Shown piece after piece: positions 1-64,000 of a stretch of 64,000 nt of DNA. Numbering within the stretch: the first letter of the stretch is position 1; each line of letters starts with the position of its first letter. Position numbers and translations under genes: made by a program. The notes below the pieces were generated by a model. It saw nothing but the letters and a program-made list of their open reading frames with translations, was not told where the DNA came from and made no database searches. The stretch comes from Actinocatenispora comari (GTDB taxonomy: Bacteria; Actinomycetota; Actinomycetes; Mycobacteriales; Micromonosporaceae): the NCBI RefSeq assembly GCF_017312725.1, contig NZ_BOPO01000073.1, positions 1-64,000 on the forward strand, read 5' to 3'.

Positions 1-583
1 GGCCGGCGCGCCCCCCGCGCCGACCGCCACCGCGCCACCATCGCCGGCGCCGGCGGCCGCCGCCCCGCTGCCGCCGTCCACACCGGTACGCATCGACGTC
101 ACGCGGGCGCGCATCCACGCGCCGATCATCGCCACCGGGCTGGACGCGGACGACACCGTCGCGGTGCCGCCGATCGACCACCCGTACCTGACCGGCTGGT
201 ACGACCGGAGCGTGACGCCGGGGCAGACCGGTGCCGCCGTGCTGCTCGGCCACGTCGACTCGCACCGCACCGGGCCCGCCGTCTTCTACTACCTCGGCAC
301 GCTCACCCGCGGCGACACCATCGAGGTCACCCGGGCCGACCACCGGGTCGCGGTGTTCACCGTCGACGGCGTCGCCGGGTACCCGAAGACCGAGTTCCCG
401 GCGACCGCGGTGTACGGCCCGACGACCGGGCCGAGCCTGCGCCTGGTGACCTGTGGCGGCGCGTTCGACGAGCACAGCGACAGCTACGAGCGCAACGTGG
501 TGGTGTTCGCGAGCCTGTCCTCGTCGCACCGGGAGACCGGCGCGGAGGCGGCCCGGCCGCTGGTGACCGGGCCGCCGAGGTAG
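1..583 (+). CDS. Class E/F-type sortase, 5'-truncated by the window edge
   Basis: A sortase transpeptidase cleaves a C-terminal sorting signal and joins the protein to the cell wall or to another protein. The reading frame is open from base 2, so the start lies outside the window. What is visible is a Pro/Ala-rich linker (about bases 2-90) and then the sortase beta barrel. The catalytic triad is seen as His in LLGHVDS (codon 251-253), Cys in LVTCGG (452-454) and Arg in YERNVVVFA (491-493). The TCGG context and short barrel resemble the actinobacterial class F/E sortases rather than class A or B. The N-terminal membrane anchor is not visible. The gene converges on the ABC permease gene with 7 nt between them. 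An LPVTG protein encoded at 7288-8340 is a possible substrate (inference). The family call is firm; the class is less so. Confidence 0.85.
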   Translation, partial: AGAPPAPTATAPPSPAPAAAAPLPPSTPVRIDVTRARIHAPIIATGLDADDTVAVPPIDHPYLTGWYDRSVTPGQTGAAVLLGHVDSHRTGPAVFYYLGTLTRGDTIEVTRADHRVAVFTVDGVAGYPKTEFPATAVYGPTTGPSLRLVTCGGAFDEHSDSYERNVVVFASLSSSHRETGAEAARPLVTGPPR

Positions 584-590
584 GGCCCGG

Positions 591-1445
591 TCAGCCCTTC
601 ACCGCGGTCGAGGTGAGCGACTGCACGAACGTGCGCTGCGCCAGCAGGAACGCCACCAGTACCGGCAGGATCGTGATCACGTTGCCGGCCATCACCGCCG
701 GCCACTCGGTGCGGTGCTGGCCCTGGAAGGTCGCCAGCCCGAGTTGCAGCGTGTACTGGTGGTCCGAGGTGATCGCGATCAGCGGCCAGGTCAGGTCGTT
801 CCAGGTGGTCAGGAACGTCAGCGCGGCGACGGTGGCGAGCGCCGGCCGGGCCAGCGGCAGGATCACCGACACCAGGGTGCGCAGCCGGGAGCAGCCGTCG
901 ATCCGGGCCGCCTCCTCCAGCTCCGGTGGCAGCCGCAGGAAGAACTGCCGCAACAGGAACACCGCGAACGGGGTGACCAGCGACGGCACGATCAGCGCGC
1001 CCAGCGTGTCGGTCAACCGCAGCCGGCTCATCAACAGGAACGTCGGGATCATGGTGATCTGGAACGGGATCACCATGGTCGCGAGCATCACCGCGAGCAG
1101 CACCCGGGAGCCGAGGAACCGGATCCGGGCGAACGCGTAGCCGGCGAGCGAGCCGAACACCAGGTTGGCCAGGACGGCGACGATCGCGACGATCGCGGTG
1201 TTGGCGAACCAGCGCGGGAACAGCGCGTTGCGCAGCACGTAGAGGTAGCCGTCCAGGTGGATGCCGTGCGGGAACAGCGCGGGCGGGAACCGGTTGATCT
1301 CCGCGTTGGTCATGAACGAGCTGGCGAGCAGCCACAGCAGCGGCAGCGCGAACCCCATCGACAGCGGGGCGAGCAGCAGGTGCCAGCCGCTGAACGGCAG
1401 CCTCCGGCCGCGGCCCGGCCGGCGAACGGTGTCGGCGGTCGTCAT
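591..1445 (-). CDS. Carbohydrate ABC transporter permease (MalG/UgpE type)
   Basis: Inner-membrane permease of a CUT1-type sugar importer, 284 aa, the normal length for MalG-like subunits. It has an N-terminal membrane segment (FALPLLWLLASSF), about six predicted segments in all, and the permease EAA loop (EEAARIDGCS near residue 177) that docks the ATPase. The start ATG lies 4 nt before the stop of the upstream permease gene in transcription order, so the two are probably translationally coupled. It is the last gene of the operon read from about 7108. No ATPase gene is in the window, as expected in actinobacteria where one shared MsiK-type ATPase serves many CUT1 importers (established knowledge; not shown here). 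The substrate is unknown but is probably a galactoside or amino-sugar oligosaccharide, given the neighbours. Confidence 0.93.
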   Translation of the reverse strand: MTTADTVRRPGRGRRLPFSGWHLLLAPLSMGFALPLLWLLASSFMTNAEINRFPPALFPHGIHLDGYLYVLRNALFPRWFANTAIVAIVAVLANLVFGSLAGYAFARIRFLGSRVLLAVMLATMVIPFQITMIPTFLLMSRLRLTDTLGALIVPSLVTPFAVFLLRQFFLRLPPELEEAARIDGCSRLRTLVSVILPLARPALATVAALTFLTTWNDLTWPLIAITSDHQYTLQLGLATFQGQHRTEWPAVMAGNVITILPVLVAFLLAQRTFVQSLTSTAVKG

Positions 1446-1449
1446 GTCC

Positions 1450-2385
1450 TCACGCCTTTCGGATCCGTTGGTAGAGCCGCAGCAGCAGGCTCGCGGCGAG
1501 CAGCACGGCGGCGAGCAGGTAGGCCGCGGCCGCCCCGTACCCGGCCTGGAACAGTTGGAACGCCTGGTCCCAGACGAAGTACACGATGACCACGGTGGAG
1601 CCGAGCGGTCCGCCCTTCGTGGTGACGTACACCAGGTCGAACACCTGCAGCGCCTGGATCGTCTGCCACACCACCAGGAACACCAGCACCGGCCGCAGCG
1701 TCGGGAGTACCACGTGGCGCAGCACCGCGCCGCGGCCGGCGCCGTCCACGATCGCCGCCTCGCGCAGCTCCGGCGGGATGTCCTGCAGCGCGGCCAGCAG
1801 GATGATGACGCAGAACCCGACGCCGCTCCACAACCCGATCGCCACCAGCAACGGGAGCGCCTCGTTCGGGTCGGCGAAGAACCCCTGGGTGGGCAGCCCG
1901 ATCCGGGCCAGCAGCGAGTTGGCGATGCCGAACTGGGCGTCGAACACGAACGAGAACAGCACCCCCTGGGATGCCGCCGACACCACGAACGGCACGAAGA
2001 TCAGCGTGCGGTACAGCCCGATCAGCCGGATCCGGCGGTTGAGCGCCAGCGCGAGGCCGAGCCCGCCGACGATCGACAGCGGTACGAACAGGGCGGTGTA
2101 GAGCAGCGTGTGCTCCACCGCGCGGCGAAACGTCGGGTCGGTCGCGAGTACCTCGTAGTTGTGCCAGCCGAGCCAGCGGGCCGGGGTGACGAGGTCGGCG
2201 GACTGGAACGACAGCAGCAGCGACCAGATCATCGGCCCGATGGACAGGCCGAGGATGATCACCACCGCCGGCGCGACGAACAGCCACGCGGTCGGCGTGC
2301 CGCCGACCCGGCTGCGGTCGCGCCGGGTGCGCCGCACCGTGGCCGTCTCCCGGGCGCGGTACCCGACCGCGAACGTCTTCGCCAT
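1450..2385 (-). CDS. Carbohydrate ABC transporter permease (MalF/UgpA type)
   Basis: Partner permease of the same CUT1 importer, 311 aa. The open frame continues far upstream, but the start MAKTFAVGYRARE at 2385 is preceded by GGAG about 7 nt away, and the first transmembrane segment (TAWLFVAPAVVIILGL) follows about 30 residues later, as is usual. An EAA loop (ELREAAIVDGAGRG) is visible near residue 205. It lies between the binding-protein gene (77 nt upstream) and the second permease gene (4 nt downstream), giving the conventional order of binding protein, then two permeases. The longer alternative product would fuse out-of-frame sequence of the binding-protein gene and is rejected. Confidence 0.93.
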   Translation of the reverse strand: MAKTFAVGYRARETATVRRTRRDRSRVGGTPTAWLFVAPAVVIILGLSIGPMIWSLLLSFQSADLVTPARWLGWHNYEVLATDPTFRRAVEHTLLYTALFVPLSIVGGLGLALALNRRIRLIGLYRTLIFVPFVVSAASQGVLFSFVFDAQFGIANSLLARIGLPTQGFFADPNEALPLLVAIGLWSGVGFCVIILLAALQDIPPELREAAIVDGAGRGAVLRHVVLPTLRPVLVFLVVWQTIQALQVFDLVYVTTKGGPLGSTVVIVYFVWDQAFQLFQAGYGAAAAYLLAAVLLAASLLLRLYQRIRKA

Positions 2386-2462
2386 GCTGCGCTCCGTTTC
2401 TCCGGGCTCGACTGCCGGGAGCCGCCGGTACGAGGGCCGCCGGCACCTGCCCGGGAGTAGCT

Positions 2463-3755
2463 CTACAGGCTCGACGCGAGGGCGGTACGGGCGGCGGCGA
2501 GCGCGCCGGACAGCGCCGCGTCCGGGGTTGCGTGGCCGAGCAGCACCGACACGATCGCCTCGCCGACGGCGCGGGAGATCTGCGGGTAGGCCCGGATCGT
2601 CGGCCGGACCCGGGCGGTGGTGAGCGCGTCCACGAACACCTGCAGCCCCGGGGTACCGGCCACGGTGTGCCGCCAGGCGGGTTGCCGCGCGGTGGATCGA
2701 CGCAGCGGCAGGCTGCCGGCGCTGGCGTCCCACCGGACGTCCTGTTTCGGCGCGGTCAGCCAGCGGGCGAACTCCACCGCCGCGGCGGCCCGGTCCCGGC
2801 CGTTGTCGAAGATCACCCAGTTGTCCGGGCCGGAGATCGTCAGTGGCCGGCCGGTGTAGGTCGGCATCGGAACCACGCCGTAGTCCAGCTTCGCCTCCCG
2901 TACCTGCGGCAGCTGCCACGGCCCGGTCGGCACCATCGCCATCGATCCGCCCAGGAACACCTGGTAGAGCTGGTCGCTGCCGGTCTGCGTGTCGATGTAG
3001 ACCGACCGGTCGGCGGCCAGCCGCGCCACCGTGTCCAGCGCCCGCAGCCCGCTGGTGCCACCGAAGGCGGGCCGACCGTGCCGGGCGACGTCGCCGCCGA
3101 GATCCCAGACCATCGGCCAGATTCGCCAGACGGTGTCCTCGTCGCCCACCGCCGGCCAGCCGGTACCGAACACGCCGCGGTGCCGGTCGGTCAGCTGTCG
3201 CGCCGCGGTGGTGAAGTCCGCCCAGCTCCACCCGGGACGCGGTGGTTCGACCCCGGACCGCGCGAACAGCTTCTTGTTGTAGACCACGCACAGCGAGTCC
3301 AGCAGTGCCGGCATCGCCCGTACCCGGCCGTCCACGCTGGCCGCCGCCCGCGCCGGCGGCCAGCGGTCCGCCCAGCCGAAGGCGGGATCGCGGGCCTGTT
3401 CGGTCAGGTCCAGCACCTTGTCGCTGCGGGCCAGGTTGGCGAGGTTGGAACCGAACACGTACGCGAGGTCCGGGTAGCTACCGGCAGCGAGGGCGGCCAT
3501 CACCTTCTGCAGCATGCCGTCGGCGAGCACTCCCCCGCTGCTGGCCCGCACCCGGATGTGCGGGTGGGTCCGGTTGAACTCGGCGACGAGCCGCTCCACC
3601 GTCGCCTTCGCCACGTCGTTCTGCCCGTGCCACAGCACGATCGTGGTGACTCCGTGCACCGTGCCGCCGGTACCGCCGCAGCCGGCCAGTGCCGTCGCGG
3701 CCGCGGCGGTGGCGCCGAGCAGTACCCCGCGCCGGGTGGTCTCGCCTCGCAACAC
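2463..3755 (-). CDS. Sugar ABC transporter substrate-binding lipoprotein, Tat-exported
   Basis: Extracellular solute-binding protein (family 1, MalE-like), 430 aa, which captures the sugar outside the membrane and delivers it to the two permeases downstream. The N-terminus carries a twin-arginine pair (TTRRGVLL, Arg8-Arg9), a hydrophobic stretch and a lipobox LAGC with the lipidated Cys at residue 26. It should therefore be folded before export and anchored as a lipoprotein. The mature part has the family features: TTIVLWHG at the start, a hinge segment GGSMAMVPTGPW near the middle and a C-terminal helical lobe. The start is 9 nt after the kinase stop, consistent with one operon. Confidence 0.93.
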   Translation of the reverse strand: MLRGETTRRGVLLGATAAAATALAGCGGTGGTVHGVTTIVLWHGQNDVAKATVERLVAEFNRTHPHIRVRASSGGVLADGMLQKVMAALAAGSYPDLAYVFGSNLANLARSDKVLDLTEQARDPAFGWADRWPPARAAASVDGRVRAMPALLDSLCVVYNKKLFARSGVEPPRPGWSWADFTTAARQLTDRHRGVFGTGWPAVGDEDTVWRIWPMVWDLGGDVARHGRPAFGGTSGLRALDTVARLAADRSVYIDTQTGSDQLYQVFLGGSMAMVPTGPWQLPQVREAKLDYGVVPMPTYTGRPLTISGPDNWVIFDNGRDRAAAAVEFARWLTAPKQDVRWDASAGSLPLRRSTARQPAWRHTVAGTPGLQVFVDALTTARVRPTIRAYPQISRAVGEAIVSVLLGHATPDAALSGALAAARTALASSL

Positions 3756-3764
3756 GTCGGCCTC

Positions 3765-4775
3765 CTAGGCGATCCGCGCCGTACCGGCGGTGGCCGCGGC
3801 GGCGCCGGCCACCGTGTCGGCCTCGGTCAGGGTGGGTTGTCCGGCGGTGCCGCCGGGTGCTCGGGTGGACAGCGCACCGCAGGCGACCGCGAGTCGCAGG
3901 CAGTCGGCGAGCGGTCGACCGCCGAGCCGGCCGGCGAGGAAGCCGGCGGTGAGGCTGTCTCCGGCGCCGACGCTGTCCACCGTGGCCACCGGCGGGGCCG
4001 CGGCCCGCAGGATCGTCTGCCCCGCCACGGTCAGCGCGCCCGCCGCGCCCAGCGTCACGACCGGCAGCACCCCGGTCGCGGCGAGCGCGGCCGCGGCGGA
4101 CTCCACAGTGGAGGCGTCGGCCGGGCCGGCCCGCCCCGGCGGCGGGGTGGTGCCGGCGGTCGACACCGAGGCCGCGGTGATGCGCAGCAGCTCGCGCTCG
4201 TTGGGCAGCAGCACGTCGGTGTGTGCCAGTACGTCGGGCAGGCCGGACCAGGTGTCGCGGGGATCGTCGTTGGTGTCCAGCGAGGTGGTGGCGCCCGCGG
4301 CGCGGGCGGCGGCGAACAGCGCCGGCAGGCCGCCGGCGAGCCGCGGCTGCAGGAAGTACGACGCGGCGTGCACGGCCCGGCAGTCGGCCAGCAGCCGCGC
4401 CGGCACGTCGGCCGCGGACAGCTCGTCCAGCACCCCACGGTAGGTCAGGATGGCGCGATCGGCGCCGGCGCGCAGGACCACCGACAACGGCGTGGCACCC
4501 GGCAGCACCCGTACCGCGGTGGTGTCGACGCCGGCCGCGGCCAGTTCGGCCAGCACGAACGTGCCGGCCGCGTCGTCGCCGACCACCGAGACCAGCGCGG
4601 TACGCAGCCCCAGCCGCGCCGCCCCGCACGCCGTGATGGCCGCGGAACCGCCCAGTACCAGCCGCCCGTCGCCGACCAGCTGTTCGCGCTGCCCGTACCG
4701 GACGTCGGCCGGGGCGCCGTCGACGAGCACGTCCGGGTTGGCGTCGCCGACCACGACCAGATCCACTGCGGTCAT
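3765..4775 (-). CDS. PfkB-family carbohydrate kinase
   Basis: Ribokinase/PfkB-superfamily sugar or nucleoside kinase, 336 aa, using ATP to phosphorylate a sugar alcohol group in the cytoplasm. The PfkB signatures are present: the N-terminal sugar-binding stretch with LGGSAAITACGAARLG, and the C-terminal DSVGAGDSLTAGF, whose Asp (about residue 272) is the catalytic base in this family. Its start codon overlaps the stop of the GH4 gene (ATGA), so translation is probably coupled. In context it would phosphorylate the monosaccharide freed by the GH114 and GH4 enzymes after import. Galactose, galactosamine or tagatose-type substrates are reasonable guesses, but the sequence alone does not decide this. 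Confidence 0.9.
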   Translation of the reverse strand: MTAVDLVVVGDANPDVLVDGAPADVRYGQREQLVGDGRLVLGGSAAITACGAARLGLRTALVSVVGDDAAGTFVLAELAAAGVDTTAVRVLPGATPLSVVLRAGADRAILTYRGVLDELSAADVPARLLADCRAVHAASYFLQPRLAGGLPALFAAARAAGATTSLDTNDDPRDTWSGLPDVLAHTDVLLPNERELLRITAASVSTAGTTPPPGRAGPADASTVESAAAALAATGVLPVVTLGAAGALTVAGQTILRAAAPPVATVDSVGAGDSLTAGFLAGRLGGRPLADCLRLAVACGALSTRAPGGTAGQPTLTEADTVAGAAAATAGTARIA

Positions 4776-6076
4776 GGCGACACCCGGGCGCGCAGCGGGG
4801 GCGGCAGCAGGTCACCGTGCGCCGCGGTCAGCTCGCCGCACAGCAGCCAGATCTCGTCGGGTGTCAGCGTCGCGGCGGTGTTCGGGTCGGCCAGCGCGGC
4901 CTGCCGCACCAGCCGCGGATCACCGGTCAGCCCGGCCGCCACGGTCAGCTCCACCACGCTCGCGTACGACCGGTTGACGGCGGCGCAGGCGATCGGCAGG
5001 CTGCCGGCCGGTTCCGGATGCACCCCGGTGGCGTCCACGGTGGCCGGTACCTCCACCGCGACCGTGCCCGGCAGGTTGTCGATCAGCCCGGCGTTGGGCA
5101 CGTTGACCACGATCCGGCGCGGGGTGCCGGTGACGATGCCGTGCACGAGCTGCGGCGCGTACTCGGTGCCGTCCCGCTCCAGCGCGTCCGCCGGCAGCGC
5201 CGCCGCCTGCCTGATGTGCTGGTACTCGGCCAGGTTGTCGGCGCTGATGCGCAGGTAGTCGCCGACCGGGATGCGCAGCCGGTCGACCTCGCCGTCGTGG
5301 TGCAGGTACCACGGCACGTACTCGGCCGAGTGCTCGCTGGTCTCGGTCGGGTAGAACCCGAGCCGACGGTACATGTCCACCCGGACCCGGCGCCGCAGCT
5401 GGCCGTCGGCCGCGATCCGCCGGTCCAGCAACGGGTACAGGTCGGTGCCGTCCCGCTGCCAGGACAGCAGCCACGCCTGGTGGTTCATCCCGGCGGTCCG
5501 GTACTCGACCTCCTCGTACGGCACGTCGACCAGCTCGCACAGGCCGCGCACCGTCCAGTACACCGAGTGGCACAGCCCGACGGTCTTCAGCTCCGGCGCG
5601 ACGGCGTGCAGGTAGCCGACGTTCATCGCCATCGGGTTGGTGTAGTTGAGCAGCCAGGCGTCGGGGCAGACCGCGAGCATGTCGCGGGCGATCCCGTCCA
5701 GCACCGGGAAGGTACGCAGGCCGCGGAAGATGCCGCCGACGCCGATCGTGTCGGCGATGGTCTGCCGCAGGCCGTACCCGGCGGGGATCTCGAAGTCGCG
5801 CACCGTCGCGGCGTGCATGCCGACCTGGATGGAGTTGATCACGAAGTCGGCGCCGGCGAGTGCCGTGCGCCGGTCGTCGGTGGCGACGATGGTCGGCTTC
5901 GCGCCGAGCGCCTCGGCGATCCAGCCGGCGACCCGGCAGGCGGTGGCGAGCCGGTCGGCGTCGATGTCGTACAGCACGATCCGGGCGTCGGCGAGTTCGG
6001 CGGTGGACAGGATGTCGGTGAGCAGGTCGCGGGTGAACACGACGCTGCCGGCACCGAGGAAGACGATCGAAGGCAT
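4772..6076 (-). CDS. Glycoside hydrolase family 4 (alpha-galactosidase/MelA-like)
   Basis: GH4 enzymes are NAD+- and Mn2+-dependent glycosidases that work through a transient 3-keto intermediate in the cytoplasm. The 434-aa product has the Rossmann start MPSIVFLGAGSVVFT, the NYTNPMAM segment, and the metal-binding Cys and His in GLCHSV and MNHQAW. Start chosen: the ATG at 6076, which places the GAGS motif at residue 8 as in the family; the longer open frame upstream is a shadow of the GH114 gene. The length fits MelA-like enzymes. GH4 includes alpha-galactosidases, 6-phospho-glycosidases and galacturonidases; the sequence here looks closest to MelA, but I cannot assign the anomer with certainty. 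It lies between the secreted GH114 gene and the kinase gene. Confidence 0.9.
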   Translation of the reverse strand: MPSIVFLGAGSVVFTRDLLTDILSTAELADARIVLYDIDADRLATACRVAGWIAEALGAKPTIVATDDRRTALAGADFVINSIQVGMHAATVRDFEIPAGYGLRQTIADTIGVGGIFRGLRTFPVLDGIARDMLAVCPDAWLLNYTNPMAMNVGYLHAVAPELKTVGLCHSVYWTVRGLCELVDVPYEEVEYRTAGMNHQAWLLSWQRDGTDLYPLLDRRIAADGQLRRRVRVDMYRRLGFYPTETSEHSAEYVPWYLHHDGEVDRLRIPVGDYLRISADNLAEYQHIRQAAALPADALERDGTEYAPQLVHGIVTGTPRRIVVNVPNAGLIDNLPGTVAVEVPATVDATGVHPEPAGSLPIACAAVNRSYASVVELTVAAGLTGDPRLVRQAALADPNTAATLTPDEIWLLCGELTAAHGDLLPPPLRARVSP

Positions 6077-6113
6077 GGTTGTGCGTACTTTCTTCGGTTG
6101 CGATGAAAGAGGA

Positions 6114-6929
6114 TCAGCAGGCGTCGCGGACGTACGTGTCGGAGCCGGGCGCGGTGACGTCCCGGTCCCGCAACACCACCGACAGCTCGTCGCCCACGGT
6201 GCGGCAGGCCTTGTCGAACCCGGTCCGGTCGTACTCGACGACGAACACCTCGGCGCCGTACGCGGCGGTGTAGTCGCCGCACTCGTCGTACTCGGCGCAC
6301 TCCTCCGCGACGGCGAAGTCGAACCCGGTCCGCCGACCGACGTTCGCGATCTCGGCGGTGTTCTTCTGCCCGATGGCGAGCCCGTCCGCATGCGCCCGGG
6401 CGGTAAGCAGCCGGGCGTACGCGAGCGCATCGGCCCGGTCGAGCAGCCGCTGCGAGCGGGTCCAGGAGTCGAGGTTGTCCGGCTCCACCGCCCGGAAACC
6501 GTCCGCGGCGCAGCCGTCGATCCAACCGCCGACGAGGTCGGCCAGCGCGGCCCGCTTCGCCGCGGTCGAGGTGTCCAGCAACACCTCGCCCCAGTCGGAG
6601 TCGACCACCTCGTTGCCGTCCGCGTCGTGCAGCAGCAGGTCCTCGTGGTTCGCGCGCCACCAGGCGAGCTCACCCGGCTGGGTCTGGTAGGCGTTCACGT
6701 AGCAGATGGTGTAGACGTTCGGCGCCGGCGGCGCGGTGCGGTCCCGGGACACCACCTGCACGCCGCTCGGCGGCGGGTAGGGTGCGCCGATCTGGTAGTC
6801 GAAGCCGGTGTTGCCCGGCGGGGGCACGACATCCGGCGCGGCGCCGGCCGGCACCGTGGCAGCGAACAGCGTGGCGGCCACGACGAACGCGGCCGAGAGG
6901 GCACGACGGGTACGGAAACGGTCGATCAC
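6114..6929 (-). CDS. Secreted GH114 endo-alpha-1,4-polygalactosaminidase-like protein
   Basis: GH114 members cleave alpha-1,4-linked galactosamine polymers, such as fungal galactosaminogalactan and the Pel polysaccharide. This 271-aa protein has a Sec signal (RFRTRRALSAAFVVAATLF, then AGA-A) and a TIM-barrel with typical segments: ICYVNAYQ, the DWGEVLLD strand, FRAVEPDNLDSW with the acidic pair, and AIGQKNTAEI. Start chosen: GTG at 6929 with GGAG 7 nt upstream; this puts the signal peptide exactly at the N-terminus, whereas the longer frame adds a non-signal extension. It is first in the operon, downstream of a promoter/operator at 7041-7108, so the operon may start with extracellular attack on a polymer, followed by import and intracellular GH4 and kinase steps (inference). 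Confidence 0.87.
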   Translation of the reverse strand: MIDRFRTRRALSAAFVVAATLFAATVPAGAAPDVVPPPGNTGFDYQIGAPYPPPSGVQVVSRDRTAPPAPNVYTICYVNAYQTQPGELAWWRANHEDLLLHDADGNEVVDSDWGEVLLDTSTAAKRAALADLVGGWIDGCAADGFRAVEPDNLDSWTRSQRLLDRADALAYARLLTARAHADGLAIGQKNTAEIANVGRRTGFDFAVAEECAEYDECGDYTAAYGAEVFVVEYDRTGFDKACRTVGDELSVVLRDRDVTAPGSDTYVRDAC

Positions 6930-7040
6930 GACGACACTCCGGGCCGGTCGAGATCTGCCCCGCCTCGGGCGGCGACGCCCTGGCGACCTTGGTGCCGGCA
7001 CCGGGGAACACCGGCGTCGACTGGGCCCGATCTACCTGGT

Positions 7041-7108
7041 CGACACGACCGGTTCGGCAGCTGGTCGTGTCGAAGTGCATACAACCGCCGGTCCGCCCCC
7101 GTTGTCAA
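7041..7108 (-). promoter_or_regulatory. Promoter and operator-like inverted repeat of the GH114 operon
   Basis: On the minus strand a perfect -35 box TTGACA (7103-7108) is followed after 18 nt by TTGTAT (7079-7084), a fair -10. Directly downstream lies a perfect 10-bp inverted repeat, CGACACGACC (7041-7050) and GGTCGTGTCG (7063-7072), with a 12-bp spacer, covering the expected start of transcription. A repressor bound there would block the sugar operon. The regulator is not encoded next to it; a LacI or GntR-type protein elsewhere is the natural guess. Confidence 0.6.
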
Positions 7109-7150
7109 GAACGGCGCGGTGCCTCTCCGCCACGCCGGGGCGAAGACGGC

Positions 7151-7190
7151 GACGGCCCCGACTCCCGGTAGGCCGGGGGTCAGGGCCGTC
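7151..7190. terminator. Hairpin downstream of the LPVTG gene
   Basis: GACGGCCC (7151-7158) pairs perfectly with GGGCCGTC (7183-7190), and inside the loop CCCGG and CCGGG can extend the structure. It lies between the end of the minus-strand LPVTG gene and the promoter of the GH114 operon, where a terminator is expected. There is no U-tract, as is common in high-GC actinobacteria. Confidence 0.45.
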
Positions 7191-7195
7191 ACCGC

Positions 7196-7278
7196 GCGGC
7201 GGTACCGCCGGTGAGCCGGTACCGCGCGCGGCGGTACCGCCGGTGCGGCGGTACCGCCGGTGCGGCGGTACCGCCGGT
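7196..7278. repeat. Tandem 17-bp palindromic repeat
   Basis: Four exact copies of the 17-mer GCGGCGGTACCGCCGGT start at 7196, 7228, 7245 and 7262; a diverged 15-bp copy fills 7213-7227. Each copy contains the perfect 14-bp palindrome CGGCGGTACCGCCG, so single strands can fold into alternative hairpins. The array starts 10 bp after the stop of the LPVTG gene and could act as a terminator or mRNA-stabilising element. The copy number is likely to vary between strains. Confidence 0.85.
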
Positions 7279-7287
7279 GAACCGGTG

Positions 7288-8340
7288 TCAGCCGCGGTGG
7301 CGGGCCAGGTAACGACGCCGGCCGAGGAAGAACAGCGCGGCTCCGGCCAGCAGTACCGCGGCGCCGCCGCCGGCGATCGCGCCGGTGCTGCTGCCGGTGA
7401 CCGGCAGGGTGGAGCCGTCGCCGCCGCCCTGGCCGCCGGCCGCGGTGATGTCGAACGCGGCGGTGTTGTTCTTGGCGTCGGTGTCACCCGGGGTCTTGGT
7501 CGTCACCGTGATGCTGCCGTCGTGGCCGACGTCCGCCCTGTCGATGGTGAACGTCAGCTTCAGCGTGGCGCCCTTGCCGGCGCCGACCACGGCGTCGTCG
7601 CTGTGGCAGGTCGCCTTGGCGCCCTTGGTCGCCCACTCGCAGCCCTTCGGCAGCTCGGCCAGGGTGGTACCGGACGGCGCGACGATCGTGATGCTGCCGC
7701 CGATCATGTCCGACGGGCCGGTGTTGTCGCCCTTGGCGGTGACCGTGACGGTGTCGCCGACCGCGCCGCTCGCCTTGGTCGCCGAGACCACGTAGTCGTA
7801 GTGGTTCGCGGTGGTCGTGATCGGCGTGCTGACCGTGTTCGGCCCCTTCAGGTCGTGCCAGTCCTCGGTCGGCTTCCCGGTGGCGTCCAACGGAACCACC
7901 AGCGCGACCACGGTACCGATCGACTGCGGCCCGGGCGCGTTGGCCGCCACGCTGAACTTCGCGTCGTTGTCGGCCCGCTGGCCGGGCGCGAGCTTGCCGC
8001 TCTGGTCGGTGATGGCGCAGCTCCACAGCGTCTGCGCGCCCTGGTCCTCGGTCTGCTTGCAGGCCTTGTCCTGCTGGATGTCGGGAATCGTGACGTAGCG
8101 CGGGATCGCCACGTTCATCAGCACCCCGTCGGTGGCCTGCCCGCTGACGTTCTGCACCGAGTAGTGGAAGCTGCCGGAGCCGCCCGGGGCGACCGCGGCG
8201 GGCTTGGTGATCGTCGCCTGCAACGCGTGGTCGCTGCCGGGATCGGCGGCGGCCGGCGTGGCGAGCGCGAGCGCACCGGCACCGGCGGCCACGACGGCGC
8301 CGAGACCGGCGAGCACCCTTCTCGTTGCGAACCCTGACAT
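7288..8340 (-). CDS. Sortase-anchored surface protein with LPVTG signal
   Basis: Secreted protein of 350 aa destined for covalent attachment to the wall. The N-terminus is a signal peptide (RRVLAGLGAVVAAGAGALAL, then AAA-D). The middle consists of two or three beta-sandwich repeats of the DUF11/Big-like kind (GGSGSFHYSVQNVSG and GAVGDTVTVTAKGDNTG stretches). The C-terminus has a complete sorting signal: LPVTG at residues 312-316, a hydrophobic helix and the basic tail RRRYLARHRG. ATG is preceded by GGAGGAAG. The role is unknown; the domains suggest a structural or adhesive surface protein. The sortase at the start of the window could process it. Confidence 0.88.
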   Translation of the reverse strand: MSGFATRRVLAGLGAVVAAGAGALALATPAAADPGSDHALQATITKPAAVAPGGSGSFHYSVQNVSGQATDGVLMNVAIPRYVTIPDIQQDKACKQTEDQGAQTLWSCAITDQSGKLAPGQRADNDAKFSVAANAPGPQSIGTVVALVVPLDATGKPTEDWHDLKGPNTVSTPITTTANHYDYVVSATKASGAVGDTVTVTAKGDNTGPSDMIGGSITIVAPSGTTLAELPKGCEWATKGAKATCHSDDAVVGAGKGATLKLTFTIDRADVGHDGSITVTTKTPGDTDAKNNTAAFDITAAGGQGGGDGSTLPVTGSSTGAIAGGGAAVLLAGAALFFLGRRRYLARHRG

Positions 8341-8779
8341 CTGGCTTCCTCCAGCACTGGTTTCGATCGATCACACCGCGGCGCCGCGTCCGGGCACCGG
8401 TTCGTGTCATGTCCACACACGACACTGCACAATGGACGCAACCGGTCGATCCCGGCACCGGGAACCCGGCGACGGCGCACCGTCGGCAGCGGTTTCCGCT
8501 GGTACGACGGGGTTCCGGCGGTCCGCGATGGACCGTAACCGCGTGCCGTGCGGCCGACAACGGCGTCGATCACCGCCTCGGCGACGGTTCGGATGTTTCC
8601 GAATCCTCGCGCGGCGGCGGGCCGGACCAGCGGTCAGCTCGTCGACACGATGGGTGCCGGCCGAGCGGGTCGAGCGTGCCGTGCGGCAGGCAGCGGCACC
8701 GGCGCGGCCGGCCTCGGTCGCGAATCTTCCGAACCGTCGCTCGTCTGCCGGAGGCGGCCGGCACGGCCGGCTCGGGCCG
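8341..8779. other. Non-coding region with a near-perfect inverted repeat
   Basis: A stretch of 439 bp between two minus-strand genes in which I find no convincing gene; the frames on both strands have poor coding character. At 8404-8425, GTGTCATGT and ACACGACAC form an inverted repeat with one mismatch and a 4-bp centre, about 65 bp upstream of the LPVTG gene start. It could be an operator for that gene. The rest (8430-8779) shows nothing I can name. Confidence 0.4.
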
Positions 8780-9775
8780 TCAGGGCGTGTTGAGCAGGGC
8801 GCGCAGTCTGCGACCGCGCGGGGTGAGCGTCACGTACACGTGCCGGCCGCGACGTTGCCGGCTGACCAGCCCGGCACCGGACAGGGCGTCGACGATGCCG
8901 GTCACCGCGCTGCGCGAGCGGTAGGTGGCGTCGGCCAGCTCGCTCATCGTCAGCGGTACCGACAGCCGTTGCAGGACCTCGGCCCGCGAGCCGCCGAGCG
9001 CCGCGGCGAGCAGCGAGTCGGCCGGCTCCCCCACCGTGCCCGGCCACAGCGTCTCCAGACCGGGCAGCCCGTACGCGATCCAGGACCGCTCCGGGTCGTC
9101 CAGGTCGTGTGCCATCACCCGGCGACCGGACACCAGCGGGATCAGCGTGAGCGCCCGGCCGTGCACGTCCAGCCGGCCCGGCTGCACCGACGGCAGCCGC
9201 AGCACGCCGTCGGCGAAGCTCGCGCCCGGCAGTACCGTGCCGAGCAGGTCCGGCACGGTGCGCCGAACGAGCATCTCACCGGCCCGGGCGATCTCGGTCG
9301 CGATCAGGTGTTCGGCCCGGCGCCACACCGGCCCGAGCACCGTCCAGGCGGCACGCAGCACGTCCACGTAGCGGCCGAGCCAGGTCCGCGGCGCGCGCAG
9401 CACCGGGTCCCACAGCGCCGGCGCACCGGCCGGGAACGCACACCCGATGTCGGCCACGATGTCCTCGCCGCGCAGCGCGGACAGCGCCGCCATCGCCGCG
9501 TCGAAGCCGACGTCGCGGTCGACCCGGCGGTACGGCAGGGTCAGCAGGTCGGGGGTGCGCGCGCTGCCGGCGGTGAGCGGGTGCAGCGTCTCGGCCGCAT
9601 GCTCGGGCATGGCGTGCAGCAACTCCCGCCGCCACTGCGGGTGCAGGTCCCGGTCCCAGCCGCCGACCGCGTCGTACAGCGCGGTCAGCGCGCTCAGCAT
9701 CGGGTGCAGCGCGACGCTGACCCGTAGCCCGTCCCAGCAGGCGCAGTGCACCTCGTCCGTCCCCCGCCGATCCAT
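8780..9775 (-). CDS. Winged-helix transcriptional regulator (DUF5937/ArsR-like)
   Basis: Protein of 331 aa with a long N-terminal region of unknown function (VALHPMLSALTALYDAVGGW, conserved in this actinobacterial group) and a C-terminal winged helix (LTMSELADATYRSRSAVTG as helix-turn-helix, then RQRRGRHVYVTLTPRGRRL as wing). This architecture matches regulators annotated as DUF5937 or ArsR family. The start at 9775 (MDRRGTDEV) is the most likely; an upstream ATG gives only low-complexity sequence. The gene stands alone, and its target is not apparent. An AT-richer patch with two AAATCG copies (about 9828-9842) upstream may be its promoter. Confidence 0.75.
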   Translation of the reverse strand: MDRRGTDEVHCACWDGLRVSVALHPMLSALTALYDAVGGWDRDLHPQWRRELLHAMPEHAAETLHPLTAGSARTPDLLTLPYRRVDRDVGFDAAMAALSALRGEDIVADIGCAFPAGAPALWDPVLRAPRTWLGRYVDVLRAAWTVLGPVWRRAEHLIATEIARAGEMLVRRTVPDLLGTVLPGASFADGVLRLPSVQPGRLDVHGRALTLIPLVSGRRVMAHDLDDPERSWIAYGLPGLETLWPGTVGEPADSLLAAALGGSRAEVLQRLSVPLTMSELADATYRSRSAVTGIVDALSGAGLVSRQRRGRHVYVTLTPRGRRLRALLNTP

Positions 9776-9947
9776 CGACCCCGTCCCCGCGCTGGTGTCT
9801 CGCCCCGCGCCCGGCAGAGCGCGCAAATCGGAAATCGAATTCACTGTAGGTACGGGTGCAAGTGCCGCCGCTGGACGGCGCGGTCGGCACGGCGAAGGGC
9901 CGGCAGATCCACCGATCTGCCGGTCCTCCCGCACGCTGGGTCGTCGG

Positions 9948-10658
9948 TCAGCCGGCGGCCACCGCCGGGCGGCGGCGCACCGCGATCGCCCAGCCGGCGC
10001 TGGCGAGCGTGGCGGCGCCGAGCACCACGCCGACGAAGAGCGTGAAGTAGATGCCGGCGCTGCCGACGAGCAGGTTGAGATCCGACAGCACCGGCGACAG
10101 CGCACCGAACAGGAACACCGGGGTCAGCAGGGCGCTGACCACCGCCGTCAGGATGGGCAGCGCAGCGGGAACGGGCACCGGACGCACCACCCGGCGGGCG
10201 AGCAGCAGGCCGGCGCCGAGCAGACCGAAGCCGACCGTGAGCGCGAGGTAGTGCTCCAGCGCCTGAGTCTGGGTCGGGCAGGTCGTCGACGCGCACTCCA
10301 CCGCATTGCCCGGGGTTCGCCGCAGCTCCACCAGCCGGTCGACCGCGGTGAGCAGGAACGACAGGGCGACGATCGCGCTGGCCCAGCCGGCGACCAACCA
10401 GCCGCTGGACAGTGCCAGCGCCCGGTGGGAACGGTTGGCCCGGCGCAGCCGCCGGGCCAGGTCGGCCGCGCGGCCGAACCGGGCGACCGCCTCGCGGGCG
10501 GCCAGGTCGGCCGGGACACCGCGGGAGACCGCCTCGGCGACGTCGTCGCGCAGGTGTTCCTCGGCCTCGGCGAGGGCGCGGCGGCCGGCGCCACCGGTAC
10601 CGGAGAGTCGGTCGAACAGGTCGTCCAGGTAGCGTTCGACGCTGTCGGGTTCGGTCAT
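9948..10658 (-). CDS. Membrane protein with N-terminal permease-prefix-like domain
   Basis: Protein of 236 aa whose N-terminus (about residues 1-75) is the acidic helical domain found at the start of many PadR-linked membrane proteins (VERYLDDLFDRLSG, AEEHLRDDVAEAV). Four hydrophobic segments follow (ALALSSGWLVAGWASAIVAL, YLALTVGFGLLGAGLLLA, VSALLTPVFLFGALS, TLFVGVVLGAATLASAGWAI). Its start overlaps the stop of the PadR gene as ATGA, so the two are co-expressed. In related pairs the PadR protein represses the membrane protein gene; the molecular function is unknown. A cysteine pair lies in the extracytoplasmic loop (ECASTTCP). Confidence 0.8.
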   Translation of the reverse strand: MTEPDSVERYLDDLFDRLSGTGGAGRRALAEAEEHLRDDVAEAVSRGVPADLAAREAVARFGRAADLARRLRRANRSHRALALSSGWLVAGWASAIVALSFLLTAVDRLVELRRTPGNAVECASTTCPTQTQALEHYLALTVGFGLLGAGLLLARRVVRPVPVPAALPILTAVVSALLTPVFLFGALSPVLSDLNLLVGSAGIYFTLFVGVVLGAATLASAGWAIAVRRRPAVAAG

Positions 10659-10987
10659 GTCAGTCCCTCCATCGGGGTCGGTCCGATCACGGCGCCCATG
10701 CCGGCGGCGAAGACCCGCCACTCGCGGCGCTTGGCGCGCAGCGTCGCCCGGCCGTCGGGGGTCAGCCGGTAGACCCGGCGGCGCCGCGAGGCGACGGTGG
10801 CCCACTCACTCGCGACCAGCCCGTCCCGTTCCAGCCGGTGCAGGGCCGGGTAGACGGTGCCCTCGGGCAGGTCGAACGCGCCCTCGGAGCGTTCCCGCAA
10901 CCGCACGATGACGGAGTAGCCGTGCGCCGCGCCGAGATCGTGCAGCGCGGTGAGCAACAGCAGGTCGAGGTGGCCTCGAAGGTCCAT
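10655..10987 (-). CDS. PadR-family transcriptional regulator
   Basis: Small winged-helix repressor, 110 aa, with the PadR core GAAHGYSVIVRLRERS and FDLPEGTVYPALHRLERDG, then the wing RRRRVYRLTPDGRATL and a short C-terminal dimerisation helix. Start chosen at 10987 (MDLRGHLDLLLL), because a strong promoter ends 7 nt before this ATG and the transcript would be leaderless; an upstream ATG at 11005 lies inside the -10/spacer region. The gene overlaps the following membrane-protein gene by 4 nt. An inverted repeat ACCTAG/CTAGGT brackets the -10 box, suggesting autoregulation. Confidence 0.9.
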   Translation of the reverse strand: MDLRGHLDLLLLTALHDLGAAHGYSVIVRLRERSEGAFDLPEGTVYPALHRLERDGLVASEWATVASRRRRVYRLTPDGRATLRAKRREWRVFAAGMGAVIGPTPMEGLT

Positions 10988-11023
10988 ACCTAGGAACCTA
11001 TGCATCGAAAGCTAGGTAGTCAA
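10988..11023 (-). promoter_or_regulatory. Leaderless promoter and operator of the PadR operon
   Basis: Minus strand: TTGACT (11018-11023), 17-nt spacer, TAGGTT (10995-11000), then 7 nt to the ATG at 10987. That spacing places the transcription start at or next to the A of ATG, hence a leaderless mRNA. The hexamers CTAGGT (11012-11017) and ACCTAG (10988-10993) form an inverted repeat across the -10 region, a likely PadR binding site. Confidence 0.7.
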
Positions 11024-11099
11024 TCCCCCGGGTGTGGCAGGTCTCGCCGCGGGCCGGCTCCGTCGGCCGCCGTACCCGCCGACCGGTAAGAATGGCCCC

Positions 11100-11828
11100 A
11101 TGGACCTGCTGCTGCTGTCGAACTCGCGCACCCACGGCTACGGCTACCTGGAGCACGTGCGCGACGAGATCACCGAGTTCCTTGCCGGCGCCACCGACCT
11201 GGCCTTCGTGCCGTACGCGCTGCGCGACCACGACGGGTACACGGCCACCGTCACCGACGCGCTGCGGCCGCTCGGGGTGACGGTGACCGGGGTGCACACC
11301 GCGGCCGACCCGGTCGCGGCGATCGAGGCGGCGCCGGCCGTCTTCGTCGGCGGCGGCAACTCGTTCCGGCTGCTGAAGACGTTGCAACACACCGGGTTGG
11401 CCGAAGCGATCCCCGGCCGGGTGCGATCCGGGACGCTGCGCTACATGGGTGCCTCGGCGGGCACGAACATGGCCTGCCCGACGCTGCGGACCACCAACGA
11501 CATGCCGATCACCGAGCCCGCCTCGTTCACCGCGCTGGGGTTGGTGCCGTTCCAGATCAACCCGCACTACGTCGACCCGGACCCGTCCTCCACCCACATG
11601 GGCGAGACGCGCGAGCAGCGGATCACCGAGTTCCTGGAGGACAACGACGTGCCGGTGCTCGGCATCCGCGAGGGTGGGCTGCTGCGGGTGCGGGACGGAG
11701 CGGCCCGGCTGGGCGGGGTGAGGGGCGCCCGGCTGTTCGCCCGCGACGCGCAGCCGCGCGAGCTCGCGCCCGGCGACGACGTGTCGTTCCTGCTGTCCGG
11801 CACGCCCCGCTTCGACGCAGCGGCCTGA
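11100..11828 (+). CDS. pepE: Dipeptidase E, peptidase family S51
   Basis: Cytoplasmic serine peptidase hydrolysing Asp-Xaa dipeptides, 242 aa, the usual length. The nucleophile Ser sits in MGASAGTNMA; the Asp in TTNDMPI and the His in INPHYVDPD match the Ser-Asp-His residues of Salmonella PepE. The FVGGGNSFRLL segment is also typical. ATG at 11100 gives the canonical start MDLLLLSNS; AAGAAT 6 nt before it could be the -10 of a leaderless transcript. It converges on the DUF1177 gene, which belongs to another peptide-catabolic operon, with a strong hairpin between them. Confidence 0.92.
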   Translation: MDLLLLSNSRTHGYGYLEHVRDEITEFLAGATDLAFVPYALRDHDGYTATVTDALRPLGVTVTGVHTAADPVAAIEAAPAVFVGGGNSFRLLKTLQHTGLAEAIPGRVRSGTLRYMGASAGTNMACPTLRTTNDMPITEPASFTALGLVPFQINPHYVDPDPSSTHMGETREQRITEFLEDNDVPVLGIREGGLLRVRDGAARLGGVRGARLFARDAQPRELAPGDDVSFLLSGTPRFDAAA

Positions 11829-11851
11829 CGTCGCCTCGCGCGGGTCTGGTA

Positions 11852-11885
11852 CCGGCCCGCCGCCCCGTGGCGAACGGCGGGCCGG
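11852..11885. terminator. Bidirectional hairpin terminator
   Basis: CCGGCCCGCCG (11852-11862) and CGGCGGGCCGG (11875-11885) pair perfectly over 11 bp with a 12-nt loop. It lies between the convergent pepE and DUF1177 genes and can serve both. Confidence 0.75.
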
Positions 11886-11903
11886 GGTCTGCGGCTCGCA
11901 GCC

Positions 11904-12839
11904 TCAGGCGTTGCCCTGGGTCTGCAGCGCGGTCATCGGGCCGTACCGGTGCACCAGGTGCTCGAACTCCGCCTGGTCGTGGAAGCGCAGCGTGCCGCGG
12001 CCGAAGTCCTTCGCCACCTCGATGCAGAACCGGACGGCGGACTCCACACTGGACAGTTGGGTGGCGCCGGTGGCCGAGCCGGCGACCGGTGTCTCGGTGG
12101 TGATCGCGACGCCGACCACCGGCGCCGCGGTGGCGGTGGTCGGCTGCAGGATCGAGTTCACGTGGTAGGCGCCGTTGCCGTACGGGGTGATGTCGGCCAT
12201 CGCGAGCGGCAGCACCGCCGGCAGCGAGCCGGTGACCCGCTGCTGGACCGCGAGCAGGTCCTCCGACACCCGCAGGATCCAGCCCTGCTTGACCGTCGGT
12301 GAGATCGCGAACCCGTTGACGTTGACGATCCGGTTGCCCTTCGTGGTGTCCACCGACAGCACCGCGTCGGCGTCCGGATCCACCTCGTGCTCGTTCATCG
12401 CGGCCAGGTCGACCGGCGAGTCCATGAACGGGACCGGATCGTGCGGCCGGGTCGGTGCGTCCGGGCAGATGTGCGTGGCGACCACGACGTCGCCGTCCAG
12501 CACGTCACCGCGGGCGTGCATCGCGGACAGCTTCGCCGCGACCGACACCGCGGTCAGCGCGCCGTCGCCGTCCGAGACGAAGCCGAGCTGCTCCGGCCGC
12601 GCACCGAGCCCGCCGAGGCGGCCGATCACGCCGAGCGTCGGCGCGTCCCCACCGGCACTGCGGCCGCGCCGGCCCGGGATCGTCAGCCGGACGAAGTCGG
12701 TACTGCCCTTGTCACCGCGCACCGTGTGCACGGTCGGCTTCGGCGCCCCGCAGCCCGTCAGGTACTCGGCCACCGCGGCGCCGGTGACGGCCGGGTCGTC
12801 GAGCAGCTCGTACGCGTCGATCACGTGCCGCCAACTCAT
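11904..12839 (-). CDS. DUF1177-family protein
   Basis: Protein of 311 aa of the DUF1177 family, whose function has not been established to my knowledge. The start MSWRHVIDAYELLDDP, the segment RGDKGSTDFVRL and the His/Asp-rich ATHICPDAPTRPHDPVPFM are characteristic. The acidic and histidine residues and the ALTAVSVAAKL/HARGDVLDGDVVVATH pattern recall zinc peptidase folds, but I see no complete known motif. The start has AGGGGGAT ahead of it. It is the last gene of the seven-gene operon with OPT transporter, M29 and S33 peptidases, AroM and racemase, which suggests an enzymatic role in peptide or D-amino-acid catabolism. Confidence 0.8.
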   Translation of the reverse strand: MSWRHVIDAYELLDDPAVTGAAVAEYLTGCGAPKPTVHTVRGDKGSTDFVRLTIPGRRGRSAGGDAPTLGVIGRLGGLGARPEQLGFVSDGDGALTAVSVAAKLSAMHARGDVLDGDVVVATHICPDAPTRPHDPVPFMDSPVDLAAMNEHEVDPDADAVLSVDTTKGNRIVNVNGFAISPTVKQGWILRVSEDLLAVQQRVTGSLPAVLPLAMADITPYGNGAYHVNSILQPTTATAAPVVGVAITTETPVAGSATGATQLSSVESAVRFCIEVAKDFGRGTLRFHDQAEFEHLVHRYGPMTALQTQGNA

Positions 12840-12881
12840 GGATCCCCCTTGCATTCTGTCCTGTGTGGAGTGTCGGGCCGC

Positions 12882-13526
12882 TCAGCCCATCGCGTACGAG
12901 GCGAGCAGCCCACCGGCCAGTACCGCGTCGACGGCCGGCACACCGAGCCGGTCGCGGATCGGCCCGGCCAGGCCGATCGTGGTCATGCCGGTGCAGGCGA
13001 ACAGGATCGCCTCGGCCCCGGCCGACACCAGCTCCCGGGCGGCGTCGACCGCGCGGTCGACGGCGCCTGGTTCCAGCAGGTCGGTGGTCCGGTGCACGCC
13101 CGCGGGCCGCAGCGAGCCGACCAGGCGGTCCCCGAGCACGGCGGCGACCGGGGCCGGCGGCTCGGCGTTGAGCCCCAGTACCCCGACGCGGCCGCCGAGC
13201 CCGAGCGCGACCGCGGCGGCGGCCGAGCCGGCGCCGACCACCGGTACCGGCAGGGCGGCGCGGGCCGCGGCGAGGGCCGGGTCGGCGGCGCAGCTGATCA
13301 GGATCGCCGTCGCGCCCCCGTCGACCAGCCCGGCCGCCAGGTCGAGGATCTTCGGCTCGGCCGCCCGTTCGGTGGCCGCGTCGTGGATGCCGTGCGGCTG
13401 GTCGGGAATGCACGCCGAGGTGGTCGCGATCTGGTACCTGGCCTGGATCGCCGCACCGTGCGCCCCGACGAACGCGGGGTCGTCGCTGGTGACCACCCGG
13501 ACGATGCCCAGCAGTGGGTCGCTCAT
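12882..13526 (-). CDS. Aspartate/glutamate/hydantoin racemase-family protein
   Basis: Cofactor-independent racemase-like protein, 214 aa. The two catalytic cysteines of the superfamily are present, in ILISCAADPAL and ILFACTGMTTIG, each at the end of a Rossmann-like strand. These enzymes use the Cys pair to remove and return the alpha proton. AAGGAG is present 6 nt before ATG. It lies between AroM and DUF1177 in the IclR-headed operon. The substrate could be an amino acid or a hydantoin-like compound; the sequence does not decide. Confidence 0.85.
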   Translation of the reverse strand: MSDPLLGIVRVVTSDDPAFVGAHGAAIQARYQIATTSACIPDQPHGIHDAATERAAEPKILDLAAGLVDGGATAILISCAADPALAAARAALPVPVVGAGSAAAAVALGLGGRVGVLGLNAEPPAPVAAVLGDRLVGSLRPAGVHRTTDLLEPGAVDRAVDAARELVSAGAEAILFACTGMTTIGLAGPIRDRLGVPAVDAVLAGGLLASYAMG

Positions 13527-13580
13527 CGTCGTTGCTCCTTCCTTGCGCTCCGTCCGGTGCCGCGCCGGCACCCGGCCGGG

Positions 13581-14258
13581 TCAGGCGACCAGTTCACCGG
13601 CGAGCCGGGCGACCACCGACCGGGCCAGCAGCACCGGTACGCTGGCGGCTTCGGTTGCGGCGGACCGCATCGCGGCGGTGTAGCCCATGCAGTCGAGCAC
13701 GATGCGGGTCGCACCGCCGGCGGCCAGCCGGGCCGCGGCCGCGGCGACCGCCGCCGGCGCGCCCGCTTCGTACGGGGTCGCCGCGGCCACCGTGACCGCA
13801 CCGACCACCGGCTCCCACTTCTGGTGGCTCATCGACACCTGCGCGGGCAGCGGGCACACGATGCCGACCCGTTCACCCGCGCACAGGGCCGCGACACCGC
13901 CGAGCAGCAGCGGCTCGGCGAACAGCAACGGCCGGTCGTGCCGCAGCGGCGGGAACGTCCCGGTGCACACCACCAGGGTGGCGTCCACGCCGGTCTCCAC
14001 CGCGGCGATCGCCGCCTGCACCGCCCCGATCGCGGCGTCGTGGTCGAGCAGCACCGCGGAGCCGTCGGCGAGCCGGGTGGTCAGCACGTGCTCGGCGCCC
14101 TCGGCCGGGGCCAGCGCGGCGATCCGCGCCGTGGTCAGGCCGTCCAGCGCGCCGCGCTCGACCACCGAAGCGGCGTCGATGCCCAGCGGCGCCAGCAGCT
14201 CCGGCACCATGTCGACCCGCGGCGACTGGCCGATGGTGACGATCCCGAGCCGGCTCAT
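13581..14258 (-). CDS. AroM-family protein
   Basis: Protein of 225 aa matching the AroM family, named after an Escherichia coli gene next to aroL whose function is unknown. The N-terminal SRLGIVTIGQSPRVDMVPEL is diagnostic, and the fold is related to Asp/Glu racemases: Cys in VVCTGTFPPL and in VLDCMGYTAAM would fill the positions of the catalytic pair. Its ATG overlaps the stop of the S33 peptidase gene (ATGA). With the adjacent racemase-like gene, the operon encodes two members of the same superfamily, perhaps acting on different stereocentres (inference). Confidence 0.85.
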   Translation of the reverse strand: MSRLGIVTIGQSPRVDMVPELLAPLGIDAASVVERGALDGLTTARIAALAPAEGAEHVLTTRLADGSAVLLDHDAAIGAVQAAIAAVETGVDATLVVCTGTFPPLRHDRPLLFAEPLLLGGVAALCAGERVGIVCPLPAQVSMSHQKWEPVVGAVTVAAATPYEAGAPAAVAAAAARLAAGGATRIVLDCMGYTAAMRSAATEAASVPVLLARSVVARLAGELVA

Positions 14259-15526
14259 CCGTCCTCCCGGGCCATCCGCAACAGCGTGTCCAGCACGGTC
14301 GGCGTCTCGCGCAACCCGTCGTGCTGGTAGGCGTTGGTGATCCACGGGTGCACGTTGCCGACCAGCTCCGCGGTGGACAGCGAGAGCTCGCGCGGTACGT
14401 ACATGTCGTCGTGGTACACCGCCGCGTACACCGGGACCTCGTTGCGCCGCAACCGGTCCACGTCGTAAAGGGCGGGCCAGTCGGACTTCGCCGCGAGCAG
14501 CTGTGCGGCGGGGGCGAGCGGCACCAGCGCCGGGTCCTCGGCGAAGTGGAACGGGTGGTAGGTCTCGCCGGTGAACAGGAAGTCGGGGTTGTCCACCGCG
14601 AACGCCGCCCGTCGCTGGTACTCGCGTTCCGCGGCCCAGTCCGAGGCGTCGCCCTGGTTGTAGATCAGCTCCTGGAACACCGCGTACAGCGGGCGGGTGG
14701 CGAGCGACACCTCGGCGTGCACGCCGGCGAGGAAGGCGTCGGACAGCTCGTCGCCGACGAACGCCTCCTCCAGCAGGAAGTGCAGCGCGTCGAAGCTGCC
14801 GCGCTGGCCGAGCCCGACGCCGAGACCCTGGAACCGGCGCGGCGACAGCCGCTCCCCGGTGGGCAGCCGAACGTCGTGCTCGGCCAGGTGGCCGGCGATG
14901 CGGGCGGCGAGCGCCCGATCGCCCGGGTACCGGTGGAAGTAGCGCTCGTTGCGTTCGGCGATCCGGTCGAAGGTCAGCGCGTACACGTCGGCCGCGGTCG
15001 CGGTGGGCGACGCCAGCCCGCCGGTGACGAAGGCGCGCCGGATCCCCTGCGGCGCAAGCGAAAGGTAGGTCAGCGTGATGAACCCGCCGTAGCTCTGCCC
15101 GAGCGTGTCCCACCGCGCGGTGCCGCCGAGCTCGCGGCGCAGGATCTCCGCGTCGGCCACGATCGAGTCGGCCCGAAAGTGCGTCAGGTACCCGGCCTGC
15201 GCGGCGGCGTCCCCGCGGCGCGGCAGGGTCTGGCGGTTGACCGGGGTGGAGCGGCCGGTGCCGCGCTGGTCGAGCAGCACCACCCGGTAGTCGTCCAGAG
15301 CACGTCCGACGAACCCGCCGCGGTTGGCGGGCCGGATGGCCTTGCCGCCCGGACCGCCCTGCAGGTACAGCAGCCGGGGCAGCTCACTGTCCACCTTGGA
15401 CGCGTCGACCAGCTCGCGGGCGAACAGCTCGATCTTCTCGCCGGTCGGGTTCGTGTGGTCCAGCGGTACCTCGAGCACGTGGTCGGTGTAGACCACGCCG
15501 TGCTGGCGGAAGCTGCCGGTGATCAT
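14255..15526 (-). CDS. Alpha/beta hydrolase, prolyl aminopeptidase type (S33)
   Basis: Protein of 423 aa of the proline iminopeptidase family. Visible are the oxyanion motif LYLQGGPGGKA, the strand LLDQRGTGRSTP, the nucleophile elbow GQSYGGF and a late His in YAAVYHDDMYVP, with Asp candidates just before it. The length matches the larger actinobacterial S33 type with an extended cap. No signal peptide is present, so it acts inside the cell. It overlaps both neighbours by 4 nt (ATGA on each side). It would release N-terminal proline or other residues from imported oligopeptides. Confidence 0.9.
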   Translation of the reverse strand: MITGSFRQHGVVYTDHVLEVPLDHTNPTGEKIELFARELVDASKVDSELPRLLYLQGGPGGKAIRPANRGGFVGRALDDYRVVLLDQRGTGRSTPVNRQTLPRRGDAAAQAGYLTHFRADSIVADAEILRRELGGTARWDTLGQSYGGFITLTYLSLAPQGIRRAFVTGGLASPTATAADVYALTFDRIAERNERYFHRYPGDRALAARIAGHLAEHDVRLPTGERLSPRRFQGLGVGLGQRGSFDALHFLLEEAFVGDELSDAFLAGVHAEVSLATRPLYAVFQELIYNQGDASDWAAEREYQRRAAFAVDNPDFLFTGETYHPFHFAEDPALVPLAPAAQLLAAKSDWPALYDVDRLRRNEVPVYAAVYHDDMYVPRELSLSTAELVGNVHPWITNAYQHDGLRETPTVLDTLLRMAREDG

Positions 15527-16605
15527 CAGTACCCCGCAATCTGCAGTCGGTGACAGATCTCCACCAGGGTGGGATGCACGTAGCGGCCGTCGACCTCGAT
15601 GGCCTCGCCGTCCAGCTCGATGGTCGGGTCGAGCAGGCTGCCGTCGGTGTGCGCCGGCGCCACCCAGTGCTCGCCGCCGATCCAGGCGCCCTTGGTGCCG
15701 ATGCCGAGCTCCACGCAGCCGAAGACCCGCTCGTCCTCGACGATGCGGCCGGTGGGTTTGGTGACGCCGGGGTTGAAGCCGAGCGACCAGTGCGCGACGC
15801 GGTACATGTTCTCGCCGGTGGGCAGCGCGGCCTGGGCGGCCATCCAGCGCCGGAACGTCGCGGTGTCCGCGCCGTCGCCCTCGATGGAGGTCACCACACC
15901 GTTCTCGACGGCCATCCGGATCGGGGCCCGGAGCAGTCCGAGCTCGTTCGGCGGCCAGCACGCGCCGTCGAAGACCAGCACGCCCTGCTGCGTCTGCTCC
16001 AACGGGTTCCAGGAGATCTGACCGGCGAGCATCACCGTCTCCCCCGGCTTCTCCGCCGGCTTGCCGCGCAGGTTCACCGGCCGGTTCCCGTTGCGCGCCC
16101 GCAGATCGGTCCCGGCGGGCGTGGTGATGTGCACCTCGTCGGCGGCGGACAGCAACGCCACCAGCGCGTTGCCCAGCTCGGTGGTACCGGCGAAGTCGAC
16201 CTTGCCGACGGTGTCCACCAGCATCTGCACGTCCATCCCGGTCAGGTTGGCGTACCGGGCGCCGGCGGCCATCGCGGCCCGGAACGCGTCCGAGTGCATG
16301 ATGTAGCTCAGCGTGTACTCGATCCAGACGTCGGCGTGCGCGATCGCGCCGGCGACCGGGGCCGGTGGTTCCATCGCCACGGTCGGCCGGGTGTCGTAGC
16401 GGATCACCGTGGGGGTGGCGCCGGCCGCGGCGGCCGCCTGCGCGGTCAGTTCCACGACCCGCCCGTCGGTGGCGGTGTCACCGGTGATGACCACGTTCTC
16501 GCCCGGCCGCACGAGCATGATCTCCTCGATCAGCTTGCGGGCCCCCAGCGCCGCCTCGAACGACAGGTACTCCGGTCGCGACTCGATCCGACTTGTTACT
16601 TCCAT
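15526..16605 (-). CDS. M29-like aminopeptidase (leucyl aminopeptidase T related)
   Basis: Protein of 359 aa resembling the AmpS/AmpT (M29) metalloaminopeptidase group. The N-terminal GARKLIEEIMLVRPGENVVI and the segments TPAGTDLRARNGNRPV, GTTELGNAL and HWSLGFNPGVTKPTGRIVEDERVF (here abbreviated) follow the family; acidic and His residues late in the chain (GEHWVAPAHTDGS) are candidates for metal binding. The match is to the shorter, divergent M29 forms, so activity is plausible but unproven. The stop overlaps the S33 gene start; the start is 7 nt after the transporter stop. Confidence 0.75.
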   Translation of the reverse strand: MEVTSRIESRPEYLSFEAALGARKLIEEIMLVRPGENVVITGDTATDGRVVELTAQAAAAAGATPTVIRYDTRPTVAMEPPAPVAGAIAHADVWIEYTLSYIMHSDAFRAAMAAGARYANLTGMDVQMLVDTVGKVDFAGTTELGNALVALLSAADEVHITTPAGTDLRARNGNRPVNLRGKPAEKPGETVMLAGQISWNPLEQTQQGVLVFDGACWPPNELGLLRAPIRMAVENGVVTSIEGDGADTATFRRWMAAQAALPTGENMYRVAHWSLGFNPGVTKPTGRIVEDERVFGCVELGIGTKGAWIGGEHWVAPAHTDGSLLDPTIELDGEAIEVDGRYVHPTLVEICHRLQIAGY

Positions 16606-16612
16606 GATGGAA

Positions 16613-18277
16613 TCAACCCTTCACTATCCGGCTGACGTCGGTGACGGAACTGCCGGCGATCAGCCCGGCGCCGAACAGGTTCAGTTCGGTCGCCGCCTTC
16701 TCCCTGCCGCGCACCTGGGACCAGACGATCCGGAACGCCAGCGCGCCGAACACGAACCAGCACGCGTACGGGGTGAGGATCAACAGGCCGGTCGCGAGCA
16801 GCACACCCATCTGCCGGTTCGGCCCGCCGATCAGCTGGATCGCCGCGCCCGGGATCGCCCACAGCAGGATGTTGACCAGCATCGACGTGTCGGTCAGGCC
16901 GTGCGTGACGGTGTCCGCGTACACCTTGGCGACCGGCGGGATCTGGCCGGAGTCGAAGTACGACTGCCACACCAGCGCGACCACGATCAGCGCGACGCCG
17001 AAGCCGACCAGCCCGGCGATGTACTGCTGCTTGCGGCCGGCGCGCTCCACCAGCTTGTGCGGCACGCCGCCCTGCCGGACGATCCAGCCGGCCTTGAAGT
17101 CGTAGCCCATGTCGGCGAACGCCGGGCCGGTCGCCGCCACGTACGCGACGAACAGCGCCAGCGGCACCGTCGGGAACCCGATGACCAACCCCAGTACCAG
17201 GAAGATCAGCGTCACCGCGAACGCCGGGAACCAGCCGGAGTGCATCGCGGCGAGGCCGACGATCAGCTCGTGCACCAGCGCGGCGAAACCGGCCAGCAGG
17301 CACCAGCCGATCAGCGCCGGTACCGAGAAGTGCCCGATTAGGCCGCCGAGCAGCGCCACGACCACGGCGCCGAGCGCGAACAGCACGTACCCCTGGCCCA
17401 GCGCCCGGCGCAGCCCGCGGGAGTCGATGCCCGGCGCCTCGTCGGCCAGCCCGGGCGCCGCCGCCTCCGCCTCGGGGGACGGCTCCGGGGCCGGCTTCGA
17501 GGAGTCCCGGCGGAACAGCAGCACCAGCGCCTGGATCAGCGCCACGATCCCGGCACCGACCATCATCCCGTGCGGGATGTACATGGCGTTGAGGTCGACG
17601 CCGAACCACTCCTGCGCGTACTGCCGGAAGCCCAGGCCGGTGCCGAACATGGCGAGCGCCCAGATGTTGCCGATCAGCGCGACGCCGGCGGCGGAGAACG
17701 GCAGCGCGGCACCGGCGATCTTCACGAACGAGCCGGCGAAGCCGACCAGGCCGGACAGCCCGAGCAGCGCCGCCTTCCGGCCGCCCTCGTCGCCGGCGAT
17801 CATCGTCTCCGCCGCCGCGACCCCGGCCGGCCAGGTGGCCTTCGCCGGGTACAGCTTGGAGTCGAACACCTTGAACAGCACCCAGGCGTCGACGGCGAGA
17901 CCGATCGCGGCTCCGGCCAGCATCGGCCACACCAGGTCGCGGCGACCGATCAGGAACGGTACGGCGATCGGCACCAGCAGCGAGTTCGCCGCGGCGAACG
18001 TGGCGCCGGAGATCGCGCTCTGCACCAGGTTCTGCCGGTGGATCGAGCGCATCTTGCGCAGCTGGTTGAGCGGGATCCGGCCGACCAGCATCGCCACCAG
18101 CGCGCCGATGACCGCGGTGTTGGCCGAGATGCCCAGCGTGGTGATCAGGTGCAGCCCGATGAAGGCACCGAGCACCGACAGCGCGATCGTGAGGATCAGC
18201 ACCACCGGTTCGACGGTGCGCGGATGTGACTCGGCCCCGTGCAGGACGGCGCCCTTCGGGATCGTCGGGTTGGCCAT
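16613..18277 (-). CDS. OPT/YSL-family oligopeptide transporter-like protein
   Basis: Integral membrane protein of 554 aa with about 14 hydrophobic segments, similar to the OPT/YSL superfamily of proton-coupled oligopeptide or metal-chelate symporters. Characteristic are the early segment NTAVIGALVAMLVGRIP, the GATFAAANSLLVPIAVPFLI helix pair, and the central cytoplasmic loop rich in Pro/Glu (KPAPEPSPEAEAAAPG). AAGGAG stands in front of ATG. It is the first structural gene after the IclR regulator, and so probably supplies the substrate for the five enzymes that follow. Exact substrate unknown. Confidence 0.85.
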   Translation of the reverse strand: MANPTIPKGAVLHGAESHPRTVEPVVLILTIALSVLGAFIGLHLITTLGISANTAVIGALVAMLVGRIPLNQLRKMRSIHRQNLVQSAISGATFAAANSLLVPIAVPFLIGRRDLVWPMLAGAAIGLAVDAWVLFKVFDSKLYPAKATWPAGVAAAETMIAGDEGGRKAALLGLSGLVGFAGSFVKIAGAALPFSAAGVALIGNIWALAMFGTGLGFRQYAQEWFGVDLNAMYIPHGMMVGAGIVALIQALVLLFRRDSSKPAPEPSPEAEAAAPGLADEAPGIDSRGLRRALGQGYVLFALGAVVVALLGGLIGHFSVPALIGWCLLAGFAALVHELIVGLAAMHSGWFPAFAVTLIFLVLGLVIGFPTVPLALFVAYVAATGPAFADMGYDFKAGWIVRQGGVPHKLVERAGRKQQYIAGLVGFGVALIVVALVWQSYFDSGQIPPVAKVYADTVTHGLTDTSMLVNILLWAIPGAAIQLIGGPNRQMGVLLATGLLILTPYACWFVFGALAFRIVWSQVRGREKAATELNLFGAGLIAGSSVTDVSRIVKG

Positions 18278-18305
18278 GACTCTCCTTTGGCGCGGCGTGT
18301 CGCCG

Positions 18306-19082
18306 CTACGTGGCGTCGCCGCCGAGCAGCCGGGTCAGCGCCGCGCCGGCGGCGCGCACCCGGTCGACGACGCGATCAACCTTGCCCGACATGCGGTCCT
18401 GCGGCCCGATGACGACCAGCGAGCCGACGATGTCGCCGGCCGCGAAGACCGGCGCCGCCACCGACGTCACGTTCGCGTCGAACTCACCGTGCGAAACCGC
18501 GATGCCCTCTGCCCGGACCCTGGCGTACCGGTCCGTCAGCTCGGCGAGCGATCCGATCGTCCGATCGTTGAACCGCTGCAGCGGCCCCTCCCCGAGCAAC
18601 TGGTCGATCTGGTCCTCCGGGTAGAAGGCGAAGATCGCGTGGCCGGCCGCGCCACCGTGGCCGGGGATGGTCTCCCCCACGGTGGCCGAGTAGCGGACCG
18701 GGCCGGTCGAGTCCACCGCCAGCACGCACCGGTAGTGCGCGCCGTGCGGCACGTTCAGTACGGAGCTCTCGCCGAACTCGTCGACCAGCTCGGCGAGCAG
18801 CGGTCGGGCCGCCGTCTCCAGCCCGCCGCCGCGCTCGGCGGTGCGGGCCAGCACGGCGATGGCCGGGCCCAGCCGGTACCGCCGGCTGTGCGGGTCGGCG
18901 AGCACGAAGCCGCGGCCGGCGAGCGTGGTCAGCAGCCGGTGCACGCCCGCCTTGTCCAGCCCGAGCTCGCGGGCGAGGTCGCTCACGCCCCACTCGGGTC
19001 GACGCTGGAACGCCAGCAGCACCCGCAGCGCCCGATCGGCGGTCCGGGCCGGACCGCGATCGCCGTCACCGGTCGCGTTCAT
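18306..19082 (-). CDS. IclR-family transcriptional regulator
   Basis: Protein of 258 aa with an N-terminal winged helix (TADRALRVLLAF, VSDLARELGLDKAGVHRLLTT) and a C-terminal GAF-like effector domain (HGAHYRCVLAVDSTGPVRYS, GHGGAAGHAIFAF, GSLVVIGPQDRM). ATG chosen at 19082 with GGAGG just upstream; a TTG 15 nt earlier is a weaker choice. It heads the operon 18277-11904 in the same direction and is the likely local regulator, responding to a small ligand linked to peptide catabolism. A perfect palindrome lies 18 nt upstream of its start. Confidence 0.92.
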   Translation of the reverse strand: MNATGDGDRGPARTADRALRVLLAFQRRPEWGVSDLARELGLDKAGVHRLLTTLAGRGFVLADPHSRRYRLGPAIAVLARTAERGGGLETAARPLLAELVDEFGESSVLNVPHGAHYRCVLAVDSTGPVRYSATVGETIPGHGGAAGHAIFAFYPEDQIDQLLGEGPLQRFNDRTIGSLAELTDRYARVRAEGIAVSHGEFDANVTSVAAPVFAAGDIVGSLVVIGPQDRMSGKVDRVVDRVRAAGAALTRLLGGDAT

Positions 19083-19100
19083 GGAGCCTCCGTTCAACGT

Positions 19101-19117
19101 GTTTCAATAATTGAAAC
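19101..19117. promoter_or_regulatory. IclR operator candidate (17-bp palindrome)
   Basis: GTTTCAATAATTGAAAC is a perfect 8-1-8 palindrome, strikingly AT-rich for this genome, 18 nt upstream of the IclR start. Related half sites GTTCAA occur on both sides (19092-19097 and 19121-19126). Autoregulation of the IclR operon is the simplest reading. Confidence 0.65.
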
Positions 19118-19276
19118 GCTGTTCAATTATCTGACACGCATGCGGCGAGTATTGCCCCGCCCGGCACGCCCGGTCAAGCGTTTCCCCTGCTGAATCGGCT
19201 CCGTGGGACCCGACAGCGACCTCCGGACACCCCATCGACGGCGACATCGGGCGGGCGCCACCGACCCGACCCGATC

Positions 19277-19305
19277 TTGACGTGCGAACAGATAACCGCT
19301 ATCTA
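19277..19305 (+). promoter_or_regulatory. Promoter of the PadR-ABC operon
   Basis: TTGACG (19277-19282), 17-nt spacer, TATCTA (19300-19305), about 20 nt before the GTG start. The short palindrome CTAACCGTTAG (19312-19322) between the -10 and the start codon is a possible autoregulatory site. Confidence 0.55.
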
Positions 19306-19324
19306 TTAGAGCTAACCGTTAGGG

Positions 19325-20014
19325 GTGTCGGTGCAGGATGTCGTGTTGGCCCTGTTGGCCAAGGAGCCCGCGCACGGGTACCAGCTGCGCGCGCGGCTGC
19401 GCGCCGCGCTGGGGCCGCTGGGCGGGGACCTGAACGCCGGCCAGGTGTACGTCACGCTCGGCCGGCTGGAGAAGGCCGGCCTGGTGTCGAGGGCCGACCC
19501 GGCATCGAAGGCAGTCTCGGCGTCGAAGGCAGGCTCGGCGTCGAAGGCAGGCTCGGCGTCCACGGCCGGCCCGGTGTCGGCGGCCGACCCGGCGCCGAAG
19601 GCTGACCCGCTGTCCAAGGCCGGCCCGCTGTCGAAGGCCGACCCGGCGTCGGCGGAGCGGTCCGCCGATCGCACCGACCGGGACCGCAAGACGTACGCGT
19701 TGACCCCGGCCGGGCAGCGGCGGGTCGCCGAGTGGGTCGGCGAGGTCAGCTGGCCCCGGCCGGATCTGGCCGAGTTCCATCTCAAGCTCGTCGCGGTGGC
19801 GGCGAGCCGGCTGGCCGATCCGGTCGCGGTGATCGACGCGCAGCGCCGGGAGCTGTTGCGCCGGCTGCGGGACGCCCAGCGCGCCGTGCTGGCCGAACCC
19901 GACGACTCGATGGCCGCACTGCTGTTGGAGGGGATCGTGCTGCGGTTGCAGGCCGACCTGCGCTGGTTGCAGGCGTGCGAGAAGACCTGGGTGCCGCGCG
20001 GGAGGAACGCGTGA
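19325..20014 (+). CDS. PadR-family regulator with a repeat insertion in the wing
   Basis: Protein of 229 aa. The N-terminus is a normal PadR winged helix (VVLALLAKEPAHGYQLRARL, GQVYVTLGRLEKAGLVSR) and DRKTYALTPAGQRR is the second wing strand, followed by the usual C-terminal helices. Between the two wing strands sits a 54-residue insertion made of nine six-residue units of the type (G/D)-(P/S)-x-S-K-A, encoded by 18-bp tandem repeats. The GTG start has AGGGG next to it. The stop overlaps the GTG of the ABC ATPase gene, so this regulator probably controls the exporter encoded by the next two genes. Whether the insertion leaves DNA binding intact is unknown. Confidence 0.85.
   Translation: MSVQDVVLALLAKEPAHGYQLRARLRAALGPLGGDLNAGQVYVTLGRLEKAGLVSRADPASKAVSASKAGSASKAGSASTAGPVSAADPAPKADPLSKAGPLSKADPASAERSADRTDRDRKTYALTPAGQRRVAEWVGEVSWPRPDLAEFHLKLVAVAASRLADPVAVIDAQRRELLRRLRDAQRAVLAEPDDSMAALLLEGIVLRLQADLRWLQACEKTWVPRGRNA
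19496..19657 (+). repeat. 18-bp coding minisatellite (nine units)
   Basis: Nine consecutive 18-bp units (162 bp), best conserved around 19526-19580 where two successive units share TCGAAGGCAGGCTCGGCG. They keep the reading frame and encode hexapeptides such as GSASKA and DPLSKA inside the PadR wing. Units diverge towards the 3' side, so the array is not new. Confidence 0.85.
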
Positions 20015-20784
20015 ACGCGGCACCGTTCGCGATCCAGGCACGGTCGCTGCGCCGGGAGCACGGCGAGCAGCAGACGCTGGTCCGCGCGGTCGACGAGATC
20101 GACCTGGACGTACCCACCGGGCAGACGCTCGCGGTGACCGGGCCCAGCGGCTGCGGCAAGTCCACCCTGCTGCACCTGCTGGGCGGGCTGGAACGGCCGA
20201 CCGGTGGCGCCCTGTGGCTGGCCGGTCGCCGGGTCGACGGGCTGAGCGAACGCGCCCTGGCCCGGCTGCGACGCCGCACGGTGGGGTTCGTGTTCCAGGC
20301 GTTCCACCTGGTCGAGGAGCTGTCCGCGCGGCAGAACGTCGAGCTGCCGGCGCTGCTCGCCGGCGCCTCGCCGCGCGCCGCCCGGCACCGCGCCGGCGAA
20401 CTGCTCGACCGGGTCGGCCTGACCCACCGGTCCCGGCACCTGCCGGCGGCGCTGTCCGGCGGCGAACGCCAGCGGGTCGCCATCGCCCGGGCCCTCGCCA
20501 ACGCGCCGCTGGTGGTACTGGCGGACGAACCGACCGGCAACCTGGACAGTGCCGCGGCCCGCGACGTGCTGCGGCTGTTCGAGGAGCTGCGGCAGGACGG
20601 TCAGACCCTGGTCATCGTCACCCACGACGACCGGGTCGCGGCCACCGCCGACCGGCTGGTCTCGATGCGCGACGGCGCGTTCGTGGACGACGTCTGGCTG
20701 GCCGGGGCGCCCGCGGGTCCGCTGGCCGCGCTCGGCGGGTTGGCCACCGGCACGCCGGGCGGACCGACCGGGCTGGACGGCTGA
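20011..20784 (+). CDS. ABC transporter ATPase (MacB/LolD-like)
   Basis: ATP-binding subunit, 257 aa, with Walker A GPSGCGKST, Q-loop VFQAFHLVEE, signature LSGGERQRVAIARAL, Walker B LVVLADEPTGNLD and the His of IVTHDDR. The VFQxFHL and EPTGNLD forms are typical of the MacB/LolD exporter and lipoprotein-release group. GGAGG is present at 20001-20005, and GTG overlaps the PadR stop. The C-terminus carries a Gly/Ala/Pro-rich tail without function that I can name. It should energise the FtsX-like permease encoded immediately downstream. Confidence 0.93.
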   Translation: MNAAPFAIQARSLRREHGEQQTLVRAVDEIDLDVPTGQTLAVTGPSGCGKSTLLHLLGGLERPTGGALWLAGRRVDGLSERALARLRRRTVGFVFQAFHLVEELSARQNVELPALLAGASPRAARHRAGELLDRVGLTHRSRHLPAALSGGERQRVAIARALANAPLVVLADEPTGNLDSAAARDVLRLFEELRQDGQTLVIVTHDDRVAATADRLVSMRDGAFVDDVWLAGAPAGPLAALGGLATGTPGGPTGLDG

Positions 20785-20789
20785 GGCGG

Positions 20790-22565
20790 ATGGGCAGGCT
20801 GCTCCTGGTCGGCCGGCTGATCCGGACCGACCTGCGGCACTGGCCGCTGCTCGCGGTGCTGTTCGTGGTCGTGGTGGGTGTCGCGACCGGGACGCTCGCG
20901 GTGGGCATGACGCTGGGCGACACCACCCGGGCCGACTACGCGGCGACCCGGGCGGCGACCAACGGGCCGGACCTGATGGTCCTGACCGCCGACCAGCTGC
21001 CCGCCGAACGCACCGCGCTGCGCTCGGTCGCCCGCCGGCCGGAGGTGACCGGGCAGGTCGGGCCGTACCGGCTGCTGCGCGGGGCGACGCTGGCCGCGCA
21101 CGGACACCGCATGACCGCGACGGTGGAGGGCCGCGGCACCGCACCGAGCGCCGTGGACCGACCGCTGGTGACCGCCGGGCGCTGGTTGCGGCCCGGCGGT
21201 GCGGTGGTCGAACGCGGCTTCGCCACCGCCCTGCACCTCCGGGTCGGCGACCGCATCACGCTGGCCGGCCGGACCTTCCCGGTCGTCGGCATCGCCGTCA
21301 CCACCGCGACCGGCGTCTACCCGGGCGCCGGGCTCGACGTCGGCCCGAACGACTACGCCGGCCTGGTCTGGCTCACCGACGCCGACCTCCGCCCGCTGAG
21401 CAGGCCGGAGCTGCGCCCCGGGTACGCGATGGGTCTGACGCTGGCTGATCCGGACGTCAAGGCCTTCCAGAACGCGATCAGGCCGTCGCTGCGGGCGAAC
21501 CCGGACGTCCGGATCAACACCCGCGGCCGCATCACCACCGAGGACGCCAGCAACCGGCTGCTCGCCGACAGCGAGTCGGTGCTGCAGATCGGTGGCTGGC
21601 TGCTGGCCGTCGCCGGGCTCGCCGGGCTGGTCGGCCTGGCGACCCTGCGCACCGACCAGCAGCTGCGGCGGGCCGGCCGGTTGAAGGCCACCGGCGCGAC
21701 GCCGGGCCTGATCGGCACGGTCCTGCTGGCCCAGTACCTGCTGCTCGCCCTCGCCGCCGCGGCGGCCGGGCTGCTGGCCGCCCGGCTGGCGGTGTCGACG
21801 ATCGGGCACCCCAGCGAGAGCCTGCTGCGCGCACCGGTGCCGATCGGGCCCGGCACCGCGGTACCGGTGTGCGCCCTGGCGCTGCTGGTCGCGCTGCTGA
21901 CCTCGGCGGGGCCGGCGATCCGGGTGGCCCGCACGCCGACGGTCACGGCGATGGCCGGTACCGCCGGCCGCGAGCTGACCCACCCGGCCGGGTTGACCGG
22001 GGTGGTCGGCGCGCTGCCGGTACCGCTGATGCTCGGGTTGCGGCTCGCCGCCCGGCGGCTGCGCCGTGCGGTGCTGACGGCCGCCGGGATCGCCGCGGTG
22101 GCGGCGGTGATCGCCGGGATGCTGTGCTGGCACGCCCAGCCCGCCGCGTCCGCCGCGCTGACCACCCGCACCGAGCACACCTACCAGGCGCTCCTCGCCA
22201 TCACCGGCGCGCTGGTGGCACTGGCGGCGCTGGACGCGGTGGTCGTGGTCTGGTCGACGGCGCTGGACGCGCGGCGCACCCTCGCGGTGGCCCGGGCGTT
22301 CGGTGCCACCCCGGGGCAGGTCACCGCGGGGCTCGTGCTCGCGCCGCTGCCGGCGGCCGCGGTCGGCGCCGCCGTCGGCATGCCGATCGGACTCGGCCTG
22401 TACTGGCTGGTATCCGGCGCCCGGATGGTCGCCACCCCGCCGACCTGGTGGCTGCTGGCCGCCGGCGCCGCCATCGTGGCGGGCGTCGCCGCCCTCGGCG
22501 CGATCCCGGCCCGGCTGGACGCCCGCCGCCCCGTCGCCCCGATCCTCGACGCCGAAACCCGGTGA
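20790..22565 (+). CDS. FtsX/MacB-like ABC permease
   Basis: Membrane protein of 591 aa. An N-terminal segment (PLLAVLFVVVVGVATGTLAV) is followed by a large extracytoplasmic MacB-type periplasmic-core region (about residues 45-260). Three helices of the first FtsX unit come next (IGGWLLAVAGLAGLVGLATL onwards), then a second FtsX-like set (residues about 400-591) that lacks most of the second extracellular domain. It starts 5 nt after the ATPase stop. The pair probably exports a peptide, lipid or antibiotic, with expression governed by the PadR protein. Substrate not deducible. Confidence 0.88.
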   Translation: MGRLLLVGRLIRTDLRHWPLLAVLFVVVVGVATGTLAVGMTLGDTTRADYAATRAATNGPDLMVLTADQLPAERTALRSVARRPEVTGQVGPYRLLRGATLAAHGHRMTATVEGRGTAPSAVDRPLVTAGRWLRPGGAVVERGFATALHLRVGDRITLAGRTFPVVGIAVTTATGVYPGAGLDVGPNDYAGLVWLTDADLRPLSRPELRPGYAMGLTLADPDVKAFQNAIRPSLRANPDVRINTRGRITTEDASNRLLADSESVLQIGGWLLAVAGLAGLVGLATLRTDQQLRRAGRLKATGATPGLIGTVLLAQYLLLALAAAAAGLLAARLAVSTIGHPSESLLRAPVPIGPGTAVPVCALALLVALLTSAGPAIRVARTPTVTAMAGTAGRELTHPAGLTGVVGALPVPLMLGLRLAARRLRRAVLTAAGIAAVAAVIAGMLCWHAQPAASAALTTRTEHTYQALLAITGALVALAALDAVVVVWSTALDARRTLAVARAFGATPGQVTAGLVLAPLPAAAVGAAVGMPIGLGLYWLVSGARMVATPPTWWLLAAGAAIVAGVAALGAIPARLDARRPVAPILDAETR

Positions 22566-22636
22566 CGAACCGCCGGTCGGTCGAGACGACCGGCGACCGC
22601 GGGCCGACTAGCATCGGCCCCGGCCGCGCTCACCGG

Positions 22637-23251
22637 ATGGAGTTCGTCGTGTCCGACACCACCTGCCACATGTCGATCTCGTTGGACGGCTTCGTCGCCG
22701 GCCCCGACCAGAGCCGTACGGACCCGCTGGGAAAGCGCGGGCAGGAACTGCACGGCTGGCACCTCGGCGACCCGCGGGCCAACGACGCGGACCGGGCCGC
22801 GACCGGGTGGCTGATGCGCCCGAGAGGCGCGTACGTGATGGGCCGCAACATGTTCGGCCCGATCCGGGGCGACTGGGACGAGGACTGGTCCGGTTGGTGG
22901 GGCGCCGAGCCGCCCTACCACGCGCCGGTGTTCGTCCTGACCCACCACCGGCACGACCCGATCGCGATGGCCGGGGGGACGACGTTCCACTTCGTCACCG
23001 ACGGCTTCGCCGCGGCCTACGCCGCGGCGTGCGAGGCCGCGGGCGACCGGGGCGTGGACATCGCCGGCGGCGCCTCGACGGTCCGGCAGGCGCTCGCCGC
23101 CGGGGTGATCGACGAGCTCACCCTCGACATCGCGCCGATACTGCTCGGCTCGGGCGAGCGGATCCTCACCGGGGTCGACTTCGACTTCGAGCCCGTCGAG
23201 GCGCTGCACTCCCCGCTGGCCACCCACGTCCGCTACCGCCGCAGGAGCTGA
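22637..23251 (+). CDS. Dihydrofolate reductase-fold protein (RibD C-terminal type)
   Basis: Protein of 204 aa of the DHFR/RibD-C group, NADPH-binding reductases that usually do not act on folate. The start TTCHMSISLDGFVAG, the GAYVMGRNMFGPIRG motif, the VDIAGGASTVRQALAAG segment and the late ELTLDIAPILLGSGERI are typical. ATG at 22637 is annotated; a GTG at 22649 with GGAG 6 nt upstream (22639-22642) is an equally good start and gives 200 aa. It stands as a single gene; the physiological substrate is unknown. Confidence 0.88.
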   Translation: MEFVVSDTTCHMSISLDGFVAGPDQSRTDPLGKRGQELHGWHLGDPRANDADRAATGWLMRPRGAYVMGRNMFGPIRGDWDEDWSGWWGAEPPYHAPVFVLTHHRHDPIAMAGGTTFHFVTDGFAAAYAAACEAAGDRGVDIAGGASTVRQALAAGVIDELTLDIAPILLGSGERILTGVDFDFEPVEALHSPLATHVRYRRRS

Positions 23252-23406
23252 CCCGGGGGCACGTGCGACATCCACGGCCGGGAGTGCCTCGCCTGCACTC
23301 CGCCGTGAAGGTGTGACCCGGTGCGCGGGTGTCGACGGCCGGCGCCGCTGCGGTTGACATACTCGGCGGCGACCGGGGCGGCCACCCGGGTACGACAGGG
23401 GGCGCT

Positions 23407-23877
23407 GTGGCGGAGGCGGAGGTCGGGCCGGACTGGGCGATGCGGCCGGCGGTGCACGCCGATCTGGACGCGCTGGCGGAGCTGCGGGCCACGGTGATGC
23501 GGGCGGACCTGACCCGGCTCGGGCGGTACGACGAGCACCGGGTGCGGCAGCGGCTCCGCGACGGGTTCGACCCGCGGTACACCTCGGTGATCGTCGCCGC
23601 CGGCGAGACGATCGGCTGCGTCACGGTGCGGCCGGCCGACGACGGGTGGTGGCTGGAGCACTTCTACCTCGCGCCGCACCGGCAGGGCGGCGGCCTCGGA
23701 TCCGCGGTGCTGCGCCGGGTCCTGGCCCGCGCCGACGCGCGACGGCTGCCGGTGCGGCTCGTCGTGCTGCAGGGCAGCGCCGCGCGCCGGCTCTACGAGC
23801 GGCACGGGTTCGTGTTCGAGCGCGACGACCCGATCGACGTGTACCTGGTGCGTCCGGTCCCCGCGCCGGTCGGCTGA
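23407..23877 (+). CDS. GNAT-family N-acetyltransferase
   Basis: Protein of 156 aa with the GNAT fold: AMRPAVHADLDALAELRATV at the N-terminus, strand WWLEHFYLAPHRQGGGLGSAVLRRVL containing the acetyl-CoA loop (positions abbreviated: HRQGGGLG), and the closing RRLYERHGFVFERDD. Start chosen: GTG at 23407, preceded by AGGGGGC; earlier in-frame starts add non-conserved sequence. It probably acetylates a small molecule or protein amine. A TTGACA at 23354-23359 may be part of the promoter. Confidence 0.88.
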   Translation: MAEAEVGPDWAMRPAVHADLDALAELRATVMRADLTRLGRYDEHRVRQRLRDGFDPRYTSVIVAAGETIGCVTVRPADDGWWLEHFYLAPHRQGGGLGSAVLRRVLARADARRLPVRLVVLQGSAARRLYERHGFVFERDDPIDVYLVRPVPAPVG

Positions 23878-23888
23878 CCCCGAGCGCG

Positions 23889-23921
23889 CCGCCGGCCCGG
23901 CGCCCGGCACCGGACCGGCGG
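23889..23921. terminator. Bidirectional hairpin terminator
   Basis: CCGCCGGCCCGG (23889-23900) and CCGGACCGGCGG (23910-23921) pair over 12 bp with a single mismatch and a 9-nt loop, between the convergent GNAT and esterase genes. Confidence 0.65.
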
Positions 23922-23927
23922 GGTGCG

Positions 23928-24917
23928 TCAGGCGTGCCTGAGGTGGGCGATGATGCCGTTCAGGTCGAGGGTGAACATGTCGGGGCGGAACACGTGCCCA
24001 CCCGGCACCTCGTGCCATTCGTGGGCGATGCCCGCGCTGGCCAGCAGGCCGCGGAACTCGCGCTGACCGGCCAGTACCTGCGTCTCGTTGACCGTGTCGA
24101 ACCAGTTGACCGGGTCCGGGCTGGTGCCGGCGACCAGGAAGATCCGCTTGTTGCGGTAGCTGTCCAACCGCTCGACCGGGTTGTCGGCGCTGACCCGGGC
24201 CTCGTCCCACAGCGGTACGCCGTACACGGTGCCGCCGGCGAGATCCAGCGCGGCGGACGTGGCGTTCGCCCAGTGCGTCACCAGGCCGTAGTCGCGGCGC
24301 AGGCTCGCCGGTCCGGAGTGGGCGCTGACCGAGGCGAAGTGGCCGTAGTACTTGGCGGTGTACTTCAGCGCGCCGAAGCCGCCCATCGAGAACCCGGCGA
24401 CCGCGCGGCCCGCGTACTCGCCGAAGGTGCGGAAGTTGGCGTCGATCCACGGCACCAGCTGGCTGAGGTGGAACGTCTCCCAGTTGCGCGGGCCGACGTT
24501 GGAGCTGACCGGGTTGGAGTACCAGCCGGCGTGCCCGCCGTCCGGCATCACCACGATGATCGGCCTGCCCGCGGTCAGCTGCCGGATGCCCCACCGGTCG
24601 AACGTGATGAAGTCCTGGTCGGTACCGCCGCCGTGCAGCAGGTAGAGCACCGGGTAGGTGCGGCCGCTGGTGTGGTAGTCGTCCGGCAGCAGCACGTTGA
24701 CCGCCGGGTTCCAGCCGATCGCGCTGGTCTGGAACCGGTAGTACCACATCCGGGGGTCGGTCTCGCCGCGCTCGACGATGGTCAGCCCGAAGCCGTTGCT
24801 CGCCGCGCTGGCCGCCGTCGACGACCCGACCGCGCCGGCCGCCCCGAGGGCGACCGCCGCGGTGATGCCGCCCGCCGCCTTCAACAGGCTCCGCCGGCTG
24901 TGTCGATGCTCGCTCAC
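23928..24917 (-). CDS. Tat-secreted esterase (esterase D / antigen 85-like)
   Basis: Secreted alpha/beta hydrolase, 329 aa. The N-terminus has a Tat signal (SRRSLLKAAGGITAAVALGA). The mature enzyme follows the putative-esterase/Ag85 family: YPVLYLLHGGGTDQD with the oxyanion Gly residues, IIVVMPDGGHAGWY, the nucleophile elbow AGFSMGGFGAL and the closing His in EVPGGHVFRPD. GTG start with GGGAGG 5 nt upstream. It may cleave cell-surface or environmental esters; a mycolyltransferase role is unlikely, as there is no other sign of mycolic acids in the window. Confidence 0.9.
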   Translation of the reverse strand: MSEHRHSRRSLLKAAGGITAAVALGAAGAVGSSTAASAASNGFGLTIVERGETDPRMWYYRFQTSAIGWNPAVNVLLPDDYHTSGRTYPVLYLLHGGGTDQDFITFDRWGIRQLTAGRPIIVVMPDGGHAGWYSNPVSSNVGPRNWETFHLSQLVPWIDANFRTFGEYAGRAVAGFSMGGFGALKYTAKYYGHFASVSAHSGPASLRRDYGLVTHWANATSAALDLAGGTVYGVPLWDEARVSADNPVERLDSYRNKRIFLVAGTSPDPVNWFDTVNETQVLAGQREFRGLLASAGIAHEWHEVPGGHVFRPDMFTLDLNGIIAHLRHA

Positions 24918-25010
24918 GTGTCCTCCCGATCGCCGATCCGGCCGACCGGCGACGCGTGCCGTGCCGGCCCGGGCCGCCCGCGGCCGCCCTGCCGAGACGC
25001 TAGGTACGGC

Positions 25011-25029
25011 CGATGACATCTCGATGACA
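25011..25029. promoter_or_regulatory. Direct-repeat site in the esterase/SDR divergent promoter
   Basis: CGATGACA occurs at 25011-25018 and again at 25022-25029, exactly one helical turn apart (11 bp). On the minus strand TAGCGT (25002-24997) is a plausible -10 for the esterase gene, and on the plus strand TAGAGT (25071-25076) stands before the SDR gene, so one regulator bound here could serve both genes. Confidence 0.4.
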
Positions 25030-25070
25030 CCGCAGCCCCGGGCGCTCGGCCGGGGCCGCGGAGCCGTCTC

Positions 25071-25076
25071 TAGAGT
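25071..25076 (+). promoter_or_regulatory. -10 box of a leaderless SDR transcript
   Basis: TAGAGT is followed by 7 nt and the ATG at 25084, with no ribosome binding site in between. This is the geometry of a leaderless mRNA. Confidence 0.55.
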
Positions 25077-25083
25077 CGGTCGG

Positions 25084-25863
25084 ATGAGTGCGCGCGAGTA
25101 CCTGGCCGAGCTGTTCTCGCTGGACGGGCTGACCGCGGTGGTGACCGGCGGCAGTTCCGGGATCGGCCGCGCCATCACCGACGCGCTGGCCCGAGCCGGG
25201 GCGAGCGTGGTCGTGGTGGCGCGCACCAGATCCGCCCTGGACGCGACGGTGGCCGAGCTGACCGCGGCCGGCTGCCGGGCCGCGGCGGTCGACGCCGACC
25301 TGGCCACCCGCGACGGCGTACGGGCGGCGGCGCACCGTGCGGTCGCACCGTTCGGCGAGCCGGACATCCTGGTCAACTGCGCCGGGATCAACCTGCGGCC
25401 ACCGATGGCCGAGCTGACCGAGCGGGACTGGGACGCCACGATGGCGGTCAACCTGACCGCGCCGTACCTGCTCGGGCAGCGGTTCGGTCCGCGGATGGCC
25501 GAGCGCGGCTTCGGCCGGATCATCCACATCACCTCGCAGCAGGCGCACCGCGCGTTCGTCGACAGCGGCGCGTACGGGGTGTCGAAGGGCGGGCTGGAGT
25601 CGCTGGCCCGATCCCAGGCGGAGGCGTGGTCGCGGCACGGCGTCACCTGCAACACGCTGGTACCGGGGTTCGTGCTGACGCCGCTGAACGCGCGGCTGCA
25701 GGGCGACCCGGAGCGGGTGGCCGCGCTCGCCGAGCGCACCATGGTCGGCCGCAACGGCCGCGCCGACGACTTCGCCGGCGCCGCGGTGTTCCTGGCCAGC
25801 CGCGCCGCCGGCTACGTCACCGGGCAGTCGGTCTTCGTCGACGGCGGCTTCTCGGTGCACTGA
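25084..25863 (+). CDS. Short-chain dehydrogenase/reductase
   Basis: Classical SDR, 259 aa, NAD(P)-dependent oxidoreductase. Cofactor motif TGGSSGIGRAI (TGxxxGxG), NCAGIN (NNAG variant), catalytic Ser in HITSQQAHR and Tyr/Lys in YGVSKGG, plus the terminal FVDGGFSVH. The arginine in VARTRS after the second strand suggests NADP(H) preference. ATG at 25084 sits 7 nt after a TAGAGT box. Substrate unknown; similar proteins are often gluconate 5-dehydrogenase-like or 3-oxoacyl reductases. Confidence 0.92.
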   Translation: MSAREYLAELFSLDGLTAVVTGGSSGIGRAITDALARAGASVVVVARTRSALDATVAELTAAGCRAAAVDADLATRDGVRAAAHRAVAPFGEPDILVNCAGINLRPPMAELTERDWDATMAVNLTAPYLLGQRFGPRMAERGFGRIIHITSQQAHRAFVDSGAYGVSKGGLESLARSQAEAWSRHGVTCNTLVPGFVLTPLNARLQGDPERVAALAERTMVGRNGRADDFAGAAVFLASRAAGYVTGQSVFVDGGFSVH

Positions 25864-25969
25864 GCCCGTCGCGCCGCGGTCGGCCCACCGGTCGAGACGC
25901 CTCGTCCGGCGCGACCGTGCACGCCCCCGTTCCCGCGGTCGGCAGCGGAAGGCGGTGCGCCGCCACGGC

Positions 25970-26926
25970 TCAGCGGGTGGCGCCGAAGGCCTCGCGGTAC
26001 CGGCCGGGGGTCGTGCCGGTGCGCCGGGCGAACTGTTCGCGCAACGCCAGCGGGGTGGCGAAACCGCACCGGTGCGCGACGGCGGTGATCGGCAGGTCGG
26101 TGGTCTCCAGCAGTTCCCGGGCCCGCTGCACCCGCTGTTCGAGCAGCCAGCGGGTCGGCGACAGCCCGGTCTCGGCCCGGAACCGGCGGGTCAGCGTGCG
26201 CGCCGACATCCGAGCCCGGGCGGCCATCGACGCGAGCGAGTGCGACTCGGCCAGCGCCCCGGTCAGGTACCCGCGCAGTTGGGCCAGGTCGTCCCCGGGC
26301 CGGCCGGGCACCGGCCGCTCGATGAACTGTGCCTGGCCGCCGTCCCGGTGCGGCGGCACCACCATCCGGCGGGCCGCGTGGTTGGCCGCGGCGGTACCGA
26401 GGTCGCGGCGGACCAGGTGCAGGCACAGGTCGATGCCGGCGGCCAGCCCCGCCGAGGTGAGCACCCGGCCCTCGTCCACGTAGAGCACGTCCGGGTCGAC
26501 CCGGACCGCCGGGTACCGGTCGGCGAGCAGCGTCGCGTACGCCCAGTGCGTCACCGCCCGGCGGCCGTCCAGCAGCCCCGCGGCGGCGAGCGCGAACGCA
26601 CCGGTGCAGATCGACGCGACCCGGCCACCCCGCTGGTACACGGTGCGCAGCGCGGTGCGGACCGCCGCGGGCACCGGCTCGGCCAGGCCGCCGAACCCGG
26701 GCACCACCACGGTGTCGGCCCCGGCCAGCTCGTCCAGCCCGTACTCGGTGACCAGGGGCATCCCGCTGCCGGTGCGCACCGGGCCCGGCGCCAGGCCGCA
26801 CACCCGCACCCGGTACCCGTCCGTTTCGGTGCCGAAGTCACGCAGCGTCTCGCCGAGCAACTGCACCGGGATCGCCAGATCGAACAGCACCACGTCGGGC
26901 AGGGCCAGCACCGCCACCGTACGCAT
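25970..26926 (-). CDS. GlxA-family (AraC-type) transcriptional regulator
   Basis: Protein of 318 aa with an N-terminal DJ-1/PfpI-like domain (VAVLALPDVVLFDLAIPVQL, VVVPGFGGL, Cys in RVASICTGAFALA) and a C-terminal AraC double helix-turn-helix (LASMAARARMSARTLTRRF; ITAVAHRCGFATPLALREQF). The ATG at 26926 follows TAGGAT by 7 nt, so the transcript is probably leaderless. It is divergent from an MFS transporter gene; a 9-bp inverted repeat spans its promoter. Likely role: sensing a compound exported by that transporter. Confidence 0.92.
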   Translation of the reverse strand: MRTVAVLALPDVVLFDLAIPVQLLGETLRDFGTETDGYRVRVCGLAPGPVRTGSGMPLVTEYGLDELAGADTVVVPGFGGLAEPVPAAVRTALRTVYQRGGRVASICTGAFALAAAGLLDGRRAVTHWAYATLLADRYPAVRVDPDVLYVDEGRVLTSAGLAAGIDLCLHLVRRDLGTAAANHAARRMVVPPHRDGGQAQFIERPVPGRPGDDLAQLRGYLTGALAESHSLASMAARARMSARTLTRRFRAETGLSPTRWLLEQRVQRARELLETTDLPITAVAHRCGFATPLALREQFARRTGTTPGRYREAFGATR

Positions 26927-26960
26927 GGCTGGAATCCTACCCGAGATGGCTTTCCAGCCA
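26926..26960. promoter_or_regulatory. Inverted-repeat operator between GlxA-type regulator and MFS gene
   Basis: TGGCTGGAA (26926-26934) and TTCCAGCCA (26952-26960) form a perfect 9-bp inverted repeat with a 17-bp centre that contains the regulator's -10 (TAGGAT on the minus strand, 26939-26934). A direct copy ATGGCT (26925-26930 and 26946-26951) overlaps it. Autoregulation is likely. Confidence 0.6.
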
Positions 26961-27034
26961 CTCCCCTCCGGCCGGCCCGGCTGCGAGGCTGCTGGACGAA
27001 CACCCGGCCGGGACCGAGGGAGAAGGGACCACGC

Positions 27035-28267
27035 GTGGCGCAGACCAGTACCACCCGGGCGACCGAGCCGACCGGACGCCGGTACCGGCGCAACCTGGCG
27101 GTGCTGACCGTCGCGCAGGCGCTGTTCCTGTGCGGCACCAGCGTCGATCTCACCCTGACCGGGCTGGTCGGGTACCGGCTGGCACCGACGCCGGCGCTCG
27201 CCACCCTGCCCGCGGCGCTGATCACGGTGGTCACGCTGGCCGGCACCGGGCCGGCGGCGGCGCTGCTGGCCCGGTACGGCCGGCGGGTCGCGTTCCCGGC
27301 CGGGTCGGTCGCCGCGGCCGCCGGCGGGCTGGTCTCGGTACTGGCGGTCAGCGTGGCGAGCTTCCCGCTGTTCTGCCTCGGCACCGCGCTGGTCGGCGGC
27401 TACCAGGCGGCGGCCGGCTACTACAGCTTCGCCGCCGCCGACGACGCGCCCGCCGGCAGGCGCGGCCGGGCCATCGCCACCGTGCTGATCGGCGGCGTGG
27501 TCGCCGCGGTCGTCGGGCCGTTCCTCGCCACCACCGGCGTGCACGTGCTGCCGGTGCCGTTCGCCGGGGCGTACCTGCTGGTCACGGTGCTGGCGCTGGT
27601 CTCGGCCGGGCTGCTGCGACTGCTCCGGGAGGCGCCGGCGGCCACGACGACCGACGAGCCGGACACCGCGGGCGCGCGACCGCTGCGGGAGATCATGCGT
27701 ACCCCGCGGTTCGTCGCCGGGGGCGTCGGCGGCGCGGTCGCGTACCTGGTGATGTCGCTGCTGATGACCGCGGCGCCGATCGCGGCGGTCAACCACCACC
27801 ACACCGTCGGGCAGGGTGCCGCCGTGGTGCAGTGGCACCTGGTCGGGATGTTCCTGCCGGCGCTGGTCAGCGGGCACCTGGTGCAGTGGCTGCGGCCGGT
27901 ACCGGTGCTGGTCGACGGGATCCTGCTCGCCGTCGCCGGCGCCGTCGTGGCGGCCACCGGTACCAGCGTGGCCACGTTCCTGGTGGCGCTGATCCTCGTC
28001 GGCGTCGGCTGGAACCTGATGTTCGTGGCGGCCACCACGCTGGTGGCCGCCGCCTACCGGCCGAGCGAACGGGTCCGCACCCAGACCGCGGCGCAGACGA
28101 TGGCGCGGGTCGCCTCGGCGGCCGGTTCGCTGTCGGCCGGCGCGCTGCTCGCCACCATCGGCTGGGACCGTACCGCGCTGCTGACTCTGATCCCGCTCGC
28201 GATCGCCGCCGCCTGCCTGGTCCCGGCGATCCGGGCCCGCACCACCACCCCCGCCGAGGAGACCTGA
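27035..28267 (+). CDS. MFS transporter (drug/sugar efflux type)
   Basis: Membrane protein of 410 aa with 12 predicted helices. The first starts at NLAVLTVAQALFLCGTSVDL; LLARYGRRVAF is the MFS loop 2-3 motif (normally GxLaDRxGRR, here partly degenerate); a hydrophilic central loop is found near residue 200 (EAPAATTTDEPDTAGARP). AGAAGGGA precedes the GTG start. The divergent GlxA-type regulator probably controls it. A drug or metabolite exporter is the usual role; substrate not predictable. Confidence 0.88.
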   Translation: MAQTSTTRATEPTGRRYRRNLAVLTVAQALFLCGTSVDLTLTGLVGYRLAPTPALATLPAALITVVTLAGTGPAAALLARYGRRVAFPAGSVAAAAGGLVSVLAVSVASFPLFCLGTALVGGYQAAAGYYSFAAADDAPAGRRGRAIATVLIGGVVAAVVGPFLATTGVHVLPVPFAGAYLLVTVLALVSAGLLRLLREAPAATTTDEPDTAGARPLREIMRTPRFVAGGVGGAVAYLVMSLLMTAAPIAAVNHHHTVGQGAAVVQWHLVGMFLPALVSGHLVQWLRPVPVLVDGILLAVAGAVVAATGTSVATFLVALILVGVGWNLMFVAATTLVAAAYRPSERVRTQTAAQTMARVASAAGSLSAGALLATIGWDRTALLTLIPLAIAAACLVPAIRARTTTPAEET

Positions 28268-28319
28268 GCGCCGCAGAAATGCGGTGCTGCGGCCGAGGGC
28301 CGGTCGCGATACTGCCGGC

Positions 28320-29246
28320 ATGAGGGACAGACCCGCGGGCGTGTCGGACGGGCAGCTCGCCGCCGCGGTCGCCGACGGCTGGGGGCTCGACGTGCGGTCG
28401 GTGACCTACCGGCCGGTCGGGTTCGGCAGCTACCACTGGGCGGTGGACGCCGGCCGGCCGCTGTTCGTCACCGTCGACGCGTTCCACCACGACCCGGCCG
28501 CCGGGCTGGCACGGCTGCGCCGCGCCTTCGACACCGCGCTCGCGCTGCACCGCGACGCCGGCCTGGAGTTCGTCGTGGCGCCGCTGCCGGCCGGTACCGG
28601 GCAGACCGTGCTGCCGCTCGGTGCGCACCACTCGGTCGCGGTGTTTCCGCAGGTAGCCGGGGTGGCGGGCGAGTTCGGTGCGCACCGGGGCGAGGATGCG
28701 CCGGCGGTCCTGGACCTGCTGGTCCGGCTGCACGCGGCCCGGGTCGACGCGCCGCGCGCCGAGCCGGTGCTGCCCGGCCGGGACCACCTGCGAGACGCCC
28801 TGCGCGCCGTCGACCGGCCGTGGACCGGCGGCCCGTACACCGAGCCGTTGCGGGCGCTGCTGGCCGAGCGCGCCGGGCGGATCCGGGAGCTGCTGGGCGA
28901 GTTCGACCGGCTCGTCGGGGAGGTGCCCGGCAACGACCAGGTCGTCACGCACGGTGAACCGCACCCGGGCAACGTGCTGCACGGCCCCGCCGGGCCGCGG
29001 CTGATCGACTGGGACACCGTGCAACTCGCCCCGCCGGAACGCGACCTGTGGCTGCTGCCGGATGCGGTGCACGCCGAGTACACCCGGCGGACCGGCCGGC
29101 CGGTGTCGGCCGCGGCGCTCGCGCTGTACCGGCTGCGGTGGCAGCTCGCCGACATCGCCGTCTACGTCGACGAACTGCGCCGCGCGCGGGAGTACACCGA
29201 GGACACCACCGCCGCCTGGACCCACCTCCACCGCTACCTCGCCTGA
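28320..29246 (+). CDS. Aminoglycoside phosphotransferase-fold kinase
   Basis: Protein of 308 aa with the APH/choline-kinase fold. The catalytic loop is VVTHGEPHPGNVL (His-Gly-Glu instead of the usual HGD, with the later Asn) and the metal-binding Asp lies in RLIDWDTVQLAPPERDLW. The N-lobe is present but its nucleotide-binding Lys is not obvious (RPLFVTVDAF). The start at 28320 follows GATACT by 6 nt. The catalytic base position is Glu rather than Asp, which makes a real resistance activity uncertain; a kinase for another small molecule is possible. Confidence 0.82.
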   Translation: MRDRPAGVSDGQLAAAVADGWGLDVRSVTYRPVGFGSYHWAVDAGRPLFVTVDAFHHDPAAGLARLRRAFDTALALHRDAGLEFVVAPLPAGTGQTVLPLGAHHSVAVFPQVAGVAGEFGAHRGEDAPAVLDLLVRLHAARVDAPRAEPVLPGRDHLRDALRAVDRPWTGGPYTEPLRALLAERAGRIRELLGEFDRLVGEVPGNDQVVTHGEPHPGNVLHGPAGPRLIDWDTVQLAPPERDLWLLPDAVHAEYTRRTGRPVSAAALALYRLRWQLADIAVYVDELRRAREYTEDTTAAWTHLHRYLA

Positions 29247-29368
29247 CGGGGCCGCCCGGCAGGCGCGGACCGGCCCACGGTGGCTGGCCTCACACCGGGC
29301 GCCCGGCCGCGCCGGACCGAGCCGTGCGCTGGGACGATGACGGTCCGCGGGTGGGCGAGGGGGTACCG

Positions 29369-30715
29369 ATGCTGGACGGGCTCGGCGAGTTCTGCACCGC
29401 GGCGCTGGCCGCGCACGACTGCCCCTCGGCGTCGGTCGCCGTGGTCCGGGACGGCACTCTCGTGCTGGCCGAGGCGTACGGTCTGGCCGACGTCGCCGCG
29501 GGCCGCCCGGCCACGCCGGAGACCCGGTACGTGCTGGCCTCGATCACCAAGCCGGTCACCGCGACCGCGGCCGGCGTGCTCGCCGACCGCGGACTGATCG
29601 ACCTCGACGCGCCGCTGCCGGCCGACGCGGTGACGATGCCGCCGGGCGCCGGCTGGCCGGCCCCCACGCCGCGCCAGCTGCTGCAGCACCGCGGCGGCCT
29701 CACCGCCCACTACGACTTCCGGTACGGCGACGATCCGCGGCCGCCGATCGACGCGTCGTGGTACACCCGGCTGTACCGGCGGCCCGGGTCCGGCTACGAG
29801 TACGCGAACCTCGGGTACGGCCTGCTCGGCGCCCTGCTGGAGTCCGCGAGCGGGCTGCCGCTGGCGCGACTGCTGACCCGCGAGGTGTTCGATCCGTTGG
29901 GGCTGCACTCATCCGGCCTCGGCGCGCCCACCGGCGCCGGCCCGGTGGCAACGCGGTACAGCATCGACGGGCGCGGCTATCCGGCCGAGCTGTCGACCAG
30001 CCATCCCGGCGCGACCACGGGGTTCGCCACCGCGAGCGAGCTGGCGCTGTTCGGGCACCGGTACGACACGCTGCTGCGGCCGGAAACCGTTGCGGCGACC
30101 CGGGACGGCGCGCCGATCAGCGACCACCTCGGGTACGGGCTGGGCTGGTGCGTGTCGCGCGGCGCCGGGCCGCTGATCGTCAGCCACGGCGGCGGGATGG
30201 GCGGTGTCGCGACGATGCTGGTAACGGTGCCGGAGCTGGCGCTGTCGGTGGCGGTGCTGACCAACTGCACCAGCAAGGCGGCCCGCGACGCGATCGTCGA
30301 CCACGTGCTGCGCGCCGAGGTCCCGGGTTACCGACCGGCGGCGATCAGCCCCGCCGGCACCGCACCGGTGCGCCGGCTCGCACCGGCCGTCGGCGACTGG
30401 TCGGGGACGATCACCACCCCGGGCGATCCGGTACCGGTCACGCTGCGGATCGACCCGGACGGCGGGGCCGAGCTGACCCTGGCCGGCGGCAGCACGACCG
30501 CCACGGCGACACCGTCCGGCGAGTGGGACTGCACCGCCACCTTCGACGTTCAGCTGCCCACCACCGACGCCCGCCGCAACAGCCCGCTGCTGGGCCTCGT
30601 GCTGACCGCCACCCCGGGCGGCCTGTCCGGCGTGGCCCGCGCGTACCGGGACGGCGACCGCACCGGCTGGCTCGGCAACCTGCTCAGCCACCCGGTCCAC
30701 CTGACCGGTCGCTGA
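29369..30715 (+). CDS. Beta-lactamase-fold serine hydrolase (class C / PBP type)
   Basis: Protein of 448 aa. The beta-lactamase/transpeptidase-like domain shows the SxxK motif in LASITKPVTA, YxN in YEYANLGYG and HGG in VSHGGGMGG. A C-terminal extension of about 120 residues (from APAVGDWSGTI) is a beta-rich lipocalin-like domain seen in many such esterases. ATG with GAGGGGG upstream; no clear signal peptide, so it may be cytoplasmic. A D-aminopeptidase, esterase or peptidase is more likely than a true antibiotic beta-lactamase. Confidence 0.88.
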   Translation: MLDGLGEFCTAALAAHDCPSASVAVVRDGTLVLAEAYGLADVAAGRPATPETRYVLASITKPVTATAAGVLADRGLIDLDAPLPADAVTMPPGAGWPAPTPRQLLQHRGGLTAHYDFRYGDDPRPPIDASWYTRLYRRPGSGYEYANLGYGLLGALLESASGLPLARLLTREVFDPLGLHSSGLGAPTGAGPVATRYSIDGRGYPAELSTSHPGATTGFATASELALFGHRYDTLLRPETVAATRDGAPISDHLGYGLGWCVSRGAGPLIVSHGGGMGGVATMLVTVPELALSVAVLTNCTSKAARDAIVDHVLRAEVPGYRPAAISPAGTAPVRRLAPAVGDWSGTITTPGDPVPVTLRIDPDGGAELTLAGGSTTATATPSGEWDCTATFDVQLPTTDARRNSPLLGLVLTATPGGLSGVARAYRDGDRTGWLGNLLSHPVHLTGR

Positions 30716-30764
30716 TCACGACCCGCCGGTCGGGCTGGCCGCCACGCCGGTCCCCGGACGGGGC

Positions 30765-30795
30765 GCGGCCGGCCCGGCAGTACCGGGTCGGCCGC
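30765..30795. terminator. Bidirectional hairpin terminator
   Basis: GCGGCCGGCCCGG (30765-30777) and CCGGGTCGGCCGC (30783-30795) pair over 13 bp with one mismatch and a 5-nt loop, between the convergent hydrolase and sedolisin genes. Confidence 0.75.
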
Positions 30796-30802
30796 GACCG
30801 GG

Positions 30803-33800
30803 TCAGCCGTGGCCGACGACCCGCATGGTCACCGTCACCGGCGGGACCGGGTACGGGGTGCGGGCCCGGGCCCAGACGGTGGCCTGCCGGCTGCCGCGCT
30901 GCGCGCCCACCGCGCTCAACCGCACCGGTACCGTCACGTGCTGGCCGGGCGCGAGCGTCACGGTGTCGCGGTCGAGGCTCAGCCACGGCGCCGGTGCGCC
31001 GGCACAGTCCCAGTAACCGGGCAGCAGGTCGACCGCGGTGGTCGGGTTGAACGGCTTGACCACCGAACCGCCGACCCGGGCCAGGCCGCAGGCGCTGCCG
31101 CCCCGGTACGCCAGCGTCGGTGCCGGCGGCAGCGCCGACCAGCGGTCCGCGGCCGGGTCGTAGGCGTAGGTGGCGTTGGTGATGGTGTCGTCGCCGATCC
31201 CGCCGGACACCACCAGCTCACCGTTCGCCGCGGTGTATCCGCTGCCCCACAACGGTTCCGGCAGGCTGGCCAGCTTCGACCAGCTGTCGGTCGCCGGTGT
31301 GTAGGCGTACGCCTCGGCGTGGTCCTCGCCGCTGGAGGTACCGCCGGCGCAGTAGAGCCGGCCGTCGATCGCGCCGCAGGACAGGTGCGCGATCGACCGC
31401 GGGTAGTCGGCGAGGGGCTGCCACCGATCGGTCGCCGGATCGTAGCGCCGGACGTTGTTCAGGCCGCAGACGTTGGTGCAGCCGCCGACGAGGTAGAGCT
31501 TGCCGTCCAGCACGGCGCGGCCGGCGAACGAGGCACCGACCGGCGCGTCGGCCACCGGGTGCCACGAGTCGGTGTCCGGCTCGTACCGCAGGGTCGAGGT
31601 CAGCGTGCTCGTCAGCGATTCGCCGCCGGTGACGTACAGCTCCCCGCCGACGAACGCCGCGGACCCGCCCTCGCGCGGCTCGGGCAGATCGGCGATCCGC
31701 GACCAGGTGTTCGTCGCCGGGTCGTACCGGTAGCTCTGCTGCGTCTTGCGCACCCCGTCGACGCCGCCGAGCGAGTAGATCGTGCCGCCCTGCTCGGCGA
31801 CGGCGTTGTCCATGATCCGGGTCGGGAACGCGGCGAGCGACTGCCACGACCCGGCGGTACCGTCGCCGCCGCGGTCCGGGCCGGCCGGCCGGTGCGTCGC
31901 GTCGACGGGCAGCGGCGAGAAGTCACCGTGCACGTGGACCGCCTTCGGTACGGCCCCGGTCGCCCCGGCCGGCACCTGGTAGCGGCCGTTGGTCGTGCCC
32001 AGGGTGACCGTCGCGGCCGCGGTACCGGTGTTGGTGATGGTCACCGACCGCCGCGCGGTGTGCCCGGCGGGGACGTTCGCGGCGAGGTCGGTCGGCCGCA
32101 CCGACAGTCGGGCGGCGGCGAGCCGCACCTCGGCGTGCGCCGCGCCGGACCCGAGCCGTACCGGCACGGTCGAGCTGGCGTAGCCGGTGGCGGCGACGTG
32201 CAGCCGCTGCCGGCCACCGGCGGCGGTGAACAGCCAGAACAGTCCGTCGCCGCGGTTCGGGTCGTCCGGCGTGGCGACGGTCCGGGCCTGGCCGGCGCCC
32301 GCGATCTCGACGGTCGCGGGGTGTACCGGCTTGCCGGTGTTGCGGTCGACGACCGAGCCGACCAGCAGGTTCGCCTGCTGCTGCGCGCAGTACCGCTGCC
32401 CCACGATCACGTTGTCCAGCTGCCACTGGCTGTAGTGCCGCTGCGGGCTGGTGTAGCGGAAGCGGACCCGGACGTCGTCGTGGCCGGCCGCGGCCGGGAT
32501 CGGGACGACCCGGTGGTCGTACTTGGTGCGGGAGGTGTCCTCGAACACCGTCTGCCAGCTGTCCCCGCCGTCGAGGCTGAGATCGAGGTAACCGTGCACG
32601 TCGCTGGAGTAGTCGAACCAGCTGTCGAACGACACCGTCGGCGCGTCCTGACCGGACAGGTCGGCGACCGGGCTGACCAGCGACGTGTCCTCGGCCCCGG
32701 CGCCGTACGACCAGCTGTCCATGACGGCGAAGGAGCCGTCGCCGCCGGTGAAGTCGACCCGCTTGCCCGGGTTGTCGAACCGCCACACGTGGCCGCTGCC
32801 CGCCGCGTCGACGACCTGCCAACCGGCCGGGGTGTCGGTCCCGTCGAAGGTGGTGCCGGTGCCGTGGTAGGCGAAGCCGTAGCCGGCGGCGGTGCAGCGG
32901 TTCTGGTCCACCGGCACCGCGAGGTCGCGCCGGACGTCCCGGGAGCCGACGGACACCGTCACGCTGGTCGGCTCGTACCCGGCGTACTCCGGTGTCACGG
33001 TGAGCCGGTAGTCCCCGCCCGCCGGCAGCTCCACCTGGTAGCGCCCGGTGGCCGGGTCGGTGAACACGTCGCCGTGCGGATAGCCCTCGATGCCGATCCG
33101 CGCGTACAGCGGCCAGTCGTGCCCGGAGCCGTCGGTGACGGTGCCCGACAGGGTGGTCGTCGGGTGCGGCCGCAGCCGGAAGTCGGCGTCGACCGCACCG
33201 TCCGCGGCCACGGTCACGTCGCGGGTGACCGACTCGTGGTCGTAGTCGGTCGCGGTGAGCCGGTGACTGCCGGCCGGCAGCGCGAGGTCGTAGCGGCCGG
33301 CATCGTCGGTGGCGGTGGTGTACCCGTCCGGTGTCGACACGCCCGCCCCGGCGATCGGCCGGCGCGTCGTCGCATCGGTGACCGTACCGGTGACGTGGCC
33401 GAACCGGCCGTGCTGCAACGCCGAGACGCCGGCCGGGGTCCCCAGCCCGGTCGGGCCGTCCCAGCCGGGGCCGGCGGTGCACAGCACGGTGCCACAGGCG
33501 CCGTTGGCGCCGGTGACCACGTCGTTCAGGCCCGATCGCGCCGCGTACGGATAGCTGACCGGGTAGGTGCCGGGCTCCGGCGTACCGGCCAGCGCGTACA
33601 TGCCGGCGACCAGCGGCGCGGACAGGCTGGTGCCACCGATCTGCAGCCAGCCCCCGTACCCGTACGTGTCGTACACCGCCAAGCCGGTCTCCGGGTCGGC
33701 GACCGCGGAGACGTCCGCCGCCGCCCGGCCGGCGCACCCGGTCGCGACGGGCTGCTGGAACGCCGGCTTCGGCTCGTACGGCGAGCAGCCGCTGCCGGCG

Positions 33801-34651
33801 GCCGACCACGCCGTCTCGGCCCAGCCGCGCGTGCTGGCCGCGTCCCGGGTCAACGTCGTACCGCCGACGCCGACCACGTTCGGGCTGGTCGCCGGCCACG
33901 AGTTGACGTTGCCGATGTCGCCGCTGCTGGCCACGACCGCCACGCCCGGGTGGTCGTAGAAGTGGTCGTAGTCGGTCTCCACCGGGTCCTCACCGGCCGC
34001 GCCGTAGGAGTTGGACACCACCGTGGCGCCCAGCCGTACCGCGGTGTCGACCGCCGCGCCGAGCGAGTCGAAGCTCTCGTCGTCGCCCTGCACCAGCAGC
34101 AGCCGGCAGCTCGGGCAGGCCGCGGACACGGCGTCCAGGTCCAGCGCCGTCTCCCCCGCCCAGCCGACGTCCTGGACCGGATAGTCGGTGCCGCCCCGCT
34201 GGTCGACCTTGCGGAAGCAGCCGTTCGCGCTGCTGCACTCGGGCAGCCCGTAGTGCGCGCGGTAGGCGGCGAGGTCGGCCTCGGCGTTCTCGTAGCCGTA
34301 CGCGTCGACGATGGCCACGGTCTGGTCGGCGCCGCCGTCCGGCAGCCGGTAGGCGGACCGGATGTCGGTCGGTGCCAGCGCGGTCGGCGGTGGCGCCGTC
34401 GCGGCCGTGGTGGCCCGCTGCCGGCCGGCCGCGTGCACGATCGCGAAGCAGCGCGCGGTAAGCCGGCCGTCGTCCGGGTCGGCGGGCTCGGCGCAGGCCA
34501 GCGGCCTGCCGCCGGCCGGGTCGGACGCCGACTCGGTACCGGCCGGGACGCTCGCCGCCGCCGGTACGGATGGTGCCGCGAGGCCGAGCGAGACGGCGGG
34601 GACAACGACGAGCGCGGCGATCCACCGCCGCAGCGCACTTCTGGCGGCCAC
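30803..34651 (-). CDS. Giant secreted S53 (sedolisin-type) protease with kelch repeats
   Basis: Protein of 1282 aa. After a signal peptide (RRWIAALVVVPAVSLGLAA) comes an S53 domain to about residue 430: Glu and Asp in AGETALDLDA (about 166 and 170), the oxyanion Asp in VASSGDIGN, and the nucleophile Ser in IGGTSLSAPLV (about 342). No long propeptide with a clear cleavage site is obvious. There follow two carboxypeptidase-regulatory-like domains (GTVTDATTRRPIAGAGV, GTVTDGSGHDWPL), an adhesion-like jelly-roll segment, a third such repeat, and a kelch beta-propeller (residues about 960-1220, repeats with GG...YDPATDRW). The C-terminus ends in a beta domain. Start chosen: GTG at 34651 with GGAGG 7 nt upstream. 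S53 enzymes are active at acid pH; kelch blades may bind polymers. Confidence 0.9.
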   Translation of the reverse strand: MAARSALRRWIAALVVVPAVSLGLAAPSVPAAASVPAGTESASDPAGGRPLACAEPADPDDGRLTARCFAIVHAAGRQRATTAATAPPPTALAPTDIRSAYRLPDGGADQTVAIVDAYGYENAEADLAAYRAHYGLPECSSANGCFRKVDQRGGTDYPVQDVGWAGETALDLDAVSAACPSCRLLLVQGDDESFDSLGAAVDTAVRLGATVVSNSYGAAGEDPVETDYDHFYDHPGVAVVASSGDIGNVNSWPATSPNVVGVGGTTLTRDAASTRGWAETAWSAAGSGCSPYEPKPAFQQPVATGCAGRAAADVSAVADPETGLAVYDTYGYGGWLQIGGTSLSAPLVAGMYALAGTPEPGTYPVSYPYAARSGLNDVVTGANGACGTVLCTAGPGWDGPTGLGTPAGVSALQHGRFGHVTGTVTDATTRRPIAGAGVSTPDGYTTATDDAGRYDLALPAGSHRLTATDYDHESVTRDVTVAADGAVDADFRLRPHPTTTLSGTVTDGSGHDWPLYARIGIEGYPHGDVFTDPATGRYQVELPAGGDYRLTVTPEYAGYEPTSVTVSVGSRDVRRDLAVPVDQNRCTAAGYGFAYHGTGTTFDGTDTPAGWQVVDAAGSGHVWRFDNPGKRVDFTGGDGSFAVMDSWSYGAGAEDTSLVSPVADLSGQDAPTVSFDSWFDYSSDVHGYLDLSLDGGDSWQTVFEDTSRTKYDHRVVPIPAAAGHDDVRVRFRYTSPQRHYSQWQLDNVIVGQRYCAQQQANLLVGSVVDRNTGKPVHPATVEIAGAGQARTVATPDDPNRGDGLFWLFTAAGGRQRLHVAATGYASSTVPVRLGSGAAHAEVRLAAARLSVRPTDLAANVPAGHTARRSVTITNTGTAAATVTLGTTNGRYQVPAGATGAVPKAVHVHGDFSPLPVDATHRPAGPDRGGDGTAGSWQSLAAFPTRIMDNAVAEQGGTIYSLGGVDGVRKTQQSYRYDPATNTWSRIADLPEPREGGSAAFVGGELYVTGGESLTSTLTSTLRYEPDTDSWHPVADAPVGASFAGRAVLDGKLYLVGGCTNVCGLNNVRRYDPATDRWQPLADYPRSIAHLSCGAIDGRLYCAGGTSSGEDHAEAYAYTPATDSWSKLASLPEPLWGSGYTAANGELVVSGGIGDDTITNATYAYDPAADRWSALPPAPTLAYRGGSACGLARVGGSVVKPFNPTTAVDLLPGYWDCAGAPAPWLSLDRDTVTLAPGQHVTVPVRLSAVGAQRGSRQATVWARARTPYPVPPVTVTMRVVGHG

Positions 34652-34816
34652 GATCACTCCTCCGACCGCGCGACGGCGGTCCGGTCGAGGCGTGTCATAC
34701 GGACGACACACACTGGTCGAAGAGGACTATGGCGTGCTGCCGACAGCGCTGACAAGATTGATCCGCTTCCGGTTCCGGACACCTGGCAGGAACACGACAA
34801 CCTGGGGAGGCCGACG

Positions 34817-35806
34817 GTGTGGGACTCGGTGGGTCTCGACGATCTGGACGGCAGCACGTACGAGGCGCTGGTCGGTCTGCGGCAGGCCGGCGTCGAGGAT
34901 CTCGCCGCGGCGACCGGATCGCCGACCGGCAGGGTGCGGACCACGATCGCCGGTCTGGTCCGGCGCGGCCTCGCCACCCGGCTGCCCGGCCAGCCCGCAC
35001 GGTACGCCCCGGTACCGCCGGATCTCGTTGCGGCAGAGCTGATCTCGGCGCAGGAGCGGCGGCACCGCCAGTTCCGCAGCCACCTGCAACAGCTCGCCAC
35101 CGCGTACGCGGCGAATCCGGCGTCCCGGCATCCGGCCGAGCTGATCGAGGTGCTGGAGGGCGCGCAGAACGTGCGCAGCGCGTTCCGCCGGCTGCAGGAC
35201 GACGCGGTGAGCCAGGTTCGGGTGTTCGACCGCCCGCCGTACTTCAACTCGGCCGGCTCGGGCGCGTTCGAGGTCAACGAGGACGAGTTGCAGGCGCTGG
35301 AGCGCTCGCGCGTCACCTACCGGGTCATCTACGAGCGCGGCGTGCTCGCCGAGCCCGGCCGGATGGCCGACGTGTGGGCCGGGGTACGTCAGGGCGAACG
35401 CGCCCGGCTGGCCGGGGCACTGCCGCTGAAGCTGGCCATCGCCGACGACCGGATCGCCCTGGTCAACTCGACCTCCGACTTCGACGCGCAGACCGCCTAC
35501 CTGGTCCATCCCTCGGCGCTGCTCGACGCGTTGATCGGCTTCTTCGAGGCGACCTGGAGCCGGTCGGTCGCGCTCAACCAGCCCAGTCCCGGCGCCGACC
35601 GGGCAGCGGTGGCCGAGGCGCTCACCGACGAGCGGCGCGACCTGGTCGGCATGCTCGCCGGCGGCCTGACCGACGAGGCGATGGCGCGCGCGCTGGATGT
35701 CAGCGTCCGCACCGTGCAGCGGCACATCCACACCCTGATGGACGCGGTCGGCGCCGAGACCCGCCTGCAACTCGGGATGGAACTGGTCCGCCACGGCTGG
35801 GCCTAG
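34817..35806 (+). CDS. TrmB-like/LuxR hybrid transcriptional regulator
   Basis: Protein of 329 aa with two DNA-binding modules: a TrmB-type winged helix at the N-terminus (LDGSTYEALVGLRQAGVEDL, TTIAGLVRRGLATRL) and a LuxR-type helix-turn-helix at the C-terminus (GLTDEAMARALDVSVRTVQRH), separated by a sensor region with a phospholipase-D-like TrmB middle fold. Such proteins in actinobacteria often control secreted products. The GTG start has GGGGAGG 6 nt upstream. The gene is divergent from the sedolisin gene, with 165 bp between the starts, which makes the protease a likely target. A GTGTC/GACAC inverted repeat lies at 34690-34707 between them. Confidence 0.85.
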   Translation: MWDSVGLDDLDGSTYEALVGLRQAGVEDLAAATGSPTGRVRTTIAGLVRRGLATRLPGQPARYAPVPPDLVAAELISAQERRHRQFRSHLQQLATAYAANPASRHPAELIEVLEGAQNVRSAFRRLQDDAVSQVRVFDRPPYFNSAGSGAFEVNEDELQALERSRVTYRVIYERGVLAEPGRMADVWAGVRQGERARLAGALPLKLAIADDRIALVNSTSDFDAQTAYLVHPSALLDALIGFFEATWSRSVALNQPSPGADRAAVAEALTDERRDLVGMLAGGLTDEAMARALDVSVRTVQRHIHTLMDAVGAETRLQLGMELVRHGWA

Positions 35807-35828
35807 CCGCACGACCGGGCCTCCGGGG

Positions 35829-35844
35829 CTCCGTCATTCGGCGG
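35829..35844 (+). promoter_or_regulatory. Shared 16-bp motif, copy A
   Basis: CTCCGTCATTCGGCGG, matching the consensus CTMCGTCRWTYGGCGG found four times in the window. It lies at -51 to -36 from the GTG start of the LuxR response-regulator gene (35880). CAGCAT (35868-35873) 6 nt before that GTG can be a -10, making the site upstream of and next to the -35 position. Confidence 0.6.
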
Positions 35845-35879
35845 ATGACAGGGCGGCGGGAGGGGCGCAGCATCGGTGC

Positions 35880-36551
35880 GTGGACCCGATCCGGGTACTG
35901 CTCGTCGACGACCAGCAGCTGTTCGCCGAGGCACTGGCGGTGTGGTTGGCGCGCCAGGCCGGATTCGAGGTCGTCGGGGCGGTGCACACCGTCGCCGCGG
36001 CCCGGGCGCTGCTCGCGACCGAGCGGGTCGACGTGCAGCTGGTCGACCTGGAGCTCGGCGCCGAGTCGGGGATCGAACTGCTCGACCACGCCCGCGAACG
36101 GTACCCGCTGCTGCGCTCGGTGATCCTCAGCGCGTCGCGGTCGCCGGCGACGGTCGCCACCGCGGTACGGCACGGCGCGGTGTCCTGGCTGTCCAAGACC
36201 GCCGACGGCGACACCCTGCTGCAGGTGCTGCGCGGGGTGCTGCGGGACGAGTCCTGGATCCCGCCGGACCTGCTCGCCGGGCTGCTGCACACGCTGGCCG
36301 AACCGGCCAGCAGCCCGGTGCTCGACCGCCTGACGGTACGCGAACGCCAGGTGTTGCAGTGCCTGGTGGACGGGCTGACCCGGGCGCAGATCGCCGAGTC
36401 GCTGATCATGTCGCCGAACACGGTCCGTACCCACACCCAGAACATGCTGGCGAAGCTGCCGGCGCACTCGGCGCTGGAGGCGGTGTCGGTCGCGTTGCGC
36501 AGCGGGATGCGGCCGGACGGGCTCGGCGCCGGGCAGGTATCCGCCGAATGA
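35880..36551 (+). CDS. LuxR/NarL-type response regulator
   Basis: Protein of 223 aa with an N-terminal receiver domain (acidic pair Asp10-Asp11 in LLVDDQQLF, phospho-acceptor Asp56 in LVDLELG, Lys in WLSKTADGD) and a C-terminal LuxR helix-turn-helix (LTVRERQVLQCLVDGLTRAQ, PNTVRTHTQNMLAKL). GTG at 35880 is chosen; no ribosome site is seen, but a -10-like CAGCAT 6 nt upstream fits a leaderless transcript. The gene is bracketed by two copies of the 16-bp motif, in opposite orientation. No cognate kinase gene adjoins it. It is a good candidate for the regulator of the glycan locus. Confidence 0.9.
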   Translation: MDPIRVLLVDDQQLFAEALAVWLARQAGFEVVGAVHTVAAARALLATERVDVQLVDLELGAESGIELLDHARERYPLLRSVILSASRSPATVATAVRHGAVSWLSKTADGDTLLQVLRGVLRDESWIPPDLLAGLLHTLAEPASSPVLDRLTVRERQVLQCLVDGLTRAQIAESLIMSPNTVRTHTQNMLAKLPAHSALEAVSVALRSGMRPDGLGAGQVSAE

Positions 36552-36556
36552 CGTAG
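36541..36556 (-). promoter_or_regulatory. Shared 16-bp motif, copy B
   Basis: On the minus strand CTACGTCATTCGGCGG, identical to copy A except for one base. It overlaps the last codons of the LuxR gene and lies 80 nt upstream of the GT4 gene start at 36636, in front of a plausible -10 TACGGT (36602-36607). Confidence 0.6.
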
Positions 36557-36635
36557 CGCCGGCTGGTCAGTTCGCGAGGGTCGCCGCGCGGTCGCCCGGG
36601 CTACGGTGTGTGGACCCGGCCGCGGGAGGGCCGTG

Positions 36636-37877
36636 ATGGGACGCAGGATCCGGGTCGCCACCGTGATCACCCGGCTGTCCGCGGGTGCCGGCGGGGTCGC
36701 GCTGCGCGGCGCGCTCGCCCTCGACCCGGACCGGTTCGCGGTGACCGTGGTGACCGGCGCCGCCGCGCTGTTCCCGGGGCGGTCGCCGCGGCCCGGGATC
36801 CTGGTCGGCGACGCCGCGCTCGCTTCGGCGCCGGCGGGCGACCTGCTGGCCCGCGCCGCCGCCGGCGGCCTCGCGGTACGGCGGATCCCGTCACTGCTGC
36901 CGCAACCGGCGCCGGCGGCGGACGCGCTGGCGTTCGCCGCGCTGGTACGGCTGCTCGCCGACGTCGACGTGGTGCACACGCACTGCGCGAAGGCCGGCGC
37001 GCTGGGCCGTGCCGCCGGAGTACGGCGGGGCGTGCCGCGGGTCGTGCACACCCTGCACGGCCTGCCCTGGCACGACGACCAGCCCGCGTGGCGCCGGTTC
37101 GCGTACCGCCGGATCGAGCGCCGGTTGGGCCGCCGCACCGACGCGTTCCTCGCCGTGGGCGGGTCGGTACGCCGGGCGGCGATCCGGCACGGGATCGCCG
37201 ATCCGTCCCGGATCCGGACGATCTGGCCGGCCGTCGACCCCGCTCCGGCACCGACCGACCGGGCCGCGGCGCGGCGCCGGCTGGGGCTGCCCCCGGACGT
37301 TCCGGTGGTCGGCACCGTCGGCCGGATCGACACCCAGAAGGCACCGCTGGACTGGGTCGACGCGGTCGCCGCGAGCGGGCCGTCGACCTGGGGGGTGTGG
37401 GTCGGGGACGGACCGCTGCGCGCGGCGCTGCGCGACCGGGTCGCCCGGCGCGGGCTCACCGACCGGGTCCGGCTGGTCGGTCACCGCGAGGACGTACCGG
37501 CGCTGCTGCCCGCGTTCGACGTGTTCGCGCTGGCCAGCCGGTACGAGGGGATGCCGTGCGTGCTGGTCGAGGCGATGCGGGCCGAAGTGCCGGTGGTCGC
37601 CACCGCGGTGGACGCGGTACCGGAGCTGGTGCTGCCGGAGGTGACCGGGCTGCTGGTACCGCCGGGCCGGCCGGACCTGCTGGGCCGGGCGGCGGCGCGA
37701 CTGCTCGCCGACCGGGACACCGCGGGCCGGCTCGCCGATGCCGCCGCGGCGGCGGTGGACGGCCGGTACGACCCGGCGGTGCTGGGCGAGATCCTCACCG
37801 CCACCTACACCGGACCGGACCGCGCCACGCCGATGACCGGCGAGCGGTCCGGCCCCGGCGACCTGGCGATCCCGTGA
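36636..37877 (+). CDS. Glycosyltransferase family 4 enzyme
   Basis: Retaining GT-B glycosyltransferase, 413 aa. N-terminal acceptor domain (RVATVITRLSAGAGGVALRG, HTHCAKAGALGRAAG, VVHTLHGLPWH) and C-terminal nucleotide-sugar domain (VVGTVGRIDTQKAPL, VWVGDGPLRAAL, SRYEGMPCVLVEAMRAEVPV with the E-x7-E motif). GGAGGG precedes ATG. The next gene overlaps it by GTGA. It lies beside the glycan operon but on the opposite strand; cytoplasmic, probably membrane-associated, adding a sugar to a lipid-linked intermediate. Confidence 0.9.
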   Translation: MGRRIRVATVITRLSAGAGGVALRGALALDPDRFAVTVVTGAAALFPGRSPRPGILVGDAALASAPAGDLLARAAAGGLAVRRIPSLLPQPAPAADALAFAALVRLLADVDVVHTHCAKAGALGRAAGVRRGVPRVVHTLHGLPWHDDQPAWRRFAYRRIERRLGRRTDAFLAVGGSVRRAAIRHGIADPSRIRTIWPAVDPAPAPTDRAAARRRLGLPPDVPVVGTVGRIDTQKAPLDWVDAVAASGPSTWGVWVGDGPLRAALRDRVARRGLTDRVRLVGHREDVPALLPAFDVFALASRYEGMPCVLVEAMRAEVPVVATAVDAVPELVLPEVTGLLVPPGRPDLLGRAAARLLADRDTAGRLADAAAAAVDGRYDPAVLGEILTATYTGPDRATPMTGERSGPGDLAIP

Positions 37878-38770
37878 CCGGTCCGCTGGCTGCCACCCTG
37901 GTCGAGGCGCACCGGCTCGGCCTGCGGATCTGGCTGGAGGCGGATCTGGTCCGGCCCTGGCAGGACGGGCCGGCGCGGCTGCACGCCGCCCTGCGCACCG
38001 TGCGCGGCCTGGCCCGGGAGCCGGGCGTGGTCGGGGTCAAGTTCACCGAGGCGCTCGGCTACGCGGACGGGTTGACCGTTCCGGGGCGAATCAGCCGGTT
38101 CCTCACCGAGGTCGGGGACGGGCTGGCGGGCGCCGCACCGGGTCGGCTGCGGCTGCTCGACCTCGCCGTACCGGAGCTGTCCTGCCTGCCCGACGATCCG
38201 ACCCGGCCGCACCTGGCCACGGTCGCCGCGGCCCGGCTGCGCGGCCGGTACCCGCAGCTGGCGCTCGACAACGTGCACGACTACCTGCGGTTGGGCGCGG
38301 CGGAGGTGGCGCAGGTCGCGACGCTGCCGCGGTCGGCCGCCACCTACGCGGGGTGGGGAGTCGGCGACGACGTCGCGCAGCGGTCGGCCTGGTCGGCGAC
38401 GGTCCGGTACTGGGGGCGCCTGACCCGGCTGTACGCGCGTGCCGATCTGACCCACCCGGGCGACGCGTCCGGCGACGCGGGCGCCGCCGCGCGACGGCTG
38501 CACACCGCGGTCGACGTCCCGCTGCGGGCCGGCGCCGAGGCGGTCGACGCCTGGACCTGGCGGCGCCCGTACCAGGGTTGGGTGGCGCGGCTGGCCGACC
38601 CGGGGCCGCGCACCAACCCGCTGTGGGATGGTCTGGTGGCCCGGCACGCCGCGGGCGCCCGGCTGCTGACCCACCTCGATCCGGCCGCACCGGAACGCAC
38701 CGTCCGGTCGGATCTGGCGATGATCGCGACCGCCTGTACCGACGTGTACCTCGCGGTCGGCGTCGACTGA
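37874..38770 (+). CDS. Unknown protein, TIM-barrel-like
   Basis: Protein of 298 aa that I do not recognise. The GTG start overlaps the GT4 stop (GTGA), so both are made together. No signal peptide or membrane segment. Strand-like segments ending in acidic or polar residues (RIWLEADLVRPW, VVGVKFTEALGY, LRLLDLAVPEL, LALDNVHDYLRL, AEAVDAWTWRRPYQGW) alternate with helices, as in an eight-stranded barrel of glycoside hydrolases. Glu and Asp at strand ends could be catalytic. It may be a cytoplasmic partner of the GT4 enzyme. The fold suggestion is inference from pattern only. Confidence 0.7.
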   Translation: MTGPLAATLVEAHRLGLRIWLEADLVRPWQDGPARLHAALRTVRGLAREPGVVGVKFTEALGYADGLTVPGRISRFLTEVGDGLAGAAPGRLRLLDLAVPELSCLPDDPTRPHLATVAAARLRGRYPQLALDNVHDYLRLGAAEVAQVATLPRSAATYAGWGVGDDVAQRSAWSATVRYWGRLTRLYARADLTHPGDASGDAGAAARRLHTAVDVPLRAGAEAVDAWTWRRPYQGWVARLADPGPRTNPLWDGLVARHAAGARLLTHLDPAAPERTVRSDLAMIATACTDVYLAVGVD

Positions 38771-39018
38771 GAGGTTCCGGTCCGGCGGGCGCCGCTGGCG
38801 GGAGCTGCGAGCCGCCCGTTGCGCCGGTTTGGTCGCCGGACCGGCCTCGGACGAACGGACACCGGGCGTGGTACTGACGGTTCGTTCGCGGGCCGGCCGT
38901 CCATTACTCGCCAGGCACCCCGGACGCGACGGAGATTGTGTGCTGTCGTGGGACGAGATCTTCCGGATCGCGGTCCGCGCCACCCAGGCGTGGCCGGCGG
39001 TCCGACGGGGGGAACATC
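38771..39018. other. Non-coding gap before the DHp-like gene
   Basis: A stretch of 248 bp with no gene I can support and no copy of the 16-bp motif. A few inverted hexamers (CGAACG near 38850 and CGTTCG-like GTTCGTTCG near 38878) may be part of an operator for the DHp-like protein/response-regulator pair. Confidence 0.3.
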
Positions 39019-39222
39019 ATGACCGGCGACCAGCAGCCCGTTCCGGCACCGCGCCGTCCCGCCGAGCCGGCGGGACCGCACCGGCGGATCGGGCCCGACG
39101 TACGGCACGAGATCGCCACCATCATGCTGCTGACCCGGGCGGTGACCGATGCCGTCGACATCGGCCCGGACAGCCGGGCCCGGCTCGACCAGCTGCTGTC
39201 GCCGGGTGGTGCCCGACCATGA
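39019..39222 (+). CDS. 67-aa protein with a histidine-kinase DHp-like helix
   Basis: Small protein whose second half (IGPDVRHEIATIMLL, then TRAVTDAVDIGPDSRARLDQLL) resembles the phosphoacceptor helix hairpin of histidine kinases, with His30 in the RHE context of an H-box. There is no ATP-binding domain. A GGGGGG stretch lies a few bases before the ATG, and the stop overlaps the start of the next gene (ATGA), a LuxR response regulator. It could be a truncated kinase, a phosphotransfer protein or a dimerisation partner of that regulator. The coding call rests on the ribosome site, overlap and H-box-like sequence. Confidence 0.6.
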   Translation: MTGDQQPVPAPRRPAEPAGPHRRIGPDVRHEIATIMLLTRAVTDAVDIGPDSRARLDQLLSPGGARP

Positions 39223-40001
39223 ACGTCGCGGCGACGACCACCCTCCCGGCGGGGACCGGGCTGCGCCCCGCCACCGGCCGCACCGTGGCGGCGACGCTCG
39301 GCCCCGTGCCCGCACCGGAACCCGCCGGCACCGGCTCGGCCCGGACCGGCGCCCGGGTGCTGGTGTGCGACGACCACCTGGTCTTCGCCGAGTCGCTGGC
39401 GATGGTCTTCGTGGACGCCGGGTACCGGGTGACCGCGGTGACCCGCAGCATCGACGAGGTGCTCGGTGTGCTGCGGGCGTGCCCGGTCGACGTGTGCGTG
39501 CTCGACGTCGGGCTGGGGCTCGGGGACCGGTTCGAGCGGCTCGCCGAGCTGCGCGCGACCGCGCCGGCGACGCACCTGGTCCTGCTGGGCGGGCGGGGGC
39601 CGCGGCAGTGGGCGCCGGACGCGCTCGCCGCCGGGGCGTCCGGCCTGGTGGACAAGGGTCAGCACGTCGCGGCGATCCTGGACACGGTGGCCCGGGTGTG
39701 CGCGGGCGACACGGTCGTCGGCCCGCCGTACCGGCAGCTGCCGCGGCGCGGTGCGGTACCGGACCTGTTCCGGCTGGCCGGGTTCCTGACCCCGCGCGAG
39801 CGCGAGGTGCTGTGCCGGCTGGTACGCGGTGAGCACACCGCGGCGCTGGCCCGGTCGATGGGCGTCACCTCGGCGACCGCGCGCTGTCACGTGCAGAACG
39901 TGCTGACCAAGCTGGGCGCGCACACCCGGCTGGAGGCCGTCACGGCCGCCGTCCGCTGCGGCCTGATCGACGCCGCGACCGGCGAGTGGCTCGCCGGCTG
40001 A
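39219..40001 (+). CDS. LuxR-type response regulator
   Basis: Protein of 260 aa. A disordered Ala/Thr/Pro-rich N-terminus of about 45 residues precedes a receiver domain (VLVCDDHLVFAESLA, phospho-acceptor Asp in VCVLDVGLG, Lys in GLVDKGQHV) and a LuxR helix-turn-helix (LTPREREVLCRLVRGEHTAA, SATARCHVQNVLTKLG). Its ATG overlaps the stop of the DHp-like small protein. The position next to the large minus-strand glycan operon, with which it converges, suggests a regulatory role there. Confidence 0.88.
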   Translation: MNVAATTTLPAGTGLRPATGRTVAATLGPVPAPEPAGTGSARTGARVLVCDDHLVFAESLAMVFVDAGYRVTAVTRSIDEVLGVLRACPVDVCVLDVGLGLGDRFERLAELRATAPATHLVLLGGRGPRQWAPDALAAGASGLVDKGQHVAAILDTVARVCAGDTVVGPPYRQLPRRGAVPDLFRLAGFLTPREREVLCRLVRGEHTAALARSMGVTSATARCHVQNVLTKLGAHTRLEAVTAAVRCGLIDAATGEWLAG

Positions 40002-40053
40002 GGCCGTGTCGCGTCGATCGTGGCGCGGTGCTCCCGGGCGAGCGACGCCACGC

Positions 40054-41391
40054 TCAGCTGGCCGGGTCCAGTGTGGACGGTGCGGCGACCGGTTCCGGTG
40101 GGCGGCGGGTCGGGGAGACCCAGCGGCCGGTGGAGCGCGCCACGAAGGCCCGCGGCAGGGCGTAGAGCGTCACCGCCGCGTCGACCACCCGCAGCAGCAC
40201 GAAGAACGGCAGGAACAGCAGGTACCGGGGGCGCCGCTGCAGCCCGGCGACCAGCAGCGTGGTCAGGTAGTCGGGCAGCAGCACGCCGACCGCGAGCGTC
40301 TCCAGCCGCACGTAGCCGTGCACCGTGGTGTACACGCTGGACAGTCCGGGCAGATCGGCCACCGCCGGTGCCAGCTCCGGCACCGCGAGCAGCAGGAACA
40401 GCAGCGGCAGCAACAGGAACAGCAGGCTGCTGGAGACCAGCTCCAGCAGGGTCAGGGCGAGTACCACGGAGAACAGGTTGCGCCGCAGCCCGTGCCGGCG
40501 CACCGTCTGCCACAGCCCGAGCGACCACCGGGTGGTCTGCTGGAGATAGTCGCGGAAGGTGTCCGGGTCCTGGGTGGTGGCCGCGGCGTCGAGGCGGAAC
40601 CCGACCCGGCCGAGCCGCCGCCGGTACACCTCGAAGGTCATGTTGAAGTCCTCGATCACCAGCCCCGGCGGGTTCATGTCGATCCGGGGCAGGATCTCGG
40701 TGCGGTACAGGCTGGCGAAGCCCGGCACGATGTGCGTGGCGTTGAGCGACCGCCAGGTCTGGCCGTACTTGAGCAGCCGCTGGGTCATCGTGTAGATCCG
40801 TTCCCGGTGCGCCACGATCAGCTGCCCGGTGTGCGACATCCGTCCCGGCGCCCAGTGGGTACGGGCACAGCCGGCGACGGCCACGACCGCGGGGTCGTCG
40901 AACAGCGGCAGCGCGGCCTCGAAGTAGCCGTCGGCGAGCTGGGTGTCGGCGTCCAGCAGCAGCACCGCCCGGTAGCGGCGAACCAGCCCGAACCGCCGGA
41001 TCGCGTACTGCAGCGCGCCGGCCTTGCCCAGGTTGCCCGGGGTGGCGAGGACCCGGGCGCCGCAGCGGCGGGCGATCGCGACGGTGTCGTCGGTGGAGCC
41101 GTCCGAGACCACGTGCACCGCGCCGGCCGGTACCAGCCGCCGCACCGCGGTGATCGACGCGGCCAGCACTACCGCCTCGTTGTGCGCCGGGATCAGCACC
41201 GCGACCTCGTCCAGCCCGATCGGCCCGGTACGGGGTGCGTCCGGGTCGCGCAGCAGCCGCGGCCCGGGCGCCACGTCCGGCCGGTCGTGCCGGCGCACGA
41301 ACCGGTCGTCGATCAGCCGCAGCAGGCCGATCAGGCCCCACAGGGTGAAGTTGAGGCCGAACACGAACACCAGCAGCCACCAGGGGAACAT
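40054..41391 (-). CDS. Processive-type family 2 glycosyltransferase (synthase)
   Basis: Membrane GT2 enzyme, 445 aa, similar to the PgaC/HasA/NodC group that polymerises and extrudes a polysaccharide. N-terminal helix (WWLLVFVFGLNFTLWGLI), then the GT-A domain: VAVLIPAHNEAVVL, HVVSDGSTDDT, LLLDADTQLADGY (DxD-like), LVIEDFNMTFEVYRR (ED motif) and QQTTRWSLG, which contains the Q-x-x-R-W signature of processive synthases. Three to four C-terminal helices follow. Its ATG overlaps the stop of the GH18 gene. With the deacetylases and GH18 nearby, it resembles a PNAG-type synthase module; the donor sugar is unknown. Confidence 0.9.
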   Translation of the reverse strand: MFPWWLLVFVFGLNFTLWGLIGLLRLIDDRFVRRHDRPDVAPGPRLLRDPDAPRTGPIGLDEVAVLIPAHNEAVVLAASITAVRRLVPAGAVHVVSDGSTDDTVAIARRCGARVLATPGNLGKAGALQYAIRRFGLVRRYRAVLLLDADTQLADGYFEAALPLFDDPAVVAVAGCARTHWAPGRMSHTGQLIVAHRERIYTMTQRLLKYGQTWRSLNATHIVPGFASLYRTEILPRIDMNPPGLVIEDFNMTFEVYRRRLGRVGFRLDAAATTQDPDTFRDYLQQTTRWSLGLWQTVRRHGLRRNLFSVVLALTLLELVSSSLLFLLLPLLFLLLAVPELAPAVADLPGLSSVYTTVHGYVRLETLAVGVLLPDYLTTLLVAGLQRRPRYLLFLPFFVLLRVVDAAVTLYALPRAFVARSTGRWVSPTRRPPEPVAAPSTLDPAS

Positions 41392-42434
41392 CAGTCACCT
41401 CCGCCGGCGGCGGCGCGCCAGACCGCGCCGTCGGCGCTGCCCTCGTTGAGCCAGAAGAACACCCCGGCCAGGTGGGCGGACCGGGCGAGCGCCAGCTTCG
41501 CGTCGACGCTGCGGTCGTTCTCGAACCACACCTCGTGCCGGCGGCCCCGCGCGTCCCGGTAGGAGTACCACGGCGCCTGGGCGGTGGCGTCCCAGCGCAC
41601 CGGTACGTGCCGGTCGGTGGCGGCGCGCCGCAGCGTGGCGACGCTGCGGTCGGTGCCGCGGTGGCCGACCCAGTCGTACCCGGACAGCGACATGCCGAGG
41701 ACGAGCTTGTCCGCGCCGATCGTCGCGGTCGCGTACCGCAGCACCCGGCGTACCCACGGGGTCGGCGAGATGGGGCCGGGGCCGGAGGTCTCCCAGTGGT
41801 AGTCGTAGGCCATCAGCCGGACCTGGTCGACGGCCCGGCCGAGCCGCCGGTAGTCCTGCGCGACGTTGCGCGGCGCGTACCCGGCGTCGGTGTCCTTGGC
41901 GAACAGGTCGACGCTGAGGGTACGGTCCCGCGCGTGCAGCGCGGCGGCCACCTGCCGCACCAGCGCGGTGAACGCGGCCCGGTCGCCGGCCCGCAGGTCC
42001 TCGTAGTCCAGGTCGATCCCGGCCACGTGCGGCGCCTCCGCGAGCGCGACCAGGGACCGGACGTGCCGCGCCCGGGCCGCCGGATCGTGCAGCACCCGCG
42101 ACACCGGCCGGTACGAGAAGGTGCCGTCCAGCGCGTTCGCCACGGTCGGCACGTACCGGGTGCCGGGCGGCCGGGAGCGCAGCGCCGCGGTGTCCGCGCC
42201 GGGCCGCTGCGGGACCACGGTGCCGTCCGCGGCGATCCCGTACACCCAGGGCGAGTACGTGTCGATCCGGCCGGCGTGGCCGTCCAGCCGCGCGGCGCCG
42301 AAGTTCCAGTACGGTACCGCGGCGAGCACCCCGTGCCTCCACTGTGGACGATCCTGTCCGCACCCCACGAGCAGTCCGATCAGCAGCAACCCCACCACCG
42401 CGAGCGGCGGCCATCGTCGTACCGGCCCGGTCAT
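41391..42434 (-). CDS. GH18-type glycosidase lipoprotein
   Basis: Extracytoplasmic protein of 347 aa with a lipoprotein signal (PLAVVGLLLIGLLVGCGQ; the Cys of LVGC is the lipidation site). The barrel resembles YaaH/chitinase GH18 proteins: VLAAVPYWNF, the catalytic strand VAGIDLDYEDL (D-x-D-x-E), then QVRLMAYDYHW and LVLGMSLSGYDW, ending with AGVFFWLNEGS. The acid Glu is present, so it should be active on beta-1,4 or beta-1,6 HexNAc linkages. It overlaps both neighbours by 4 nt (ATGA); tight coupling to the GT2 synthase suggests a role in trimming or releasing the polymer. Confidence 0.88.
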   Translation of the reverse strand: MTGPVRRWPPLAVVGLLLIGLLVGCGQDRPQWRHGVLAAVPYWNFGAARLDGHAGRIDTYSPWVYGIAADGTVVPQRPGADTAALRSRPPGTRYVPTVANALDGTFSYRPVSRVLHDPAARARHVRSLVALAEAPHVAGIDLDYEDLRAGDRAAFTALVRQVAAALHARDRTLSVDLFAKDTDAGYAPRNVAQDYRRLGRAVDQVRLMAYDYHWETSGPGPISPTPWVRRVLRYATATIGADKLVLGMSLSGYDWVGHRGTDRSVATLRRAATDRHVPVRWDATAQAPWYSYRDARGRRHEVWFENDRSVDAKLALARSAHLAGVFFWLNEGSADGAVWRAAAGGGD

Positions 42435-43420
42435 GGTGTGGCGAGCACCCGCCGTGCCAGCGGAACGGCGCGGTGCTCGTCGACGACGTCGCGCAGGATG
42501 GTGTCCAGGTCACGGCCCGGGACGAAGCCGACCAGCTCCCGGGCCCGCCGGCAGTCCGGCACCCGGCGCATCATGTCCTCGTACCCGTCCCCGTACGCCA
42601 CCTGGTACGGGATGCGGTCGATCGTCGAGTGCGACCCGGTCAGCGTCACCACCCGCCGGGCCAGCTCCCCGATGCTGACCTGCTCGGCGGAGCCGAGGTT
42701 GAACACGCCGCCGATCGCCGCGCGCTCGGCCAGCAGCGCGGGCAGCGCGGCGACCACGTCGGCGACGTGGCAGAAGCAGCGGATCTGGTCGCCGGTGCCG
42801 TACACGGTGAGCGGGTCACCGGCCAGCGCCTGCCCGACGAACCGCGGCACCACCATCCCGTACCGGCCGGTCTGGCGCGGGCCGACGGTGTTGAACAGCC
42901 GCACCGTCACGGCCCGCAGCCCGGCCCGGCCGTACGCGGTGACCAGCGTCTCGTCGATCGCCTTCGCCTCCGAGTACGACCAGCGGCTCTTGGTCGGCGA
43001 GCCGATGATCCGGTCGTCCTCCTCGCGCAGCCCGACCTTGTCGTTCTTGCCGTAGATCTCGCTGGTGGAGGCGAGCAGTAGCCGCACGTCGTACCGGTGC
43101 GCCGCGGCGACGACGTGCTCGGTGCCGTGCAGGTTGGTGCGCAGGCTGTCCAGGGTGCGGTCGCGGATGGTGAACGCGCCGACCGCGGCGGCCAGGTGGT
43201 AGATGGTGTCGGCGTCGAGCACCAGCCGCTCGACCAGCTCCGCGTCCAGGACCGAGCCGCGCACCAGCCGCAGGCCCGGCCGGTCGGCGACGCCGGCGAG
43301 GTTCTCCCACCGCCCGGTACTCAGGTCGTCCAGCACGGTGACCTGGTCGCCGGCGGCGAGCAGCGCCTCCGTCAGGTGCGAGCCGATGAACCCGGCGCCC
43401 CCGGTGATCAGTGTGCGCAT
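42431..43420 (-). CDS. NAD-dependent nucleotide-sugar epimerase/dehydratase
   Basis: Extended SDR, 329 aa. TLITGGAGFIGSHL (GxxGxxG), the Asp of VLDDLSTG for NAD, active-site Ser in ASTSEIYG and Tyr-Lys in SYSEAKA. The pattern fits UDP-glucose/UDP-GlcNAc 4-epimerase or related decarboxylase-like enzymes; the exact reaction cannot be read. In the operon it would supply an activated sugar, possibly a HexNAc uronic acid in concert with the dehydrogenase encoded at 48687-50036. Confidence 0.88.
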   Translation of the reverse strand: MRTLITGGAGFIGSHLTEALLAAGDQVTVLDDLSTGRWENLAGVADRPGLRLVRGSVLDAELVERLVLDADTIYHLAAAVGAFTIRDRTLDSLRTNLHGTEHVVAAAHRYDVRLLLASTSEIYGKNDKVGLREEDDRIIGSPTKSRWSYSEAKAIDETLVTAYGRAGLRAVTVRLFNTVGPRQTGRYGMVVPRFVGQALAGDPLTVYGTGDQIRCFCHVADVVAALPALLAERAAIGGVFNLGSAEQVSIGELARRVVTLTGSHSTIDRIPYQVAYGDGYEDMMRRVPDCRRARELVGFVPGRDLDTILRDVVDEHRAVPLARRVLATP

Positions 43421-43460
43421 GTCGTCCCCCCGTCGTGTCCGGCCCGCTCGCCGGGTCGTG

Positions 43461-44579
43461 TCAGCCCGTCGGCCGGCCCTGCCGGCCGGCCCGCGGGCGG
43501 GCCGCGAGCCGTTCGTACAGCGTGTCGATGCGGTCGGCGACCGCGGCCACCCCGTACCGGTCGGTGATCGCCTCGACCGGCCGGCGGTCGGTGGGTGGCG
43601 CGGCGAGGACCGCGGCGAGTTCGGCGCGCAGCCCCGCCACGGTGCCCGGTACCGGGCGGGCCTGCGGCACGTCGAGCCCGGCCAGCGCCGGGCAGGTGGT
43701 GTAGCGCACCGGCAGCCCGGCGGCGAGCGCCTCCAGCGCCGAGAGCCCGAACGTCTCCTGCTCCGAGACGGTCAGGAACACGTCCATGGCGGACAGCAGG
43801 GGCCCCACGTCGTGCCGTTCCCCGGTGAACCGGACCCGGTCGGCGATCCCGAGCTCGGCGGCCAGCGCGCGCAGCCGGGCCAGCTCGGGACCGTCGCCGA
43901 CCACGAGGAACAGCCGGCCGCCGGTCAGCAGCGGCGCGAGCGCCCGCAGTGCCAGGTCGACCCGCTTCACCGGATCCAGCCGCCCGAGCACGCCGAGCAC
44001 GACGGTGCCGGGCGGCACCCGCAGCTCGGTGCGCAGCCGGGTCCGCGCCACCGGGTCGTACCGGGACCGGTCCAGGTCGACGGCGTTGGGAATCACCGTG
44101 ATCCGCGCCGCCGGTACGCCCCACCGCACCAGCCGGTCGCGGACCGTCTCGGACACCGCGACGGTGACCTGCCCGCACCGCTCGCTGGCCAGGTACAGCG
44201 CGCGCACGCCGGCGGTCATCCGCCGCCGCTCCAGGTGCGTCTCGCCGATCGAGTGCTCGGTGGACACGATCACCGGCGTGCGGGCCAACCGGGCCGCGGC
44301 CCGGCCGTACACCTGGGCGCGGTAGAGGTGCGCGTGCACCACGTCGTAGCGGCCGGCGGCGATCAGCCGGGTCAGCCGGGGCAGCGCGGACAGCTGGGTG
44401 TTGCGCCGCATGCCGAGGTCGCGCACGCCGATCCCGGCCGCCGCCAGCCGATCCGCGACCGGCCCCGGGTTGTACAGGCTGAGCACCTCGGCGTGGTGCC
44501 GGGTGCGGGCCAGGACCGTCGGCAGCTGGAGCTCGGCCCCGCCGACGCCCAGCCCGGTGATCACGTGCAGCACCCTCAC
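43461..44579 (-). CDS. Glycosyltransferase family 4 enzyme
   Basis: GT-B retaining glycosyltransferase, 372 aa. Characteristic segments: VLHVITGLGVGGAELQL at the N-terminus, VVHAHLYRAQVYG, STEHSIGETHLERRR, VIPNAVDLDR, VLGVLGRLDPVKRVD, LVVGDGPELARL and SEQETFGLSALEALAAG (E-x7-E). GTG start overlaps the stop of the deacetylase gene (GTGA). Cytoplasmic; likely transfers a sugar onto the lipid-linked product of the sugar transferase. Confidence 0.92.
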   Translation of the reverse strand: MRVLHVITGLGVGGAELQLPTVLARTRHHAEVLSLYNPGPVADRLAAAGIGVRDLGMRRNTQLSALPRLTRLIAAGRYDVVHAHLYRAQVYGRAAARLARTPVIVSTEHSIGETHLERRRMTAGVRALYLASERCGQVTVAVSETVRDRLVRWGVPAARITVIPNAVDLDRSRYDPVARTRLRTELRVPPGTVVLGVLGRLDPVKRVDLALRALAPLLTGGRLFLVVGDGPELARLRALAAELGIADRVRFTGERHDVGPLLSAMDVFLTVSEQETFGLSALEALAAGLPVRYTTCPALAGLDVPQARPVPGTVAGLRAELAAVLAAPPTDRRPVEAITDRYGVAAVADRIDTLYERLAARPRAGRQGRPTG

Positions 44580-45328
44580 GGTCGGCCTCCGGCGGCCAGC
44601 CGGGCCCGGTAGAGCAGCCGCTTGCCGGTCAGTCGCAGCGCGCCGTCGCGCTCGCCGACGTAGATCCGCGGTACCGCGGCCACGCCGAGCGTCGAGCGCG
44701 GTGCGTCCACGGCGCAGGCGTACCGGTAGCCGGCGGCGGTGACCGCGGCGCGCGCCCCGGCGTCCATCGAGCCGTACGGGTAGCAGAAGCCGTCGACGGG
44801 CCGGTCGATCACCGCGGCCAGCCGGTCCCGGCTGCCGGCGACCTCGTCGCGCAGCCGCGCACCGGCCAGCCCGGCCAGCGGTACGTGCCGGGCGCCGTGC
44901 GCGCCGATCTCCCAGCCGGCGCCGGCGAGCGCGGCCAGATCCGGGGCGTCCAGCAGCGCCAGCTCGCCCCCGTCCCAGTCGTTGACCGCGCCGATCCGGT
45001 CGGCGACCACGAACACGGTGGCGGTACAGCCGAACCGGCGCATCGCCGGCAGCGCGTGCCGGACCACCCCGGCGTACCCGTCGTCGAACGTGATGCCCAC
45101 CAGCCCGGCGCCACGCCCGGCCCGGCGGGCGGCGAGCAGCTGCCCGACACCGACACCGCGCAGCCCGAGCCGGCGCAGCGTGGCCAGCTGCGCGGCGAAC
45201 CGGCGGGGTGACACCGCCAGCCGGTGCGGGTCGTCGGCCAGCACGTCGACGGTGTGGTACATCAGCACCAGCGGCACCTCCCGCCACCGCCACGGTGCCG
45301 CCAGCCGGGCCCGCTCGATCACCGCCAT
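44576..45328 (-). CDS. Polysaccharide deacetylase (NodB domain)
   Basis: Carbohydrate esterase family 4 enzyme, 250 aa. The first metal motif is ITFDDGYAG and the second is GAHGARHVPLAGL (H-x3-H); PLVLMYHTV starts the fold and FCYPYGSMD gives the later loop. GAGGGGAGG precedes ATG. No signal peptide, so it acts inside, or it may be exported by another route; in related capsule operons such enzymes de-N-acetylate HexNAc residues. It overlaps the next gene by GTGA and the previous by 10 nt. Confidence 0.9.
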   Translation of the reverse strand: MAVIERARLAAPWRWREVPLVLMYHTVDVLADDPHRLAVSPRRFAAQLATLRRLGLRGVGVGQLLAARRAGRGAGLVGITFDDGYAGVVRHALPAMRRFGCTATVFVVADRIGAVNDWDGGELALLDAPDLAALAGAGWEIGAHGARHVPLAGLAGARLRDEVAGSRDRLAAVIDRPVDGFCYPYGSMDAGARAAVTAAGYRYACAVDAPRSTLGVAAVPRIYVGERDGALRLTGKRLLYRARLAAGGRP

Positions 45329-46161
45329 GGCCGCCCGCCTCCCCTCGCCGCCCGCACGGCGCGACCCGCAGTCGCCACGACACCGCGACGAAGCACCGCC
45401 GCGGTACGGCCGATCGCGGTCACCGCGGCACGTCCGGCCGCTCCCGCCGGCACGGCGCAGCCGGCCGCCGCGCCGGCCGCCGTCGCCGCGAGGATCCGAA
45501 GGTCGCGACGAAGCGTCCAGCGTTCGATGTACTCGTTGTCGGCGACGACCCGGGTGATCAGCGGCGTGTCGCCGCACAGTCCGCGCAGCTGGGCGGTACC
45601 GGTGATCCCGGCCGGCATCCGGTACCGGCCCGGGTAGCCCGGCACGGTGGCGGCGAACAGCTCGGCGAAGTGCGGCCGTTCCGGCCGCGGCCCGACCAGC
45701 GACATCTCCCCGCGCAGCACGTTGACCAGTTGCGGCAGCTCGTCCAGGTGGCTGCGGCGCAGCGCCACGCCGAGCCCGGTGACCGCGCCCGGCGGTACCG
45801 TCCAGCGCACGTCGGCGTCCGGGTCCGGCGCCACCGTGCGCAGCTTGAGCAGGACGAACGTGGCCGCGCCGGCGGTGAGCCGGACCTGGCGGAACAGTAC
45901 CGGCCGACCGTCCAGGCAGCGGATCGCCAGCGCCAGCAGCGCGACCACCGGCGCCGAAAGGATCAGCAGCGGTACCCCCAACGCCAGGTCGAGCGCCCGC
46001 TTGCGCCGGAACCGCAGCACCGGAGCGGACGCGTGTCGCGCCACGCCGACGGCCCGGCCACCGGGCGGCAGGCTCGATGCCGGCCACCACGCGGCGGCGC
46101 GTCGGACCGGTGCGGCGGCCCCGGAGCCGGTCGCCGGATGCGGGGTGGTCGGGGCGCTCAT
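45319..46161 (-). CDS. Polyprenyl-phosphate sugar transferase (WcaJ/EpsL-like)
   Basis: Initiating glycosyl-1-phosphate transferase, 280 aa. One membrane segment (LDLALGVPLLILSAPVVALLALA) precedes the conserved catalytic region: GRPVLFRQVRLT, FVLLKLRTV, LRRSHLDELPQLVNVLRGEM and LVGPRPERPHF. It lacks the large N-terminal membrane domain of WbaP/WcaJ and so corresponds to the small monotopic type. It would place the first sugar-phosphate on undecaprenyl phosphate. Its start overlaps the stop of the FAD oxidoreductase gene (ATGA). The C-terminal tail is Ala/Arg-rich. Confidence 0.92.
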   Translation of the reverse strand: MSAPTTPHPATGSGAAAPVRRAAAWWPASSLPPGGRAVGVARHASAPVLRFRRKRALDLALGVPLLILSAPVVALLALAIRCLDGRPVLFRQVRLTAGAATFVLLKLRTVAPDPDADVRWTVPPGAVTGLGVALRRSHLDELPQLVNVLRGEMSLVGPRPERPHFAELFAATVPGYPGRYRMPAGITGTAQLRGLCGDTPLITRVVADNEYIERWTLRRDLRILAATAAGAAAGCAVPAGAAGRAAVTAIGRTAAVLRRGVVATAGRAVRAARGGGRPWR

Positions 46162-47384
46162 CCGGCCGCCCGGGCCAGCGACCGACCGGTCGTCACGGTG
46201 CCGGTCAGGTGGTGCGCGATCCGGCGCGCCGCAAAGTCGCAGCCGTGCACGAACCGCATCACCGGGCCGAACGAGTTCGCCACCGCCGGCCCGGTGAAGT
46301 ACAGGCCGGGAACCGAGGACTGGAACACCCGGTCGACCGCGGGCGCACCGTCCAGGGTGGCGACGGCGGCGGCGAGCCGCTCGTCCAGGAAAGCCAGCCG
46401 GGACACGTCCGGCCGGAACCCGGTGGCGGCGATGACGTGCTCGGTGCTGATGCGCACCGGACCGGCGCCGTCGCGCAGGGTCAGCCGGAGCGAGTCGGCG
46501 CCGGGCTCGACGGCGATCAGCTCGTGGTCGGTGAGCACCGGCAGCCTGCCCTCCACCCGCGGGCGCAGCCAGTACGCGCCGGCCGGGCCCAGCGCGGTCC
46601 GGGCGATCCGGGCCCGGCGGCGGGCCGGCAGCCGGTGCAGCAGATCCGGCCGGTTGGAGTACAGCAGCGTGGTCCAGCCGGAGCCCAGCGGCGCCTCCGG
46701 CTCCCGCAGCCGGACCCGCAGCGAGCGCCGGGCGCGCAGCGGATCGCCGTTCCACACGACGCGCGGTGCGCGGACCACCACCCGTACGGTGGCGCCGGCC
46801 TCGGCGGCGAGCGCCGCGGTCTCCAGCGCCGCCTGGCCGCCGCCCAGAACGGTCAGGTCGGTACCGGCGAAGCGGGACAAGTCGGTGTGCGCCGACGAGT
46901 GCGTGACGAGGGTGTCCGGCAGGTCGGCGAGCAGCGGCGGGATCCGGTCGAAGTGCTCGACGCCGACCGCGACCACCACCCGGCGGGCCAGCAGCGTCTC
47001 ACCGTCGTCGAGCGTCACCTCGAACTGGGCGCCCACCGAGTCGATCCGGCGTACCAGCGTCTCGGTCAGGTCGGGCACCTGGGTGTGCTGGAACCAGCCG
47101 CCGTACGCGGTGAAGTCGGCCAGCCGCACCGGTTTCCCGTACGGCACGTACTGCTCGCCGCGGTGCGCGCAGTAGGCGGCCAGCGTCGCGGCGCCCGCCG
47201 GGTCGGACAGGTTCGACGCGTACGGCTGGGATTTCAGCTGCATCCCGGCCGGCATCGCCGAGCGCCACAGCGCCATCGGCCGGCCGAACACCCGGACCGT
47301 CAGGCCGGTGTCGCGCAGGTGCGCGGCGAGCGACAGCCCGTACGGCCCGGCGCCCACGATGGCCACGTCGATCGTCCTTGCCAT
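46158..47384 (-). CDS. FAD/NAD(P)-binding oxidoreductase
   Basis: Flavoprotein of 408 aa with FAD motif VAIVGAGPYGLSLAAHL, NAD(P) motif LTVLGGGQAALETAAL, and HVIATGFRPD-like ATG motif (seen as VIAATGFRPDVSRL). It resembles N-hydroxylating or Baeyer-Villiger-like monooxygenases and the oxidoreductases found in glycan and siderophore clusters. It overlaps both neighbours by ATGA. Its role in a polysaccharide operon is not clear: oxidation of an amino sugar or of a modifying group is possible (inference). Confidence 0.85.
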   Translation of the reverse strand: MARTIDVAIVGAGPYGLSLAAHLRDTGLTVRVFGRPMALWRSAMPAGMQLKSQPYASNLSDPAGAATLAAYCAHRGEQYVPYGKPVRLADFTAYGGWFQHTQVPDLTETLVRRIDSVGAQFEVTLDDGETLLARRVVVAVGVEHFDRIPPLLADLPDTLVTHSSAHTDLSRFAGTDLTVLGGGQAALETAALAAEAGATVRVVVRAPRVVWNGDPLRARRSLRVRLREPEAPLGSGWTTLLYSNRPDLLHRLPARRRARIARTALGPAGAYWLRPRVEGRLPVLTDHELIAVEPGADSLRLTLRDGAGPVRISTEHVIAATGFRPDVSRLAFLDERLAAAVATLDGAPAVDRVFQSSVPGLYFTGPAVANSFGPVMRFVHGCDFAARRIAHHLTGTVTTGRSLARAAG

Positions 47385-48676
47385 CAGCCCGTTCCTCCCG
47401 CTTCGATCGGTATCGGCGGGGCCGATCGGGCCGGCCGCCGGGGTGCGGTGCGTGGCCCGGACCGGGCCGGCCGGGGTGGCAGCACCGACCCGGTCGGGCG
47501 CCGCCGCGCGAACGGACGATGCGCGGCGCGCCACCCGGTGCGCAGGCACATCAGGCCGAACGGGGCCAGGTCGTCGGCTGCGAACCACGCGGTCTCGTCG
47601 ATGCCGCGCAGGCTGCCGAGCCAGGCCCGCACGCCCAGCTCACCGCGCCGCAGGTAGCCCAGCGCGGCGAGGGTGTCGTAGTTCTCCACCACGAACCGGC
47701 GGCCGGCGACCTGCCCGGACTCCGGTACCGGTCGGCCGGTGAGGTCCAGGTGCGCGGCCCGCGCCACGTCCACCCCGGCGGCGGTGCGGAACAGCCGGAA
47801 CTGCGCGCCGATGCGCGGATTGAAGTCCAGCAACCGGAACCGGCCGTCGCGCGCGTCCCGGCGCAGGTCGCAGTCCAGGATCCCGCGGTAGCCCAGGCGG
47901 GACAGCAGCGCCGCCATCTCGCCGGCGAGTACCGGCTCCGGCACGCACTCGCCGAGGCTGGTCAGCCCGGCGTGCGGCGGGTACGAGCGGTGCTTGCGGC
48001 CGGTGAACGCGGGCCGGCAGACCGAGTCGGCGTCGCAGTAGCCGTGGAAGAACCAGTCGCTGCCCGGCAGGTACTCCTGCAGCAGCAGCGGCACGCCGGC
48101 CGCGTACGCCGCGGCCAGCGCGGCCGCGTCCCAGACGACGGTGGTGCTGCGCAGCCCGCCGGTGCGGCGCCAGGGCGCGGCCAGCTTCGCCACCACCGGA
48201 TAGCCGACCCGCTCGGCGAACTCCCGCGCCAGCACCGGATCGTCGGTCTCGACCGAGTCGACCGTGGGCAACCCGAGATCGCGGCCGAGCGCCGCGAGGC
48301 TCGCCTTGCCGGCCAGCCGCCGGGGCAGCGCCGCCGGCTGCGCGGGGAACGAGAACCACCGCCGCAGCACCGATCCGTGTTCGGCGAGCAGGATCGCGCC
48401 CGCGTCGTCGGTGGGGATCAGCACCGATCGCCGACCGATCCGCTCGGCGACCCGGGCCAGCGCGGCCAGCACCCGGTACGGCTGGTCCGGATCGGGCAAC
48501 CAGCGCAACCGGCCGCGCAGGTACCTCGACCGCGCCGCCGGGGTGAGCGGGTCCTCGCACACCGCGTACACCTCGACGCCGGCGCGGCCCAGGCTGCGGA
48601 TCACGCCGAGACCGCCGTGGTGGAACACGTTGCGGTCCAGCTTCAGCACCACCGCCGGAACGTCCTGGTCGAGCAT
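47384..48676 (-). CDS. ATP-grasp carboxylate-amine ligase
   Basis: Protein of 430 aa of the ATP-grasp superfamily. The N-terminal pre-ATP-grasp fold (AVVLKLDRNVFHHGGLGVIR) is followed by the ATP-binding region: VVAKLAAPW with the nucleotide Lys, LLLQEYLPGSDWF, and the metal-binding Asp and Asn of FRLLDFNPRIGAQF. A Pro/Arg-rich tail of about 45 residues has no clear role. ATP-grasp enzymes join a carboxylate to an amine. In an operon with a HexNAc dehydrogenase it might amidate a uronic acid or add an amino acid to it (inference). Confidence 0.88.
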   Translation of the reverse strand: MLDQDVPAVVLKLDRNVFHHGGLGVIRSLGRAGVEVYAVCEDPLTPAARSRYLRGRLRWLPDPDQPYRVLAALARVAERIGRRSVLIPTDDAGAILLAEHGSVLRRWFSFPAQPAALPRRLAGKASLAALGRDLGLPTVDSVETDDPVLAREFAERVGYPVVAKLAAPWRRTGGLRSTTVVWDAAALAAAYAAGVPLLLQEYLPGSDWFFHGYCDADSVCRPAFTGRKHRSYPPHAGLTSLGECVPEPVLAGEMAALLSRLGYRGILDCDLRRDARDGRFRLLDFNPRIGAQFRLFRTAAGVDVARAAHLDLTGRPVPESGQVAGRRFVVENYDTLAALGYLRRGELGVRAWLGSLRGIDETAWFAADDLAPFGLMCLRTGWRAAHRPFARRRPTGSVLPPRPARSGPRTAPRRPARSAPPIPIEAGGTG

Positions 48677-48686
48677 CGTCGCTCCC

Positions 48687-50036
48687 CTAGACGATCTGCC
48701 GGTGCGGGGCGAGGTCGAACCGGTACGTCGCGTCCAGCACCCGCGGGCAGTCGGCGGCCCAGCCGTAGTCGACGCCCGGATGCACGGTGTGGATCAGCGC
48801 CAGGTCCCAGTCGGCGCCCTGCGGGTCGGTCTCGCCGGACAGCCGGGTGCCGTCCGGCAGCGTGCAGTCGGGCACCAGCGGGTCGTGGTAGTGCACCTGC
48901 GCACCGCGCCGGGCCAGCTCGGCGAGGATGTCCAGCGCCGACGAGCCGCGCAGGTCCCGTACCCCCGGCTTGTAGCTGACGCCGACCACCAGGACCCGGG
49001 CGCCGCGCAGCGATCCGCCGGTGTCGGCGAGCAGCTCCACCGCGCGCGCCACCACCCGCCGCGGGCGCGCCGCGATCGCGGTCATCGCCTGCTCGATCAG
49101 CGGTGCCGGGTGCGCCGCGGTACGCAGCTGCCAGAGCAGGTAGTGCGGGTCGCACGGGATGCAGTGGCCGCCGACCCCCGGCCCGGGGAAGCAGGCCAGG
49201 AACCCGTACGGCTTGGTCGCCGCCGCCGTGGTCACCTCGATCGGATCCAGCGCCAGGTGACCGCAGATGTCGGCGATCTCGTTCGCCAGCGCCAGGTTCA
49301 CCGCGCGGTAGACGTTCTCGTACAGCTTCGCGAGCTCGGCGGCCTCCGGCGTGGAGACCGCGTACACCGCGTCGGTCAGGTACCCGATCAGGCGCGCCGC
49401 CCGCTCGGTGCACCGTGGTGTCTCGCCGCCGACCAGCCGCGGCGTCTCGCGCTGCCGGTGCGCCGGGACGCCCGGGTCGATCCGCTCCGGGCTGAACGCC
49501 ACGCAGACGTCCACGCCGACCCGCAGTCCCTTGCGCTGCAACGGGTCGATCAGCATCTCCCGGGTGGTACCGACGTAGCTGGTCGAGGTCAGCACGATGG
49601 TCTGGCCGGCGCGGGCATGCTGGACCACCGCGGTGCACGCCGCCCGCAGCGCGGTGGTATCCGGGACCCGGTGCCGGTCCACCGGCGTCGGTACGCAGAC
49701 CACCACGGCGTCCACATCGGACAGCAGCGCCGGATCGTCGGTCAGCCGCAGCCCACCGGCCGCGAGCGCGTCCGCCAGCGCGGCACGGTCGTCGTCGGGC
49801 AGATCCACCGCGCCGGTCCGGATCGCGGCCAGCCGTTCGGCGCTGACGTCCACGCCGATCCCCGGCACGCCCCGCGCGTACAGTCCCAGCGCGGTGGGCA
49901 GGCCGACGTAGCCGAGCCCCACGACGCCCACCGACAGCGGTTCGGTGCCGGGCCGCGCCGCGCTGCGGTGCAGCAGTCGCGACCTGACGTCGTCCAGCGG
50001 GCCGTTGACTGCCAGCGCGAGTTCCAACCCGGCCAT
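48687..50036 (-). CDS. UDP-N-acetyl-hexosamine dehydrogenase (WecC/WbpA type)
   Basis: Nucleotide-sugar 6-dehydrogenase of 449 aa, converting a UDP-HexNAc into the uronic acid by two NAD+-dependent steps. SVGVVGLGYVGLPTALGL is the NAD motif; the catalytic Cys is in GPGVGGHCIPCDP, the HCIP form typical of WecC/WbpA rather than of UDP-glucose dehydrogenase; central KLYENVYRAVN and C-terminal VGVSYKPGVRDLRGSS complete the family pattern. An extra 37 residues precede the Rossmann fold. It is the first gene of the operon, downstream of the divergent region with motif copies C and D. Confidence 0.9.
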   Translation of the reverse strand: MAGLELALAVNGPLDDVRSRLLHRSAARPGTEPLSVGVVGLGYVGLPTALGLYARGVPGIGVDVSAERLAAIRTGAVDLPDDDRAALADALAAGGLRLTDDPALLSDVDAVVVCVPTPVDRHRVPDTTALRAACTAVVQHARAGQTIVLTSTSYVGTTREMLIDPLQRKGLRVGVDVCVAFSPERIDPGVPAHRQRETPRLVGGETPRCTERAARLIGYLTDAVYAVSTPEAAELAKLYENVYRAVNLALANEIADICGHLALDPIEVTTAAATKPYGFLACFPGPGVGGHCIPCDPHYLLWQLRTAAHPAPLIEQAMTAIAARPRRVVARAVELLADTGGSLRGARVLVVGVSYKPGVRDLRGSSALDILAELARRGAQVHYHDPLVPDCTLPDGTRLSGETDPQGADWDLALIHTVHPGVDYGWAADCPRVLDATYRFDLAPHRQIV

Positions 50037-50183
50037 GGCGACACCACCTCGTGTCCCTCGGGCGGCCCGGCGGGACGCGTCGACGTCCGGCCGAGCCCGG
50101 TGCACCGCCGGCTGCCGGCGGCCCTGCGTGCACCCTAGGTCGCCGCGGTGCCCGCGGTCTCCGGGCGATGCGCGTAGCGGGCC

Positions 50184-50199
50184 CTACGTCGATTGGCGG
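50184..50199 (+). promoter_or_regulatory. Shared 16-bp motif, copy C
   Basis: CTACGTCGATTGGCGG, in the divergent region, about 60 bp upstream of the probable operon transcription start on the minus strand. It matches the consensus fully. Confidence 0.6.
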
Positions 50200-50327
50200 A
50201 CCGGGCGGCCGACACGGCGCCGGCGGCTGGTCGCGAGGCGCGTGCCGGACGGCCGATCCGGGCTGCCGATCCGGGCCGCCGGCCGGACCGGTTCCGCTCG
50301 CCGGTCGAACCGCTGGCGTACCGGCCG

Positions 50328-50343
50328 CTACGTCGTTTGGCGG
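50328..50343 (+). promoter_or_regulatory. Shared 16-bp motif, copy D
   Basis: CTACGTCGTTTGGCGG at -51 to -36 relative to the ATG at 50379, the same distance as copy A has to its GTG. It lies directly before the -35 position of the TAGTGT promoter. Confidence 0.65.
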
Positions 50344-50366
50344 GGGCGCGGCTAGGCCGATCGCCC

Positions 50367-50372
50367 TAGTGT
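50367..50372 (+). promoter_or_regulatory. -10 box of a leaderless deacetylase transcript
   Basis: TAGTGT followed by 6 nt (GAGGCG) and ATG at 50379. The interval is too short for a leader with a ribosome site, so a leaderless mRNA is likely. Confidence 0.5.
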
Positions 50373-50378
50373 GAGGCG

Positions 50379-51770
50379 ATGCGCGCGCACCGCCTCGCCC
50401 GTGGCTGGCTGCTGCCGGCCTGGCTCGCGGTCGCCGTGCTGGTCGGCGGGTTGGTCTTCGCCGCCGGCCACCGGGGTGGCGGCGGGCCCGCACCGCCGCC
50501 CCGTCCGCTCGCGGGCCTGGCCGCCGTCTCCGCGGCGCGCGACACGTCGACCGGGCATCGCCTGGTGGTGTCGCTGACCTTCGACGACGGGTACGCCGAC
50601 CAGCTCGTCGGCGCGCAGGAACTGTTGCGGCACAAGCTTCCCGGCACCTTCTACGTGCCGTCCGGCTGGGTCGGCCTGCCCGGCTACCTGAGCCTCGCGC
50701 AGGTGCGCGAGATGCGCGCGAAAGGGCTAGAGATCGGCGGGCACACCGTGCTGCACGAGAACCTGCCGGACGTCGACGTCGCCGAGGCGCGCCGGGAGGT
50801 CTGCGACGACCGCGCCAACTGGCTCGGCTGGGGCATCCCGGTGACCTCGTTCGCCTACCCGTACGACGCGCTCGGGCCGCGGGAGCGACGGATCGTGCGC
50901 GACTGCGGCTACAACAGCGCGCGGCAGCTCGGCGACCTGCACTCGGTGCGTAGCCCGGCCGACTGCGCCGACTGCCCGTACACCGAGCAGATCCCGCCAC
51001 CGGACCCGTACGACGTGCGGGCGCCGGCGGAGTTCGACAGCGGCTGGACGCTCGGCGACCTGATCAACGAGGTACGCGGGGCCGAACGGCACGGCGGCTG
51101 GCTGCCGCTGACGTTCCACCACGTGTGCGACGGGTGCAGCGACATCGGCATCCCGCCGCAGACGCTGCGCCGCTTCCTGGACTGGCTTGCCCCGCGCGCC
51201 GCGCACGGCACGGCCGTCCTGCCGGTCGACGCGGTGGTCGGCGGCTCGGTCCGCGCACCGCATCGGCTCGGCGCACCCGCCGCGGCACCGCCCGGGCACG
51301 ACGCGGTACGGGACGGGTCGCTGGAGCGGTGGCAGCACGGCGAACCGGCCTGTTTCCGGCCCACCTCGTACGGCCGGAACTCGGTGACGGTGCGCCGGAC
51401 CGGCACCGCGCACGGGGGGCGGTTCGCCGCCAGCCTGACCGTGCGCGGGTACCACTCCGGTGCGGCACAGCTGATGCCGCTGCTGGATCTCGGCAGCTGC
51501 GCGCCCGCGGTGGCGCCGGGTCGGCGGTACACGCTGGGTGTCTGGTACACCGCCACCGCACCGACCACGCCGGTGCTCTACTACCGCACCGCCCGCGGCG
51601 CCTGGACCGCCTGGTCGGTCGGTCCGCCGACGCAGCCGGCCACCGGCACCTGGCGGCAGCTGTCCTGGCGCACCCCATCGGTACCGGACGGCGCCACCGC
51701 GGTGTCGTTCGGACTGCGCCTGCGCTCGGCCGGCACGGTGGTCACCGACGGCTACCGTCTCGTCGGGTGA
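50379..51770 (+). CDS. Secreted polysaccharide deacetylase with C-terminal beta domain
   Basis: Protein of 463 aa. An N-terminal anchor (LLPAWLAVAVLVGGLVFAAG) is followed by a NodB domain: LTFDDGYADQ, EIGGHTVLHENL (metal His pair) and SFAYPYDALGPRE, extending to a late His in LPLTFHHVCDGC. A C-terminal domain of about 160 residues (from AVRDGSLERWQHGEPACF) is a jelly-roll, carbohydrate-binding-like module. It should act outside the membrane on the nascent polymer, in contrast to the operon's signal-less deacetylase. A motif site and leaderless promoter stand in front. It is divergent from the dehydrogenase gene. Confidence 0.9.
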   Translation: MRAHRLARGWLLPAWLAVAVLVGGLVFAAGHRGGGGPAPPPRPLAGLAAVSAARDTSTGHRLVVSLTFDDGYADQLVGAQELLRHKLPGTFYVPSGWVGLPGYLSLAQVREMRAKGLEIGGHTVLHENLPDVDVAEARREVCDDRANWLGWGIPVTSFAYPYDALGPRERRIVRDCGYNSARQLGDLHSVRSPADCADCPYTEQIPPPDPYDVRAPAEFDSGWTLGDLINEVRGAERHGGWLPLTFHHVCDGCSDIGIPPQTLRRFLDWLAPRAAHGTAVLPVDAVVGGSVRAPHRLGAPAAAPPGHDAVRDGSLERWQHGEPACFRPTSYGRNSVTVRRTGTAHGGRFAASLTVRGYHSGAAQLMPLLDLGSCAPAVAPGRRYTLGVWYTATAPTTPVLYYRTARGAWTAWSVGPPTQPATGTWRQLSWRTPSVPDGATAVSFGLRLRSAGTVVTDGYRLVG

Positions 51771-51778
51771 TGCGGTTC

Positions 51779-51810
51779 GGCCGGTCCGGCGGCCGACCGC
51801 CGGACCGGCC
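51779..51810. terminator. Bidirectional hairpin terminator
   Basis: GGCCGGTCCGGCGG (51779-51792) and CCGCCGGACCGGCC (51797-51810) pair perfectly over 14 bp with a 4-nt loop, between the convergent deacetylase and arsM genes. It separates the glycan locus from the arsenic island. Confidence 0.85.
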
Positions 51811-51852
51811 CCGGGGAACGGGCGACGCGGCATCGCGGCCCGACGACGACGG

Positions 51853-52695
51853 CTAGGCCGGCTTGGTGGCCTTGATGATGGCGGAGTGCATGCCTTCGGC
51901 GGCCTGCTGGGTGGGGGTGATGTCGACGTTGGTGAAGCCGGCGGCGGTCAGGCCGTCGTAGTACTCGGTGATGGACAGGGCGCCGGCGATGCAGCCGACC
52001 CATTGGCCGCGTTCGGCGCGGTCGGCGGGGCTGAGGTGGTCTTCCGCGACGACGTCGGAGACGCCGATGCGTCCGCCGGGCTTGAGCACGCGGAACGCTT
52101 CGGCGAGCACGGCGGACTTGTCGGTGGACAGGTTGATCACGCAGTTGGAGATGATCACGTCCACGGACGCGTCGGGCAGCGGCACGGCTTCGATCTCGCC
52201 CCTGAGGAACTCGACGTTGGTGGCGCCGGCCTTCTCGGCGTTGCGGCGGGCCAGGTCGAGCATGTCGTCGGTCATGTCCAGGCCGTACGCCTTGCCGCTG
52301 GGTCCGACCCGCTTGGCCGACAGCAGGACGTCGATGCCGCCGCCGGAGCCGAGGTCGAGCACGGTCTCGCCCTCGTTGAGGTCGGCCACGGCGAGGGGGT
52401 TGCCGCAGCCGAGGGAGGCGGCGACCGCGTCGGCGGGCAGTTGGTCGCGGTCTGCCTGGTCGTAGAGGGTGGCGCCGAACGGGTCGGGGTCGCTGGTGGC
52501 GCAGGATCCGCCGCCGCAGCAGTCGGTGTTGGCGTCGATGGTGGCCAGCACGGTGGAGTTGTCGGTGGGGCCGCAACATCCGCTGGTCTGCCCGGTGCCG
52601 GTCTGGGTGGCGTTGGCGCTGACGCGGCGGGCGGCCGCGGCGTAGCGGGCGCGGACCTCGTCGCGCAGCGGGTTGCCGGTGCTCTGCTGGGTCAT
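51853..52695 (-). CDS. arsM: Arsenite S-adenosylmethionine methyltransferase
   Basis: ArsM methylates trivalent arsenic in the cytoplasm to volatile or less retained forms. The 280-aa product has the SAM motif VLDLGSGGGIDVLLSAK, the ArsM-typical YGLDMTDDMLDLAR, and cysteines for As(III) binding in ISNCVINLS and VGCIAGALS; two extra cysteine pairs lie near the N-terminus (SGCCGP and DCCGGGSC). Codon use is less G/C-biased than in neighbours, which fits transfer of the island. The Cys-rich small gene is 34 nt upstream in the same direction. Confidence 0.93.
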   Translation of the reverse strand: MTQQSTGNPLRDEVRARYAAAARRVSANATQTGTGQTSGCCGPTDNSTVLATIDANTDCCGGGSCATSDPDPFGATLYDQADRDQLPADAVAASLGCGNPLAVADLNEGETVLDLGSGGGIDVLLSAKRVGPSGKAYGLDMTDDMLDLARRNAEKAGATNVEFLRGEIEAVPLPDASVDVIISNCVINLSTDKSAVLAEAFRVLKPGGRIGVSDVVAEDHLSPADRAERGQWVGCIAGALSITEYYDGLTAAGFTNVDITPTQQAAEGMHSAIIKATKPA

Positions 52696-52729
52696 GGTGT
52701 GCTCCTTCGGCTGGCTGGGCTGTGGTGGT

Positions 52730-52873
52730 TCAGCGGGGTCCGCCCAGGGCGGTCATCGCCCGGGTGTGCGCGCGGTCGAGTCGGGCGTTGGCGTGGCACG
52801 CGCTGTCGCAGGCGCAGCCGCACGCTTCGTTGATGCGGGTGGGGGTGGGCCGGTGGCGACGGAGACGGATCAT
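52730..52873 (-). CDS. 47-aa cysteine-rich protein upstream of arsM
   Basis: Short open frame starting MIRLRRHRPTPTRINEACG with four cysteines in the motif CGCACDSAC and then a helical, charged C-terminus. GAGGG stands 4 nt before the ATG. It lies between the arsR1 promoter region and arsM and is in the same direction as arsM. The four close cysteines could bind As(III) or another thiophilic metal. I do not recognise the family. The coding call rests on the ribosome site, operon position and cysteine pattern. Confidence 0.55.
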   Translation of the reverse strand: MIRLRRHRPTPTRINEACGCACDSACHANARLDRAHTRAMTALGGPR

Positions 52874-52907
52874 GATGCCCTCGCTGGATAGATGAACGTC
52901 TAAGCAG

Positions 52908-52939
52908 AGCTTGCACCATGATTAGCCATCCGTCAAGAT
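52908..52939. promoter_or_regulatory. Face-to-face promoters between arsR1 and the Cys-rich gene
   Basis: Plus strand: TTGCAC (52911-52916), 17-nt spacer, CAAGAT (52934-52939), then 6 nt to the arsR1 ATG, giving a leaderless transcript. Minus strand: TTGACG (52936-52931), 17-nt spacer, CAAGCT (52913-52908), then about 34 nt to the small gene. The two promoters overlap almost entirely, so one bound ArsR could shut off both. Confidence 0.55.
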
Positions 52940-52945
52940 AGAGAC

Positions 52946-53317
52946 ATGTCGAAACAGCGTCCGGTGTTGACCGGTACCGAGGCCACCGGCTGCTGCTCAC
53001 CGCTGGCCGAGCAACCGATCGCCGCGGCGGACGCGGCTGATCTCGCGGCCGCGTTCAAGGCGTTGGGCGATCCGACCCGGCTGCAGCTGGTGTCGCTGAT
53101 CGCCTCGCACGCGGGCGGCGAGGTGTGCGTGTGCGACCTGACCCCGCGGTTCGCGGTGAGCGGACCGACGATCTCGCACCACTTGAAGGTGCTACGGCAG
53201 GCGGGCCTGATCGACTGCGAACGTCGCGGGACCTGGGTGTACTACTGGGCCGTCCCGGCGATGCTGACCCGGCTGGCCGGCCTGCTGCAGGTTCCGCAGC
53301 CCGCAGCGGTGCGTTGA
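52946..53317 (+). CDS. arsR: ArsR-family repressor (1)
   Basis: Winged-helix metalloregulator of 123 aa. LAAAFKALGDPTRLQLVSLI is the family core, VCVCDLTPRF carries the CxC pair (VCVC) of As(III)-sensing ArsR proteins, and SGPTISHHLKVLRQAGLI is the recognition helix. An extra Cys pair lies at TGCCSP near the N-terminus. It is divergent from the Cys-rich/arsM genes and converges on the second ArsR gene. It should repress its own leaderless promoter and the facing arsM promoter until arsenite binds. Confidence 0.92.
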   Translation: MSKQRPVLTGTEATGCCSPLAEQPIAAADAADLAAAFKALGDPTRLQLVSLIASHAGGEVCVCDLTPRFAVSGPTISHHLKVLRQAGLIDCERRGTWVYYWAVPAMLTRLAGLLQVPQPAAVR

Positions 53318-53321
53318 CCCG

Positions 53322-53348
53322 GCCGGCCCCGCTTCAGGCGGGGTCGGC
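53322..53348. terminator. Hairpin between convergent arsR genes
   Basis: GCCGGCCCCGC (53322-53332) pairs with GCGGGGTCGGC (53338-53348) with one mismatch and a 5-nt loop. It spans the short gap and overlaps the last codons of the minus-strand gene. Confidence 0.6.
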
Positions 53349-53702
53349 GCAGCAGGCCTGGCTGCCCTCGGGGGTGAGGGTGGCGAGGCTCGCGAGCAGC
53401 CGGACCGGGCCGGCGAGCTGGTCGCAGCACAGCCGGTAGAGGTTGGCCCGGCCACGGGCAGTGGAGGTGACCAGCCCCACTTCGCGCAGCGCGGCCAGGT
53501 GGTGCGAGACCAGGGTCTGCGCGAACCCGGTGGCGTCGGTCAGCTCGCGGACGGTGTGCGGTCCGGTGGCCAGCAGCAGCATGATCGCCAGGCGGTGTTC
53601 GTCGGCGAGGGCCTTGAAGCACGGCACCAACTCCGCGGCGCGGTGGCGCAGGCCTGCCGCATCGGTGAGGTCGAGGGTACGCACGTCCACTGCGTCGGTC
53701 AT
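53334..53702 (-). CDS. ArsR-family repressor (2)
   Basis: Winged-helix regulator of 122 aa: LVPCFKALADEHRLAIMLLL, recognition region FAQTLVSHHLAALREVGLV and wing STARGRANLYRL. Cysteines are found at PCFKAL, RLCCDQL and the C-terminal ACCADPA, a different layout from the VCVC type and more like CmtR or AfArsR-type sensors with C-terminal cysteines. ATG at 53702 has GGAGG unusually near (1 nt), so the true start is uncertain. It is divergent from the flavoprotein monooxygenase gene and shares its operator region. Confidence 0.85.
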   Translation of the reverse strand: MTDAVDVRTLDLTDAAGLRHRAAELVPCFKALADEHRLAIMLLLATGPHTVRELTDATGFAQTLVSHHLAALREVGLVTSTARGRANLYRLCCDQLAGPVRLLASLATLTPEGSQACCADPA

Positions 53703-53735
53703 GCCTCCATTCAAGCACCGACCGTACTTGCTATC

Positions 53736-53751
53736 AACAGTCATCGCTGTT
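53736..53751. promoter_or_regulatory. Operator candidate between ArsR2 and monooxygenase genes
   Basis: AACAG (53736-53740), 6 bp, CTGTT (53747-53751) is a perfect inverted repeat, flanked by a direct repeat TACTTGC (53725-53731 and 53754-53760). The region is AT-rich compared with its surroundings. It is a plausible site for the ArsR-2 protein. Confidence 0.5.
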
Positions 53752-53790
53752 AATACTTGCATCCATTGTTCGATCTGCGTGGAGGCAGCG

Positions 53791-55308
53791 ATGGACGAGA
53801 CGACGGCACGGGCGCTTCCCGTGGTGGTGATCGGCGCGGGGCCGGTGGGGCTCGCCGCGGCGGCGCACCTGGCCGAGCGGGGCATGCCGTTCCTGGTGGT
53901 CGAGGCCGGCGAGGGGCCCGGTGCCGCGGTGCGGCAGTGGGGTCATGTCCGGTTGTTCAGCCCGTGGCGGTACGACACCGACGCCGCGGCACGCCGCTTG
54001 TTGGAGCCGTCGGGGTGGGCGTCGCCGGATGCCGAGACGTTGCCCACCGGCGGTGAACTGGTGCGCGACTACCTGGTACCGCTGGCGGCACATCCCCGTA
54101 TCGCCGCGCAGGTGCGGTACGGGGCGCGGGTGGTGGCGATGTCGCGTGACGGCGTCGACCGGGTGCGCACGGCCGGCCGCGAGCGGGCGCCGTTGCTGCT
54201 GCGGTTCGACGACGGGCAGCAGTTGCCGGCTCGCGCGGTGATCGACGCAGCCGGCACGTGGCGGCAGCCGAACGTGCTGGGAGCCAACGGATTGCCGGCA
54301 GTCGGCGAAGCCGAGGCGAGCGAGTTCATCGACACCGCCCTGCCCGATGTGCTGGGCGCCGACCGGGACCGGTTCGCCGGCCGGCACACGCTGGTGGTCG
54401 GGGCAGGCCATTCGGCGGCGAACACGCTGCTCGCGCTGGCGGAGCTGGCCGAGACCGCACCGGGCACCCAGATCACCTGGGCGGTGCGCGGGGGCAGCCC
54501 GGATCGGGCGTTCGGCGGGGAGGACGCCGACGCGTTGCCGGGCCGCGGCGCGTTGGGCTCCGGGCTGCGGCTGCTGATCGACTCCGGCCGCGTCCAGGTG
54601 CGGACCGGGTTCAAGGTCCGCGCCGTGACACCCACCGCTGACGGCCGGGTCGAGGTCGACGGCGGCGACGTGCTCACCGTCGACCGGATCGTCTCGGCGA
54701 CCGGATTCCGGCCCGACCACACCATCGCCGACGAACTGCGCCTGGACCTGGACCCGGCACTGGGCTGCACCCGCGCCCTGGCCCCGTTGATCGACCCGAA
54801 CATCCATTCCTGCGGCACCGTGCGCCCGCACGGCGTCGACGAGTTGACCCAGCCCGAGCCGGGCTACTTCATCGCCGGGATGAAGTCCTACGGCCGGGCG
54901 CCGACGTTCCTGCTGGCCACCGGCTACGAACAGGTTCGCTCGATCGTCGCCGCGCTGGCCGGAGACTGGGACGCGGCCCGGGACGTGCACCTGGACCTGC
55001 CCGAGACCGGGGTGTGCTCGGTGACCGCCGGCGCCCGCGCGATCGCCGCCGACGCCGCCGCCCGCCTCGGCCTGGCACCCGACGTGCCGGGCAAGCTGGT
55101 GTCCGCCACCATCGCGCACTACCCCGACAGCCAGGATCTGCCCGCCGCCGTCGCCGCCGCGGCCGGCGAGCTGGGCATCGAGGCGACCGCCGCGACGCAG
55201 CTGTCGGTCCTGGTCGCCGACCAACTCGACGCGATGCTCTCCGGCGGCCCCACCGACCCGGAACCGGTGGCCACGGCCGGCACGACGGGCAGCCTGCCGT
55301 CCTGCTGA
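53791..55308 (+). CDS. Flavin-dependent monooxygenase of the arsenic island (ArsO-like)
   Basis: FAD/NAD(P)-binding protein of 505 aa: PVVVIGAGPVGLAAAAHLAE (FAD), TLVVGAGHSAANTLLALAE (NADPH), and VSATGFRPDHTI (ATG motif). It resembles proteins annotated as ArsO or as thioredoxin-reductase-like oxidoreductases in actinobacterial ars clusters. A C-terminal extension of about 110 residues beyond the flavoprotein core (from CSVTAGARAIA) may be a small additional domain. GGAGG at 53781-53785. It would oxidise or reduce an arsenical, but the reaction is unproven. The third ArsR and the pump gene follow. Confidence 0.85.
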   Translation: MDETTARALPVVVIGAGPVGLAAAAHLAERGMPFLVVEAGEGPGAAVRQWGHVRLFSPWRYDTDAAARRLLEPSGWASPDAETLPTGGELVRDYLVPLAAHPRIAAQVRYGARVVAMSRDGVDRVRTAGRERAPLLLRFDDGQQLPARAVIDAAGTWRQPNVLGANGLPAVGEAEASEFIDTALPDVLGADRDRFAGRHTLVVGAGHSAANTLLALAELAETAPGTQITWAVRGGSPDRAFGGEDADALPGRGALGSGLRLLIDSGRVQVRTGFKVRAVTPTADGRVEVDGGDVLTVDRIVSATGFRPDHTIADELRLDLDPALGCTRALAPLIDPNIHSCGTVRPHGVDELTQPEPGYFIAGMKSYGRAPTFLLATGYEQVRSIVAALAGDWDAARDVHLDLPETGVCSVTAGARAIAADAAARLGLAPDVPGKLVSATIAHYPDSQDLPAAVAAAAGELGIEATAATQLSVLVADQLDAMLSGGPTDPEPVATAGTTGSLPSC

Positions 55309-55379
55309 ATGCGGCGTTTCCGGCGGGCTGGACGTCCGGACCGTGCCGCACCGGCCGGGCATCCGGCCCGGTGGCCGAG

Positions 55380-55409
55380 TTGACAACCGACGCCCCGACG
55401 AGGTCTCAT
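55380..55409 (+). promoter_or_regulatory. Promoter of arsR3-ACR3 operon
   Basis: TTGACA (55380-55385), 18-nt spacer, TCTCAT (55404-55409), then 6 nt to the GTG at 55416, suggesting a leaderless transcript starting with arsR3. Confidence 0.45.
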
Positions 55410-55440
55410 CAACCTGTGCTGATATCAAGCGAGGTTGATG
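55407..55440. promoter_or_regulatory. ArsR-type operator at arsR3
   Basis: Two overlapping inverted repeats: CATCAACC (55407-55414) with GGTTGATG (55433-55440), and ATCAA (55424-55428) with TTGAT (55435-55439) across 6 bp. The ATCAA-N6-TTGAT form matches known ArsR/SmtB boxes. It covers the first codons of the regulator gene. Confidence 0.65.
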
Positions 55441-55721
55441 TGATCCGGCTGCTGGCCGATCCGCTCCGCGCCCGGATGGTCGAACTACTCGCCGACGGCG
55501 CCCTGTGCACCTGCCACCTGGTCGCCGAGCTGGACGCCAAACAACCGCTGGTGTCGCACCACCTGAGGGCGCTGCGCGAGGCCGGCGTCGTCGAACGCGA
55601 ACCGCACGGCCGGTTCACCTACTACCGGCTGCGTCCGGACACGCTGACCGCCGCCGCCGACCGCCTCACCGCCCTGGCCGCCCGCGCCCGGGCCAACGCA
55701 GGCGTACGGCGGGAATGCTGA
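55416..55721 (+). CDS. ArsR-family repressor (3)
   Basis: Winged-helix regulator of 101 aa: VIRLLADPLRARMVELLADG, then CTCHLVAELDAKQPLVSHHLRALREAGVV (shortened), with the CxC pair (CTC) at the typical arsenite-sensing position, and wing PHGRFTYYRL. GTG at 55416 is chosen because the promoter ends 6 nt before it; TTG at 55380 would coincide with the -35 box. The stop overlaps the ATG of the pump gene. This form (ArsR with CTCHLV) is common before ACR3 pumps in actinobacteria. Confidence 0.87.
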   Translation: MLISSEVDVIRLLADPLRARMVELLADGALCTCHLVAELDAKQPLVSHHLRALREAGVVEREPHGRFTYYRLRPDTLTAAADRLTALAARARANAGVRREC

Positions 55722-56809
55722 TGACCACCACCGACCGGCACGCCCCCGACACCACCGGCAGCCCGGTCGTGGCCCGGCTGCCGGTCCTCGACCGGTGGCT
55801 ACCCGCCTGGATCCTCGCCGCGATGGCCGTCGGCCTCGCCGCCGGCCGCGCGATTCCCGGGTTCGGTGACGCCGTGCAGGCCGTCCAGATCGACGGCGTC
55901 TCGCTGCCGATCGCGGTCGGCCTGCTCGCGATGATGTACCCGGTGCTGGCGAAGGTGCGCTACGACCGGCTCGACAGAGTCACCCGCGACCGCCGGCTGC
56001 TGATCCCGTCCCTGATCCTCAACTGGGTCGCCGGCCCGGCCGTGATGTTCGCGCTGGCCTGGATCTTCCTGCCGGATCTGCCCGCCTACCGCACCGGGCT
56101 GATCGTCGTGGGCCTCGCCCGCTGCATCGCCATGGTGATCATCTGGAACGACCTGGCCTGCGGCGACCGGGAAGCCGCCGCCGTGCTGGTCGCGCTCAAC
56201 TCGGTGTTCCAGGTCGTCGCGTTCGGCGCGCTCGGCTGGTTCTACCTGTCCGTACTGCCCGGCTGGCTCGGGCTTCCCACCACCGACCTGCACGTCTCGG
56301 TCTGGACGATCGTCGTCAACGTGCTGATCTTCCTCGGCATCCCGCTGGCCGCCGGCTACCTGTCCCGCCGGGTGGGGGAACGCGTCAAGGGCCGAGCCTG
56401 GTACGAATCCCGGTACCTGCCCAGGGTCGGGCCGATCGCCCTCTACGGACTGCTGTTCACCATCATCGTCCTGTTCGCGCTGCAGGGCAGGCAGATCACC
56501 AGCCAGCCCCTCGACGTCGCCCGCATCGCACTGCCGCTGCTGGCCTACTTCGCCATCATGTGGTTCGGCTCGTTCGCGCTCGCCCGCGCCGTCCGCCTGC
56601 CCTACCAGCGGGCCGCGACGCTGGCGTTCACCGCCGCCGGCAACAACTTCGAGCTCGCCATCGCGGTGGCCATCGCCACCTTCGGCGCCACCTCCGGCCA
56701 GGCCCTCGCCGGCGTCGTCGGCCCGCTCATCGAAGTGCCCGTACTCATCGCACTGGTCTACGTCTCGCTCGCCGCGCGGCGACGCCTCACCGCCACGGAG
56801 TCGACATGA
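55721..56809 (+). CDS. acr3: ACR3-family arsenite efflux pump
   Basis: Integral membrane protein of 362 aa with about ten helices, exporting As(III) by the proton motive force. Diagnostic segments are LIPSLILNWVAGPAVMFALA, GLARCIAMVIIWNDLACGD (the conserved Cys of ACR3) and AATLAFTAAGNNFELAIAV. ATG at 55721 overlaps the arsR3 stop; an ATG 6 nt earlier has no spaced ribosome site. The stop overlaps the start of the truncated arsC. Together they would give efflux of arsenite, with or without arsenate reduction. Confidence 0.95.
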   Translation: MTTTDRHAPDTTGSPVVARLPVLDRWLPAWILAAMAVGLAAGRAIPGFGDAVQAVQIDGVSLPIAVGLLAMMYPVLAKVRYDRLDRVTRDRRLLIPSLILNWVAGPAVMFALAWIFLPDLPAYRTGLIVVGLARCIAMVIIWNDLACGDREAAAVLVALNSVFQVVAFGALGWFYLSVLPGWLGLPTTDLHVSVWTIVVNVLIFLGIPLAAGYLSRRVGERVKGRAWYESRYLPRVGPIALYGLLFTIIVLFALQGRQITSQPLDVARIALPLLAYFAIMWFGSFALARAVRLPYQRAATLAFTAAGNNFELAIAVAIATFGATSGQALAGVVGPLIEVPVLIALVYVSLAARRRLTATEST

Positions 56810-56943
56810 CCACCACGCCCGAGGTGCTGTTCGTCTGCGTCCACAACGCCGGCCGCTCCCAGATGGCCGCCGCCCTGCTCCACCACCACGCGCACGGCCG
56901 CGTCACCGTCCTGCTCGACGAGCTGACCCGCGCCACGGCCTGA
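56806..56943 (+). pseudogene. Arsenate reductase remnant with internal deletion
   Basis: A 45-aa open frame starting with the low-molecular-weight phosphatase/ArsC P-loop: VLFVCVHNAGRSQMAAALL (Cys11-x5-Arg17). After HHHAHGRVTV the protein jumps to LLDELTRATA, which looks like the normal C-terminal end of actinobacterial ArsC (usual length about 135 aa). About 85-90 residues, including the resolving cysteines and the general acid Asp loop, are missing, with the frame kept. ATG overlaps the ACR3 stop as in intact operons. It should be inactive as an arsenate reductase. The idea of a deletion between two RV-containing segments is inference. Confidence 0.75.
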
Positions 56944-57051
56944 GCCGCTCGCGGTCGCGGGGCACCAGCACTCCGGCGACCGGTCGAGGCCTGGCCACCG
57001 CCGACCGCCGGCCGTACCCAGCGGGCGGAGCGGCGGCCGCCGGTGCCGCGG

Positions 57052-57762
57052 TCAGGCGCCCGGTTTCGGGGTGGCGCGGTAGAGGCGCACCGAGACGGCG
57101 GCGAGCCAGGCCCAGGCGATCAGCACCCCGGCGGTGAACCCGAGCACGACCGGGGCGCTGCTCGAACCGCTGGTGATCCCGGCGAACGACAGCAGGAACA
57201 GCACGCCGCTCAGTGCCGAGTAGAGCGCGAAGCCGCGCTGCCCGAGCCGAACGCACCGGCGGGCGAACACCAGGCAGGCGGCGATCAGGCACAGGAACCC
57301 GAGGCCGCCGGCGGCGAGGTGCAGCAGCCCGTGCCAGGAGACCTCGGTGGACTTCCCCGCCGGGGTACCGGCCGGGAAGCCGTTCGCCGGATCGGCGACG
57401 AACGCGCCGGCCAGCACGAGGCCGATCCCGTACCCGCCGACCAGCCGCGGCACCCACCGGCAGCCGGGCGTGCCGGAAAGCGCCCGGTGCATGCCGACCG
57501 CGGCCGCGAGCACCATCGCGCCGGACAGCACCAGGTTGGCGATCTGGACCCAGCCGAAGCTGCCGTTCGCGAGCAGGCTCCAGTCGTGGTGGGCCAGGTC
57601 GAAGCCGGGCCGGGTCACCGCCTGGATCAGGCTCACCAGCACGTAGAACGGGCCCGCCAGGACGCCGTAGCCGAGCAGCGAGCGGGTGACCGCGCGGTCC
57701 CGGTCGCACGTCTGCCGGCCGGACAGCGGTGCCGCCCCGGCCGGCCGCGAGGGTGTCGTCAT
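57052..57762 (-). CDS. DUF998-family membrane protein
   Basis: Protein of 236 aa with six hydrophobic segments (YGVLAGPFYVLVSLIQAV, IANLVLSGAMVLAAAVG, VGGYGIGLVLAGAFVAD, LLHLAAGGLGFLCLIAACL, SALSGVLFLLSFAG, FTAGVLIAWAWLAAVSV), matching DUF998 proteins of unknown function. The loop FVADPANGFPAGTP is the most conserved part. GGGAGG before ATG. It is divergent from a TetR regulator, and the palindrome between them makes it the likely target. Confidence 0.85.
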   Translation of the reverse strand: MTTPSRPAGAAPLSGRQTCDRDRAVTRSLLGYGVLAGPFYVLVSLIQAVTRPGFDLAHHDWSLLANGSFGWVQIANLVLSGAMVLAAAVGMHRALSGTPGCRWVPRLVGGYGIGLVLAGAFVADPANGFPAGTPAGKSTEVSWHGLLHLAAGGLGFLCLIAACLVFARRCVRLGQRGFALYSALSGVLFLLSFAGITSGSSSAPVVLGFTAGVLIAWAWLAAVSVRLYRATPKPGA

Positions 57763-57799
57763 GTCGACCTCCCAGATTGGACTGCCTCGTCTTGTTCAT

Positions 57800-57835
57800 T
57801 GGACTAGTCAGTACCGAGTGGACTGGACAGTACCG
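57800..57835. repeat. Direct repeat of TetR half sites
   Basis: TGGACTAGTCAGTACCG (57800-57816) and TGGACTGGACAGTACCG (57819-57835) agree at 15 of 17 positions, 19 bp apart. The second copy is the left half of the nested palindrome, so one extra half site extends the operator towards the DUF998 gene. Confidence 0.6.
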
Positions 57836-57855
57836 TACGAGTACTGTTCAGTCCA
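57819..57855. promoter_or_regulatory. TetR operator, 37-bp nested palindrome
   Basis: Outer arms TGGACTG (57819-57825) and CAGTCCA (57849-57855) and inner arms ACAGTAC (57827-57833) and GTACTGT (57841-57847) are each perfect, about a 7-bp centre. It lies 29 nt upstream of the TetR start and between the divergent genes. Confidence 0.75.
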
Positions 57856-57883
57856 GTACGGCGGATCGAGGAGAGGCGAGAAA

Positions 57884-58579
57884 ATGGGCGAACCGGCCGA
57901 CAACACCCGCACCGACGAGCTGATCATCCGGATCGGCCGAGGTGCATCGGGAGACTCGGCCGGCCCGACCGGCAAGCGAGCGGCGATCGTGCAGGCCGCC
58001 ACCGGGCTGTTCCTGCGGCAGGGCTACCAGGGCACCAGCACCGACCAGATCGCCGCCGTGGCGGCGGTGTCCAAGCAGACCGTCTACAACCAGTTCCGGG
58101 ACAAGAAGACGCTGTTCGCCGAGATCATCCTGGGCGTCACCGCGACCGCCGAACGCTTCGCCGCCGAGCTGCCGAACGAGATCACCGGCGTCCGCGCCGC
58201 CGACGACGTCGAGCCGGCGCTGCGGTCACTGGCCCACCGGTACCTGTCGACGGTGCTCAACCCGCAGGTGCTGGCGCTGCGCCGGCTGATCATCGGCGAG
58301 GCGAGCCGGTTCCCCGAGCTGGCCAGTGAGTACCACCGGCGCGCCCCCGCCCGGGTGCTCGCGGCGCTGGCCGACGTGTTCTCCCGGCTGGCCGACCGGG
58401 GGCTGCTCACCGGCGACCCGTCCGACGCCGCCGAGGACTTCGCCTTCCTGGTCCTCGGCCCGGCGCTGGACCACGGCATGTTCCACGTCGACGACGACCC
58501 GATGCCCGAACCGGCCGTCCGGCGCGCCGCCGACCGCGCCGTCGCCGTCTTCCTCGCCGGCTACCGCCGCCCGAGCTGA
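57884..58579 (+). CDS. TetR-family transcriptional regulator
   Basis: Repressor of 231 aa. The N-terminal helix-turn-helix is complete (RAAIVQAATGLFLRQGYQGT, IAAVAAVSKQTVYNQFRDK), preceded by an acidic tail; the C-terminal ligand domain (YLSTVLNPQVLALRRLIIGE onwards) resembles the TetR_C AefR-like group. GAGGAGAGGCG precedes ATG. The operator lies directly upstream and probably covers both divergent promoters. Confidence 0.93.
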   Translation: MGEPADNTRTDELIIRIGRGASGDSAGPTGKRAAIVQAATGLFLRQGYQGTSTDQIAAVAAVSKQTVYNQFRDKKTLFAEIILGVTATAERFAAELPNEITGVRAADDVEPALRSLAHRYLSTVLNPQVLALRRLIIGEASRFPELASEYHRRAPARVLAALADVFSRLADRGLLTGDPSDAAEDFAFLVLGPALDHGMFHVDDDPMPEPAVRRAADRAVAVFLAGYRRPS

Positions 58580-58610
58580 TCCCGGCCACGGCGGCGTTCG
58601 GCCCGGAGCG

Positions 58611-59516
58611 TCAGTCGTCGGACGGGCGCGGGCGGCTGGCGCGGCGCTGCGCGAGCTGCGCCGCCCGGTCGGCCCGGGCCAGCTCCCGCCGCGCCGTCCT
58701 GGCCCGCTCCCGGGCTGCCTGCTGCTCGCGGCCGGCCCGGTCGAGTTCGCTGCTCAGCTCGGCGATCCGCCGCTCCGCCGCCCGGACCGCGCTCTGCGCG
58801 TCGGCAAGCTGCCGCTCCGCCGCCGCCCGCGCCTCGGTACTGGCCGACAGTGCCCGCTCCGCCTCGACGTCGCGGCCGGACCGGGACGCGCGACCGCGGC
58901 CGGACCGGCCCCCGGCCGCGGTGTCGGCCGTCCCGCCGGACCGGGCGGCGCGGGAGCGGCCGCCCGACCCACCCCGACGGGCCGCGGCGGCTCCGAGCTC
59001 GACCACCTCTCCCCCGGCGGCACCGTCGCCGGCAGTGGTGGTGACCGCGGCCAACCCGGTACTGGTGAGCGGCCGGTCCAGGCGGCCCCGGATCCAGCGC
59101 TGGCCGGCCTGCGCGTCGGCGACCACCGCATGCAGCGTCTGCTCCACCTCGCGGCGCGCGTCCGCGCCGAGCGGGTGCCCGGCGTCGGCCGCCAGCCGCG
59201 CCGCCGCCCCGACCAGTACCGGAATCAGCTGTCGCTGTTCGGCCGACAGCGCGCGGATCCGGGAGCCGTCCAGGTCGCGGTACGCGGTGCGCAGCTCCTC
59301 GCCCAACCCCAGCAGCCGCTCGGCCTCGCCAGAGCGGGCACGGGCGAGCAGGTTGCCGGCCCAGGCCGGCACGGTGGGCCGGCGCAGCGCACGGATCGAG
59401 GCGGCCAGCTCCCGGTCGCCGCTGGAGCGGGCCGCCTTCTCCCGTTCGGTGCGGGCCGCGGTGAACTGCTCCGGCGGCAGCGCGTACAGCTGGTCGGCGA
59501 CGGCATCCAGATCCAC
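58611..59516 (-). CDS. Unknown actinobacterial protein with C-terminal coiled coil
   Basis: Protein of 301 aa. The N-terminal part (VDLDAVADQLYALPPEQF, then TVPAWAGNLLARAR) is conserved among actinomycetes but has no function known to me. A Gly/Arg/Ser-rich linker (about residues 185-225) leads to a long coiled coil rich in Ala, Glu and Arg (AERQLADAQSAVRAAERRIA and following). GTG at 59516 is preferred, as homologous proteins start with this LD-VADQLY segment; the longer open frame adds 26 unrelated residues. No signal peptide. It may be a structural or DNA-associated protein. Confidence 0.7.
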   Translation of the reverse strand: MDLDAVADQLYALPPEQFTAARTEREKAARSSGDRELAASIRALRRPTVPAWAGNLLARARSGEAERLLGLGEELRTAYRDLDGSRIRALSAEQRQLIPVLVGAAARLAADAGHPLGADARREVEQTLHAVVADAQAGQRWIRGRLDRPLTSTGLAAVTTTAGDGAAGGEVVELGAAAARRGGSGGRSRAARSGGTADTAAGGRSGRGRASRSGRDVEAERALSASTEARAAAERQLADAQSAVRAAERRIAELSSELDRAGREQQAARERARTARRELARADRAAQLAQRRASRPRPSDD

Positions 59517-59627
59517 GACGCAACACCATCCGCTCGTCTCGGCGACCCCCGCCACGACGTCGATGCACCAGCGTACGACGCGACCGGCGGCCACACCGGC
59601 CGCAACCGCAAGCTCACCCGCCGCGGG

Positions 59628-60281
59628 TCAGGCTCCGGAGCCGTCGAGGTAGGCGAGCACCGCCCGGACCCGGCGGTTGGTGTCGTCGGCCGCGGCGATG
59701 CCGAGCTTGGCGAAGATCGACGTGGTGTACTTGCTGATCGCGCCCTCGCTCAGGAACAGCCGGGCCGCGATCGCGGCGTTGGACAGCCCCTCCGCCATCA
59801 GCTCGAGCACCGAGCGTTCCCGGTCGGTCAGCGCGGCCAGCGGATCCACCCGGGTCGGCCGGCCGAGCAGCTTGGCGACCACCGTGGGGTCCAGCGCGGT
59901 ACCGCCGTCCGCGACCCGTTGCAGCGCGTCGGTGAACTGGTCGGCATCCAGCACCCGATCCTTGAGCTGGTAACCGATCCCGCCGCGCTCGTCGGCCAGC
60001 AGCTCGCGCGCGTAGAGCTGCTCGACGTGCTGGGAGAGGATCAGCACCGGCAGGCCCGGGATCTGCCGGCGGGCCGCGAGCGCCGCCTGCAGCCCCTCGT
60101 CGGAGAACGTCGGCGGCAGCCGGACGTCCACGATGGCCACGTCGGGACGGTGGGTGAGCAGCGCGTCGAGCGCCTCCGGTCCGCTGCCGACCGCGGCGAC
60201 GACGGTGTGCCCGTACGCCTCGACCAGCCGCACCAGCCCGTCCCGCAACAGGAACAGGTCCTCGGCTACGACAACGCGCAT
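59628..60281 (-). CDS. NarL/LuxR-type response regulator
   Basis: Protein of 217 aa: receiver domain with VVVAEDLFLL (acidic pair), phospho-acceptor Asp in VAIVDVRLPPTFSDEGL, and Lys in YQLKDRVLD; C-terminal LuxR helix-turn-helix (LTDRERSVLELMAEGLSNAA, EGAISKYTTSIFAKLG). Its start overlaps the 3' end of the histidine-kinase gene by 16 nt, so the pair is a two-component system in one transcript. Target unknown. Confidence 0.93.
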   Translation of the reverse strand: MRVVVAEDLFLLRDGLVRLVEAYGHTVVAAVGSGPEALDALLTHRPDVAIVDVRLPPTFSDEGLQAALAARRQIPGLPVLILSQHVEQLYARELLADERGGIGYQLKDRVLDADQFTDALQRVADGGTALDPTVVAKLLGRPTRVDPLAALTDRERSVLELMAEGLSNAAIAARLFLSEGAISKYTTSIFAKLGIAAADDTNRRVRAVLAYLDGSGA

Positions 60282-61672
60282 GGCACCGCCACCGTGATCC
60301 GGCTCGGCCCACCGGCCGGGCTGTCGATGCGCAGCACTCCGCCGAACGCCGCCATCCGCCGCTCGATCCCGGCGAGCCCCGACCCGGCTTGCCCCGACCC
60401 GGCCGACCCCGACCCGGCTTGCTGCGACCCGGCTGGCCGGGTGCCCGGTGGAGTACCGCCGGGTTCGGTTGCGGCGGCACCGATGCCGCCGACGCCGTCG
60501 TCGGTCACCGTCGCGGTCAGCACCCGCTCACCGTAGTCCAGGTCGATCTCCACCCGGCTCGCCCGGGCGTGCTTGACCGCGTTCGCGAGCAGCTCGGCGA
60601 CGGCGAAGTACATCGCCGACTCGACCGGCCGCTCCGGCCGCGCCGGTACGGTGCTGCGCACCTCGACCGGGAGCGCGGCGTCCAGGGCCAGCGCCCGTAC
60701 CGCGTCGACCAGGCCGCGCTCGGCGAGCACCGGCGGGTTGATGCCGCGGACCAGCGAGCGCAGTTCGGCCAGCGCGGCGGCCGACGAGCTCCGGGCCTGG
60801 GCCAGGATCTGCTTGGCCTTGTCCGGGTCCTCGTCGACCAGCCGTTCCGCGGCACCCATCGACATGCCCAGGGCGACCAGCCGGGCCTGCGCCCCGTCGT
60901 GCAGGCCGCGCTCGATCCGCTCCAGTTCGGCTGCCTGGTTCTGGGTCAGGTCGGCCCGGATCGCCTCCAACTCCTCCACCCGCCGGCCCAGCGACCGCGG
61001 CGACGCGCCGAGCAGCCGTACCCCGAGCGGGCCGAGCAGCCGCCACCCGAACGGCGCCGCGGCCAGGCCCACGACGCACAGCGCGATCCCGCACCCGAGG
61101 AGTCCGGCCTGGGTGAGCAGGTAGCCGCCGGCGGCCAGACAGGCCAGCGGGGCGGCCGCGGCCGGCAGCACGGTGACGGCGGCGACCAGCAGCCAGAGCG
61201 CGTCGCGGCGCAGTTGCGGGTCGTGGTGCCGGGCGTCCAGCGAGGCCCGGCGGCGGGCCTCGCGCTCCGACTCGTGGTAGGCGTAGCCGTTCCACCAGAA
61301 GCCGGTGGCCATCCGGGTCACCGGCAGCACCGGGTTGTACCGCGGCTCGACCGTCACGCCCAGCCAGCGGCGCGCCGCCCAGCGGGCCGCCCGGCTCAAC
61401 GGACGGCCCAGGAACGCCACCACGAACCAGCCGGCGGCACCGGTCCAGAGCAAGGTCATCGCGATCTCGCCGACGAACACCAGCACGAGCACCGCCAGCG
61501 GCGCGGACAGGTCGGCCGACCAGGTCCGGGCAAACCGGAAACCGAAGAACGCGACGGGCACCGCGATCGCCGGCAGCACACCGGTCACCCCGGTGACCAC
61601 CGCCGACCGGTACAGCCCGTGGCCGACGGCGCGCGCCCACCGCGCCGGTCCGACCTCGGCAGAGCCTGTCAT
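60266..61672 (-). CDS. Sensor histidine kinase (HisKA_3 type)
   Basis: Kinase of 468 aa. Several N-terminal membrane segments (VVTGVTGVLPAIAVPVAFFG, LAVLVLVFVGEIAMTLLW, LLVAAVTVLPAAAAPLACL, LTQAGLLGCGIALCVVGL) precede the DHp region, with the phosphoacceptor His258 in IERGLHDGAQARL, and a HATPase domain (VAELLANAVKHARAS, VTDDGVGGI, LAGIERRMAAFGG). Between the last two motifs lies a Gly/Ser/Ala/Gln repeat insertion in the ATP lid. Start at 61672 (MTGSAEVG), with GGGAGGGG upstream; earlier ATGs lack it. It should sense an envelope signal and phosphorylate the adjacent response regulator. Confidence 0.92.
   Translation of the reverse strand: MTGSAEVGPARWARAVGHGLYRSAVVTGVTGVLPAIAVPVAFFGFRFARTWSADLSAPLAVLVLVFVGEIAMTLLWTGAAGWFVVAFLGRPLSRAARWAARRWLGVTVEPRYNPVLPVTRMATGFWWNGYAYHESEREARRRASLDARHHDPQLRRDALWLLVAAVTVLPAAAAPLACLAAGGYLLTQAGLLGCGIALCVVGLAAAPFGWRLLGPLGVRLLGASPRSLGRRVEELEAIRADLTQNQAAELERIERGLHDGAQARLVALGMSMGAAERLVDEDPDKAKQILAQARSSSAAALAELRSLVRGINPPVLAERGLVDAVRALALDAALPVEVRSTVPARPERPVESAMYFAVAELLANAVKHARASRVEIDLDYGERVLTATVTDDGVGGIGAAATEPGGTPPGTRPAGSQQAGSGSAGSGQAGSGLAGIERRMAAFGGVLRIDSPAGGPSRITVAVPCALS
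60377..60436 (-). repeat. 15-bp tandem repeat within the kinase ATP lid
   Basis: Four 15-bp units; the first and third are identical (CCCCGACCCGGCTTG), the second and fourth differ by a few bases. They encode five-residue units of the QAGSG kind and keep the frame, lengthening the flexible ATP lid by about 20 residues. Confidence 0.8.
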
Positions 61673-61760
61673 CCCCGTCCCCTCCCGCATCGTCGCCATT
61701 GTCGCAACCGGCACCGGGCCGCTCCGCCGTACGCGCCGGCCGTTCGGGCGCCGGTGCCGG

Positions 61761-62012
61761 TCATGCCGGTTCCGTCCCGTTCAGCGGCTGGCCGGCCGGT
61801 GCCGCCGGTTCGCGGGCGGTGCGGCGCAGCGCCACCACGCCGCTGACCGCGAGTACGGCGCCGACCCCGGCGAGCGAGACGCCGTGGATCGACAGTCCGA
61901 GGTCGAACGTCTCGGACAGCCCGGTCAGCACCGCCCCGGCCAGGACGAACGAGCCGCCCAGGATGGTCCGCAGTCGCGCCGGGACCCGGTTCAACAGCAA
62001 CAGCAGCAACAC
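61761..62012 (-). CDS. Small membrane protein, two helices
   Basis: Protein of 83 aa: Leu-rich start (LLLLLLNRVPARLRTILGGS), helix SFVLAGAVLTGLSETF, helix GVSLAGVGAVLAVSGVVAL, then a hydrophilic tail (RRTAREPAAPAGQPL). GTG at 62012 with GGAG 8 nt upstream. Not recognised. It lies just upstream of the kinase genes on the same strand; the gap of 88 nt leaves co-transcription possible. Confidence 0.6.
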   Translation of the reverse strand: MLLLLLLNRVPARLRTILGGSFVLAGAVLTGLSETFDLGLSIHGVSLAGVGAVLAVSGVVALRRTAREPAAPAGQPLNGTEPA

Positions 62013-62178
62013 TTCTCGGCTCCGTTCGGTTCGTCCCCGGCGGTACTGCCGGGCGACACCGACGACGCTACGAAGCGGGCGGCGCGGCCGGTATCCGTCC
62101 ACGCCCCGGCTCGGGTGGGCCCAGCCCCACCCCGTCGTACCGGGCCGCCGCGGGCCCGGTTGTGGCACGATCTCCCGG

Positions 62179-63192
62179 ATGCCCCCGCACTCCCCGCGCC
62201 GACGCTGGTGGCGCCGGGTCCTGGTCCTGGCGCTCGGTCTGCTCGCCGCGGCGCTGCTGGTCGTGGCGGCGGGTGGCGTGGCGCTGCAGGTCGAGGGCGG
62301 CGGGACGGTTCCGGCCGCGGCGCGCGGCACCGGGCACGACGCCGAGTGGCTCGGCCACGCCTGGCTCGACGGCCGGAAGCGTCAGTCCGATGTGGACCGG
62401 CTGGCCGCCCGGTTGCGGCACACCGGCATCCGCGACCTGTACGTGCACGCCGGCCCGTTCCGCGACGACGGCAGCCTCGATCCGGCGCTGCGGCCGAAGG
62501 CCCGCTGGCTGGTCACCGCGCTGCACCGGGCGCTGCCGGGGGTCCGCGTGCAGGCCTGGCTCGGCGCCCACCCGGTGCCGGGCCAGCTGCGCCTGAACTC
62601 GCCGCGGACCCGGGCCGCGATCCTCGTCTCGGTACGGCAGGTGCTGGGTGACGGGTTCGACGGGGTGCACTACGACTTCGAGCCGGTCGCCGAGGGCGAC
62701 GCCGACCTGGCCACCCTGCTCGCCGCGAGCCGGCGGCTGACCCGCCGGTACCACGCCGTGCTCTCGCTGTCGGCGAGCCTGCTCGCGCCGGTGCCGGGGC
62801 TCGCCACCGCGATCCGGGCGCTGCCCGGTGGGCCGCGCGGCGTCTGGTCGGCCGGCTACCTGCACCGGCTGTCCAGCCACGTCGACCAGGTCGCGGTGAT
62901 GCTGTACGACAGCTGCCTGCCCACCGCGACCAGCTACGCCGGGTACGTGCGGCGGGCCACCGGGCTGGCGCTGCGGGCGGTGCCGGACCGGGTCGCGCTG
63001 CTGATCGGCGTACCGGCCTACCACGACCGCACCGCCTGCCACCGCGGCAACGCCGAGACGATGGCCGCCGCGCTGCGCGGGGTTCGGCTGGCGCTCGGCG
63101 GCCGGCCGCAGCGCAGGTTCGGCGTCGCGCTCTACGTCGACTTCGCGGCCACCGCCGCGGACTGGGCCAGCTACCGCACCGACTGGGCCTGA
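62179..63192 (+). CDS. Secreted GH18-like TIM-barrel protein
   Basis: Protein of 337 aa with a signal anchor (RVLVLALGLLAAALLVVAAG) and a barrel similar to chitinase-like families: LYVHAGPFRDDG, VRVQAWLGAHPV, then FDGVHYDFEPVAEGD, whose D-x-x-x-x-D-x-E spacing resembles the GH18 active-site strand with Glu as acid, and QVAVMLYDSCLPT and VALLIGVPAYHDRT further on. The N-acetyl substrate cannot be named. ATG at 62179 follows CACGAT by 7 nt. It may be active on cell-wall or exopolysaccharide HexNAc. Confidence 0.78.
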   Translation: MPPHSPRRRWWRRVLVLALGLLAAALLVVAAGGVALQVEGGGTVPAAARGTGHDAEWLGHAWLDGRKRQSDVDRLAARLRHTGIRDLYVHAGPFRDDGSLDPALRPKARWLVTALHRALPGVRVQAWLGAHPVPGQLRLNSPRTRAAILVSVRQVLGDGFDGVHYDFEPVAEGDADLATLLAASRRLTRRYHAVLSLSASLLAPVPGLATAIRALPGGPRGVWSAGYLHRLSSHVDQVAVMLYDSCLPTATSYAGYVRRATGLALRAVPDRVALLIGVPAYHDRTACHRGNAETMAAALRGVRLALGGRPQRRFGVALYVDFAATAADWASYRTDWA

Positions 63193-63205
63193 CCGGCGGG
63201 CTCGT

Positions 63206-64000
63206 TCAGCGGCGGCGCGGGTGGCGTGGCCGGTCGGGATGCGCCTCGGTGGGAGCACCGACGCCGACCGCGTGCGCGGCGGCGGCGAGCTCGGCCAGGT
63301 CGCGGGGATCCGCCAGCGACCGGCCGGTGAGATCCTGCAGCCGGCGCAGCCGGTACCGGACCGTGTTCGGGTGGCAGTGCAGCACCTCACCGGCGCGCTC
63401 GGCGGAGCCGGCGTGGTCCAGGTAGGCGTCCAGCGTGTCGAGCAGCATGTCCCGGTCGTCGGCGGGCAGCCCGAGCACCGCGCCGAGCACCCGGCTGACC
63501 AACCGGGCGCCCTCGTCCGGTTCGCACACCACCAGCGCCGCCAGCGGGCTCGGACCGAACATGCGCACCTCCGGCGCGCCGGCCGGCACCCCCGCCAGGG
63601 CCGCCCGCGCGAGCCGCAGCGCGCGCGGCGTGTCGGCGAGCGAGTCGTACCGGGGGCTCACGCCGGTGCGCGACTTCGCCACGCCGCGCAGCACGTCGAG
63701 CATCGGCCGGGTCTGGTCGTCCCGCAGCGACACCACACCCACCTGCAGCGCCGGACTGAGCCGCCAGCCGGAGACGATGCCGTCGGCGGCCAGTGCCCGT
63801 TCGACCCCCGGCAGGCTCTCCTCGGCGAAGCCGCGGGTCTGCGCGGCGACCACGACCAGCTGCCCGCCGGGCGGCAGGCCGAGCAGCGCGGCAGCGTCCC
63901 AGGGCGTCGCGTCGGGGCCGGGCTGGCCGGTCAGCAGCGCCTCCACGACCGCCGAGCGGCGCCGCTGCTGGGCGAGCAGCAGCTCGGCGGTCGCGGCCCG
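63206..64000 (-). CDS. PucR-type regulator, 5'-truncated by the window edge
   Basis: The frame is open to base 64000, so the start is missing. The visible 264 residues contain a GGDEF-like/CdaR central part (LVVVAAQTRGFAEESLPGVE, VGVSLRDD-type segment seen as VGVVSLRDDQTR, RALRLARAAL) and the C-terminal PucR helix-turn-helix: LDTLDAYLDHAGSAERAGEV and HPNTVRYRLRRLQDLTG. Such regulators control purine, amino-acid or secondary metabolism genes. Converges on the GH18-like gene with 13 nt between. Confidence 0.88.
   Translation of the reverse strand, partial: RAATAELLLAQQRRRSAVVEALLTGQPGPDATPWDAAALLGLPPGGQLVVVAAQTRGFAEESLPGVERALAADGIVSGWRLSPALQVGVVSLRDDQTRPMLDVLRGVAKSRTGVSPRYDSLADTPRALRLARAALAGVPAGAPEVRMFGPSPLAALVVCEPDEGARLVSRVLGAVLGLPADDRDMLLDTLDAYLDHAGSAERAGEVLHCHPNTVRYRLRRLQDLTGRSLADPRDLAELAAAAHAVGVGAPTEAHPDRPRHPRRR

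Follow-up and report, generated by a model that had tools for sequence, protein, structure and literature searches.

The glycan locus of Actinocatenispora comari raises the question of why four copies of one short motif stand at its promoters, and which protein would read them. The locus lies in a window of 64,000 nt, the whole stretch of DNA that was analysed, within the draft genome scanned here (7,964,335 bp, 151 contigs, 96.5% complete). A first-pass annotation had placed a 16-bp motif at 35829 (+), 36541 (-), 50184 (+) and 50328 (+) and had proposed a dedicated regulon controlled by the LuxR-type protein encoded at 35880. We verified the coordinates and strands of all four copies (sites A to D), and we consider it probable, at about three chances in four, that they are operators of this regulator, LuxR1, which would activate its own gene through a single site and use tandem sites to activate the glycan promoters.

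Four sites within one glycan locus

Scanning the draft genome returned exactly four zero-mismatch matches, sites A to D, all within the glycan locus, so that exact copies are confined to it rather than dispersed. Base composition predicts 0.14 exact occurrences in the genome and 0.001 in the window, figures that flatter the consensus because it was derived from these same four copies. When up to two mismatches were allowed, the genome gave 123 matches versus 92 for the reversed pattern, and in the window the printed consensus with up to three mismatches gave 14 matches against 15.6 expected, showing no enrichment. Two one-mismatch matches lie elsewhere in the genome, at C6:11073 and C82:37110; 421 bases around each were inspected and neither was counted as a site. 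An Rfam search of positions 35000-52000 yielded a single sub-threshold match, which was rejected.

The copies are real, but an 18-bp unit describes them better than a 16-bp one, each copy lying within an imperfect 18-bp inverted repeat. Its local form is CTMCGTC-N4-GRCGGAK and its general form ATCCtGCA-NN-TGacGkAG; over the 18 bp the matrix from luxR upstream regions (below) correlates with its own reverse complement at 0.72, a partial symmetry of the kind that a protein dimer might bind. Sites A and B flank luxR1 (35880-36551, +), the proposed regulator gene, as the annotation had it; the position of B stands, but B overlaps the last luxR codons and belongs to the promoter of the next gene, a putative target encoding a GT4-type glycosyltransferase (36636-37877, +). 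RR2, a second NarL-type regulator that is co-inherited with luxR1 and is a candidate partner, is encoded at 39219-40001 (+). Site C is oriented toward the predicted nine-gene glycan operon (40054-50036, minus strand), which encodes a nucleotide-sugar dehydrogenase, a weak ATP-grasp-like protein, an FAD oxidoreductase, a sugar transferase, a deacetylase, a GT4 enzyme, an epimerase, a GH18 protein and a PgaC-like GT2 enzyme, and site D precedes a polysaccharide deacetylase gene, predicted leaderless (50379-51770, +). A TrmB-LuxR fusion gene with a helix-turn-helix domain (34727-35806) also adjoins the sites.

In two other Actinocatenispora species (G002 and G003) sites A to D are found at orthologous positions with 0-2 mismatches, and G056, of another genus, carries divergent versions at two or three promoters; the sites thus persist in those relatives in which the genes were found. 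Identical columns amount to 52/59 in the reported sites and 45/54 in the companion dyads described below, which were partly noticed by their conservation, against 224/360 elsewhere. A. rupis has a dyad resembling site A at -53 and, following luxR, a copy with one mismatch. Reading 70 kb around its luxR did not reveal the nine-gene operon: a genome-wide search placed the epimerase 34 kb away, and the other operon genes did not turn up in those 70 kb. An early matrix built from the Actinocatenispora sites gave no excess over permuted controls in the neighbourhoods of G011, G023, G024 and G038, with the exception of two matches after luxR, in G011 and G023.

The site upstream of luxR1 in other genera

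We collected 89 luxR1 loci, including three duplicates (L176, L178 and L180 of L168, L153 and L165) that were removed from most counts; L135, being truncated, was skipped, and L121 is short after luxR. For the first matrix, 22 of 26 luxR upstream regions were used (L092, L061, L171 and L172 were dropped) and 20 gave sites. Motif discovery upstream of luxR1 reached a likelihood of 141.8, versus 72-73 for shuffles and 100-115 for four sets of genuine DNA from close by. Control windows within the luxR1 coding sequence scored higher (231-235), as the luxR1 gene is itself homologous, and the four upstream offsets are therefore the fair controls. In four runs of matrices trained on other genera, site A ranked 1, 1, 2 or 4 and site B 2, 3, 4 or 6 of the 127,962 window positions, C ranking 5-57 and D 30-174. 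Since the first matrix had been seeded with one built partly on two regions from Actinocatenispora (L061 and L092), discovery was rerun from scratch without them; A and B remained in the top 6, C fell to 11-57 and D to 30-174.

In 60 of 85 luxR1 loci and 11 of 26 clusters (62/88 loci before duplicates were removed) an in-frame start codon has a site at -54 to -52, as it does in 57 of the 82 loci outside the genus, which links the site to luxR1 across families. Many Actinomadura loci are close relatives, so these counts are not independent, and as orthologue start codons were taken from where tblastn alignments end, offsets between -59 and -74 are partly artefacts. The site at -53 is absent in 25/85 loci and 15/26 clusters, among them Catenulispora, Streptomyces, Longispora, Rugosimonospora, three of four Frankia-type loci and G056. 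Sites above 15 bits occur upstream of 61 of 84 luxR1 genes, 0 of 25 RR2 genes and 0 of 158 controls (62/87 and 0/164 for luxR1 and controls before removal). Together with the recovery of A and B by the other-genera matrices, the luxR1 counts support a dedicated LuxR regulon, and the comparison with RR2 makes the product of the 35880 gene, as first proposed, the simplest candidate controller.

Promoter geometry and tandem dyads

Sites A and D had been placed at -51 to -36 from their start codons, GTG 35880 and ATG 50379, each followed by a -10-like hexamer, and both observations hold. Site A (35829-35846, +; CTCCGTC-ATTC-GGCGGAT), a putative single proximal operator of luxR, is centred at -42.5 and precedes CAGCAT at 35868-35873 (+), the start codon being the predicted transcription start. 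Site D (50328-50345, +), the proximal dyad of the deacetylase promoter, is likewise centred at -42.5 and precedes TAGTGT at 50367-50372 (+), replaced by TAACGT and TAGCGT in the two relatives; a TANNNT-type -10 is thus present in all three species compared. Both hexamers lie at -12 to -7, and CAGCAT alone would be a poor -10. A hexamer of the form [TC]ANNNT at -12 to -7 was found in 42 of 60 site-bearing luxR promoters versus 0 of 240 control offsets, close relatives included (43/62 and 0/248 before duplicates were removed), and TANNNT is described as a -10 element in PMC3898074. This fixed spacing to the -10 backs the proposed geometry of an activator site just upstream of RNA polymerase, as far as it can be read from the DNA.

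The first-pass annotation lacks the weaker companion dyads that accompany sites B, C and D, surest at B and C. Site B (36539-36556; ATCCGCCGAATGACGTAG) is a distal dyad that overlaps the 3' end of luxR and ends 45 bp before the -10 TACGGT of the glycosyltransferase gene (36602-36607, +); between them lies a weaker proximal dyad (36563-36580; CTGGTCAGTTCGCGAGGG) whose centre is 24 bp from that of B and of which 15/18 columns are identical in three species. Site C (50184-50201), the distal dyad of the operon promoter, ends 46 bp before the -10 TAGGGT (50132-50137, minus strand), and its weaker proximal dyad (50159-50176, minus strand; TACGCGCATCGCCCGGAG) is centred 25 bp away with 17/18 columns identical in the three species. 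The candidate distal dyad of the D promoter (50304-50321; GTCGAACCGCTGGCGTAC), centred 24 bp from D with 13/18 columns identical, is the weakest of the set. Promoters B and C, and with less confidence D, thus have the look of tandem dyads at a spacing of 24 bp (25 at C); the proximal dyads end 21 bp before a TANNNT -10, and A and D end at the equivalent place.

Motif discovery on the downstream regions of luxR1 alone was weak (84.2 versus 66-74 for shuffles), and the B-type site was found by a gapped-word count and then by anchoring on GTAG and the -10. A GTAG core follows luxR in 58 of 85 loci, with a TANNNT 36-56 bp further on in 47, and all 47 have it at 43-46 bp (60 cores and 49 pairs in 88 loci before removal); the pair is seen in 0 of 523 control windows and the B-type spacing in 9 of 27 clusters, duplicates included in both. 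When the luxR-promoter matrix was run over the B-type gap it peaked at +24 (z about 4), which is the top offset in six of eight clustered loci of other genera, L165 and L173 not peaking there. A composite scan trained on the eight clustered loci and four hand-chosen ones (L100, L128, L140 and L146) scored C at 8.5, no better than one chance match at 8.8, and did not recover the distal partner of D.

We propose that a LuxR1 dimer binds the imperfect 18-bp inverted repeat. At the luxR promoter one dimer, centred at about -42.5 and 21 bp before the -10, would sit just upstream of RNA polymerase and switch on a leaderless luxR transcript, creating a positive feedback loop. At glycan promoters two tandem dimers with centres 24-25 bp apart, the distal one on a strong site near -66 and the proximal one on a weaker site at -42.5, would together activate the glycosyltransferase gene, the nine-gene operon and probably the deacetylase gene.

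Which regulator may read the sites

LuxR1 is a NarL/FixJ-type response regulator with an N-terminal receiver domain (PF00072, 3.8e-18) and a C-terminal GerE helix-turn-helix (PF00196, 7.4e-17). Its predicted phosphorylation residues D10, D11, D56 and K106 are invariant in seven orthologues, residue 84 being Ser or Thr, and it would presumably answer a signal. A HisKA_3 family search found 43 matches in the genome and none within 35-52 kb of the window, beside the regulator; the sole match on NZ_BOPO01000073.1 is at 60725. VraR and NarL differ from LuxR1 in organism, sites and targets, whereas their receiver and GerE fold (structures 5hev and 1a04) matches nearly its whole length; DevR (3c3w), a dormancy regulator like OsdR, is the second-ranking structural match. 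RcsB, VpsT and CsgD exemplify LuxR-class control of extracellular polymer, polysaccharide or biofilm, and are distant sequence matches, none among the 25 NCBIfam models shown reaching its cut-off. A polysaccharide cluster for the sporangium matrix is described for Actinoplanes in PMC12691653. OsdR sites were likewise found by motif search upstream of orthologues, one of them upstream of osdR itself, but OsdR (PMC5069765) differs in its site (AGGGCCGATCGGCCCT), in its 27 transcription units predicted in S. coelicolor and in its paired kinase OsdK. No paper on a LuxR1-type regulator was found among titles and abstracts of the open-access literature.

RR2 is almost always co-inherited with luxR1, and LuxR1 as binder therefore stays the simplest reading only. 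LuxR1 could act alone on its own promoter and jointly with RR2 on the tandem target sites, as a heterodimer or as stacked regulators, a possibility that we hold to be appreciable though doubtful. Among 300 Micromonosporaceae genomes luxR1 (E to 1e-33) is present in 14 and RR2 (E to 1e-30) in 13, twelve of them shared; of the three unshared genomes, G055 has luxR1, G056 carries RR2 broken across two frames, and G261 offers no more than a 33% RR2-like gene. RR2 is also present in 13 of the 14 genomes behind the chosen loci, three of which seem to be G011, G058 and G121 again. Streptomyces offers a precedent: according to PMC4125116, BldM homodimers bind palindromic 16-bp sites and BldM-WhiI heterodimers half-palindromic ones, and these too are actinobacterial NarL-type orphan regulators working as a pair, the heterodimer here being only a candidate. 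The BldM site given there (TCACcCgnncGgGTGA) is by inspection unlike the form found here, and BldM targets are two groups of developmental genes, whereas the exact sites here are confined to one glycan locus. Against joint action stands the lack of any site above 15 bits in the 25 RR2 upstream regions, and as the GTAG half of the distal sites was demanded by the search, their asymmetry is only suggestive.

The geometry was deduced from sequence alone, which leaves some room for the sites to be repressor operators, at which the regulator would block the glycan genes until phosphorylated or released. NarL-type regulators can repress, but plain repression would be expected to place the operator over the -10 or the start, whereas the sites are found ahead of the -10, at constant distances of 21 and 43-46 bp, and we regard repression as unlikely. 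Still less likely is that RR2 alone, or the TrmB-LuxR fusion, is the binder: both are encoded next to the sites and carry helix-turn-helix domains, but the same site-free RR2 upstream regions argue against the former, and a relative of the latter occurs in 2 of 89 luxR1 loci and was not seen in the part of the G003 neighbourhood covered, where the sites persist. That the copies arose by chance or by recent duplication of promoter DNA inside the locus and are functionless, a view to which the after-the-fact consensus and the unenriched window lend something, was already disfavoured and is hardly credible, given that the flanks of the four copies are unrelated, that the sites themselves are kept over species and that matrices trained on other genera retrieve A and B.

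LuxR1 acting at its own and the glycan promoters would give a widely spread actinobacterial regulator a concrete putative operator, a fixed-spacing promoter grammar and a target gene set, with which the regulon could be recognised in the sequence of many genomes; it would also make one co-controlled unit of the Actinocatenispora glycan genes. More speculatively, and slightly less credible to us than joint action at this locus, the co-inherited LuxR1-RR2 pair may form an envelope-glycan switch that is widespread in actinobacteria and follows a strict promoter grammar: luxR1 would be driven by a homodimer at one dyad at -42.5, and tandem dyads 24 bp apart would be read by a LuxR1-RR2 complex. 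If this is true, the complex would read the promoters of differing glycan genes (GT4, nucleotide-sugar dehydrogenase, Wzz-like and CapD-like) and the glycan would fire only once the feedback loop has raised LuxR1. Whether response regulators commonly act together in pairs outside Streptomyces is a question for which this locus offers a simple test.

Four motif copies and their conservation in Actinocatenispora

The first-pass annotation had described four copies of a 16-bp motif, and all four copies of CTMCGTCRWTYGGCGG were confirmed, at 35829 (+), 36541 (-), 50184 (+) and 50328 (+). These sites, here A to D and better taken as 18-bp dyads, lie in the promoters of luxR (35880-36551, encoding the NarL-type response regulator LuxR1), a GT4 glycosyltransferase gene (36636), a putative nine-gene operon and a deacetylase gene (50379), respectively. 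No further exact match to CTMCGTCRWTYGGCGG was found in the 7.96-Mb draft genome. Allowing up to three mismatches to the consensus gave 14 matches in the window versus 15.6 expected; the consensus had been derived from the four copies themselves, so this count is weak proof, and the argument therefore depends on related genomes.

Two other Actinocatenispora species (G002 and G003) keep the gene order luxR, glycosyltransferase, RR2 (a second NarL-type regulator, 39219-40001), nine-gene operon and deacetylase, with all four sites in place at zero to two mismatches. Columns identical in all three species make up 52 of 59 for the reported sites (for B, its five intergenic bases only), 45 of 54 for the weaker companion dyads that lie beside B, C and, least surely, D, and 224 of 360 for the rest of these intergenic stretches, -10 hexamers excluded. 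In A. rupis luxR and RR2 adjoin each other, and the operon genes were not found beside them in the 70 kb examined; a dyad resembling site A lies at -53 (14.1 bits) and a one-mismatch motif copy lies 3' of luxR. G002 carries an additional one-mismatch copy 65 bp upstream of site A (L061 9100-9115), a place at which none was seen in G003.

Within the luxR module, 37882-38769 encodes a 296-aa protein with no Pfam match at 0.001 that is kept in G002 (81%), G003 (70%) and G061 (40%). Beside the deacetylase gene lies an apparent arsenic cluster (51853-56809), its methyltransferase, ArsR-like repressors and ACR3-like transporter being named from reading the translations only.

The luxR promoter in other genera

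Genome contigs were scanned for loci with a luxR orthologue or relative; 80 were recovered, rising to 89 with fetched genomes (three are duplicates). Motif discovery on the luxR upstream regions of 26 of 27 clusters (75% identity) returned a single motif with a likelihood of 141.8; shuffles reached 72-73 and four control sets of real neighbouring DNA 100-115. Its matrix resembles its own reverse complement (r = 0.72 over 18 bp), as would be expected of sites bound by a NarL-type dimer. A refit on 20 sites from outside the genus, seeded with a matrix that had included two Actinocatenispora regions, placed A second, B fourth, C fifth and D 43rd of the 127,962 positions in the window. Three fresh runs without these two regions ranked A at 1, 1 and 4, B at 2, 3 and 6, C at 57, 19 and 11 and D at 92, 30 and 174. 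A and B are therefore recoverable from other genera alone, and the support for C and D comes more from their conservation within the genus and their resemblance to A and B.

Sixty of 85 loci (57/82 outside the genus; 11/26 clusters) have the first base of the 20-mer between -54 and -52 relative to an in-frame start codon, and [TC]ANNNT occupies -12 to -7 in 42 of these 60 promoters versus 0/240 at control offsets. The geometry that the first-pass annotation had noted for A and D is therefore common to promoters of other families. The site is absent from this position in 25 loci, including Catenulispora, Streptomyces, Longispora, Rugosimonospora, three of four Frankia-type loci and G056, a genome of another genus.

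Probable tandem dyads in the glycan promoters

Site B overlaps the 3' end of luxR, and 58 of 85 loci have a GTAG core downstream of that gene. TANNNT occurs 36-56 bp past this core in 47 of the 58, with a spacing of 43-46 bp in 47/47; the pair is found in none of 523 control windows. The distal site stands at this same distance from the -10 at B (45 bp), at C (46 bp) and, in G056, at the promoter of the operon (44 bp). The genes behind the promoter 3' of luxR vary: GT4 here, CapD-like (PF02719) in L094 and L115, weakly Wzz-like, below Pfam's cut-off, in L165 and L168, and without a Pfam match in L093.

The gap between distal site and -10 holds a further conserved stretch. Scored with the luxR-promoter matrix, the gap has its maximum at an offset of 24 bp from the distal site (z about 4). 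This offset ranks first for six of the eight clustered loci from other genera, L165 and L173 being the exceptions, and the proximal stretch ends 21 bp before the -10, where A and D also end. The peak and the shared end thus point to tandem dyads at B and C, less surely D, with the proximal dyad at about -42.5; unlike these promoters, that of luxR appears to carry the proximal dyad alone. The tandem dyads and their fixed -10 spacing go beyond what was first described. When the window was scanned with a composite model trained outside the genus, B was the best place (28.3), C (8.5) was level with a chance match at 8.8 and D was not recovered; in G056 the operon promoter scored 26.2 and a place before a nucleotide-sugar dehydrogenase gene 20.7. 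At the Rugosimonospora locus L154, the tandem-dyad promoter after luxR scores 45.3, and a second strong one (40.1) lies at 8945 on the minus strand, about 1 kb upstream of luxR.

LuxR1 as the probable regulator

LuxR1 has the full length of a NarL-type regulator, and its phosphorylation residues are conserved. Sites above 15 bits lie upstream of luxR1 in 61 of 84 cases, of RR2 in 0/25 and in 0/158 control stretches, which favours LuxR1 as the binder, via self-control. RR2 is, however, co-inherited with it, and the two may form a joint complex at the sites, as BldM and WhiI do (PMC4125116). Among 300 Micromonosporaceae genomes luxR1 is present in 14, RR2 in 13 and both in 12; G055 and G056 hold split copies of the missing partner gene, and G261 has no more than an RR2-like gene at 33%. 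RR2 is also present in 13 of the 14 genomes behind the chosen loci, partly the same species. RR2 reads LLGG or LLAG in the three Actinocatenispora species sharing the locus versus LLTG in A. rupis and three other genera, so a conserved receiver Thr seems lost within Actinocatenispora. A third candidate, encoded directly upstream of luxR (34727-35806), fuses a TrmB-type HTH (PF01978, 1.2e-10) to a C-terminal LuxR-like HTH (PF00196, below cut-off); it is an unlikely binder, with a relative in only 2 of 89 loci, and its gene is present in G002 and was not found in the G003 neighbourhood. The locus contains no HisKA_3-type kinase; the sole one on this contig, at 60725-60928, lies 9 kb past the deacetylase gene.

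At the level of sequence, the site, its spacing, its partial symmetry and its linkage to luxR are established; we infer LuxR1 as binder, the sign of control and the signal. We put the LuxR1 regulon as a whole at roughly three in four, lowered slightly because matrices made without the genus rank C and D less well. Both this class of regulator and autoregulated inverted-repeat operators are already known; the literature searched held no precedent for this operator sequence, for the regulon or for the rule on two-dyad spacing. We propose that LuxR1 would bind its own promoter at about -42.5, a class-II-like position, turning on a leaderless luxR transcript, and, after this self-activation, would occupy the tandem dyads of the glycan promoters. 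The PgaC-like GT2 (below the model's cut-off), GH18 and polysaccharide deacetylase encoded in one operon (40054-45391) hint at an amino-sugar polymer as the candidate product.
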